Assembly: GCA_964019415.1 (NCBI GenBank)
Contig: OZ025889.1
Coordinates: 4,204,899-4,268,898 of the forward strand
Source of the DNA: Ianthella basta
Lineage: Eukaryota > Porifera > Demospongiae > Verongiida > Ianthellidae
Direction of reading: 5' to 3'
DNA: 64,000 nucleotides
Shown here: in pieces, positions 1-64,000 of the stretch
Layout of the letters: every line of letters starts with the position of its first letter
Numbering within the stretch: position 1 is the stretch's first letter
The notes under the pieces: generated by a model
Database searches by the model: none
Told to the model about the DNA's origin: nothing
Seen by the model: the letters and a program-made list of their open reading frames with translations, nothing else
Program-made: the position numbers and the translations under genes

Positions 1-1609
1 TGATCAACCAAATAAGGTGAATTGCATGAGTACTAGTACAGTTTGTGATAGTGCACTTCGTGTATTATGTGTTACTGAATCTTCATGTCATTTGTACACT
101 ATTAGTCGATGCTGATCATGGAATACCTCTCTAGGGGAGATCTCCGCAATTATTTGATCCAGTCCAGGTATTGCTCCAACACCTTTAACAGAATGCAGCT
201 TATAATCCGCATCATGTACAGTAATGACTCTTAAATCATATTAAAGCTATTGTCATTGCTAGGACTGCTCCAGCAAAGAAAAAGTTTCCCCTTCAGCTAC
301 TGAGGTTCTGTCAGGAGATAGCTGATGCTATGGAGTACCTCTCCAAGAAGGGTTTCATCCACAGAGACCTTGCCGCAAGGAACGTACTGCTGAATGAAGA
401 GTACACAGCAAAGGTTATTATTATTCATACAGTATACATTTGGCCAGCTATAGTATAGATTTATACTTCCACACCCTGACATACAATGTCTTGTTGCAAA
501 ACAATCTTATACAATAAGTTTTAAATTTAGCTAACAGACCATTCTCTTGAATATAATGTATATGCACACTGTAAATTTCCCTTCCTTGCTTTGGTATACC
601 ACTGCATTGAATATGCAAGATTGCTGATTTTGGCATTTCCCATGACATGGATGAAGATTACTGCTACAAACCCAAAGGAGGTATGATTCCTGTCAAGTGG
701 ACAGCTCCTGAGGCCATTTTGTACAGGAAGTACACCACAAAGAGTGATGTGTGGAGCTATGGGATGGTGATGTATGAGATATGGTCACTGGGACACAAGC
801 CATTTGAGGAGTTTGACATTAACCAGGTTAGTCACTTTTCTTCAGCACTTTAAGCTGCATTATGTGATCATTGTGCAGCTGCATTTGTACTAGTCTATTT
901 TATTCTGCTACAGGTTCTGAGAGTTTTTCAAACAGGATACTGCCAGCCTCCCCCTCCTGGTTGCCCCAGAAGCATCTACATGTTGATGGTGGAGTGCTGG
1001 TGAGTGCATCAGTAACCACACTGAATTAGTAATTTTCGACAATTTGAAAGGTTAAAGAATATAATGATGCACACTTGCTTATATCAGAAAGGAAGGGATT
1101 GTGCACATGGTTCCATTACATTAGCATTACACAATGATGTTTACACATTGCATGTTATTATTTCAATGCTTATTATGCAGCACAACATTATGTTAAGAAT
1201 ACCCACTCGGTATATACCAGCATAGCAAGAAATGCCAGACCTTAAAATCTGCACTAAATAATATGCACAAGTTATTCATCTCAACTCCCTTTGTAGATCC
1301 ATAGCTCACACATGATATCATTAATTTTATGAACATTATAATGCCATCAATTGCACCCATATTGTCCTTTCTTCACCTATATATCCCTACCTGTATATTA
1401 ACCATCCCTCATGACACCTCAGGAACCCAAACCACCACTCCCGTGTCACCTTTGAGGATCTCACAAGGGAACTGACCAGAGACCCTAAAGCACTTCTGAG
1501 CTGGAGCGAGGAAGACATAACAGCCTCTTCCAAAGCTGCTGTCCTGGGGGCACCTCTGGAGGAAGGGAGACACCTCTACCAGGACCTACTGGGGAAGCAC
1601 CTTCAGTGA
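1..1609 (+). CDS. RTK-1: 3' part of a receptor tyrosine kinase gene (cut by window start)
   Basis: Only the end of exon 7 (1-16) and exons 8-12 are present: 106-167, 263-413, 620-826, 914-999 and 1423-1609 (TGA stop). Borders are GT/AG and phases match the other paralogs. The product covers the kinase from strand beta5 ([12 protein letters not shown], Met gatekeeper) through [11 protein letters not shown], the activation loop and PVKWTAPEA, and ends in a tail with GRHLYQDL. The activation loop reads DYCYKPK where most paralogs have DYYYKPK, so one candidate autophosphorylation Tyr is Cys. Exon 9 starts with an unusual Lys-rich TAPAKKKFP stretch. The block is nearly identical to RTK-2 about 5.35 kb downstream. 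The N-lobe and ectodomain lie outside the window, so function cannot be judged. Confidence 0.85.
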
Positions 1610-2334
1610 ACTTTCTAATTAGATTTGTATGCAAAATCTCATCAGCACTAGTAGACAAGTGTGTGTTTATAGGTTTAGGAAGCACAAATGACAAGCTACT
1701 GTACTTAGAAATTGGAGGTCATTTTTGTACAAATGCATAACATAGCCAATAATTTTGTGTGTGCACATGCTGTCAGTGTTCTGTAAAGGATATGTGACAG
1801 TGAAAGTTGTTGAATCATTTTGGCAACATTCTACAGTATATATTAATTATATTATGCAAAACTGGTGAATGATCATGACTTTGTGTTCAAAGGTGCATTT
1901 CAAAAACTGGGCATACTTTACTAACAGTCACCAGCTCATCCACAAAATTACAATCTAACTTTAGAAGGACATAGTATACACATTTCAGACCACAGTCAGA
2001 CTAATTATGTTAGTCCATCATTCACATATTCAGGGTGCTCTATAATGCAGTAGGAATATTCCTATATAGGCAATATGTACTTCAAAGCTGCAGCTTACAA
2101 GCAAGAAGGAGAATACGTGTATTACATACATGCAATTATACTGTAGCTATGCATATACACCATTCATAATTATGCATGGTTGTATTAAGTGTCATAGTCA
2201 GCCATACATATAGTGTGTCTGAACTTTAGACTTTAGGAAGCATCACTATATAAAGTGAAGCTAAAAGAATAGTTGTGCAGAGTGATATAACCTAACCTTC
2301 TAAAGTGTCTTGGCAACCAAATTAGCTATAGCAG
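1610..2334 (+). other. RTK-1 to RTK-2 intergenic spacer with a promoter-like block
   Basis: No gene is seen here. The first 400 bases resemble the 3' flanks of other RTK copies (for example about 6960-7200). The last 100 bases match the region just upstream of the signal-peptide exons of RTK-5 and RTK-8, but the signal-peptide exon itself is missing. Promoter-like sequence joins directly to the end of exon 2 of RTK-2. Confidence 0.6.
2240..2310 (+). promoter_or_regulatory. Putative TATA-containing core promoter (RTK-2)
   Basis: TATATAAA at 2247-2254 is followed by GTGAAGCTAAAAGAA. The same block precedes first exons at about 21845 (RTK-5) and, more diverged, 35042 and 45401. Conservation between paralogs that have lost surrounding sequence suggests function, but no transcription start can be read from sequence. 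Confidence 0.4.
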
Positions 2335-4067
2335 TGTTGATCATTCTCACCAACCATACCTACTGGAATACAAACAGAGTTGACAGCAGGTATATGAATC
2401 TGCCTATATGCCTGGCATGCAGTATCATCAGTGATTGATCAATTGTGCATGAGTTGCTGTGTTATTGCTTATGCTAAATAATAAGCACATAAATGCATCT
2501 ACAACAAAGTGCAGTATATAGTATAAGTAATGTATTATATAAGCAGTAATTATTATTCTCCCTAATTTTGCAGTTGTTGTCTACCAATAGTATTTATTGC
2601 AAGTAATGGTGAGTTCTTAGGCTGTCCTAGGAGCTACAGCTATACCTCATTATTGAATTGAATCAGCAAGGTATGTTGCAGTTAACATTGCATGGCTTGA
2701 AACTCAGAAATTACATTGTGTATATCTACTGAGTATCAAACTATGCTAATCTATAATTCTGCATATCAAGAGTGAGGCAATGATGCAATATCGAAGCTGT
2801 ATGCCATATGTCTACATATATCTACAGCACGGATTATTAATTCACTTCCAGATTTATCTCACTGCCTTCCAAATAACTCTGGAGTGTGCCTTACAGCCCC
2901 AACTTGTGAACCACAGAGTAGCAACCCCACAATGGAATCAGCTGCAAGTACCAGTAACAATTCAAATGTGTCCCAGACTAGCATACCTATAACCCCAGGA
3001 TATGCTGTTGCCATTGCGCTGGGTGGTCTGCTGATCATACAGTTCATCATGGTCTGCACTACAGCATGCGTGGTGTGCTTTAAGAGAATTCAAAGGAAAA
3101 GGGAGATGAATCGAGAAGGAACAGGTAGCCTGCATGGGAATACAGGTATAGATGAATAAAATGTAGGTAAAGGTATGTGTATAGTTGCATAGCTTTGTGT
3201 GCTTTCGTGAAGGAAATGTTTTGCACAATGTTTTTGCGTAGCATATTGCACTAGTTGCTATTCTATTGTATGTGGTAACCTATTCAGGTATTCAGACATA
3301 TGAAACTTTCCATTTCCATTTAGATGGTGTGATCTACGTAGTAGGCACAGCGACTCATAACACCACGGAGGTCAGTGCATCATCCAATACAAATGCAACC
3401 AGTACATATATAATGGTTAGCAGAACAAACACAATTAACTGATGTGCAAATTGTGATAATCACTAACAGTGCTGATATCAATGTACCTTTATGTATGCAT
3501 GTGCAATTCTCTAATGTGTGGGGGTATATTTGAGCTTGAATATTGTTTATGATGGTACTGCAAGCAAGGGATCTGTAGAATACCTGCATGTTCACAGAGT
3601 AAACCCAATCACTCTGTAGCAAGCAACTCTGAGATCTTCAGTTGACAGCCTACCGGAAACACGCAAAGGCAGCCAATGGAACAATACCGGCAATGCCATG
3701 CAAGTAAGGTGTACATTCAAGGTTTAAGCTTGTGTATTCCGTGTATATAATAGATTAAATCTCCAATATCAGGAATAGGATGCATTGAGAAATATCACAC
3801 CATGTTGCAAATGCTGGGGTAGCTGGAATATATGGACCATACCAGCCTACATACGTAGCTATCACTAGTCAGTGCAACAATCTCATGGGCATTTCATCTA
3901 GTGGATCAAACAAGTTACGCTAGCCAAATACACAAAAATGCACATGATTATCATGCATGTTATTAATGATAGTGAAGAAAAACTGGCAGTGACTAGTACG
4001 CATAGCCGATAAGTCAATACTTGGAAGTTATTACATAGCATGTGATTCTGTATGCATTGGTCTGTAG

Positions 4068-4189
4068 GAAAATGCAGCTGTACTTCAAAGTAATGTCTAC
4101 TATGAATGGAAAGAGGAGTCATACTGGACACCAGCTGCCACAATCAAAGACATCAAGGTGCAAATGCAGCAGAAACGTATTCGATCCTT
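4068..4189 (+). pseudogene. Broken duplicate of RTK-2 exon 7 (5' part only)
   Basis: This segment follows a TCTGTAG acceptor and repeats the first 122 bases of the intact exon 7 at 5005 with few changes. It then jumps, in mid-exon, back into a copy of its own upstream intron (4190-4235 repeats about 4011-4056). Reading through gives a stop within about 12 codons. It is the scar of a local tandem duplication that preceded or accompanied the adjacent element insertion. Confidence 0.8.
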
Positions 4190-4236
4190 AAGTCAATACT
4201 TGGAAGTTTTTACATAGCATGTGATTCTGTATGCCT

Positions 4237-4985
4237 CAAGGGGGTCGGACAAGGTCCTGAGATTGCGCAATACTAGCCCTTAATAATTGCATTCCTGACA
4301 TTCCAATCGCGTCTTCATATATTAGCTAACTGTGCTCCAAGGCCGAGTGTGCCTACCCTGAGCTATGGCAGGGCCTCGTACTGCATTCGCACCTCTTGTA
4401 TGACCCGTACGTACGTAGCCAAGGAGCTATACGGTGGATTGGGCTTAATTGCCGGACTGCTTTCACAATTGAGTTGTTGCAAGTTATCGCAACGTTTCTT
4501 GAGGATTGCCAGCACGCTTAAGCCATTTCTAGCATCCCTGCTTTCCAATGTAACAAATCGTGTACAGAACCAAGACGATTGCATGGACGTGGCGGCCGAC
4601 TGCACTCCAATTGCAGAACCAGTCAACCTAACAGTCTTGCAGTCCTCGATGAGGACTTGCTACCAGCTTCTAAGGAGTCACTTCCACAGCAGCACTTGCT
4701 CAGTACTCCAGATTAGGCTCCATCTGTCTCGTAGCCAGAGTTAGCGAACACTGGTACACCGGCGTTGTAAAATGCCTGCAAAACCTACCTAGATGCTGAG
4801 GAAGGGCGGGGAAGGGTCCATTTTCTGAAATCCATTGTCCAACTGTGTGCTCAGAAGCAAAGAAACAAGCGATGCAACGTGTTTCTCGCAATATGTCTGC
4901 TCTTAGCTAGTATAGGTAAAATACACAGTAAAGAGCAGCCGCGTCGGCCATTTTTCGATGGCACGTGACCTTGACCGACCCCGTG
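4237..4985. mobile_element. hAT-like DNA transposon insertion (about 750 bp, non-autonomous)
   Basis: The ends form imperfect inverted repeats: CAAGGGGGTCGGACAAGGTC at the left, and the reverse complement of the right end reads CACGGGGTCGGTCAAGGTC. The flanks carry TGTATGC on both sides (4228-4234 and 4986-4992), which fits a 7-8 bp target duplication. The tips start with CA, as in many hAT elements. The interior has no recognisable transposase; an open frame at 4349-4744 matches nothing I know. Superfamily assignment rests on tips and target-site size only. Confidence 0.6.
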
Positions 4986-7343
4986 TGTATGCATTGTTCT
5001 GTAGGAAAATGCAGCTGTACTTCAAAGTAATGTCTACTATGAATGGAAAGAGGAGTCATACTGGACACCAGCTGCCACAATCAAAGACATCAAGGTCCAA
5101 ATGCAGCAGAAACGCATTCGATCCTTTGAGTTGCAACATGAAAGCATCACCCTCCTGGGGGAGTTGGGTTCGGGAGAGTTTGGGATGGTCCACAAAGGAA
5201 AGTGGGAAGGCTCCCCTCAGGGACCACTTCAGGTAGCTGTCAAGTCCCTCCACAGGCAGGAGGAGGAGAGCAGGTACAAACTGCTCAAAGAGGCAGCCAT
5301 CATGGGACAGTTCAACCACCCATATGTGGTCAAGTTGTATGGAGTCATTGATCAACCAAATAAGGTGAATTGCATGAGTACTAGTACAGTTTGTGATAGT
5401 GCACTTCGTGTATTATGTGTTACTGAATCTTCATGTCATTTGTACACTATTAGTCGATGCTGATCATGGAATACCTCTCTAGGGGAGATCTCCGCAATTA
5501 TTTGATCCAGTCCAGGTATTGCTCCAGCACCTTTAACAGAATGCAGCTTATAATCCGCATCATGTACAGTAATGACTCTTAAATCATATTAAAGCTATTG
5601 TCATTGCTAGGACTGCTCCAGCAAAGAAAAAGTTTCCCCTTCAGCTACTGAGGTTCTGTCAGGAGATAGCTGATGCTATGGAGTACCTCTCCAAGAAGGG
5701 TTTCATCCACAGAGACCTTGCTGCAAGGAACATACTGCTGAATGAAGAGTACACAGCAAAGGTTATTATTATTCATACAGTATACATTTGGCCAGCTATA
5801 GTATAGATTTATACTTCCACACCCTGACATACAATGTCTTGTTGCAAAACAATCTTATACAATAAGTTTTAAATTTAGCTAACAGACCATTCTCTTGAAT
5901 ATAATGTATATGCACACTGTAAATTTCCCTTCCTTGCTTTGGTATACCACTGCATTGAATATGCAAGATTGCTGATTTTGGCATTTCCCATGACATGGAT
6001 GAAGATTACTGCTACAAACCCAAAGGAGGTATGATTCCTGTCAAGTGGACAGCTCCTGAGGCCATTTTGTACAGGAAGTACACCACAAAGAGTGATGTGT
6101 GGAGCTATGGGATGGTGATGTATGAGATATGGTCACTGGGACACAAGCCATTTGAGGAGTTTGACATTAACCAGGTTAGTCACTTTGTTTAGCACTTTAA
6201 GCAGCATCATGTGATCATTATGCAGCAGCATTTGTACTAGTTCATTTTATTCTGCTACAGGTTCTGAGAGTTTTTCAAACAGGATACTGTCAGTCTCCCC
6301 CTCCTGGTTGCCCCAGAAACATCTACATGTTGATGGTGGAGTGCTGGTGAGTGCATCAGTAACCACACTGAAGAAGTAATTTTTGACAAAGTTTAAAGAA
6401 TATAATGATGCACACTTGCATATATCAGAAAGAAAGGGATTGTGCACATGGTTCCATTACATTAGCATTACACGATGATGTTTACACATTGCATGTTATT
6501 TCAATGCTTATAATGCACAGCAGCATAGCAAGAAATGCCTTAAAATCTGCACTACATAATATGCACTAGTTATTCATCTCAACTCCTTTCATAGATCTAT
6601 AGCTCGCAAATGATATCATTTATCAACATTATAATGCCATCAACTGCACCCATATTGCCCTTTCTTTACCTATATACATATATTATATTAACCATCCCTC
6701 ATGCAGGAACCCAGACTACCACTCCCGTGTCACCTTTGAGGATCTCACAAGGGAACTGACCAAAGACCCTAAAGCGCTTCTGAGCTGGAGCGAAGAAGAC
6801 AAAACAGCCTCTCCCAAAGCTGCTCTCCTGGGAGCACCTCTGGAGGAAGGGAGACACCTCTATCAGGACCTACTGGGGAAGCACCTTCAGTATTAATTAG
6901 ATTTGTGTGCAAAATCTCATCAACACTATATAGTACACTAGTGTGTGTTTATAGGTTTGCAAATGGTGAATAGCAATTATTCTTTTTACACACAAATATA
7001 GATACAATAATAGCTGCTTGGAAGCACAAATGACAAGCTACTGTACTTAGAAATTGGAGGTCATTTTTGTACAAATGCATAACATAGTCAATAATTTTGT
7101 GTGTGCACATGCTGTCAGTGTTCCGTAAAGGATCTGTGGCAGTGAAAGTTGTTGAATGATTTTGACAAAACTCTACAGTATAATTTCTGTTACAGTATAA
7201 TTCTGCAAAACTGGTGAATGATCATGACTCTAGTGATCCAGACTACAGTTGTGTTCAGGAGGAGGCCTATTTTGTCGTAGATGCTCATTGCTATGTTGGA
7301 TAATCATTACAATACAGAAAGGATATGCATAGACTAGGCTTGT

Positions 7344-7543
7344 GTCACTGGTCACCGCCAACAGCCACTGATGAATTCATGTCACCATGATACATAGACC
7401 ATATATCTTAACTATCATTTCCAATAATGTCACTGATTTGTCAGTGCCCAGTGTGGGAGTTTCAAAGGAGGCTCTGGATAGAGCTCACCCACTTGGGTAT
7501 ACAAGGAGGGAATTGATCAGTGGCTGTGGCGGTGACCAGTGAT
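7344..7543. repeat. MITE-like 200-bp inverted repeat
   Basis: The arm at 7344-7376 (core CACTGGTCACCGCC) is repeated in reverse complement at 7511-7543 with two mismatches and one indel, separated by about 135 bp. No clear target duplication is seen, so the type of element is open. Confidence 0.45.
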
Positions 7544-7690
7544 CCGGCTGCTAAAGGGTTGGCTAAAGGTCTGAAGGTTGCCGATGCTGGTTTGGTTCAC
7601 TGCCATTTTCCCTTCCCCCTTCTATCTTTACCATGTGTAGTTCTGAACGTTGTCTTTCATTCGCATCACCATGGTACATAGACCATCTTA
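7381..7690. repeat. Interspersed repeat, copy 1
   Basis: Bounded by direct copies of TCACCATGRTACATAGACCA (7382 and 7676). The interior, including AGGAGGCTCT and CTAAAGGGT, recurs in intron 6 of RTK-3 (11720-11966), bounded there by TCACCATGTTAATTAGC and TCACCATGGTAAATAGACCA. It looks like a dispersed non-coding element; I cannot assign a class. Confidence 0.45.
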
Positions 7691-7923
7691 ATTACCATGT
7701 ATCCTGCTAATGCACTGTTACAGTGGCACCAACGCTTGAATCAACCCTCAAATCAAATTTGTGCTGTATATATAAGATAGTTAACTAGTCACAACTGGTT
7801 ATAATTTGTTTGACAGGAAATGTGCAAGAGCTAATTAGAGAGAGACCTAATAGTAGCTGTGAAGGTACACTATAAATAGATAATATGTACGTACAACACA
7901 GTCAATCGTGTGAAGTGTTATGT

Positions 7924-7961
7924 GATAGAGTCATGTATGACCACTCATACATGACTCTATC
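7924..7961. repeat. Perfect 17-bp hairpin with a 4-base loop
   Basis: GATAGAGTCATGTATGA (7924-7940) is followed by CCAC and its exact reverse complement (7945-7961). It has no T-run and no neighbouring gene that would suggest a terminator. It resembles the other snap-back repeats in this window. Confidence 0.8.
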
Positions 7962-8537
7962 TAAATTGTTCTTATACAGACATACAGGACTACAGTAGCA
8001 AATAGCTGTCCTGGCATTTAGAAAAGGCGATAAAGTAAGCATTAAATTATTTATAGAACCATCATATTTACAATCATCAGTGCTTGACATGTGTAAATAC
8101 AAGGGTACTGAGTACAGTGATCACTGAATTAAGAAGGTGGGAGCTGATTACTGAATATACTAAATTTAATAGCCTATCGACCTAGCTACCGCTCCACCTC
8201 TCCAATACATCGCTTGACATGACATTGTTGCAATATCTTGCAAAGGTATTCAGGGTGGAGACCTACATTGTTGGCTATCTATATTGTATAGTGTAGCAGT
8301 GAAGTGGTAGTTATAATGTGCAGTGATGTATGCTACACTTTAGCAAAAGCTTAAGGTTCTATACAGCTCTTACATTTGCTGTGTGCATACTATTACATAC
8401 ATACGTACATAGTTACTTCTTGAAACACTACTGCAAATTTTAAATTTGCTATGTTGCACTGAACCTGTTATGGCTACAATGAATGCATTGCACAACCCAC
8501 TGTGATATATGTTATGCCCTTTGCCTATAACTGGTAG

Positions 8538-8686
8538 GGTAGTGTGGGGTCACCAGGCGATCCTGGCCCAAAAGAAATCAAGGGTGAGCCAGGTAGTGGT
8601 GGCATCAGAGGTCCAAAGGGAGACATGGTTAAAGGACAGAAAGGTGACACTGGTCCACCTGGTGAAATTGGGCAGATTCAAAGCAA
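8538..8686 (+). pseudogene. Collagen-like Gly-X-Y exon fragment
   Basis: Following a GGTAG acceptor-like site, the frame reads GSVGSPGDPGPKEIKGEP and continues as Gly-X-Y through GIRGPKGD and GQKGDTGPPGEIG, about 14 triplets with two imperfections (Glu in a Gly position after GPK, and a short break after GDM). This is the collagen triple-helix pattern. No start, no signal peptide and no second collagen exon are visible nearby, and the downstream donor is weak. It is either an isolated exon of a gene whose remainder was lost, or a relic. Confidence 0.55.
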
Positions 8687-9059
8687 GTGCATTAAATATG
8701 TTTTAGATAAATGCATTGGTATGCATCCATCACATATGATTTGCACTCCTACGCTACTCATCTTGCAAGACTTAGTATAATATGCTCACATTATCTGTAA
8801 CTAAAACCAAGAACTTCGCCATGCTGTATAAATTATTATAAACTCATGAACAAAGTACACAGTTGTACAGACATTCCAGTCATGACATATCTACTCATGA
8901 CTTGATGAATAAAGAGACTTGTACTCCCACCACAAGCCAACAGAAGTCAGTCTTGCATTGTCATATATGGCTCCCTGAAAAGTAGTCTCCCCCCCTCCCC
9001 CCCCCCCCCCCCCCCAACCCAGACTAGGAGGACTAGCTACCCAGAATAATTACTGACTA

Positions 9060-9234
9060 TGCCATACAATTCAAATGAAATTGAATTGAAAATGGTACAT
9101 TCAAGTACCTATATGGCAGGGTCTATATTCTGTTTGAGCTTCATTTTCATTTGCTTTGTTCATTGCAATATAATATTATTGATGGTACTAGCGGTTACTA
9201 GCATCAGTAGGGAGTCAACATGCAAATATAGAAG
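9060..9234 (+). promoter_or_regulatory. Upstream block of RTK-3 (type B first-exon promoter region)
   Basis: TTCAAGTACCTATATGGCAG and the following pyrimidine-rich stretch also occur upstream of the RTK-4 first exon (about 15855-15910), and weaker traces lie before RTK-7 (about 35855-35945). The block ends in a shared CAGTCAAC segment close to the ATG. Conservation between otherwise diverged spacers suggests a 5' UTR/promoter; the exact start is unknown. Confidence 0.35.
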
Positions 9235-12200
9235 ATGGGTACACATTGGAGTAATTTGAAGTGTACGCTGTTCTTTGGTTTCTTCTTCCTCAGTCTCAAC
9301 TCAGTTTCAGGTACAGGCAATTTTTATATACTACATTTCTGAGGTATTCTGTGACTTGCATACATTATATATGGAATGATGGGAGTGTATTATGGGAATA
9401 TTACTGCCAGAGGCCTAACAGGATGAACTTAATGCATTTTAGATTGTTTATTTGTATAATTATTACCTTTAGTCACTACCGACTCTTCGTATTACTAAGT
9501 ACCAGAGTTGATCCTCAAGTAGCTGATCTTTATTGTACAGTTGCATGCCCTAAGTTTCTGTTGGTTACCTATAGTAATTCAGTTTAGCTATGGTTGCTTC
9601 AAGAGTTCCCGAACAGTAATGTATATTGTGAAACACGACAAGTAGAATGCCACAAATTCTACAACTTCTTTTAAGCTAAAACAAAATTATAGGCTGCACA
9701 AGACTGATTCGGGAATATAGGAAAGGACTCTATCACTCAGGTATTGCTATACTGTAAATATTGTGACTTCGAGCTGAGGGTGAGAGGTTTTAGGACCATA
9801 ATTAAAAATGTACCCACCAGCAGCATTAACAGAGTATTCAGAGCACTACTAAGGAAGTATTTTCCTCTTAAGAATGCTTGAAGAAGTTAAATGCTCGATC
9901 ACGTAATATAACCTCCTAAAATATTCACATCAGCTTCATGCATCAACATCATTTATTATTAATTTTGCATATATTTTATAATATCATTTGTACTCAATTG
10001 CATATACCTGGCACAAAATTTATTATGCATTTTTACATTTAGGTGACAATTGCAGCAAGTGGCCATCAATGGCCATGGCCAAAGCCAGTTTGAGAACCAT
10101 GACTGAAGAGCTGTCCAACTGCGATGTAAATATAATGGGCTTCATAATGTGTGGCTGGGGATCTGATACAATACCCTATCCTAGTGTTTTTGTAAGACAA
10201 ATGAGTGAGGAGAGGTGGAATGCAATTGCAAGTGTGCAGTATACTTCAAGTGAATCCGGCATGTATGACAACCCCATAAGCATCAGTAACAACGATGAAC
10301 TCACCGTCATTTTCATCCGCCAAAACTACTGGACTACAAACAGTACTGACAGCAAGTAAGCAAGCGAATCTGCCTATATTTGGCTTGCAGTGTCAAATCA
10401 TCAGTTGTGTTATGATCAGTATGTCATTGCATAATATTAATTGTGTGAACCCATCTGAACGAAGTCACTACAAACAACACCATTCTTATGAATTTGCAGC
10501 TGTTGTCTGCCATTAGTGCTCACTACAAGCGACAACTGTCCAACTACTGAAATGCCCATGCTCTACCTTGTGTATGAAATGATGTCACAAGGTAAGTTGC
10601 AATGCATTAAGTTATTCAGATAGTTATTTCCGAGTTTCAAACCATGTATTCCATAATTCTACATATACCAGTGATGAGGCAATGGTACAATGCTGAAACT
10701 GTGTGCAATACGTGTGTACATACCTTACCATATTATATCTAGCAAGTATTGTGCTTATGGTATGCCAAATTATATACTACTTGTTCCCACATTATATATT
10801 AGGCTGCTTACAGGATCCCACTGTAGAGTGCCTAAGAACCCCAATGACCCAAGGTGCATCTCAAGGTAGCAGCCCCACACTTACCCCAGGAGCAACTGTT
10901 GCCATTGTACTGGGTGTTGTGCTGATCGTACAGACCATTGTCTGCACTGTGGCATGGGTTATATGCTTTAAGAGAAGGAAGGGGAAGATGGAGAGAGAAG
11001 GAACAGGTAGGCTGCTTAACTGGGTAAATAAGTATGACTTGTGTGAATAGTACATACAAATGTGTATTCATACATCAAGACATTGTGTCATGTCCTTTCA
11101 TGCATGAAATGTATGGTACAACATTGCATTTCTGTTTCACTGAAAGCTGTAACCTTTTCAGGAATTCAGACTTGTGCAACTTTTTGTTTCCATGTAGATG
11201 GTGTAATCTGCGTAGTAGGCAAAACAGCTAAAGTCACTGTAGAGCTCAGTGCATCATCCAGCACGGATGCAACAAATATGAATATTACAATGGTTAGTAT
11301 TATACACGCAAGTATTATACAAATAAGGATATTGTACCAGTACACATAATCAACAAAAATTAATGTATGTATTAATGCACAGCCACCTTATAAAAGTTAA
11401 TAGGAAGTCACTATAAGTACATAATGGTGTAAAGTGGGAGTCTTATGCACGCGATTGTGCTCTAAGCAAGGGTTGCTGTAGTGCCAACTTATACAGGAAG
11501 CAACCGTCCAGGATGTTCCTATGCCCATTTATTTTACAGCAGGCGACTCAAAGACCTTCAGTTGAAAGCCTACCAGAATCACAGAAAAGCAGTCATGGAT
11601 ACAACACCAGCAGTGCTATACAAGTACGTATGTTCTTCGTTCAAGGCTTAAGTGTATGTATGCAGTGAATTTGTCTAAAATGTTAACAGCATTTCTAACA
11701 TAACAGCACTTCAAACATTGTCACCATGTTAATTAGCATTTGAAATAATGTTACTGATTAGTCATTGCCTGGCGTTGGAACTTTCTAAGGAGGCTCTACA
11801 TAAAGGACAAACACATCAGTCCTTAAGGTTGGCTATGACCAACAATTCAGTTGCTAAAATTAAAGGGTCAGCTATAGAACTAGCGGTTGCCACCTCTTAT
11901 CCAGTCTACTATCACTATCCCTTCCCCATCATTCATACCATGTGTCACCATGGTAAATAGACCATCATACTAAGCCAATTTATTATACATACGTATGTAA
12001 CTTCATTATACAGGAATATGAAGTCATTCAAAGTGATGCCGACTATGAATTAAAGGATGACTCATATTGGAAACCAGCTGCCACACTCAAAGGCATCAAG
12101 GCCCAAATGAGGCAGAAGCATACTCATTCTGTTGAGTTGCAGCCCGAGAGCATCACCCTCCTGGGGGAGTTGGGGGAGGGGGAGTTTGGGATGGTCCATA

Positions 12201-14051
12201 AGGGAGAGTGGGAAGGCTCTCCTCAGGGACCACTTCAGGTGGCTGTCAAGTCCCTCCGCAGGCAGGAGGAGGAGAGCAGGTACAAACTGCTCAAAGAGGC
12301 AGCCATCATGGGACAGTTCAACCACCCATATGTGGTCAAGTTGTATGGAGTCATTGACCAGCCAAATAAGGTGAATTGTGTACTAGTACAGTTTGCAATA
12401 GTGCACTCCATATATTATGTGTTGCTGAATCTTCACGTCACTCTATATGCATACATGATGTTGCAACTTCACATAATTTCTGCACAATTAGGTGATGCTG
12501 ATCATGGAATACCTCTCTAGGGGAGATCTCCGCAATCATTTGATCCAGTCCAGGTATTACTCAAACACTTATAACATATCGTATAATCAGTATCATGGCT
12601 GCATGGTACAGTGTGTACAGTAATGACAAATCATGCATTTGTCTTCACTAGAACTGGTCCAATGCATGAAGACCAGCTACTGAGGTTCTGTCGGGAGATA
12701 GCTGATGCTATGGAGTACCTATCCAAGAAGGGTTTCATCCACAGAGATCTTGCTGCAAGGAACATACTGCTGAATGAAGAGTACACAGCTAAGGTAATCT
12801 TTTTCATGCAGTGTGCGTACATGTAGACAGCAATAACGATTACTTCCACACTCTGACATACAAAGATCTGCTGCATAACAATATCTACAGGTAGTCACAA
12901 AGTTAGCAGACCATCCTCTATAATGCAATATATTGTATGTATGCCCTTCCTTGCTTGGATATAATAATGGGCCATGCAAGATTGCTGACTTTGGCATGTC
13001 CCATGACATGGATGAAGACTACTACTACAAACCCAAAGATGGTGTGATTCCTGTCAAGTGGACAGCTCCTGAGGCTATTTTGTACAGGAAGTACACCACA
13101 AAGAGTGATGTGTGGAGCTATGGGATGGTGATGTATGAGATTTGGTCACTGGGACACAAGCCATTTGAAGATTTTGACATTAATCAGGTTAGTCACTTTG
13201 CTTAGCATTATATTGAAGAAGAATCATGTGATTGCCAAGGACAGCATTAACAGTCCATTCGTACCTGTTTCAGGTCCTGAGAGTTTTTGAAACAGGATAC
13301 TGCCAGCCTCCTCCTCCTGGTTGTCCCAGAAACATCTACAAGTTGATGGTGGAGTGCTGGTGAGTACATTAGTAACTTCATGATTGAAGTGAATGTGACA
13401 AAAGGTTGAACAAAGCAACAATGCACACTTGTGTGATTAAACAGAAATGAAGGGATAGTGCATGTCTAGGGCGGATTGAGAACCTTTTATGACTGGTTTC
13501 CAACGCATAAAGGTATAGCCATAAGGAAGCATAGACATTATAAGACTGATACATGCAAATACTAGCCAGAGGTGATCTGACCAGTTTCTGGAAACCTTGG
13601 AAACCCCCCTGGATCCACCCTTGCATGTGCTTCCAGTATAATAGTATTACACAATGGTTCTGATATATTGCACATTTTGAATTCAATCTTTTGATTTCAA
13701 TCAGAAAATACCTGACCTAAGAATTATACTCCATATAAACTGTCCTACAATAAACTTACATGCATCTCAACTTCTTTTGCTGACTCACAGTATCAACATC
13801 ATTACCCCCATATTGCTGTCCTTTCTTCCTTTATCCTTCCCCTATTAAATTCATCATACTTCAGGAACCCAGAGCTCCACTCACGCTCCACCTTTGAGGA
13901 TCTCACAAGTGAACTGACCAGAGACCCTGAAGCACTGCTGGGATGGAGAGAACAAGACAAAACAGTCTCTCCCAAAGCTGCTGTCCTGGGAGCACCTCTG
14001 GAGGAAGGGAGACACCTCTACCAGGACCTGCAAGAGAAGTACCATCAGTGA
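9235..14051 (+). CDS. RTK-3: complete receptor tyrosine kinase (about 634 aa)
   Basis: Exons: 9235-9310, 10043-10355, 10500-10591, 10803-11006, 11198-11292, 11540-11623, 12014-12370, 12492-12553, 12652-12793, 12981-13187, 13274-13359, 13865-14051 (TGA). All borders are GT/AG and total length is in frame. Exon 1 is a signal peptide ([20 protein letters not shown]). Exons 2-3 form a small ectodomain starting GDNCSKWPS and containing NCCLPL; I know no matching domain. The stalk is short. The membrane helix is [18 protein letters not shown], followed by FKRRKGK. The kinase has [26 protein letters not shown], an activation loop with DYYYKPK and PVKWTAPEA. Substrates are unknown. The tail has [14 protein letters not shown], a candidate YxxL docking site. 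No defect is seen. Confidence 0.88.
11720..11966. repeat. Interspersed repeat, copy 2 (RTK-3 intron 6)
   Basis: Shares its ends and internal blocks with 7381-7690 in the same orientation. It is absent from the matching introns of RTK-5 and RTK-7, so it is a separate insertion. Confidence 0.4.
13467..13621. mobile_element. hAT-like MITE (155 bp) in RTK-3 intron 11
   Basis: The left end TAGGGCGGATTGAG pairs with the right end (reverse complement AGGGTGGATCCAG). The flanks TGCATGTC and TGCATGTG form an 8-bp target duplication with one mismatch. The matching introns of RTK-4 (about 20780) and the 44-kb pseudogene (about 44293) have the site without the insert. No coding capacity. Confidence 0.6.
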
Positions 14052-15481
14052 ACGTATCATTATAAATTAGATTTGTTTGTATAATCTCGTCAGCGCTGGT
14101 ACAAAAGTGTGTGATTATAGTTTTGCAATTAGTGACATGCAATAATGTATTCTTTCTATATTTTAGACAAGCAATATGAACGCTAGCTGCAGAGAGGTAC
14201 AAATGATAACTTACACTTGGAGGGCAATCCTGTATTTCAATTTCTGCATACATACATAGCCAATTTTGTGTGTGCACATGCTATAAGTGTTAGATTTTGT
14301 AAAGAATTTGTGGGCAGTGAAAGTTGTTGAATCATTATGGTAACATGTGCATTCTATGGTATATATCTGCACTCTTGTGTGACTTTGTGTGCAATTGCGT
14401 ATTTTGAAAACTGGTCATACTTTACTAACAGTCAACAGCTCATTCACAAATAAGTTTTATTTTGCACATAAGGACATAGTGTAAACATTTATGACCAAAG
14501 TCATACTAATCATATTAGCCCATCATTCAGATATTCAGGGTGCTCTATAATTAATGCTGTAGGAATGTGCTCCCATTCAGTTAATACTTCGAAACTGCAG
14601 CTTATGAGCAATAAGGAGATCTTAATTTATTTGTACATGCAATTATACTGTAGCTATGCATACACTCTATTCATATTATGTGTGGTTTCATTTAGTGTCG
14701 TATCAGCCATAAGGATATATTGTACATGTCTGACACTTAGACATTTGAAAATGTCAATAATAAAGTATAGCTGAAAGAAACATTGCACGAAGTGGTACTA
14801 CCGAGCATTCGAAAGCTTCTTGGCCACGATCAAAGTTCTTTCAATTACAAATGAAGTGAATGGGGATTCCTTTATACTTTTTCAAAGTGGTTGTGTATGG
14901 GCAGTCTGTCTCATCTTATGCCTAGCTTTGTGTTCAGGTATATGCATACGTGTACATGCACACACATACCAAAATTATATCCATTCCCCTGTAATCATAC
15001 TGTCATGTCACAATGTGATAGCTATGAATTAACATTCTTCTAACAGGTCACGCATGCACCATTGGCAATACCAATTAAGATATGGCAGCTGTTCTTTGAT
15101 ACCAGAAGCAAAAGACTTGCACATGACCCATTTCAATCCTCCGTATCCAACGAGTAAAAGATGCAGGTGCTTACACACACAGCAAGATTGAAAAGAATAA
15201 TTATAAAAAACTATTTAAAGGTACATAATTTAATCTGTATACAAATTTGTAATTAGTTGTCTAAACACGGAAGTTTCTCATACCCTACATTAGCAGTTAA
15301 CTTCACCAGTGCACTTTGTCCTGTATTATTTGTGCAACCATTATGCTGCACCATGACGGAGCTCCATGGAAAGCAGATAAGAAACTACACAGCTTGAGTT
15401 CCACTATCAATATCTCCTTTTAGGCAATAGATGTTAGTGGGGTTGGAAGATTCAATAAATGGGCATCAACAACAGGAGAAG
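14052..15481 (+). other. RTK-3 to RTK-4 spacer
   Basis: Holds 3' flank sequence shared by several RTK copies (14250-14560), a diverged type A promoter and broken first exon (14765-14937), and a stretch at about 15050-15430 that is similar to about 35460-35880 upstream of RTK-7. No other gene is seen. Confidence 0.6.
14860..14937 (+). pseudogene. Broken type A signal-peptide exon upstream of RTK-4
   Basis: Begins ATGGGGATTCC and ends CAG before GTATAT, like the type A first exons of RTK-5 and RTK-8, but is 78 rather than 73 bases long. The resulting frame meets TAG before the donor. RTK-4 has two intact first exons further downstream. Confidence 0.65.
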
Positions 15482-15554
15482 ATGGGTACACTTTGGAGTG
15501 ACTTAAAGTGGCTGTTTTCCCTAGGTCTCTCCTTCCTCATCACTTCAACTTCAG
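15482..15554 (+). CDS. Alternative signal-peptide exon for RTK-4
   Basis: Encodes MGTLWSDLKWLFSLGLSFLI plus TSTS, ending in phase 1 before GTGCAT. It is a hydrophobic leader closely similar to the next one at 15978-16056 and in the same splice phase, so either can join exon 2 at 17138. Use of this exon would give a 698-aa receptor. It may be a true alternative first exon or the remnant of a lost gene. Confidence 0.6.
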
Positions 15555-15779
15555 GTGCATGCAGACATAAGCTGTGTGCCACATATAATTTGTACAGTGC
15601 TGTTCGGTTAATAATGATAGAGGTAGCTGGAACAGAATAACGGTATATGCGTACCAGCATGACCAATGGGGGAAGACTGATCTATATGCGTACAGTGGAC
15701 CAGATTATATTGTTACTGCACACACTATATCATGTACTGTACCACAGTTCACCATCTCATGTGTGGTTAGTTATACATG

Positions 15780-15960
15780 TGCTCTATATAAAGTGAAGCC
15801 CATGTGTGGGCGATACAAAGTGAAATTGAATTGTCAACAGTACAATATCATTCAAGTACAGTATACTTATATGGCAGGGTATACAGCTTGAGTTTCATTT
15901 TCAATGTCTGTGTTCATGGCTGTTGACAGTAGTGGTTAGAAGAACTAGAATCTGTAGGCA
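15780..15960 (+). promoter_or_regulatory. Putative core promoter of RTK-4
   Basis: TATATAAA at 15785-15792 is followed by GTGAAGCC, as in RTK-2 and RTK-5. About 60-120 bases later comes the type B block (ATTCAAGTA, CTTATATGGCAGGGT) shared with RTK-3. The ATG at 15978 lies 186 bases downstream of the TATA-like motif. Confidence 0.4.
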
Positions 15961-15977
15961 GTCAACAACTGAAGAAG

Positions 15978-18900
15978 ATGGGGACTCTCTGCACTAACAT
16001 AGAATGGTTGTTTCTCTTAGCTATAGGGTTCTGTTTCCTCATCACCTCAACTTCAGGTACAGATATGTGCATACAGTACATACGTACACTGTGTGGCACA
16101 GACATTGTGTATTATGAGAAAATAGTTGTATTATGGAAATGATTATTGCTAGAGCCCAAGCAGAAGAAATTAAACAATTAATGCATTTTATTTGGCTGGT
16201 TTGTATAATTAATCACAGTCTTCTCTTTATATCCTAAGTACTTGCATTGATCCTCAAGTAGCTGATCTTACTTGTACTGTTGCATGCCCTAAGTTTCTGC
16301 GTGCATGGCCGATATCTCTACAACTTAGTTTGGCAAGGGTTGCTTTGAGAAATCCTCACTATCGACACATATATTTTATATCATTACAGTAGCTTGTTAT
16401 AAAATTGGATGAGTAGAATGGCACTTCTGCAACTTTTCACAACCTACAACAAGATTTTTGGCTGCAGGAGACTGAATTGGGAAGTAAGAAAGGAACCCAC
16501 ATTTTGCAGTGCTATGTATGGCAGCTTTGTGCTGCAGGAGATGTTCCGATAGTGTACAATTGCCAGTGCAGCCTTAGTAACACAAGCCTAGGCTTGAAAA
16601 CAAGCTAGCATAACAGATGTGCATGCATTACTGAGGATTTCCGGCCCCCATTCCTCAATTATGTTCAGAAATTAAAATTTACAAGATTGCATTATTACAA
16701 AAATGTTAACATAATATAAATTCCTACATCTAACTTAGTTATTTTTGGGGCCCGAAGGCACCTCCGATGAATGCCCCTGATGATTCAGAACATGTCTTAG
16801 TAGGTTGAAGTTGATTAGAAGCTTATCAAAGGGGTTGCTGTGTCTGAAGGACTACCCTAACAAACATTAAGACTGAAACCCTCATCATCCAACAATTGTG
16901 ATGTGGTTATTAGACTGTCTAAATTCTCAATCATTGCCAATACTAGCTACTGCTTCCTCAACTATACTTTTGGAACTACAGACTATTCATGGAATGTGGC
17001 TAGCAAGTAGTTCGAGTTCATGGGCGCCCTGGTGCCCTATGAGTATTTTAACTCGAAACAGTTGCATAATTATAATATTATTTGTACATAACAGCATGCC
17101 TTGGCACAAATTATACACTTCCTTATAATATATTCAGGTGAATATTGCAACAGGTGGCCCTCCTTGGCCTTGGGTAGTTATGAATGCATGACTGACGAGC
17201 GCGACTGCAATCTAAATATCATGGGCTTCAGATTTTGCAACATGGCATCTAATGCAATGCCATATTACAGTGTCATTGTGACACGCATGCGCAATGGTGA
17301 TTGGCTAGACACAAGTGTGCAGTACACTTCAAATGAACCCAGGAGGCTTAACAACCCAATTGTCTTCAGCAACGGTGATGAACTCTCTGTCATTGTCGTC
17401 AGCCGCAACTACTGGACAACAAACAGTGTTGACAGCAGGTATCCCCCTTCACCTGGCATGCAGTATCATCTGTGATTTAACAATAGTGTATTAATTGTTA
17501 TGTTATATAATTGTCCACAGTAATTAGCACATGAATGCATCTAAACAATGAAAGTGCAATATGGCATGAGTGCACGATGTATTATTCAACAATACCATTC
17601 CCCTCAATTTGCAGCTGCTGTCTACCACTAGCATTTTCCACATCCAGTGTGGACTGTCTATCTAATCCAAAGCCAAAACTCTACCTCGTGAGTGAAATTA
17701 CTCCTCAATGTAAGTTGCAGCTAGAATTGCATACTTAATTAGCTTGAAACTTAACTCTGTTCAGCTATCTATAGTTCTGCATACCGATAGTGAAGCAATG
17801 ATGCAAAACTGAAGATGTATGAATACCTTAATAATATCTATATATTTAGTGTGAATCAAAAGTATTGTGCTTATGGGCTATAAAATGAAGTATTTGCTAC
17901 CACATATATTAGACTGCATTCCGGATACCCATGAAGTGTGCCTTAGAGCCCCAATTTATGAACCTCCACAAGAAGCTGAACAATCATCTCAGCCCATGTG
18001 TGTAGCTACTACTCAACATACTGAGACTATAGTTAGCACAACTGAGGTTACAGAGACTCTGTGCACTACAATGGCAGTGGCACCAGTTCTTCCTGAAAGT
18101 CATCATGTCCCAGTGACGGTAACACACATCGTCCACTCAAATACCAGTTGCAGTAATGGTGCATCCAAGACTAGCATCCCCATAACCCCAGGAGCAGCTG
18201 TTGCCATTGTACTGGGTGTTGTGCTGATCATACAGACCATGGCCTGCACTGTGGCATGGGTAGTGTGCTTTAAGAGAAGGAAGGGGAAAATGGAGAGAGA
18301 AGGAACAGGTAGGCTGTGTGAACAAGTATATGACTTGTGTAAATAATGCATATGAAATGAAGTCTGCATGAAGTGCTTTCATACAGGAAATGTTTGGTAC
18401 AACGTTGCCCTAGTTGCTAACCCACTGATGCCGTAACCTATTCAGGTATTCAAACACATGAAACTTTCCATTTCCATTTAGATGGTGTGACCTACGTAGT
18501 AGGCAAAACAGCTCAAAACACCACAGAGCCCTGTACGTCATCCAATACTAATGCAGCGAATATGTATAAAATGGTTAGTATTATACACACACAATGTACA
18601 GCAGTCGAACTGACTGCGTGCTTGACTATAAATTGTGACAATTACTATCAGCATAAATTATATTCATACATATACTATAATTATATGAATGCATTAATAC
18701 TCAGATTCCTTAAGCTTATTGATTATACATTCAAATATATTTATGCGAGTCACTATGTGCAATATATACTCTGAAGTGGGGTACACTCTAGTAGATTTGA
18801 GCTGCAATAATGCTCATAATTACACTTATGTTATAATTTATATTCAAGTGTCACTGTAGTGCATGCACAAACTAGAATATTCCAGCAAAGACCTTATACC

Positions 18901-21255
18901 CATTCACTCTTTAGCAGACAATTCAAAGACCTTCTGTTGACAGCTTACCAGAATCACAGAAAGGCAGCCATGGATACAACACCAGCAGTGCTATACAAGT
19001 ACGTATGTTCTCCATTCAAGGCTTAAGCTTGTGTATGCATTGAATTTGTCTAGAATCTTAACAGCAGCATGCATGCACTGTGACTTATCCGATAACATCT
19101 AGCAAGTTTTGAATACCGGAGAGTGGCAGGGTAGGTCACACCAGCCTGTTTCCCTATCCAACTCAACTGTCTCACAAATATGCTATCTAGGTACATCATA
19201 CCAGTCTCACTAGCCAATGTAAATAATCACGCATACGGATATACATGCCATCTATGTGGTTAATAAGGGATAACTGATAACTACTGAATCATGGTTCATC
19301 ACTCAATACTTGGAAGTGACTATGGTCTATTGTGCATAATAAATAATTCTGAAGGAATATGCAGTACTTCAAAGCGATGGAGACTATGAAGCAAAGGAAG
19401 ACTTGTACTGGGCACCAGCTGCCACACTCAAAGGCATCAAGGCCCAGATGAGGCAGAAACGCAAACACTCCTTTTTTGAGATATTGCCTGAGAGCATCAC
19501 CTTTGTGGGGGAGTTGGGGGAGGGAGAGTTTGGCATGGTGTACAAAGGAAAGTTGGCAGGCTCTCCTCAGGGACCACTTCAAGTGGCTGTCAAGTCCCTC
19601 CACAGGCAGGAGGAGGAGAGCAGGTGCAAACTGCTCAAAGAGGCAGCCATCATGGGACAGTTCAGCCACCCATATGTGGTCAGGTTGTATGGAGTAGTTG
19701 ACCAACCAAACAAGGTGATGAGATTACAGTTTGTGCACTCTATATTTACATACTAATTGGTACACTTTCATGCCTTTTCTGCACAATTACAGGCAATGCT
19801 GATCATGGAATACCTCTCTAGGGGAGATCTCCGCAATTATTTGATCCAGTCCAGGTATTGCTCAAGCACGTTATACCATATTGCAGCATAATAATTATAA
19901 TCAACATCATGGTTGCATGGTACAGTATTGTATAATAGTGACAAATCACAATAAGCAATTGTCTGTACTAGAACTGGACCAGTGCAAGGAGAAGAGTTTT
20001 CTCTTCAGCTACTGAGGTTCTGTCAGGAGATAGCTGATGCTATGGAGTACCTCTCCAAGAAGGGTTTCATCCACAGAGACCTTGCTGCAAGGAACATACT
20101 GCTGAATGAAGAGTACACAGCAAAGGTGATCTTTTTCATACAGTGTACGTACATGTAGACAGCAATAACGATTACTTCCACACTCTGACATACTAAGATC
20201 TGCTGCATAACAATATCTACAGGTAGTCATAAAGGTAGCAGGCTGTCCTCGATCTTGAGTTCAATGTATATGTATGCCCTTCCTTGCTTGGATATATATA
20301 TCTGCTGGAACATGAAAGATTGCTGATTTTGGTATGTCCCATGACATGGAGCAAGATTATTACTACAAACCCAAAGGAGGTATGATTCCTGTCAAGTGGA
20401 CAGCTCCTGAGGCCATTATGTACAGGAAGTACACCACAAAGAGTGATGTTTGGAGCTATGGGATGGTGATATATGAGATATGGTCACTGGGACACAAGCC
20501 ATTTGAGGAGTTTGACATTAATCAAGTTAGTCACTTTGTTTAACACTTGAAGATGAATCATGTGATAGTCAAGGACAGTTCATTCTCATCTGCTACAGGT
20601 CCTAAGAGTTTTTGAAACAGGATACTGCCAGCCTCCCCCTCCTGGTTGCCCCAGAAACATCTACACGTTGATGGTGGAGTGCTGGTGAGTACATCAGTAA
20701 CTTCATGAATTGAATGGGTCAAAAAGTTGAACTAAACAACAATGCACACTTGCATTGGTACTTCAAAAATGAAGGAATAGTGCATACAGTATATGCTTCC
20801 AATACAATAGCATTACACAATGTTGCTGCATTGCACGTTATGATTTCAATGCTTATGATACAGCACATCATTAGGTTATAGACACCTGTACAGTAACGTC
20901 TTAGGAAATTCCTGACCTTAGAAATTTGCACCATATGAACTGCTCTATATAGCTTTACAAACATCTCAACTTCCTTTGTTGACACACCATATCCTCATCA
21001 TTACACCCTTATTGCTGTCCTTCTTCCTATATATACTTTCCTCAATATTTATATTCATCCTCCTTCAGGAACCCAGACTACCACTCACGCTCCACCTTTG
21101 AGGATCTCACCAATGAGCTGGCCAGAGACCCTGAAGCACTGCTGAGCTGGAGGGAACAAGACAAAACAGTCTCTTCCAAAGCTGTTGTCCTGGGGGCACC
21201 TCTGGAGGAAGGGAGACACCTCTACCAGGACCTGCAGGAGAAGTACCATCAGTGA
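15978..21255 (+). CDS. RTK-4: complete receptor tyrosine kinase (about 700 aa)
   Basis: Exons: 15978-16056, 17138-17438, 17615-17709, 17913-18308, 18482-18573, 18915-18998, 19355-19714, 19793-19854, 19972-20125, 20319-20525, 20599-20684, 21069-21255 (TGA); phases are consistent. Signal peptide [20 protein letters not shown]. The ectodomain opens GEYCNRWPS and is related to RTK-3. The stalk is longer (about 70 aa), Thr/Ser/Val-rich with several Cys, and mucin-like in composition. Membrane helix [18 protein letters not shown], then FKRRKGK. Kinase: [27 protein letters not shown] (Met gatekeeper), [11 protein letters not shown], activation loop [19 protein letters not shown]. Juxtamembrane Tyr residues occur in [16 protein letters not shown]. 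No defect is visible. A second first exon lies at 15482. Confidence 0.88.
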
Positions 21256-21979
21256 ACTTATAGATTCGTATACTTATATAATCTCATTAGTACTATAGTT
21301 TACAAGTGTGTGTTCATAGATCTAATAATAGTGAAATGCAATTATTAATCTTTCCACAGTTGGACATAAGGTATTTGTACTAACTGCCTGAGAGGCTAAT
21401 GATACACTACTTTAAGAGCTTGGAAGACATCACTTTACAAATGCATAGCATAGTCAATTCTGTGTGTGTACATGCTGTAAGTATTTTGTAATGAGTTTGT
21501 ATCAGCGAAAAATGTTGAATCGTTATGGCAGCATTCTACAGTATTAATCTTAAATGACAGTCAACAACTCATTCACAAATATCCAATTTAGCACATTTCA
21601 GATCACAGTCAGACTAATCATGTTAGTTCATCATTCACCTATTGAGTATGCTCTATAATACAGTAGGAACATTCCTATTCAGTCAATACTTCTAAGCTTA
21701 TTCAGCTTACAAGCAACAAGGAAACATAATATGTGCAGATGCAATTATACTGTTGCTATGCACATGTGTGGTTATATTTAATGCCATAGTCAGCCATATA
21801 TAAATGTTCGGCCTAACACTTAAACTTTAGAAAGTGTCAATATGTATATAAAGTGAAGCTAAAAGGAAAGTTGTACAAAGGGGTATATACTACCCAACTT
21901 TCTAGAGCTTCTAGTCCAAGATCTGCAGAGGCAACCACAATTTGTTAACAAGATAAGGAAGTGTGCAGCAAATCAAGAG
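21256..21979 (+). other. RTK-4 to RTK-5 spacer
   Basis: Shared RTK 3' flank sequence, then the type A promoter block. No gene is seen. Confidence 0.6.
21838..21910 (+). promoter_or_regulatory. Putative TATA-containing core promoter of RTK-5
   Basis: TATATAAA at 21845-21852 followed by GTGAAGCTAAAAGGAA, with the ATG 128 bases downstream at 21980. The block is conserved with 2247 and, more diverged, 45401. Confidence 0.45.
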
Positions 21980-30033
<8,054 letters not shown>

Positions 30034-33000
30034 ATGGCCACTCCGTGGAGTAACTCAAACTGGCTGTGGGCACTTGTTCTTCTGTTTCTCAGCCATTCCT
30101 CGATCTCAGGTACGCAGACTGGAAGGGAGGGGATAATTATTTAGCTATAAGAGCGTACGCTGTACGTGGGCAACAAAGGAGTTAGGGCTAGCAAAAGGCT
30201 TTATGTTACTGACAGCTGTATATGAGCATTCATGAGTACTAGGATGGAGGATAACTTCTTCGAAGATCTGGCAAACAATTATTATTGTGACGCACCGGTA
30301 GAAGAAGAGGAAAGGTGTACTCCTTTCACTGCTTCACTGACATATCATCATTATGCAAGTTAGCCTCAGACAGAATGGTTAAGTAAGATAGCATGATTGT
30401 ACATATGGCGAATAAGTGATGCTTCATGAGGTAGCTATAGCTATAGCCCAATGTGTTCACAATACAGAGGCACATAATGCAAACCATTTGTATGGTGGTG
30501 ATGGTGGTCTTGGCATAACTGCATAGACTAAATAATTGTTGTGAATTTATGTCACACACTGTTCTCACTTGCCAACACAATGGACGAGTGTTTATGCCGT
30601 ACAGTATTCTCTGCTTTCTATGCAGGTGACAACTGCAGTAGGTGGCCATCATTGGTTAGCCACAACTTAACAAATGTACAGTTTACTTGCAGTGGAACCA
30701 TCACAGGCTACAGATTGTGCAATAGACCAACTGATGCAGGCATGAGTGTTGGTCTTGGTGTATGGAGAATGGGCAGTGGTGTCCTGAGTACAGCAGTGAA
30801 TTACTTACGTGATCATAACACACGTGAAGATATTTACCTGAATTTCAACCATGGTGACCAATTCATGTTTGTGACTATCTACCATGGAACTACATGCAAT
30901 AATGAGTACAAGTATGTACAATAAAAGTATGCATTCATTTGTCACAAGTCATGTACTATCTGTAGATACAGACATTAACTAAACCAAGAAGGTAAAGAGT
31001 TTGAGATTGATACAATCTCAATTGCACATGCAGCTGTTCCTTGCCACTGGTCACCACAACCAATTTCAATGGTAACTGTCAAGGAAAGAATCCAATGCTA
31101 CACCTCGAAGTGAATAATGGTAAGCTGCAATTAAACACAAAAGGGATCATGGTTTACGTACATAGCTACTGTACACACAAAGGGAAGATGCACCCAATAT
31201 ATGGCAAGTATATATAACTGTCACTGTTGCCTCTAAGGAGTACTATATTATTTCATCTTGGAAGTAAAAGCTAGCTGTATAGAGTACGGCCACTGCTTAT
31301 ATATGCAGCACATGTTGAGATTGGGTATCACATGCAGAATGCAAATGGTTAGCAGTAAGCAATAGCTATATATTTTCTGTCATTTAAATTTATGCATACA
31401 GCTTTAGCATTCAGATATAATTTATTATGACATTGTATTGTTATTCACTGGTGTCCAAATAGATTGCCTTGAAGTCCGTCAAGAAGCAGATGATACCGGA
31501 ACCACAACTTGTGCACTAGCACAATCACATGTACCGCCATGTGAACAAACTGCTCAGCCTACGTGCACTGCCACTACTACTGACATTTTAGTCAGCTCAA
31601 TGCAAGTTACAGAAACTCATTTCACCACGATGACAGTGGCCGCATCAGTTCTCACTGAAAGTCACTTTCTTACTATGACAGCAACCAACACCATCCCAGA
31701 GGAATCCAGGCAGTCATGTGCAGACCCTCTCCCCTCAAACACTGCTACCATTCAAAATGCATCCCAGACTAGTAGCCCCACACTTACCCCAGGAGCAGCT
31801 GTTGCCATTGTACTGGGTGTACATGTCGTGCTGATCATACAGACCATGGCCTGCACTTTGGCATGGGTAGTGTGCTTTAAGAGAAGGAAGGGGAAGATGA
31901 AGAGAGAAGGAACAGGTAGCTATAGGCAGAGTGAACAAGTATTTAATAATGATCAATAAACAAGCTTGATCTAATTGATATTATGTGTTGCACAAGTACG
32001 TAATGTCTTAATGCAGGTCCCTATAGGAATGTTTTGACATATGACATTGTACTATTTGGTTGGTCAATTCTGAACTGCAGCCCATTCAGGTATTGAGGCT
32101 CAATTTTCCCTTTCCATCTGTGCAGATGGTGTAATTGGCATAGAGACAGAAACTGCTGAGAACACTGCTGAGGTCTATACATCATCTAGTTTCATGATCA
32201 GTGCCCCAAATACAGGTGAAATGGTCAGTAAGTTTCAATGTATATTGAAGTCATTACTAGTACAGACTGTGTACAGCTATGCAAACTATAATAACAATAA
32301 ATACTGTCATACATAATTCCAATGTGCACTCATGCACTGGTGACAGCCTCCATATATATTTACATTACAAGCTATCATGCATTAATTGCAAAGGCAATAA
32401 TAATATAAACTCATTATGGTCATAAAATGTCCCCATACTCGTTCATTCTATGTAGCAGCAAACTACTCAAAGACCTTCAGTTGACAGCCTACCGGAATCA
32501 CAGAAAAGCAGCCATGGATACTACAACATCAGCAGCATCATATCAGTATGTTCGCAATCATCAGTCAAGCTTCTAGTCAAAGGTTATGTGTGTCGTGTCT
32601 CACTGAAGGTTATCACACATCATTGAACAAGCTGTAAACACCAGAGTGGGTAGGTAGATCAAACCAGTTCAACTTTAATTGTTCACAATAGCCCAAACGT
32701 CAGCAATATTAGGTTTTCACTAGCATGCCCTGCAGCCAATTAAACCCTTGTTCTACAGGATTATGCAGCACCTCAAAGTACCACTGAGCTAAAAGAAGAC
32801 TTATATTGGAAACCAGCTGCCACACTCAAAGGCATCAAGGCCCAGATGAGGCAGAAACATATTCACACCTTTGAGCTGCAGCCTGAGAACATCACTCTTC
32901 TAAAAGAGTTGGGGAAAGGGGAGTTTGGGATCGTCTACCGAGGAAAGTTGATGGGCTCTCCTCATGGGCCACTTCAGATGGCTGTCAAGTCCCTCCACAG

Positions 33001-34290
33001 ACAGGAGGAGGAAAGCAGGTATAAACTGCTCAAAGAGGCAGCCATCATGGGACAGTTCAACCACCCATATGTGGTCAGGTTGTATGGAGTAGTGGATCAA
33101 CCTAACAAGGTGATTGGATTAGGCACTCTTTACATGCAGTGGTGCACCTTCATACATTTCCACACCAATTCATAGGTTATGCTGGTCATGGAATACCTGT
33201 CAAGGGGAGATCTCCTCAATCACTTGATCCGCTCAAGGTATAGTATTCAAGCAAGCACTTTACATGATACGACAGTTGGCTACAGTTAATTATGTGTGCC
33301 CAATAATAGCAACCACTGGTTGACCAATTGTCTTCACTAGAACTGGTCAAGTGTATAAAGAGTTGCCACTTCAGCTACTGAGGTTCTGTCAGGAGATAGC
33401 TGATGCAATGGAGTACCTCTCCAAGAAGGGTTTCATCCACAGAGACCTTGCTGCAAGGAACATACTGCTGAATGAAGAATACTCAGCTAAGGTAATCACA
33501 TGAATGTCATTGATTAGAAATGTATCTGTGCAAGCATACGTAGCTTTTGTACTAAGCTTTTACGTAGAAAACTGAGACAATTCACACAAATCCGTGTATG
33601 CCCATACATGTGTTAAAATAGCTTGCTGAGATGGACATGGCTGATGGTTGCAGCACTGAGCCAATTGAGGCAATAGCCTAAGGCAGGAATAGAGCTCAAT
33701 AGAACTATCTAACTGACTGGTGCAGACACGGCGAGAACATTGAATTAATGTAGTGATGGTATCCACGCACCAATAATGGAGCAACACATGAGAGAAGAGG
33801 CAATGCATGCCTCATGGGTTGTGGGACAGTATTACCATTTCTTGTCACTAACTATCATTTTGCTGCAACTGCAGACTATAATTTGAATGACCTATTCCAT
33901 TGCTTTTTCTTTGGGATTTCTTCTCAGATTGCCGACTTTGGCATGTCTCATGACATGGATGAAGACTACTACTACAAACCCAAAGGAGGTGTGATTCCTG
34001 TCAAGTGGACAGCTCCTGAGGCCATTTTGTACAGGAAGTACACCACAAAGAGTGATGTGTGGAGCTATGGGATGGTGATGTATGAGATATGGTCACTGGG
34101 ACACAAGCCATTTGAAGAGCTTAACATTAACCAGGTTCGTCGCTTTGCTTTAGCACTTCAAGCAGCATCAGCAGCTATAGTCTGTTCTCATCTATTTAAT
34201 ACAGGTCCTGAGAGTTTTTGAAACAGGATACTGCCAGCCTCCCCCTCCTGGTTGTCCTAGAAACATCTACAAGTTGATGGTGGACTGCTG
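30034..34290 (+). CDS. RTK-6: receptor tyrosine kinase lacking its last exon
   Basis: Exons: 30034-30109, 30626-30911, 31034-31119, 31463-31915, 32126-32223, 32456-32545, 32759-33109, 33176-33237, 33341-33491, 33928-34134, 34205-34290. Signal peptide [20 protein letters not shown]. Third ectodomain subgroup ([23 protein letters not shown]). Exon 4 encodes a long Thr/Ser stalk of about 85 aa with several Cys. The membrane helix carries an extra His-Val ([12 protein letters not shown]) that RTK-9 lacks. Kinase: [44 protein letters not shown]. No exon 12 is found between 34290 and the next promoter block at about 35040; reading through the exon 11 donor gives TGG TGA, ending the protein right after the conserved CW. 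The kinase would lack its final helix, so activity is doubtful. Confidence 0.75.
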
Positions 34291-34805
34291 GTGAGTGCAT
34301 CAACAACGAGATTGAAACTATTACTGAATCTGTTTTGGAATCCGTCAAGTGCACAACAATACACATCTACATAACATTATACAGTAAACATGATAATGTA
34401 AGTGAAAGTGCTGTTGGGTTAACATTTGTTCAAAACTAGCAGTGTGCATGCAATGGTGACAGCTCTTGTCAAGATACAGCTACTTTGCCAAATCATCCTT
34501 GTATGTGCTGACATGGTGTTAATTTAACATTAATTTCTGCATATTTCAATCCAATTTGTATTATTATTGCGAGCCTATACATAGGCCACCATGATAGCCA
34601 CATTGCTACTGCAGTCCATACACAAATACAGTACCATAAATATATAGTACCCTAGCATCCTTGTCAGCTCAGACTCTTATTAATCTCCTCTACTGCCCCT
34701 TTGCCAACTGAGACACCAATACTGGTGTAGTTGGTAGGTCAGGCATAATATCCAGTGATTAACCTTTCAACATGGACAAATCATAATGAACTACTGGCCA
34801 CAGTG

Positions 34806-34866
34806 TGTGTGTAAATTGTGAACAGTGCATGTGTGTGTGTGCGTGTGTGTTTGTGTGTGTGCGTGT

Positions 34867-34897
<31 letters not shown>

Positions 34898-35016
34898 CGT
34901 GTGTACATGTGTGCATGTGTGTACATGTGTGCATGTGTGTACATGTGTGCGTGTGTACATGTGTGCATATGTGTGTGTGCATATATGTGTGCGTATATAT
35001 GTGTGTGTGTGTGTGG
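34806..35016. repeat. Irregular (GT)n microsatellite
   Basis: GT dinucleotides with GC and AC interruptions, including a repeated TGTGTACATGTGTGCA unit near 34910-34960. Confidence 0.95.
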
Positions 35017-35173
35017 TTACATACATGGCATAGGGCTAAATGAGTAAAGTAAGCTAAAAGAATAGTTGTGCAGAATGGTACTACCCAGCATTCTAAAGCT
35101 ACTTGGCTACGATCAGAGCTCATTTCCATCACTAGTTCATCAAAGCAATTGAAGGAAGTTGATAACAAAGAGG

Positions 35174-35246
35174 ATGGGGACTCCTTGGAGTATCTCAAAG
35201 TAGCCGTTGGCAGTCTACCTCCTCTTCTGCCTAGATTCGTATTCAG
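35174..35246 (+). pseudogene. Broken type A signal-peptide exon upstream of RTK-7
   Basis: The 73-base exon starts ATGGGGACTCCTTGG and ends TTCAG before GTATAT, the same length and phase as RTK-5 and RTK-8, but codon 10 is TAG. RTK-7 has an intact type B first exon 0.7 kb downstream. Confidence 0.75.
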
Positions 35247-35947
35247 GTATATGCATATGTACATGCACACATGTCATATGTCTATTCCACGGTAATTATA
35301 CTGTCATGTCACAGTGTGATAGCTATGAATATGGTCCAGGTCTGCGTACAAACACACAGGAGCAATTGTCAATCTATACAGTAACGATGTTGCATGGCAG
35401 TACTTCATGTACGTATGACAGAATGAACCTCAGTGGTATAATTAGCATACTGCTATCAAGTCATGCGCACACCATTGACAATAACAGTTAAGATAAACAG
35501 CTGTTCTGTGATACCAGAAAACAAAACCTGCACATCAGAATGACCCATTCCAACCCTCAATGCCCAATGAGTAATAGATGCTCACAGCAAGAACGAAAAA
35601 TATTTCATTAAATGTAAAGGTACGTAATTTTAATCTGTACATGAGTTAGCTATCTCAACAGAAATTTTCTCATACCCTATCTTAGCAGTTAACCTCACCA
35701 GTGCACTTTGCCCTATATTATTTGTACTGTCATTATGCTGCACTGAGCTCCATGGAAAGTGGCTATAGCCTACTGAATATAAGTAAAGCACCAATTAGTG
35801 CTATATAATACAATATGGAGTAGACCTGAAAGCAACAGTGCACATGTAAGTATACAGCTTGGGTTCCACTTTCAATAGCTCCTTTTATGGCAAAAGATGG
35901 CAGTGGGATAGAAGTTTCAGTAAAAGAGCAGTCAACAACTGACGAAG

Positions 35948-38900
35948 ATGGGCTCTCTTTGGAGTGACTTAAAGTCTTTGGTTTCCCTAGATCTCTTCAT
36001 CCTCATGATCAGTCTCACTTCATCTTCAGGTACAGAACTGTACTGTGTCCACAGATAACTTGTACAAGGTTGTTCTGTTGATAATAATAGATTTTGAGCA
36101 GAATGATATTAATGCTGTTATATGTGTAACTAGTTATACACTCTTGCCTGCTCTTCTAAGTACGTATTGTGGAGTTCAAGAGTACTCATTTTGTTGATCT
36201 CTGTAGCCAGATAATTATTCCCTGCATTTCTATGCACAGTAAATAGTGTTGACCACACCCTTGAGGTTTCTAGAAAAGGATGCTTTAGTTAAGTTCAAAA
36301 ATTGACAATCAGCTGTTCAAGATTAAGTAACATGAGAGAGCAGGAACTCTGCAATTTCACTTAAAGCTGCTTCATAAAATCGAATTCTAATGAGCCTACG
36401 TAAAATCTAATAGCTGTGGTAGTATAATGAGAAAAGACATGAACAATGGAGAATCCTGAGCAGATCACAGCAGTGAGGAGCCCGATGGAAGGACTCCTGT
36501 GGTTCGAAGACCTAGTAGTTATCGCATCCAATCGCAGACATGAGTAGGGGCCAATACTGTCTGTAGACCTTCGAAATGGCAGGGCACGAAAGAAAGGCGA
36601 AAAGAAAGGACATGCATAATTGTTAGGCACCCTGTTTATGGTGCTAAGTGAGGTCAAAGTTCAAAAGTGACTCATGAGTTGAATACACAATGATTGCAAA
36701 CAATTATTGCAAACTGTGGTGTGCAATAACAACTTGCACTGATCGATTCCCAAATGGCTATTATAAACTGGATAGTAGTCTATTACTGTATGAGATGTAG
36801 CTACTTCATTCTGAAATTTGAACAATTTCTTGCATATACGGTAGTTAGTTTTGATGTCATGCAAACACATGTATTCTGCTAAATCCCTTGCTAAGCATAC
36901 TAGTATCTAATGCCATAGCTACTACGTATATAAATATTTACATGTATGGGAAATAATTCACTAAATTCTAGTTTATACTTGTGTCGATATCGCTCAAAGG
37001 GATTCACATCTGTAAGCTGTATATATGAAGCACAAAGCCTGCATGTATTACAGAGGATCTTCCTCAAGCAAGCAATGCAATAATAATTCAGTCATATACG
37101 TACACTGTATTGATCGGTTGTTAAGCGTATGGATCACTACTGTTGTCTAGTTCCAATCAAATTATTTCTCATACGCACACAGCACATGCTTCACCACTGT
37201 CTTCATCCTTGCATGCCTTACAATACCTCTTTCCTTTCAGGTGTCTTGTGCAAAGACAGGCCCACTTTGGCTACTTATAATTTCACCTTGGGGGTCATTC
37301 CTAATATCGAAAGAAACTGCATTGCCAATATCACAGGCTTCAGAAGATGCAGTCGGACATATTTGAGTGTTGCGGTTAGTTTAAGAAGAAAGAGTGTAAG
37401 CAGCCTGTATAATACAACAGTACTGCAACATGCTTCAGATGGACACAGGCGACCAATGAACTTCAGCAGCAGTGATGAACTCATCATCAGCACCATCACC
37501 TGCAACCTCAGTTGCACAAACGATGCTGACAGAAAGTAAGTAATGCTGCATGGTCACCTGACATGCAGTGCCACATTAATATTCATTACTTTGTATACTT
37601 ATTACATCTAGAGGGTATAAATCCATTATGTTAAAGTGCAAGAGTGATGTTATGTACTGTAAATTAATGCATAAAGTACAATCTTTCAATTTGCAGCTGC
37701 TGTCTGCCGCTAACAGTTATTGTAAACAATGGAAATTGCCGCAATGATGTGTGCAATGGAAGTAGAGAGCCAAAATTATGCCTCATGATCAATGCAATAT
37801 CCGGTTAGTTGCCATGCATGAACAGTGCAGCACCCATTAATTTTCACATGCTAACTATGCATGCAACTTGACACTCAGATAATTTAGTACACATGTACTT
37901 ACTTTGGAAACTATACTCTAGCCGTTCGAATTGGGGACAGGTGTAGTGGCCCATGCAGTCAGACGTTTTGACCCTAATCCAGGGGTCCTCATCAGTGAAT
38001 GAAGATTACAAAACACGGTATGGCAATCTATAATGTGCAGTCAAGGCGGGAAAATGGTGACAGGGGCAAATTGGCAGGGGCAGGACATGTGAGAATTGGT
38101 GGGTGTGGGAATGGCAACAATCTTAACATAAGCTAACAGCTGTAATTCATACTCAGGTAGTGTGGGGGGGGGGGGGGGAGGATAAGTCAGAAAGTCATCT
38201 AGTAGAGATCTGCCGGTGAAGCAGAGGGTTGTACACCAGAGGCAAGGGGCCTGCATCTTCGTTCATGTGATTGTCCTGCAATCTGATGTGCCACACTTCC
38301 AGTGTATACACCTTTGGTGGAAAGTTAGGGTGTGTATCCATCACTGCTCCATGCAGTCAATCTCATGTTCTTCATCCACTGCAGCTGCACGCTGCATGTG
38401 CTACTGCTGCTAAATTCACCTCTCCTGAAAAGTGCCTTTCTATGTTCCTTCAGGCGGTGCTCTAATGTACAACCGTTTGGCCAATGTATGCCTTAATTGG
38501 TACAGGATCTGCAAGGGATCCAGTAGATCAATCTTACCCGGCAGTCGGCTCAACACGATCCTTCAAGTGCACAAACATCCATCTGAGGGACTTGTGGGGG
38601 CAAAAGCATTGTCTGATTGGGCCCCCACACCTGTCACCAAGTTAGATCAGCTAGTGTAGTTTCCAGAGAAAGTGTGTATGATGTTACCTAGCCTCTCAGA
38701 AGTCTTCAAGATACATATACCTATAGGCATTAGTCCTAAACTAAAGCTGTAACTGAAAATACACATATTATGACTGTACTGTTCAATGCACATGCATTAT
38801 ATTAATTTCACCAATGCTTTTATATGCTGCTATGATGACTTGACAGAGACACCTCCATTGGCCAGCACTACAGCCACAATCTGTGCAACTCTACTGGCAG

Positions 38901-41900
38901 ACCCACAGCCATCTCAGTCTGTGTGCGCAGCCACTAGCACTGCAACGCATATTGCTAGCACACCTGAAAGTCAACATGTTACAGAGACTCCAAATGCATC
39001 CCCCCAGTCATGTGCAAACCTCCTTCCCTCAAGTACCAGCGGTAACTCTAACATGTCCCAGACTGGCGGCCCAATAATTATAACCCCAGGATATGCTGTT
39101 GCCATTGCGATGGGTGCTGTGCTGATCATTGAGACAGTGGCCTGCACTGTGGCATGGGTGGTATGCCTTAAGAGAAAGGAGGGAAAGAGAAGAGGTAGGC
39201 TGTGTGAGTGAAAGGGAGTGGTGAATGAACATGTGAACTGCATAGAATGTCTTCGTGTGGTTTCACGCAGGAAAAGATTAGTAAGGCTTTGTACTAGAAA
39301 GTCCATTGCAAGCTACAGCTGCAAGCTTCAGCGCATTCAGGCATTCTCACTCAATTTTCTCTAATCCATTCAGATGGTGCAAACTATGTAGAGTCTGAAA
39401 TAACTCAAAATACTGCAGAACCTGATGCATCAGCAAGCTTCAGTGCATCCAATATGTATGAAATGGTCAGTATTGCATACAAGTACTGTACTCTTCAGAG
39501 TATCATATATACTTTGATGCTTTCATTATCTCACCATGCAACACAGACAATTGACAATGTGTTTAACTGTAAGTTATGTTTGTGTTCAACACCACAGTTG
39601 TGCTTCCCCTCTATGATTCTACAGTACCCCTGCATGCTTGACATACTAGTGCTATGCATGCAAGAGAAGCATAGTCTAATTGCAGTACGTAATTGGCTTG
39701 CTCAAACATGACGTGACATATCACCTCTTGCCCATTCACTCCAGCAGACAGCTCATGGACCTTCAGTTACAATTGACAGCCTACCAGAATCACAGAAGAG
39801 CAGCCATGGCTGCCACAACACCAGCGGCGCCACACAGGTATATGTTCATCATTCTGGGCTAAGCCTTATGTATAGTGCATCATATATATACAGCTATAGC
39901 TGAGCATATTACATTAATTAGCTTAATATACATACGGTACAATCCTAACCTTAGCAGGTGTCAATGGATCGAGCTCATCCAAAAATACTAAACATTGTGT
40001 TCTGTAGGAATATGCAGTTATTCAAAGTGCTGCCGACTATGAACTGAATGAAGACTCGTACTGGAAACCAGCTGCCACACTCAAAGGCATCAAGGCCCAG
40101 ATGAAGCAGAAACATATTTGTGCATTTGAGCTGCAGCCTAAGAGCATCACCCTCCTGGGAGAGTTGGGGGAAGGAGAGTTTGGGATGGTCTACAAGGGAG
40201 AGTGGGCAGGCTCTCCTCAGGGACCACTTCAGGTGGCTGTTAAGTCCCTCCACAGGCAGGAGGAGGAGAGCAGGTACAAACTACTCAAAGAGGCAGCCAT
40301 CATGGGACAGTTCAACCACCCATATGTGGTCAGATTGTATGGAGTAGTTGACCAACCAAACAAGGTGATTGGATTAGGCACTCTTTACATGCAGTGGTGC
40401 ACCTTCATACATTTCCACACCAATTCATAGGCTATGCTGGTCATGGAATACCTGTCAAGGGGAGATCTCCGCAATCACTTGATGAAATCAAGGTAGACTA
40501 AGTATTCAAGTACTAGTTTACAAGCTCATTAAGCCTTGCATCCTGCATACAGCAGTTTGTGTCCACAATGTATAGTAAATGGTATACAGTACTAAGAACG
40601 TTACAATTTTCTTCACTAGAACTGGTCCAGTGCAGGAAGAGTTGCCACTTCAGCTACTGAGGTTCTGTCAGGAGATAGCTGATGCTATGGAGTACCTCTC
40701 CAAGAAGGGTTTCATCCACAGAGACCTTGCTGCAAGGAACATACTGCCGAATGAAGAATACACAGCTAAAGTAAGTAGACACTCTGCATACGCCCTATAC
40801 ACAGCTTCATGTTAAACATGCATATTATTATACAGAAATGCAGATGCACCTTAGTGCTTTTTGCATGCACCCTTTCTGTTGCCTGATATTCATGCATGCA
40901 TGCATGTTCCTTACTAAAGTAGGTATGTTCAAGCACACATTTGTATGCATGTACATATTTAGAAGAGCATAAAGGTCTCACACAAATCTGACCATTTCTG
41001 TCACAGAAGTGTTCAGATTTGTGTGAGACCTTGAAAGATGTGTGTGAAAGTTAACGTGTGCCATAGTTTGGCCGAAGTAAAATGTAGCACTAAGCCAACA
41101 GATCATTCAATCAACAGAGATAATTTTTCGTTCTAACTGTCTGGTGCAGACTTGATAGGACCTAGGACATTGAGTCTCAGCTATGCAATGACCCAGGGCT
41201 ACACATCAAACACAGGCAAAGTAATTCTACCATTCATCCAATGAATGGGTACTTCCTGCTGGTTCTGTATAGGGCAACAGACGGGTGGAATAGGATAATT
41301 TAACTACTCACTCAATGGCTCTATTGCAAGACATATCCAACCCCCCATGCGCAGTGCTAATTATAGGCACATCTGCTATCTCAATTAGACACAGAAATAG
41401 CTGGAGCCGCAAAAAGCAAGAAGAGGCTCCTGACACCTGGGAAGTGGAAAGTGTAGCATTGATCACTTTGTTGCAGCTGCAGACTGCTGAATTGAATGTC
41501 TCTAGCCTTTCTACCTTTCTTCATTTTCCATCTCAAGATTACTGACTTTGGCATGTCTCATGACATGGATCAAGATTACTACTACAAAGCCAAAGGAGGT
41601 ATGATTCCTGTCAAGTGGACAGCTCCTGAGGCCATTTTGTACAGGACGTACACCACAAAGAGTGATGTGTGGAGCTATGGGATGGTGATGTATGAGATAT
41701 GGTCACTGGGACACAAGCCATTTGAAGAGTTCAGCGTTAATTGCGTTAGTCACCTCTGTTAGCACTTTGGAAACTATGGAGTCGTGCAATTGTTATGTGG
41801 TAATTAATTGCCCCATTCTCATCTGCTACAGGTCTTAAAAGCGTTTGAAACAGGATACTGCCAGCCTCCCCCTCCTGGTTGCCCCAGAAGCATCTACAAG

Positions 41901-42529
41901 TTGATGGTGGACTGTTGGTGAGTGCAGCAGTAGATTCAATGAAGTTCTAGTTTTGTGGATGTTGGAAAATTGTATACATTGATCATGAAAGAAAGGAAGA
42001 CTTATGAAATTGCAGAAGGTGGAGCTAATTTGTGATAGTGGTAAAAACATTGGTACTGCTTTAGTTCACATTGTGTGTGCATGCGCAGTATATATGGGTA
42101 AATATTCATTTCAATTTTTATGGCTCAGTCTATAATTATACGTCATATGAAGTAGCTAGAAACTCCTATTCACTAACACAAAAACTAAACCTTGAAGATG
42201 CTTCCATGACTCCACTTGCATTCCCTAATTACTGTTATCATATTGTAAGAGAGCGTCGCAATCTTGTCAATGTAACACTTCCTGATTCCCTCTTAGCACA
42301 ACCCATTCTCTCTCTCTGTCTTTTATACACGTAATTACACTCTAGGAACCCAGACCACCACTCACGCTCCACCTTTGAGGGTCTCACAAGGGAGCTGGCC
42401 AGAGACCCTGAAGCACTGCTGAGCTGGAGAGAACAAGACAAAACAGTCTTTCCCAAAGCTGCTGTCCTGGGAGCACCTCTGGAGGAAGGGAAGAACCTCT
42501 ACCAGGACCTGCAGGAGAATTACAAGTAA
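35948..42529 (+). CDS. RTK-7: complete receptor tyrosine kinase (about 687-690 aa)
   Basis: Exons: 35948-36029, 37241-37535, 37697-37803, 38847-39203 (or 39194), 39374-39465, 39745-39837, 40008-40364, 40431-40492, 40620-40770, 41538-41744, 41832-41917, 42346-42529 (TAA). Signal peptide [20 protein letters not shown]. Ectodomain of the RTK-5 type ([22 protein letters not shown]), with a stalk 20-23 aa longer than in RTK-5. Exon 4 offers two in-phase donors, GTAGGC and GTGAGT, 9 bases apart. Membrane helix [18 protein letters not shown]. Kinase: [39 protein letters not shown] (Pro where paralogs have Leu), TDFG rather than ADFG, activation loop DYYYKAK, WTAPEA. The NILPN change sits in the catalytic loop region and could affect folding; otherwise intact. 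Confidence 0.85.
37897..38673. mobile_element. TIR DNA transposon in RTK-7 intron 3 (777 bp)
   Basis: Same element, site and orientation as 24221-24998, carried along by the RTK-5/RTK-7 duplication. It differs by scattered substitutions and by the length of a G-tract near 38163-38179. Confidence 0.55.
40972..41032. repeat. Perfect 20-bp inverted repeat in RTK-7 intron 9
   Basis: AAGGTCTCACACAAATCTGA (40972-40991) is repeated in exact reverse complement at 41013-41032 with a 21-base spacer. The equivalent sites in RTK-5 (about 27233) and RTK-8 (about 49907) have only the left arm, so the right arm arose in this copy. Confidence 0.85.
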
Positions 42530-42772
42530 TTGAACTACTTAAAGGGCTTGGATAATAGCATGTCACTCCTGAATATATAGGTAGGACATAGTCTGTGTGC
42601 TAGCTAGTATCTATTTCCTGCTACACTACAAAGTGCATTTATGATTGTGTAAAATTTTCATTACAGTACATGACATTGTGTTGCAATGCGTGGACAATTC
42701 AGCAACGTTCAGTATGTGGCAGCAAGAGAGTGAATTATATTACTCAACTGATATAAGGCTAGCATACGTCTG

Positions 42773-42774
<2 letters not shown>

Positions 42775-42853
<79 letters not shown>

Positions 42854-43392
42854 CAGGAGGCCTAGGCCACAGTAGGAAGGAGGCCTAGACCACAGTAACA
42901 CCCTGTTTCCGCAGAGGTGGTACGTTTTACTCTGCTGGATGGAGTTCTCGACCACTAAAAGTGTGACCGTCGCGGTTCTTCGCCAGTGGAGAGTATCACT
43001 TCACGGCAGTGACCGACCAACGAAGCTTCAGCGAGCGAACCGTGTCATCTTTGACCCCACCAGCGGCACCAACTGTCCACCGCACCCCCTGGGCCTGTCG
43101 GCTCGGCTGATGTACGGGTGACCAACACGGACATCGACGGCCAGGCGCCCTGCAGCCCCCCTCAGCCCAGGGTAGTCCAGCGTGAGACTAGCCCCCTCAC
43201 CTGTGAAAGTAAAGGAAGTTGGCTACGAAGACAGGTCCCGGGCTTACGCCTGGAACCTGCCCTACGTCCCCCAGTGGACAAGGAGAACAGATCTCGAAGA
43301 AGAAGAAGTGTGTGTGTGTGTGTGTGCGTGTGTGTGTGTGCGTGTGTGTGTGGGTGTGTGGGTGTGTAGGTGTGTGTATGTGCGTGTGTGTG

Positions 43393-43450
<58 letters not shown>
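42775..43450. repeat. (TG)n microsatellite split by a GC-rich insert
   Basis: TG runs at 42775-42852 and 43309-43450 flank the 42853-43308 insert. RTK-5 and RTK-8 have a single uninterrupted TG tract at the same place (29081-29196 and 51529-51582). Confidence 0.95.
42853..43308 (+). other. GC-rich 456-bp insert inside the microsatellite, coding-like
   Basis: Composition is far more GC-rich than the surroundings. It opens with two near-identical copies of GGAGGCCTAGRCCACAGTA and ends with a GAAGAAGAAG run. Three stretches in different frames look protein-like: around 42939-43121 (VIFDPTSGT, LGLSARLMYG), then VTNTDIDGQAP, then about 43180-43300 ([20 protein letters not shown]). This suggests a decayed, intron-poor piece of a cellular gene or a retrotransposed copy. 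I do not recognise the parent, and a SINE-like origin remains possible. Confidence 0.4.
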
Positions 43451-43452
<2 letters not shown>

Positions 43453-43990
43453 ATGTTTCATGGTACATGATGTAACAAGTTGCAGGCAAATACAATAAAC
43501 TCAAAATTTAAAGAAAGTGGGAAAAGATACTCATTTCACAGCTCCCAGCTTAAGTCACACGCTGAATGCTCCAGCAGGTTGGATCATAGAGCAACTGTAA
43601 GCCCTATGCAACATCATGTGAGTAGATGAATAGAGCCATGTGATCTGACAGTGCAACTATCCCTGGCCAGCATGTGAAAGCATGTGCAGTGCTGCTCCAC
43701 CTTCCCTGTTTCTATTACTGCTAAAATAAATACATGTACAACTACAGTTTTTAGGGGCATGGTTAGGATAAACATTGCCATCCCAGTACTCTCTTATGTG
43801 TTTTCGGAGTACCAGCTTAATTCATTTGGGTAGAACATACAAAAATTTATTGTTCTTTCAACTTGAAGTTACCCTGTACCATAATTTTTAACATTTTTAT
43901 TGCTGTAATAAAAGACATTACAGACCCAATATTCATGACCCCACGCTTGCTGTTACGTAGCTATATACAGTCGTACAGACTTAGGGCCAC
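43451..43990 (+). other. RTK-7 3' flank
   Basis: Shared with 29197-29720 and 51590-52020. No gene is seen. It joins abruptly, within a TCGTACAGACTTAGGGCC segment, to kinase exon 10 sequence. Confidence 0.6.
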
Positions 43991-44772
43991 ACAGGAAGTA
44001 CACCACAAAGAGTGATGTGTGGAGCTATGGGGTGGTGATGTATGAGATATGGTCACTGGGACACAAGCCATTTGAGGAGTTTGACATTAATCAAGTTAGT
44101 CACTTTGCTTAGCAGAGAGTTTTTGAAACAGGATACTGCCAGCCTCCCCCTCCTGGTTGTCCCAGAAACATGTACACGTTGATAGTGGAGTGCTGGTGAG
44201 TGCATCAGTAGCCTCATTGAAGTGAATGTGTCAAAAAGTTGAACAAAGCAACAATGCACATGCATTGGTATATCAAAAATGAAGGAATAGTGCATGCATG
44301 TGCTTCCAGTACAATAGCATTACACAAAGGTGATGATACATTGCATGTTATGGTTTCAATGCTTATGTGATGCAGCACATCATTAGGTTAAGAACACCTG
44401 TACAGTAACGTATTAGGAAATTCCTGACCTACTGTATATAAGGAATTTGCACCATATAAACTGTACTATAATAGTCTTACGTGCATCTCAACTCCTTTTG
44501 CTGACTCACAGTATCAACATCTTTGCACCCATATTGCTCTCTTTTCTTCCTTTATCCTTCCCCTTTTTATTCATCATACTTCAGGAACCCAGACCTCCAC
44601 TCATGCTCCACCTTTGAGGATCTCACAAGTGAGCTGACGAGAGACCCTGAAGCACTGCGCTGAGCTGGAGAGAACAAGACAAACAGTCTCCCCCAAAACT
44701 GCTGTCCTGGGAGCGCCTCTGGAGGAAGGGAGACACCTCTACCAGGACCTGCAGGAGAAGTACCATCAATGA
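43991..44772 (+). pseudogene. RTK 3'-end pseudogene fragment
   Basis: Starts in mid-exon 10 at the segment encoding [13 protein letters not shown] (43992-44094). Intron 10 and the first bases of exon 11 are deleted, so GCTTAGCAG runs directly into AGAGTTTTTGAAACAGG (exon 11 to 44195). Exon 12 follows at 44585-44772 with two indels that shift the frame (CACTGCGCTGAGC instead of CACTGCTGAGC, then AAACAG). No N-lobe, membrane or ectodomain exons precede it. Closest in flank and intron sequence to RTK-3/RTK-4. Non-functional. Confidence 0.85.
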
Positions 44773-45532
44773 ATTTGAAATTATTATTTGGATTTGTTTG
44801 TATAATCTTGTCAGCATTAGTACAAAGTGTGTGATTATAGGTTGTAATTTAGTGAAATGCAATTCCTGTGTTTCAGTTTATGCATACATACATAGCCAAT
44901 TTTGTGTGTGCACATGCTATAAGTGTTAGATTTTGTAAAGAATTTGTGGGCAGTGGAAGTTTTTTGATCATTATGGTAACATAATTATGCATTCTACGGT
45001 AAATATTCTGCAGACTCAGGTGAATAAACAAGACTTTGCATGCAAATGTGCATTCCGAAAACTGGTCATGCTTTGCTAAGAGTCAACAGCTCATTCACAA
45101 ATAATCTAATTTTGCACATAAGGACATAGTGTATACATTTCCGACCAATGTCAGACTAATTGTGTTAGTCTATCATTCACATATTCAATGTGCTCTATAA
45201 TGCAGTAGGAATATGCTCCCATTCAGTCATACCTCAAAGCTGCACTTACAAGCAAGAAGGAAATCATGATTATTTGTGCATGCAATTATACTGTAGCCAT
45301 GCATACACTCTATTCATATACTTATGATGTGTTGTGGTATTTTGTGTGGCAGTCAGCCGTATATATATAGTGTGCTAGACACATTTTTAGGAAGTATCAA
45401 TATAATAAGTGAAGCCAAAAGACTAGTTGTGCAAAGTAGCACTATCTAACATTCTGCAGCTTCTTGGCCACGATCAGTGATTATACCTATTGCTGGCTAA
45501 CAATTCAAAGAAGTCAACTATAAACAAAGAGG
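44773..45532 (+). other. Spacer and type A promoter region before RTK-8
   Basis: Shared RTK 3' flank sequence, then a diverged promoter block with TATAATAAGTGAAGCC at about 45401 and TTCTTGGCCACGATCAG shortly before the ATG at 45533. No other gene is seen. Confidence 0.5.
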
Positions 45533-48500
45533 ATGCGGCTTCTTTGGAGTTCCTCAAAGTTGTTGTGGTCAGTCTGTCTCCTCTTCTCCCTAGATTCTTG
45601 TTCAGGTATGCACACATGTATATTCACACACACAAACACACATACTCCCACGCATGCCATAATATGTCCATTCAACTGAAATCATACTTGCTAGACTTGA
45701 CAAATGTGTCACAGTGTGATATGTGCTGTTCATGGTCCAGGCATACATATGCACATATACGTATATGGGATATAGGGGTACTATAATGGGCTTGGAAGCT
45801 GATTAGGCCTAGTTAGGGAAAGTAATCAATGACATGTGAAGTCTGTCACATGTGTGCTTCCGGAAATGAATTGGCTTGCTATTTCCATATAGTGGGCACC
45901 ATCGTGCATGGTCGGGTGTTAGGGGTTAGCAAGCCAGATTAGTATGACAATGCCAAATATATGCATATGACAACTCCAGCAAACAAGATAAGTAGTTATC
46001 TAATCTTATGATTATATTATATATCTTATGAAATATTTTTATCCCCACAAACTGACTTCAATTGCCAATTTGAAAGTATTATGTTATAGAATTATACCAT
46101 GTTGCATCTAAAGTATACAGTAGTTGTACATGTACCATGTATATAATGACAATTGTGCAGTGTTTAGTAGCATGATTATTCATCTATCTATAATTTATAG
46201 TAGTGACAGTACTTCATATAAGAATGATGATGATGACCTGAAGTGGTAATATCTGTATTCTGCTAACAGCTCAACTCCATTGGCAATGCCAACCCACAGT
46301 CTCCAATAAGTAATGGGTGAAGGGCATTTATGTACGAAAGCAAGCTCTCCTTGTACTAACGGCTAAAGTGTGTACACACAGCAAGATTGAGAGAAATAGT
46401 ACATCGTGTAATTAAGTTTGCGAGTTGAAGCCATTGCATTAGTTGCCCAAGCATAGAAATTGTTCATAGATTATACTACATACATTAGCAATTAACCCCA
46501 CCAGTGTATTTTGCCTAATATATGCAATGAAATTACTTTGTATATACCATGACTGGGTTCCATGGTTACATAGGTACCAGACTATAATGTATTTATATAA
46601 GTCGAGCATAACAAGCAAGCACATGTGAATGCAATATAATGATAGTCCACTTAAGATAGTCTTGTTCCAATCTTTATGCATCCTATATAGCACAGTCATT
46701 GTCACTATCTTCATCCTTGCCCTTTATCCATCACATCCTCCCAGGCATGAACTGCAATGCATTCTTTCCTTCAAGTGACGTGTGCACTAGCAGGCCATCT
46801 TTTACCAGCTATACATGCACTTTGAATGGCTATTCTAGTTACTTAAAAAACTACTCCGCAAATATCACAAACTTCAGACTATGCAATTGGACATTGTACC
46901 CCAGTGTTGTGATTATTAGTTTGAAAAGAAGCAATACTAAGTTTCTGGACACAGCAATACTAATGCAGAATGAATCAGATGAGGTCAATGAGCAACACAG
47001 CCTAATGAATGTCACCGGCAGTGATGAACTCATCATCAGCACCATCAACTGCAACTCCGGTCACACAAGCACTGCTGACAGAAAGTATGTAAAGTTGGTT
47101 GCCTTGTATGTAGTATCATCAGTGATATCACTGTGCATTATTATTACTTGAATCCATTTTTGGACAAAATACAAGAGTGATGATATACATTATAGCATTT
47201 ATATAATCTTTCAAATTTGCAGCTGTCTGACACTAGCCATAGCATTTAACGGAGGAGGGAGTAGTTGCCGTAATGAATGCAATCAAGCTACAAAGCCAAC
47301 ATTATGCCTCATGATCAGGATCAGAACAATGCCAGGTTAGTGGCAGTTATCGATGGAAAACAGCTACACTAGTTATGCTAGCTATGCATGCAGCTTGACA
47401 CCTAGATAATTTTGTTTATAACTATACCTAGGCATTTTATGCTAAAGCTGTATCAACATAATTACCTGTGCTATACTGTTATATGCAGATGCATATAATA
47501 ATCTAGCGTGCCACTACTGTTATATAGGCTGCTATGTTGGTTTGACAATGACATCTCATATGGCATGCACTAAAACCACATTCTCTGTGGTTGTAGTGCA
47601 CACCACGTACTAGTGACTAATCGCAATGACAGAAATGGCTGTGAGGTTATATTAATTGCTTGTAGTGTTGTGCAGGCACCCTGTCCTTGTGCACTGTCAC
47701 TAGTACTGCTATGCATACTGTTAGCCCAACTGAATCTTACCATTACCCAATGACAGAAACCCGCAACATCAAATGGAACACCAGTTGCACTGAAGATACA
47801 ACTCGGGGTAGCAGCCCCACACTTATCACCCCAGGAGCAGCTGTTGCTATTGTGCTGGGTGTTGTAATTATCGTACAGATCATGATCTGCACTATGGCAT
47901 GGGTGATGGTTTTTAAGAAAAAGTACGGGAAGATGGAGAAAGAAGGAACAGGTACGTAGGCTTGTTAAACAGGAATGGGTGCATGTACTTGTGAATTGCA
48001 TAGAAACGTCATGTGGTTTTACACAGGAACATGTTTAGTAATTTAAGGCATTGTAACGTACATGACTAGAAAGTCCGAGCTGTAGCCAAATCAGGTTCGT
48101 ACTCAATGTTCCTTTTCCATTTAGTTGGTGCGCATGATGTAAAAGTGAGAACAGCTCAGAACATTGCAGAATTTGATGCATCAGCTAGCTTAAGTGCACC
48201 AAATACGCATGAAATGGTCAGTCTTAAGAACACATTGTTTGCATATTGTTGGATATACTTGGATGCTGTTATATATCATGCACATCAGCACAGAGCCAAT
48301 TGACAATCTGTTTGCATGCAACTGCAAATTACGGCAAAAATTTACAATGTATACTCATACATTGATGCCCAGGGTCACGGTAATATTTATGGTATATTGG
48401 TGGATAATTCATTTATCCAACTGGAAAGTACACAATTAATGAATGAAACATTACAATAATTTGGCTTCCCTACTAACAGTGGACAGGTTTGTACACATGC

Positions 48501-51288
48501 TTGCGCATGTGCACACATGTAATCTGTCTAGCTTTTTAATGCTAATGATGAGTGCTGTCATTGTCATCAGTTGTTCTCATTGTGCCAACGCTGTTTTCCT
48601 CTGTGATCCTGGTATGCTAGTTGAGAAACAAGTGTACGGTAATTTCCTACTACAGCGTAATATGCATGATGTGACACGTCCCCCATTGCCCTTTCACTCT
48701 AGCAGCCAGCTCATGGACCTTCAGTTATTAATGACAGCCTACCAGAATCACAGAAGAGCAGCCATGGCTGCCACAACACCAGCAGTGCCACACAGGTATG
48801 TATATATGTTCATCATTCTGGGCTAAGCCTTACGTATTGTGCATCATATACAGCATAATTATTGCATTAATAACTAGCTTAATACACATGCATGATCCTA
48901 ACCTTAGCAGGTGCGAATGGATCGAGCTCATTCAAAAATACTAAACATTGTGCTCTGCAGGAATATGCAGTTATTCAAGGTGATGCCGACTATGAACTGA
49001 ATGAAGACTCATACTGGAAACCAGCTGCCACACTCAAAGGCATCAAGGCCCAGATGAGGCAGAAACACATTTGTGCATTTGAGTTGCAGCCTGAGAGCAT
49101 CACCTTTCTGGGGGAGTTGGGGGAGGGTGAGTTTGGGATGGTCCACAAAGGGGAGTGGGCAGGCTCTCCTCAGGGACCACTTCAGGTGGCTGTCAAGTCC
49201 CTCCATAGGCAGGAGGAGGAGAGCAGGTACAAACTACTCAAAGAGGCAGCCATCATGGGACAGTTCAACCACCCATATGTGGTCAAGTTGTATGGAGTAG
49301 TTGACCAACCAAACAAGGTGATTGGATTAGGCACTCTTTACATGCAGTGGTGCACCTTCATACATTACCACACCAATATTCATAGGTCATGCTGGTCATG
49401 GAATACCTGTCAAGGGGAGATCTCCGCAATCACCTGATCAAATTAAGGTAGCATTCAAGTATAAGCTTACAAGATCATAATAAGACCTGTGTCCTGCATA
49501 CAGCAGTGTGCACAATGTATAGTAAATGGTATATACAATACTAAGAACAATTTTCTTCACTAGAACTGGTCCAGTGCAGGAAGAGTTGCCACTTCAGCTA
49601 CTGAGGTTCTGTCAGGAGATAGCTGATGCTATGGAGTACCTCTCCAAGAAGGGTTTCATCCACAGAGAACTTGCTGCAAGGAACATACTGCTGAGTGAGG
49701 AGTTCACAGCTAAGGTAAGTAGATACCCTGCATACATCCTATACACAGCTTCATGTTAAACATGCATATTATTATACAGGAATGCAGATGCACCTTAGTC
49801 CTTTTTGCATGCACCCTTCTGTTGCCTGATATTCATGCATGCATGCACGTTCGTAGGTATGTTCAAGCACACATTTGTATGCATGTACATATTTAGAAGA
49901 GCATAAAGGTCTCACACAAATCTGAATATTTCTGTAATGATATGTGTGAAAATGAACGTGTGCTATCGTTTGGCTAAAGTAAAATGTAGCACTAAGCCAA
50001 CAGATCATTCAATCAACAGAGATAATGTATTGCTCTATCTGGTGCAGACTTGATAGGACCAAGGACATTGAGTCTCAGCTATGCAGTGGCCCAGGGCTAT
50101 ACACATCGAATCCAGGCATAGCAATTCTTCCATTCATCTTATGAATGGGTACTTCCTACTGGTTCTATATAGGACAACAGACGGGTGGAATAGGATAATT
50201 TAACTACTCACTCAATGGCTCTATTGCAAGACATCCCCCCCCCCCCCCCCCCCCCCTTCACCCCATGCCCACTGCTTATTAGTCACATCTGCTATCTCAA
50301 TTAGACACAGAAATAGCTGGAGCCACACAATTAAAGCAAGAAGAGGCCCCTGACGCCTGGGAGGTGGAAAATGAAGCGTTGATCACTTTGTTGCAGCTGC
50401 AGACTGCAGAATTGAATGTCCCATTCTACCTTTCTTCATTTTCCTTCTCAAGATTGCTGACTTTGGCATGTCCCATGACATGGATCAAGATTACTACTAC
50501 AAGGCCAAAGGAGGTATGATTCCTGTCAAGTGGACAGCTCCTGAAGCCATTTTGTACAGGAGGTACACTGCAAAGAGTGATGTGTGGAGCTATGGGATGG
50601 TGATGTATGAGATATGGTCACTGGGACACAAGCCATTTGAGGAGTTCAGCGTTAATCACGTCAGTCACCTCTGTTAGCACTTTGGGAACTATGGAGTCGT
50701 GCAATTGTGATGTGGTAATTAATTGCCCTTCCCATCTGCTGTAGGTCTTAAAAGCTTTTGAAACAGGATACTGCCAGCCTCCCCCTCCTGGTTGCCACAG
50801 AAACATCTACAAGTTGATGGTGGACTGTTGGTGAGTGCACAAGTATATTCATTTCAGTGCTTATGGCTCAGTCTATATATGTCATGTGACTAAGTAGCTA
50901 GAAACTACTATCCACTAACACAAAACTAAACTTTGAAATGCTTCTTGGGCACTTACACTATAATGATTCCACTTGCATTCCCTAATCACTATTTTCACAC
51001 TGTAAGAGAACATGACAACCTTGTCAATGTAACACTTCCTAATTCCCTCTTAGCAGCAATCCCATTCTCTCTTCCTGCCTTTTATACACGTAAATGCACT
51101 CTAGGAACCCAGACCACCACTCACGCTCCACCTTTGAGGATATCACAAGGGAGCTGACCAGAGACCCTGAAGCACTGCTGGGATGGAGGGAACAAGACAA
51201 AACAGTCTCTCCCAAAGCTGCTGTCCTGGGAGCATCTCTGGAGGAAGGGAGGCATCTCTACCAGGACCTGCAGGAGAAGTACAAGTAA
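45533..51288 (+). CDS. RTK-8: complete receptor with HRE in place of catalytic HRD (about 677 aa)
   Basis: Exons: 45533-45605, 46745-47084, 47223-47335, 47676-47951, 48125-48216, 48703-48795, 48961-49317, 49386-49447, 49564-49714, 50453-50659, 50745-50830, 51105-51288 (TAA). Exon 4 is the least certain: an acceptor at 47529 leads to a stop, so the in-phase acceptor at 47676 is preferred. Signal peptide MRLLWSSSKLLWSVCLLFSL. Ectodomain of the RTK-5/7 group ([20 protein letters not shown]), but exon 3 has CLTL where others have CCLPL. Membrane helix [18 protein letters not shown]. Kinase: [36 protein letters not shown]. The catalytic loop reads FIHRELAARN, with GAA at the Asp codon, and exon 11 has GCHRN instead of GCPRN. 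A pseudokinase or weak kinase is likely. Confidence 0.83.
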
Positions 51289-51525
51289 TTGAACTACTTA
51301 AAGGGCTTAGATAATAGCATGTTACATCCTGAATATATAGGTGGGACATAGGCAAATCTGTGTGCTAGCTAGTAACTATTTTCTGCTACACTACAAAGTG
51401 CATTTATGATTGTACAAAATTTCATTACAGTACATGACATTGTGTTGCAATGCGTGGTCAATTCAGCAACAGTATGTGGCAGCAAGAGAGTGAATTATAT
51501 TACTCAACTAATATAAGGGTAGCAT

Positions 51526-51583
<58 letters not shown>

Positions 51584-52026
51584 ATGTTTCATGGTATGTA
51601 CATGATGTAACAGGTTGCAGGCAAATACAATAAACTCAAAATTCAAAAAGAAGCAGAAAAAGATACTCATTTCACAGCTCCCAGTCACATGCTGAATGCT
51701 CCAGCAGGTTGGATCATAGAGAAACTGTAAGCCCTATGCAACATCATGTGAATAGATGAATAGAGCCATGTGATCTGACTGTGCAGCTTTGCCTGGCCTG
51801 CATGTGAAAAGCATGTGCAGTGCGCCTCCACTTTTCCTGTTTACTACCAGCCAATACACAACTACAAGTTTTAGGACATGGTTAGGAGAAAATTTGCCAT
51901 CCCAGTACTGTCTTGTATTTTTCGGAGTTCCAGCTTAATTCATTTGGGTACGACACACACAATAATACTTTTGTTCCAATTTGAAGTCACGCCGTACCAT
52001 ATAATATTAAAATTGTTATTGCTGTA
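51289..52026 (+). other. RTK-8 3' flank with (TG)n tract
   Basis: A (TG)n tract at 51529-51582 and flank sequence shared with RTK-5 and RTK-7. Homology stops at 52026, where the composite insertion begins. Confidence 0.7.
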
Positions 52027-52640
52027 TTAATGTCCTCCACTGGGTCACCCCTATACCACCGACTACACTTCCTCCCCCTGCTAAGCACCTACCGTCAACC
52101 CGGTTCCTCTAGGGTCTTCCGCTGCTTGGGGGTCGTGTACAATATCTTTTCAACCCTTGCTTCCAAGGAAAACAATGAGTTGGCGGAAGGCCCGGGTATG
52201 CAGCCGAGATATTTTTAATGTTGTGAGGGCCAGGGGATAACACCCCCCCTCACAACTCACCTTTACTAAACCAACCTGACAGGTGCCTGTTGAATTAGGG
52301 TAGCCGTAATGGCCCCTGTTGGCTCACCATGTAAATGTGTGCAACCCCCTTGCCTAATTTGAAGTGTGCGACATCTGATGTGCGCCTTCCGGAAGTGGAA
52401 ACCCAAAGGAACCTGAAACGACACCCACTTCAATTCTACAGACGTGTTTTTTGGAATGGGGATTTTTAGCCACATACTGCCACGAGGGCTAGTGAACTGC
52501 CATAAGCAGAGAATTAGCACTCCCCCAAAAAACGACATAAGCAAGCAGAATTGAAGAATAATGGGCAAATTAACCCACACATTACACAATAACATTGGAT
52601 GGGCCATACCAAAAACAACTTATCTGTTGCATAACCATTG

Positions 52641-55600
52641 TTAGGATTTAGCTAAGATGGGTGAAATAGCCGCCAACTCCTGACGTGGGGTTTGTAAATA
52701 CAACTGATAGGCTGAGCTTTCCCATCTTCCAAGCAACTTTATCTTGGCATCAGAAACTCCTGCCCGGAGAGCTGTGGTTGCTGCCCCAATGCGGAAGCTG
52801 TGTCCTGCATAATTGGAGTCATTGATACCAGCCAGGGCGAGAGCTTTTCTGAGACTGCCCACGAAATAGCTGCGCGTAAGTGGTTGACCCTCGCTGGTAA
52901 GAAACAGTGGACCTTCCTTTGTCCCGCGCAGCTTGATGTATTCTAACATAGCTTCCACTGGGCATAGGGCGACACCAGTACGCTGGAAATATATCCACAC
53001 CCGTTTCCCAAATTGGTCGGTTTTAGACATCTTGATTTTTACCGCCAACGTTGAACACTGAACGTCAGGTGTTACCAACACATCCCCCAGAGTTAAGTGC
53101 TTAGATAGGTCGAAGGCATTGACTGTGAAGATGGTAAACTCCGCGCAACGTAGGAACCCAAAGAAGCCCAGGCAAGCTGCAGCCCAAAGCATGCGGTTGT
53201 CCGAAGTGTTGCTCCTCCAAACTTTCTTTAGGTCCCCCAAAATAGCAGGGGTGATTGGGAGCCGAACTTTGGAACTTGCCACATTACACTTTACACGCTT
53301 TATCCGAATTATCAGCCACTTTTTTCAGGATGTCTGCAGGGATAGCAGGAAGACCTCCCCCCAGCACGAGACCTGACTTCTGCTTGGCTGGTTCACCTGA
53401 AGCCCCTTTTACCACCGAAGCCACTGGGACCATGTCTTTGGCACTGACCCCAACATCTTGGGCCGCTGGGTGAAACAAAACAAAAGACAAGAACAAGGCA
53501 CCAATTTAGCCAGTGACCGGACTGGCTATACCCCTGAACTTGCCCGACTGGTATGGACCCTGGTACCCTATACCCCAGATGTGACCACAACTGCCTACTA
53601 AACCACCAAAGTAAGCAGCCCAGACCATACTGTTGCCTCCCCCCACAAAAAGGAGGGGGGGGGGGCAGTCGGCCCAACCTATTCAGATTGCTTTGCCAAT
53701 GGCAACCGACCAAACCATTCGCTGCTTTAACAGCAAGCATACCAAACCATTCTGCTGCCCCAATAGCAAGCAGACCAGACCATTCCGTTGCCCAATAGCA
53801 AGCAGACCAAACTATTCTGCTGCACCAATAGCAAGCAGACCAGACCATTCTGCTTCACCAAAAGCAAGCAGACCAGACCATTCTGCTGCCCCAATAGCGA
53901 GCAGACCCAACCATTCTGCTGCCCCAAATAGCAAGCAGACCCGACCATTCTGCTGCCCCAATAGCAAGCAGACCCGACCATTCTGCTGCCCCAATAGCAA
54001 GCAGACCCGATCATTCTGCTGCCCCAATAGCAAGCAGACCCGACCATTCTGCTGCCCCAATAGCAAGCAGACCCGACCATTCTGCTGCACCAATAGCAAG
54101 CAGACCCGACCATTCTGCTGCCCCAATAGCAAGCAGACCAGACCATTCTGCTTCACCAATAGCAAGCAGACCAGACCATTCTGCTGCCCCAAAAACAAGC
54201 AGACCAGACCATTCTGCTGCCCCAATAGCGAGCAGACCCAACCATTCTGCTGCCCCAATAGCAAGCAGACCCGACCATTCTGCTGCCCCAATAGCAAGCA
54301 GACCCGACCATTCTGCTGCCCCAATAGCAAGCTGACCCGACCATTCTGCTGCCACCAAAGGCAAGCAGACTGAACCATTCTGCTGCTCATAGCATGCAGA
54401 CCCAACCATTTTGCTGAACCAGTAGTACCCGGATTAAGCCCTATAGTTGCACCAATAACTAGCAAACCGACCAATACTATTTGGCTGCCCCACTAGTAAA
54501 TAGGCCAACTGCTCCACTAGCAAGCTGGCCCAACTATTCTGCTGCCCTACAAGCCAGCAGCCCAAAAAAAACTTCTGAACTACTGCCAGGAAGCCACTCT
54601 ATACAGATGCCATTGCCTGCTGCCCATGGCATTCCCCGTAGCCCAGCAGCCGACCACTTGCTGCCCTACAAATGTGCCCACCGAACAAGACGTAACTACA
54701 TAGAGCAGGCCAAGGGACTCTGACCCCTAACCACTATACCAAGTAACCAAGTAAGTATGCTCCACCATAGGAGGAGCCCGTAGACCCCCGTAAGCCAAAA
54801 TAGGCCCACCTAAATGACCTACCCCTAACATGCCAATGAAGCCTATGGAGTCCCACTAACAGCGTGTTTACACTGGCATCCGGTTCCGGGCCAGCCCGGT
54901 TCGGCACGGAACGGCACAATAAAAAAGTGTAGTGTAAACAGAACCGAGCCGTGCCGAACCGTGCTGGCGCGGCTCGGTTAACTCACCCGTGCTGGCTCGC
55001 TTCGGCCCGGGCTGTCCTGCCAGTGTAAACGAAACCGCGCTGGAACCGTGCACTCGAGAAGAGTGCGCATGCGTACGAACGAGCGCCGTCTTCGCGCGAA
55101 TTCAAAGCTACATGGCTACGTGGACAGACGACGAGACGACAAAACTGCTCGAGGTATGGGGAGACGACGATATACAGAGACAGTTGCAGGGTTGTAAGCG
55201 CAATCATGGTATATATGAGAAGCTTTCCCGCGAAATGGCAGCAGCAGGGTACAAGAGAGAGGCAGTACCGTGCAGGGAGAAGATAAAGAAATTGAAAGCT
55301 GAGTACAAAAAAGTTAAGGACAACAACAGCAAAACCGGTAGTGCCAGGAAGACAACCAAATTTTTTGAAAAAGTGGACGAGATTTTAGGTCACAGGCCTG
55401 CTACAAGACCAGCTGTTGTCATTGACACGTCCTCCACGACTACATCTGAGGATAGCTCTGTTACAGAATGCTCAATGGTCATCTCTGATGAAGAAGAGGG
55501 AGCCTCTTCAACACACATTGATGTCAACGTCAGTGATGATGAACAGGATGTGAACCAAGATGCTAAGGATGTGAAGCCAAAGATAATGAAGAAAAAGCGC

Positions 55601-58226
55601 AAACGACCCGCAAGAGAAGAGATGATGGAAAAAGCAATGGACACAGTGATGAAGAAAATATCAGACATGCAGAAGGAGAGTGACGCCTGCTTTATTGCCC
55701 TAGAAGAGAAAAGGATGCAGCTAGATGAGAAGATGTTAGAGATGGAAGAGAGAGAAAGGAAGGAAGCTAGAGACAGAGAGGAACGTCTACGTAGGGAAGA
55801 GCGTGAGTTTCAGATGAAAATACTACAGTTGCTGTCTCAACAGTCAGTTTTCCGTACCCCACCACCTGCCAACTACTACACTGGGGCATCTGTAACTAGT
55901 AGACCCGGAAGTGGAAGCATGTATGAGTGGCCCACTGATGAAACTCAGTGAACTCAATTGAAGTAGACTGTATGCATTTATGTAGTTACTTGCACTCAAA
56001 ATACATTATGTACATGTATATACTCTTTATTGTACTGAGGTTACTACACGATTACACAGACCAATACATACAAGCGATGTCATGAAATAACAATAATAAT
56101 GACAGTTATACCAGAGTAACATAACAGAGTGTATGATATTGTTATACCAGAGTAACATAATGGAGTGTATGAAATTGTTATACCAGAGTAACATAATGGA
56201 GTGTAACTATATATATAACATTCTAGATAACTACATGAAGTATTGCACCAGGGTGTCTCTAATATCTTTAGAGTGCGCAGATGTAATAACTGGTGTAGCT
56301 GCACAGCCTGGTTGTTCCAACCTGGCACCCTCTAGCCAGGAGTCGACAAAGGCATCACCGTGGACTTCACACATATTGTGTAGAATACAACATGCAGTTA
56401 CAACCCGAGGAACATGTGCAATATCCATGTCGTTCTGTCTGAGTAGCCTCCTCCATCTAGCTTTCAATTGACCGAAAGCGTTCTCTACTACAATACGTGC
56501 TCTTGAAAGGTGATAGTTGAAGGTCTTTTGGTTGTTAGTCATTGCTGAATTGTGTGGAAAGGGCTTCATTAGCCATGTACTCAGTGGATACGCAGAGTCA
56601 CCAACCAGAAATGGTAGAATATCCTTTCCTAAGACATTCTGGCTAAAGTCATTCAGTATTTCTTTATTCGTGGCCTTGTGGTACAGCTGAGAGTTCGCTA
56701 GTACTCGTGCATCATGCACGCTTCCAGGCCAACCAACCATAATGTCCGTAAATAGATAGCCATGGTCCACTACAGCTTGCAGGACAATAGAATACCAACC
56801 TTTACGATTGTAATAGTCCGTGTGGTTTAGGGCTGGAGGTTTAACAGGGATGTGACATCCATCAATAGCACCTGCACATTGAATCATCTGCCATTTCAAC
56901 TTAAATCCGTCAACTACGTTTCGCAAACTTTCACCAGTTGGAAATTTAATGTATCGTGACTGCAGAACCTGGACAATTGCTGCACATGTATCATGCACAA
57001 TGACACACACTGTGCACCTTGCCACACCAAACAAGTGCCCAATGGTACGATATTCCCCGCATGTTGCTAGACACCATAAAGTTATTGCTACCCGATGTTG
57101 AACACAAATAGCCCTGCGTAGATTAGTGTCTTTGCGGCAAATAACAGGTTTTAGCTGATCACACAAATAAAGAAACGTTTCTCGGCTAACTCTAAAATTT
57201 TCAATCCAATCTTCTTGTGTGAATGTGCGTAAAACGACATACTCCCACCAGTGAGCCGACCTGTAGCAATGAGAGCTAGCTATTACTTGTTTTTCAGTGC
57301 ACCATACTTCAGGTTGCCTAAATAGTACTTGCTACCATGCAGATGCGCACTGCATAAAATTTCCCACGAGCTCACCTCTGCAATGTCCACACCGTTCTTG
57401 GTCTGGGTACGAAGCCCACGGCAATGGCGGTGGTAAGCGCTATTAGCAGAACAGCCTTCTCTCGCAGTTGTAGTTGCCTTTGAAACGAGAGTCTCCTTCG
57501 TGCCCGGCGGCCTCTCCTCCTCAACGAGCTCTGTGACGAATTAGAGGAAGACGGGGTGCCTCTGGACGATAGCAGGAGCTTACAAAGGGTTACAACGCAG
57601 TTCGACGTCATCTTTATCGAACAGAAACAAAACGCCGCGATACGCATAGTAACTCGTATCGTATCAGCAGTGTAAACGCGGGCCAGCACCGCTTCCTGGC
57701 ACGGTTCCGGAATCCGTGCCGTGCTGGCCCGGAACCGGATGCCAGTGTAAACACGCTGTAAGAGCAGCAAAATGAGACACTGAGAACTCCCCCTTGACCC
57801 TACACTCATGCATGCATACACACCCACATGCACACATGCACACCCACACACACACTGGTAATGGTAACCCCATTCCAAACCGACACAAGAATGTTCATAC
57901 ACACCCGCAAGCAAACTACCCAGTAACATGCATGCAGGGCAAGTAAATAGAGAGGAAGCGAGAGCACGGAGTGATAAAATAGTGCGTGATAAGAACTCAC
58001 CGGAAAGAACTTCAAGACCGGTCGCCAGCGGAAGCCCCGACGCAGCGGGGGTGGGGGTGGGGGTAGGGGAAGAGGCGGAGGCGGAGACCGAGGCTTGCTG
58101 AAGAGCGCCTAGTTGCTGCAGGATAGAGGCCTGCGTCCGCTGCTGCTCCTTCAGCTGTTCCTGCAGGGACTTGAGGGCGGCTGCCACTCCAGTTTCGGAA
58201 GCAGAGGAGGCGTTTTCTTCGGCCAT
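52641..58226 (-). CDS. Tyrosine recombinase of a DIRS/Crypton-like element (two exons, frameshifted)
   Basis: Exon 1 (58226-58001) encodes 75 aa, starting MAEENASSASETGVAAALKS with a Gln-rich coiled coil, and ends in phase 1 at GTGAGT. Exon 2 starts at 53465 after TTTCACCCAG in matching phase and reads AAQDVGVSAKDMVPVAS, then GLVLGGGLPAIPADILKK. After a one-base shift near 53285 it continues as the recombinase (to 52641). The recombinase has FFGFLRCAEF (catalytic Arg), KMSKTD (candidate Lys), GHSFRIGAATT (HxxR), LGRWESSAY and LYLQTP (nucleophile Tyr), the full tyrosine recombinase set. The GLPAIPADILKK motif recalls the gag-like part of animal DIRS-type elements; no reverse transcriptase lies between, so either a deletion occurred or the element is Crypton-like. 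Probably inactive because of the frameshift. Confidence 0.6.
53728..54415. repeat. 33-bp minisatellite in the recombinase-gene intron
   Basis: About 21 copies of a 33-base unit (CCAATAGCAAGCAGACC plus CGACCATTCTGCTGCC). Because 33 is a multiple of three, long open frames appear on both strands; none is a credible gene. Internal copies are more uniform than edge copies. Confidence 0.95.
55112..55951 (+). CDS. Harbinger Myb/SANT-like DNA-binding protein (279 aa)
   Basis: Residues 1-100 form a trihelix-type Myb/SANT domain: MATWTDDETTKLLEVWGDDD, then CKRNHGIYEKLSREM, CREKIKKLKAEYKKVKD and FFEKVDEILG. The middle is Ser/Asp/Glu-rich. Residues 180-250 are Lys/Glu-rich and predicted coiled coil. 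In Harbinger elements the second protein of this type binds the ends and helps the transposase enter the nucleus; that role is inferred from family. The ATG at 55112 is chosen because the preceding in-frame bases lie in subterminal repeats and the Trp-containing domain starts at residue 2. It is convergent with the transposase. Confidence 0.88.
   Translation: MATWTDDETTKLLEVWGDDDIQRQLQGCKRNHGIYEKLSREMAAAGYKREAVPCREKIKKLKAEYKKVKDNNSKTGSARKTTKFFEKVDEILGHRPATRPAVVIDTSSTTTSEDSSVTECSMVISDEEEGASSTHIDVNVSDDEQDVNQDAKDVKPKIMKKKRKRPAREEMMEKAMDTVMKKISDMQKESDACFIALEEKRMQLDEKMLEMEERERKEARDREERLRREEREFQMKILQLLSQQSVFRTPPPANYYTGASVTSRPGSGSMYEWPTDETQ
56105..56208. repeat. Three 36-bp tandem repeats between the Harbinger genes
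   Basis: GTTATACCAGAGTAACATAA recurs at 56105, 56141 and 56177, each followed by a GGAGTGTA-like segment. It lies just past the 3' end of the transposase gene and may form its 3' UTR; function is unknown. Confidence 0.9.
56231..57611 (-). CDS. Harbinger DDE transposase (two exons, about 421 aa)
   Basis: Exon 1 (57611-57376) starts MTSNCVVTLCKLLLSS, is Arg/Ser-rich and ends VWTLQR before GTGAGC. Exon 2 (57260-56231) follows a CTACAG acceptor in matching phase and opens SAHWWEYVVLRTF. The catalytic triad of the DDE_Tnp_4 family is visible: Asp in GAIDGCHIPV, Asp in FLVGDSAYPL, and Glu in ARIVVENAFGQLKARW. Other family marks are YYNRKGWYS, GWPGSVHDARV and CCILHNMC. The reading frame is open throughout. 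It would cut and re-insert the element at TWA sites together with the Myb-like partner. Confidence 0.92.
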
Positions 58227-58503
58227 GCCGTAAGGACCGTAGCAAAGGCGAGCACCAGACGAGCGAGCGGGAGACGCAGGCGGACTCTTCAGGTAACGGT
58301 TGTTACTAACCGAATGACACTGTCGTGAAGGGCTGAGGCTCATATCCCCCCTAAACCGACGAGGATTGGATCTAGCGCATTTGAATATTTCGGACTCGGC
58401 GCCGGCCAAAGTTCCGCCATAATGGCGGAAATAAGTGAAAAACAGTGACGCAATATTACGTCCATTAACCTTGTTTAACCGCCCCGTGGTTAAACTTCAA
58501 ATG

Positions 58504-58914
58504 GCACATCACAGTCCCAATATTCACAACCCCCGCGCTTTCTGTTAGCTATATATAACATACAGTCATACAGACATAGGGCCACACATAGGGGCACAAG
58601 TATATGGCAAAACCGTGATGAAGACCTCCTAGCCAGGAACGTCATTGAAGACGTACAGCGCGAACAGCCCGTCGAGGGTTTCGAATCTTGGTCTGCACTT
58701 AAAAGAAGGTGAAGCTTGTACCACTGCATATAGTAACGGTATACCTGCGTATACGGTTTATAGTTCGTGTATACCCTTCCTGCCGGGTTCGGACTACGTT
58801 ACCGTGACGGCTTGGTAGGGATTTTTTCTTATAGTCCATTGATTGAGTTGTTATAGATGCTGCATGATGTAACTGTCTGTTAGACGTTTGAGAGGGCTCG
58901 AACAACTGAAGAGG
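58504..58914 (+). other. RTK-9 upstream region
   Basis: Homologous to 29640-30033 before RTK-6. It contains no gene. A type A TATA block is not found, so RTK-6 and RTK-9 seem to use a different promoter. Confidence 0.55.
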
Positions 58915-61900
58915 ATGGCCACTCCGTGGAGTAACTCGAACTGGCTGTGGGCACTTGTTCTTCTGTTTCTCAGCCATTCCTCCATCTCAGGTACGCAGAC
59001 TGGAAGGGAGGGGGATAATTAATTAGCTATAAGGGCGTACGCCGTACATGGGCAACAAAGGAGTTAGAGGCTAACAAAAGGCTTTATGTTACTGACAGCT
59101 GTATATGAGCATTCATGAGTACTAGGATGGAGGATAACTTCTTCGAAGATCTGGCAAACAATTATTATTGTGACGCACCGGTAGAAGAAGAGGAAATGTG
59201 TACTCCTTTCACTGCTTCACTGACATATCATCATTATGCAAGCTAGGCTCAGACAGAATGGTTACGTAAGATAGCATGATTGTACATATGACGAATAAGT
59301 GATGCTTCATGAAGTAGCTATAGCTAGCCCAATGTGTTCACAATAAAGAGGCACATAATGCAAACCATTTGTATGGTGGTGATGGTGGTCTTCGCATAAC
59401 TGCATAGGCTAAATAATTGTTGTGAATTTATGTCACACACTGTTCTCACTTGCCAACACAATGGACGAGTGTTTATGCCGTACAGTATTCTCTGCTTTCT
59501 ATGCAGGTGACAACTGCAGTAGGTGGCCATCATTGGTTAGCCAAAACTTAACAAATGTACAGTTTAATTGCAGTGGAATCATCACAGGCTACAGATTGTG
59601 CAATAGATCAACTGATGATTACATAAGTGTTGGTCTCGGTGTATGGAGAAGGGGCAGTGGTGTGCTGAATACAAGAGCGACTTACTTATTTGATAACAAC
59701 ACACATGAAGGTATTGGATTGAATTACAACCGTGGTGACCAACTCATGTTCGTGATCATCTACTATGGAAATACAAGCATTAATGAGTACAAGTATGTAC
59801 AATTAAAAGTATGCATTGTCGCAAGTCATGTACTAGCTATAGAGTCTGACATTAATCAAACCAACAAGATAAAGATTTTGAGAATGATACTTGCATAATG
59901 GCTCTCTCAATATTAATTGTACATGCAGCTGTTCTTTGCCACTGTTCACTTCAACCAACATCCGTAGCAGCTGTGAAGGAGGAAATTCTAAGCCAATGCT
60001 ATACCTCAATGTGACTAATGGTAAGCTGCAATCAGGCACATAAAGTATGTGTATATGATAGTGTAGCTACTGTACACAAAGGGAAAATGCACTCAATAAT
60101 ATATGGCCACCATATAAACTGTCGCTGTTGTCTCTGAGGTGTACTGTAATTGTATATATATCTTGGAAGTAAACGCTAGCTGCAAAGAGTATGCATGAAC
60201 ACTGCTAATGCAGTACGTGTTGGATTGGGTATCACATGCAGAATGCAAAAGGTTAACAGCACTAAGCATTAACTATATATTTTGTGACATAAAAATACTT
60301 ATGCACACAACTTTATAGCATTCGGACATATGTATTGTTATTCACTGCTGTCCAAATAGATTGCCTTGAAGAAGTCCATCCAGAAGCAGTTGATACTGGA
60401 ACCACAACTTGTGCACCAGCACAAGCACGTGCACCGCCATGTAAACAAACTGCACAGCCAACGTGCACTGCCACTACTACTGACATTTTAGTCAGCTCAA
60501 TGCAAGTTACAGAAACTCATTTCACCACGGTGACAGTGGCCGCATCAGTTCTCACTGAAAGTCACTTTCTTACTATGACAGCAACCAACACCATCCCAGA
60601 GGCATCCAGGCAGTCATGTGCAGACCCTCTCCCCTCAAACACTGCTACCATTCAAAATGCATCCCAGACTAGTAGCCCCACACTTATCACCCCAGGAGCA
60701 GCTGTTGCCATTGTACTGGGTGTCGTGCTGATCATACAGACCATGGTCTGCACTTTGGCATGGGTAGTGTGCTTTAAGAGAAGGAAGGGGAAGATGAAGA
60801 GAGAAGGAACAGGTAGGTATAGGCTGAGTGAACAAGTATTTAATATTGATCAATAAACAAGCTTGATCTAATTGATATTATGTGTTGCACAAGTACGTAA
60901 TGTCTTAATGCAGTTCCCTATAGGAATGTTTTGACATATGACATTGTACTATTTGTTTGGTCAATTCTGAACTGCAGCCCATTCAGGTATTGAGGCTCAA
61001 TTTTTCCTTTCCATCTGTGCAGATGGTGTAATTGGCATAGAGATAGAAACTGCTGAGAACACTGCTGAAGTCTATACATCATCTAGTTTCATGATCACTG
61101 CCCCAAATACAGGTGAAATGGTCAGTAAGTTTCAGTGTATATTGAAGTCATTACTAGTACAGACTGTGTACAGCTATGCCAACTATATTAACAATAAATA
61201 CTGTCATACATAATTTCAATGTGCACTCATGCACTGGTGACAGCTTCCATATATATTTATATTACAAGCTATCATGCATTAATTGCAAAGGCAATAATAA
61301 TATAAACTCATTATGGTCATAAAATGTCCCCATACTCGTTCATTCTATGTAGCAGCAAACTACTCAAAGACCTTCAGTTGACAGCCTACCGGAATCACAG
61401 AAAAGCAGCCATGGATACTACAACATCAGCAGCATCATATCAGTATGTTTGCAATCATCAGTCAAGCTTCTAGTCAAAGGTTATGTGTGTCGCGTCTCAC
61501 TGAAGGTTATCACACATCATTGAACAAGCTGTAAACACCAGAGTGGCTAGGTAGATCAAACCAGTTCAACTTTTATTGTTCACAATAGCCCAAACGTAAG
61601 CAATATTAGGTTTCACTAGCGTGCCCTGCAGCTGATTAAACCCTTGTTCTGCAGGATTATGCAGCACCTCAAAGTACCACTGAGCTAAAAGAAGACTCAT
61701 ACTGGAAACCAGCTGCCACACTCAAAGGCATCAAGGCCCAGATGAAGCAGAAACATATTCACACCTTTGAGCTGCAGCCTGAGAACATCACTCTTCTAAA
61801 AGAGTTGGGGAAAGGGGAGTTTGGGATCGTCTACCAAGGAAAGTTGATGGGCTCTCCTCAGGGACCACTTCAGGTGGCTGTCAAGTCCCTCCACAGACAG

Positions 61901-62556
61901 GAGGAGGAGAGCAGGTACAAACTGCTCAAAGAGGCAGCAATCATGGGACAGTTCAACCACCCATATGTGGTCAGATTGTATGGAGTAGTTGACCAACCAA
62001 ACAAGGTGATTGGATTAAGATTTAGCAAATAATTAGATGAGCAATACTGCAGCTTGAAGAAAGGAGGGTCGCTGTAAGCAGTTGACGTCCTGCAACCCTC
62101 CTTTCTTCAAGCTGCAGTATTGCTCATCTAATTATTTGCTAAATCTACAATCGCAGCTATCGCCTCTACCGAATCAGTGATTGGATTAGGCACTCTTTAC
62201 ATGCAGTGGTGCACCTTCATACATTTCCACACCAATTCATCTAGGTTATGCTGGTCATGGAATACCTGTCAAGGGGAGATCTCCTCAATCACTTGATCCG
62301 CTCAAGGTATAGTATTCAAGCAAGCACCTTACATGATATGACAGTTGGCTACAGTTATGTGTGCCCAATAATAGCAACCACTGGTTGACCAATTGTCTTC
62401 ACTAGAACTGATCAAGTGTATGAAGAGTTGCCACTTCAGCTATTGAGGTTCTGTCAGGAGATAGCTGATGCTATGGATTACCTCTCCAAGAAGGGTTTCA
62501 TCCACAGAGACCTTGCTGCAAGGAACATACTGCTGAATGAAGAATACTCAGCTAAG
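58915..62556 (+). CDS. RTK-9: receptor tyrosine kinase, exons 1-9 (3' end beyond window)
   Basis: Exons: 58915-58990, 59507-59792, 59929-60020, 60360-60812, 61023-61120, 61353-61442, 61655-62005, 62245-62306, 62406-62556. All are in phase. Signal peptide [20 protein letters not shown], identical to RTK-6. Ectodomain of the RTK-6 group, but with many replacements between residues 60 and 110 of exon 2. Stalk Thr/Ser-rich. Membrane helix [18 protein letters not shown] without the extra residues of RTK-6. Kinase: [37 protein letters not shown] where others have AMEYLSKKG. Exons 10-12 are expected after 64000, because the last 70 bases match the region 100-150 bases before RTK-6 exon 10. Intron 7 carries a hairpin insertion and intron 9 a 905-bp element. 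Confidence 0.82.
62006..62188. repeat. Hairpin insertion in RTK-9 intron 7 (perfect 52-bp arms)
   Basis: Arms 62018-62069 and 62095-62146 are exact reverse complements with a 25-base spacer. About 30 further bases follow the right arm. The whole is flanked by direct repeats of GTGATTGGATTA (62006-62017 and 62177-62188). RTK-5, -6, -7 and -8 have the uninterrupted 66-68 bp intron. The duplication copies the 5' splice site, so two donor-like GTGATT sites exist. Confidence 0.9.
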
Positions 62557-62996
62557 GTAATCACATGAATGTCATTGATTAGAAATGTGTCTGTCCAAGC
62601 ATACGTAGGTTTTGTAAGCTATTGCGTAGAAAACTGAAACAGCTCAGACACACAAATCCGTGTATGCCCATACATGTGTTACATTAGCTGCTGTGATGGA
62701 CATGGCTGATGGTTGCAGCACTGAGCCAATTGAGGCAATAGCCTAAGGCAGGAATAGAGCTCAATAGAACTATCTAACTAACTGGTGCAGACACGGCGAG
62801 AACATTGAATTAATGTAGTGATGGTATCCCATGACAATACATCAAACACAGTCATGCAGAGGCAAACTTTCCTCTATTCCCAACAATGGTACCATATACA
62901 TATATAAGGAATCAGGGCTGAATGGCAGTGGCTCAGTTGCAAAACCCACCCCATGCCTTCTCAATGTAATGTTTGTTAGCATAATTATATACTGTA
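62557..62996 (+). other. RTK-9 intron 9, proximal part
   Basis: Homologous to intron 9 of RTK-6 to about 62830. The next part resembles a segment of the RTK-5/7/8 introns (about 27410-27590) that RTK-6 has lost. No gene is seen. Confidence 0.6.
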
Positions 62997-63901
62997 CCGA
63001 TTAAAAATAGCTAACCATAAAATCGCATACAGCTCGCAGATACTGTGCGCGCACGGAATTCACTCGTACGAGTAAGAAATATACTCGTACGAGTGATGAA
63101 TGTACTCGAAAGTTAACACATTTTAAGCATTAATTCTATATTCATTCGAACGTGCGAAATCGTCTTTACCTGTGAAATCGTGTCCAAAGAGAAGACGTTG
63201 TCTTGTATACCGAACGAAATGGCAGTGAAGTGGTAGGAATTGAAGGATGTACGCAGTCACGCTGGGAAGACAAACCATGTGAACGCGAAGCCGGTTATTG
63301 GACAGCTCGCGGAGATCGCGGTCGGAGCAGAAGTTGTCGTGAGGTTTAGTGCCAGCGATACCTCGGCGCAGTGGCTGGTTTGCTAGACTGGGACCCTCCT
63401 AAGAGCCAACAAAGTGGAAGCAGCAGAGCAGGTTAGCTCGTATCCCCGTATAATCCCCGTTACGCAACGTGCACAATATAATGTTTAATATAGCTAAAAT
63501 GTCTTCCATACGATTCCTCACTTTCCTCTTCTGCTCTTGCCTCCTCAAGAGAAAGACACCTTGTGGCCGGTTCCCGATTTCTGCTGCCTCGCTCAGCGGG
63601 GAGAGTCCTGGCGATGCGTGAGATACCTTGCGTCCACGAACTAACATGCTGCCATGAATAACCGGATAAAGGGTGAACATGTCTTCTTTCTTCTGTTAAA
63701 AGGCCCGTCGCTCTCTAAGATCACTCCCGACGTATGATTTTTGCTCAAGAGCAGTCGTTCGTTAGCGCCTATGGTTAACACGTCGGCCATTTTTACTCGT
63801 ACGAGTGAGATTTTCACTCGCACGAGTAGGATTTCACTCGCACGAGTACGATTTTACGCTAGATTCACCTGCGTGTTGTCTGGCTAAGTATTTTTAATCG
63901 C
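62997..63901. mobile_element. 905-bp TIR element with ACTCGTACGAGT palindromes
   Basis: The left tip CCGATTAAAAATAGCTAACC matches the reverse complement of the right tip (GCGATTAAAAATACTTAGCC). The flanks are direct copies of TACTGTA (62990-62996 and 63902-63908). Just inside both ends lie clustered copies of the palindrome ACTCGTACGAGT and its variant ACTCGCACGAGT (two copies at about 63060-63105, three at about 63795-63850). The interior is CpG-richer than the flanks. Small minus-strand frames at 63399-63680 and 63641-63823 are not recognised, and no transposase is seen. A non-autonomous DNA transposon is the best reading. Confidence 0.55.
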
Positions 63902-64000
63902 TACTGTATGTGCCACTTAGATTTCAAACACCAATAGTGGAGCAACACATGAGAGAAGAGGCAATGCATGCCTCATGGGTTGTGGGACAGTATTACCATT

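Follow-up and report, generated by a model that had tools for sequence, protein, structure and literature searches.

The 64,000-nucleotide window analysed here, a stretch of the genome of the sponge Ianthella basta, carries a tandem series of receptor tyrosine kinase (RTK) genes whose kinase halves are much alike and whose ectodomains differ. What is such an array for, and what keeps one half uniform while the other varies? The initial annotation read it as a recognition system, and our analysis partly supports that reading: the window probably belongs to a lineage-specific megacluster whose single-pass RTKs work as a recognition repertoire.

Nine RTK loci on the forward strand share one exon plan, as had been proposed, but the full 12 exons claimed for every locus are present at five of the nine (W3, W4, W5, W7 and W8; predicted exons in gene models; Table 1). 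In this plan E1 encodes a signal peptide, E2-E3 the ectodomain, E4 a stalk and transmembrane (TM) segment, E5-E6 the juxtamembrane region and E7-E12 the kinase. Each of the five complete models unites in a single gene a signal peptide, one TM segment (both called by eye on the models) and a cytoplasmic tyrosine kinase. Every exon edge is predicted from sequence alone; exon phases were taken from W9, W8 and W3 and then enforced in the model builder, and an open, spliceable solution was obtained for each complete locus with these phases. The E2 end of W8 more likely lies at 47087 than at 47093, at the GTATGT donor used by other loci.

The other loci are partial. W1 runs across the window edge: its 5' part lies beyond, and the window takes in the last part of E7 plus E8-E12. 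W2 retains remnants of the end of E2 (2340-2387; weak, E 1.7) and the start of E3 (2575-2613), followed by E4 onward, and no E1 was found for it. E12 of W6 is absent both by gene model and by tblastn, and E10-E12 of W9 were not found within the 64-kb window. A tenth piece, at 43,990-44,769, is decayed: its E12 carries both a frameshift and an in-frame stop codon. W1 and W2 derive from a recent duplication, with two ~2.3 kb blocks of 96.2 and 97.0% identity.

Table 1. Predicted receptor loci and divergence features in the window (E, exon).
Feature	Position	Strand	Exons or content	Basis
W1, 3' part	1..1606	+	end of E7 (to 16), E8 106-167, E9 263-413, E10 620-826, E11 914-999, E12 1423-1606	gene model
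W2, 5'-truncated copy	2340..6893	+	E4 2777-3124, E5 3324-3415, E6 3620-3703, E7 5005-5364, E8-E12 to 6893	gene model
W3, complete, 12 exons	9235..14048	+	E1 9235-9310, E2 10043-10355, E3 10500-10591, E4 10743-11006, E5 11198-11292, E6 11540-11623, E7 12014-12370, E8 12492-12553, E9 12652-12793, E10 12981-13187, E11 13274-13359, E12 13865-14048	gene model
W4, complete	15482..21252	+	E1 15482-15554, E2 17138-17438, E3 17615-17709, E4 17913-18308, E7 19355-19714, E10 20319-20525, E12 21069-21252	gene model
W5, complete	21980..28798	+	E1 21980-22052, E2 23533-23854, E3 24016-24122, E4 25172-25459, E7 26264-26620, E10 27770-27976, E12 28618-28798	gene model
Breakpoint zone W5 vs W7, within E2	23760..23860	+		sliding window + intron counts
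W6, without E12	30034..34290	+	E1 30034-30109, E2 30626-30911, E3 31034-31119, E4 31463-31915, E7 32759-33109, E10 33928-34134, E11 34205-34290	gene model, tblastn
Divergent island W6 vs W9	30690..31560	+		sliding window
W7, complete	35948..42526	+	E1 35948-36029, E2 37241-37535, E3 37697-37803, E4 38847-39203, E7 40008-40364, E10 41538-41744, E12 42346-42526	gene model
Breakpoint zone W7 vs W8, 5' edge of E6	39700..39790	+		sliding window + intron counts
Decayed 3' fragment (tenth piece)	43990..44769	+	half of E10, E11, broken E12	
W8, complete	45533..51285	+	E1 45533-45605, E2 46745-47093, E3 47223-47335, E4 47676-47951, E7 48961-49317, E9 49564-49714 (HRE), E10 50453-50659, E12 51105-51285	gene model
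W9, E1-E9	58915..62556	+	E1 58915-58990, E2 59507-59792, E3 59929-60020, E4 60360-60812, E5 61023-61120, E6 61356-61442, E7 61655-62005, E8 62245-62306, E9 62406-62556	gene model

The kinase exons had been called near-interchangeable. This description agrees with the amino acid identities, which are 79-100% for the E7 core and 91-100% for E10 once the two partial copies (at 4122 and 43990) are set aside, but not with W8, which has HRE in place of HRD. Among 27 loci surveyed for motifs (window, flanks and four other places), HRD is found in 25 of the 26 having that exon, W8 being the exception, and DFG in 24 of 25, the exception being one C15 locus with SGFG; judging by these motifs and the catalytic K, the surveyed loci would rank as RTKs. 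The W8 protein matches PF07714 at 6.5e-85 (Pfam), and only kinase families were found in it, with no ephrin ligand-binding, FN3 or SAM domain. Against the PDB, the top match of its kinase half is an entry labelled EGFR (5.7e-96 over two stretches), the nearest well-populated family is that of the Eph receptors (EphA3, 1.6e-66), and one RTKC8 kinase is among the matches.

The window is one small portion of a receptor-gene megacluster: its N-lobe exon has at least 59 matches within 848 kb of contig C22 and at least 150 genome-wide. Such numbers lie far above known developmental sets and make it very improbable that these are developmental or chemosensory receptors with coevolving secreted endogenous ligands, a role that the Eph-like kinase, and catalytic motifs intact in most copies, would otherwise suit.

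The ectodomains fall into three groups, W3/W4, W5/W7/W8 and W6/W9, in agreement with the initial annotation, and its remark that they show no recognisable fold is borne out by Pfam, which gave no credible match: the best E-values (E2 exons, 0.064; stalk/TM exon, 0.03) all fall short of the curated cut-offs, and no SRCR domain was found. A candidate relative of E2 is FCG, a ~170-residue beta-sandwich exon of the C22 cluster with an F-x-C-x-G core and a GDxLG strand. Homology is suggestive only, with hhalign P-values of 0.21, 0.046 and 0.0095 in three comparisons, an HMM E-value of 0.51 and a pLDDT of 59 for the E2 structure model. A value of 1.3e-8 was discarded as circular, because rows were common to both profiles.

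Equal purifying selection on ectodomain and kinase exons had been named as one part of the evidence that would count against recognition. In the four closest pairs selection is unequal: omega over E2+E3 is 0.86 (W5-W7), 0.95 (W6-W9), 0.99 (W7-W8) and 1.12 (W5-W8), against 0.16, 0.14, 0.17 and 0.18, respectively, over E7+E8. For 2 of the 21 pairs dS is undefined; the remaining 15 gave 0.24-0.81 over E2+E3, plus 0.99 for W4-W8, with dS often near or above 1. The ectodomain is therefore constrained in part. The last kinase exon, E12 (60 codons), also has values near 1 in two of the four closest pairs: omega 0.98 and 1.15, at dS 0.06-0.09.

An omega of about 1 is the neutral value, as would be expected of an ordinary lineage-specific RTK expansion in which tandem copies with redundant ectodomains drift and have no special recognition role. 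W6 and W9 suit this account: their E2+E3 omega equals relaxed constraint, and their E4 has no excess over introns (14/447 against ~3% in flanking introns). So do the broken copies W2, W6 and the 43,990 fragment, which indicate that some decay, not selection, is acting, and the RTK expansions with new ectodomains that the consulted part of PMC8662651 describes in choanoflagellates and other holozoans. However, the extracellular exons E3+E4 of W5-W7 diverge above the rate of the interleaved introns (33/395 against 47/1822, p 6e-7), and the kinase half is reused with SRCR, FCG and E2/E3 sensors. Open frames are also kept where stops would be expected: the seven modelled E2+E3 contain none, whereas neutral drift at 0.31 per site predicts 3.1-3.7 on average (the models demanded open frames; a separate exon comparison also finds the E2/E3 exons open). 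We regard an ordinary expansion as unlikely.

The uniformity of the kinase half has a further source. Divergence jumps within genes, introns included, in all five pairs tested (Fisher 1.6e-24 to 1.3e-203). W7 and W8 diverge by ~40% upstream of the E6 edge and ~7% downstream, introns included (230/563 against 72/977, p 9.5e-56). For W5 and W7, divergence is 33-54% upstream of the E2 zone and 0-3% just downstream (520/1086 in intron 1 against 47/1822 in introns 2-6). W6 and W9 differ by 9-39% in an island comprising the second half of E2, E3, their introns and the start of E4, and by 0-6% in both flanks (introns 81/442 inside against 37/1270 outside, Fisher 3.7e-24). In the C22 far group, median dS is 0.42 for FCG against 0.11 for kinase E7 (25 pairs), and loci 3865 and 3911 have an FCG dS of 0.44 and a kinase dS of 0.00. 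FCG and kinase exons yield conflicting trees: in AU tests, on groups chosen after the dS values were known, the kinase data reject {3865,3921} (p 5.9e-7) and the FCG data reject {3865,3911,3901} (p 1e-67). In our interpretation these mosaics arose by recombination and not by some other process. Because the genes are mosaics, kinase uniformity would be partly recombinational homogenisation, beyond purifying selection, and low kinase divergence is not readable as selection alone.

In neighbouring loci the same kinase is accompanied by SRCR exons or by an FCG exon, linked to the kinases by position and strand only. Ten SRCR exons in the mirror cluster and one on C11 lie upstream of this kinase and TM type; one mirror-cluster exon was scanned and matched PF00530 at 3e-32 (Pfam). 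The genome holds at least 150 SRCR matches (1173 first-look candidates), and SRCR pairs are mostly constrained, with omega of 0.24-0.62 and one value of 0.84 among the 41 of 45 pairs with dS below 1. The earlier idea of a varied sensor and a constant output thus gains from the SRCR exons on the same kinase in neighbours, but it overlooked that the output is uniform partly via recombination.

Tandem arrays, fast ectodomains and mosaic exchange are traits of the allorecognition loci of Hydractinia and Botryllus too, and would fit a locus whose variable ectodomains sense self or non-self tissue on contact and whose kinase triggers fusion or rejection. SRCR siblings, however, are more typical of the recognition of microbes or debris, and nothing in our analysis of the array specifically indicates allorecognition. 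The searched text of an Amphimedon graft RNA-seq paper (PMC5450542) mentions neither 'kinase' nor 'receptor', which is weak evidence in the same direction. We consider allorecognition decidedly unlikely, and microbial or environmental recognition rather more likely.

In the recognition repertoire that we favour, each product would have, behind its signal peptide, a small E2+E3 ectodomain on a stalk rich in Ser and Thr; a TM helix and a juxtamembrane segment would connect these to an Eph-like tyrosine kinase, with exons presumably spliced as modelled. An extracellular ligand, probably foreign or environmental, would dimerise receptors and turn on a common output, provided that the kinase signals. 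Tandem duplication would supply germ-line copies, and their ectodomain exons would diverge, whether weakly constrained or under diversifying selection. The kinase half would be homogenised by unequal exchange or gene conversion whose breakpoints fall within exons or between them, and the same events would pair it with different sensor halves (FCG, SRCR or the E2/E3 type). The missing E4 excess in W6-W9, the constrained SRCR pairs, the E12 omega of about 1 and the broken loci count against such a repertoire. A bolder possibility, which we consider unlikely, is that an early animal lineage has a dedicated system of germ-line cassettes, spanning several hundred kb, in which directed conversion keeps the signalling half uniform, at least three kinds of sensor exon (E2/E3, FCG, SRCR) are swapped in and repertoires differ between individuals; it may even be the lineage's long-sought self/non-self locus.

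If the array is a recognition system, it offers a mapped locus to test how an animal without adaptive immunity discriminates microbes, neighbours and self. As a caution, purifying selection should not be deduced solely from low divergence of kinase exons in arrays of this kind. Literature titles and abstract openings gave no SRCR-tyrosine kinase receptor or such array in a sponge or other animal, which does not prove absence.

Among known systems, Eph receptors are the closest well-populated PDB family for the W8 kinase half, but they differ in the ephrin-binding, FN3 and SAM domains that W8 lacks (Pfam). The repertoires of SRCR receptors in sponges and in sea urchin are, in the parts of PMC10855680 and PMC4772301 consulted, large tandem families, and SRCR exons occur here in the mirror cluster; however, the window genes have no SRCR domain, and their intracellular part is a tyrosine kinase. 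The word 'kinase' is absent from the searched text of PMC10855680. Choanoflagellate RTKC and other lineage-specific RTK families have likewise expanded within their own lineages and combine unusual ectodomains with a tyrosine kinase, but those ectodomains are unlike the window's and tandem mosaics are not shown in the consulted part of PMC8662651. The Arabidopsis OAK tandem array, with which we claim no homology, differs in consisting of plant Ser/Thr-type receptor-like kinases with malectin-type ectodomains, according to the consulted part of PMC3136440. Families with variable sensors and constant output are already known among plant receptor kinases and animal immune genes, but in this array the output is a tyrosine kinase, and introns and conflicting trees directly reveal one kinase half used with several ectodomain modules.

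Exon edges in the nine tandem receptor tyrosine kinase loci (W1 to W9, all on the + strand) were read by hand in W9, W8 and W3, and each locus was then searched with those phases fixed; all edges are predicted. Five of the nine loci in the window (C22:4204899-4268898) hold complete predicted genes, in which E1 encodes a signal peptide, E2 and E3 roughly 100 and 30 residues, E4 a stalk and transmembrane segment, E5-E6 the juxtamembrane region and E7-E12 the kinase. W1, W2, W6 and W9 are not complete within the window, for causes that differ by locus, and between W7 and W8 there is also a decayed fragment. The catalytic loop of W8 reads HRELAARN, with Glu in place of the catalytic Asp (HRE), and this residue suggests a kinase that is possibly inactive or a decoy. 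The W8-W9 insert is probably a Harbinger-like element plus another element. The TG/CA microsatellites, mostly 3' of a locus's last kinase exon, are possible recombination-prone sites.

Coordinates of features in the window and at two outside loci
Feature	Position	Strand	Remark
W2 duplicated piece of E7 start	4,049-4,189		98% like 4,986-5,126
TG/CA microsatellites	22,076; 29,034; 34,830; 42,775; 43,308; 51,528		
W8 catalytic loop	49,564-49,714	+	
W8-W9 insert	52,641-58,496		transposon-like
Phage_integrase-type ORF	52,641-53,324	-	inside insert
Tandem repeat	53,696-54,416		33-bp unit, 21.9 copies; both strands open in frame
Myb_DNA-bind_4 ORF	54,938-55,951	+	inside insert
DDE_Tnp_4 transposase ORF	56,231-57,331	-	inside insert
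W9 intron 7 inverted-repeat insert	62,040-62,160		absent from W6 (intron 239 vs 66 bp)
L012, upstream of window	C22:4187811-4188183		E2-like exon in two frames with stop; broken ectodomain
L031, kinase locus	C15:796001-806000		SGFG replacing DFG

A 102-residue kinase N-lobe probe, searched against 209 Mb in 96 contigs, gave at least 150 matches, which are exon matches rather than proven genes, some containing stops. Those listed fall on C22 (OZ025889.1; 66) and on contigs C15 (67), C8 (11), C11 (4), C3 (1) and C21 (1); 59 of them lie in C22:3,765,557-4,613,498, on the + strand up to ~4.29 Mb and on the - strand beyond 4.30 Mb. Among the matches listed, 21 on C22 belong to the window's own kinase subfamily (81-99% identity), with two further on C11 at 78-81%. 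In contrast, E2 of W9 and of W8 matched seven and five places (E up to 1), of which six and four belong to the window cluster or the region immediately upstream of it.

Divergence between paired loci changes abruptly along their length. W6 and W9 differ by 0-6% from E1 through intron 1 into the first part of E2, by 9-39% onward to the start of E4, and then by 0-10%, dropping to 0-6% as far as E9. For W5-W7, E1 and intron 1 diverge by 44-48%, most of E2 by 33-54% and intron 2 by 0%; W7-W8 falls from ~40% to ~7% at the 5' edge of E6, and W3-W4 introns from 42% before E7 to 18% after E8. In each pair intron divergence shifts together with exon divergence (Fisher 1.6e-24 to 1.3e-203), and therefore protein-level selection cannot cause the jumps. 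Between ectodomain groups introns are unalignable, yet kinase exons show low dS, which constraint on synonymous sites could alternatively explain; matches between groups tend to end where the exons do (W4-W8 E12, at 90.7%, is one example), as would be expected from short conversion tracts. In the C22 far group, outside the window, the ectodomain of locus 3865 is closest to that of 3921 (dS 0.065) and its kinase exon to that of 3911 (dS 0.00); ectodomain and kinase trees conflict (AU p 5.9e-7 and 1e-67, for groupings chosen after distances had been seen). Tandem duplication with exchange would keep one signalling half uniform and leave the sensor halves free to differ.

In close pairs omega (dN/dS) is 0.86-1.12 for E2+E3 vs 0.14-0.18 for E7+E8, with 0.23-0.40 for E9-E11 and 0.28-1.15 for E12; ectodomain omega, defined in 19 of 21 pairs, ranges from 0.24 to 1.12. 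Extracellular E3+E4 of W5-W7 diverge more than the interleaved introns (8.4% against 2.6%, p 6e-7), unlike E4 of W6-W9, which does not exceed its introns. Among 13 far-group loci having both exons (25 pairs with FCG dS <0.8), median omega is 0.61 for the ectodomain exon FCG and 0.34 for E7, the latter resting on few changes (range 0.16-1.23).

Three exons of the mirror cluster, also on C22, and one at C22 3.876 Mb, hold FCG, a domain of ~170 residues. No Pfam family was found in 25 members scanned (best chance matches E 0.015), and a beta sandwich is predicted with high confidence (pLDDT 90, pTM 0.83). The C22 query gave 36 matches, every one at C22 3.82-4.54 Mb, and an FCG-like C15 exon 81 on C15, C3 and C21; inspection by eye and P 0.002 suggest one family. 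For 97 of these 117, some being several fragments of one domain, a listed N-lobe exon is found within 10 kb, a distance that takes in ~1% of the genome, and for 115 within 50 kb; the other two are C15:3406702 and C15:6640114.

The window E4 profile has 16 matches outside the window, in flanking E4 exons, and upstream of such exons lie SRCR exons (10 in the mirror cluster, one on C11), which are mostly constrained. By their position, SRCR and FCG would be other sensors joined to this kinase. Given these SRCR siblings, a recognition role appears the best account of the array, and its target would be microbial or environmental rather than allogeneic. Introns, tyrosine kinases and the wealth of SRCR domains point to an animal genome, probably that of a sponge. 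Genome-wide, SRCR gave at least 150 matches and 1173 first-look candidates; sponges and sea urchin are reported to possess >1,000 SRCR domains (PMC4772301).
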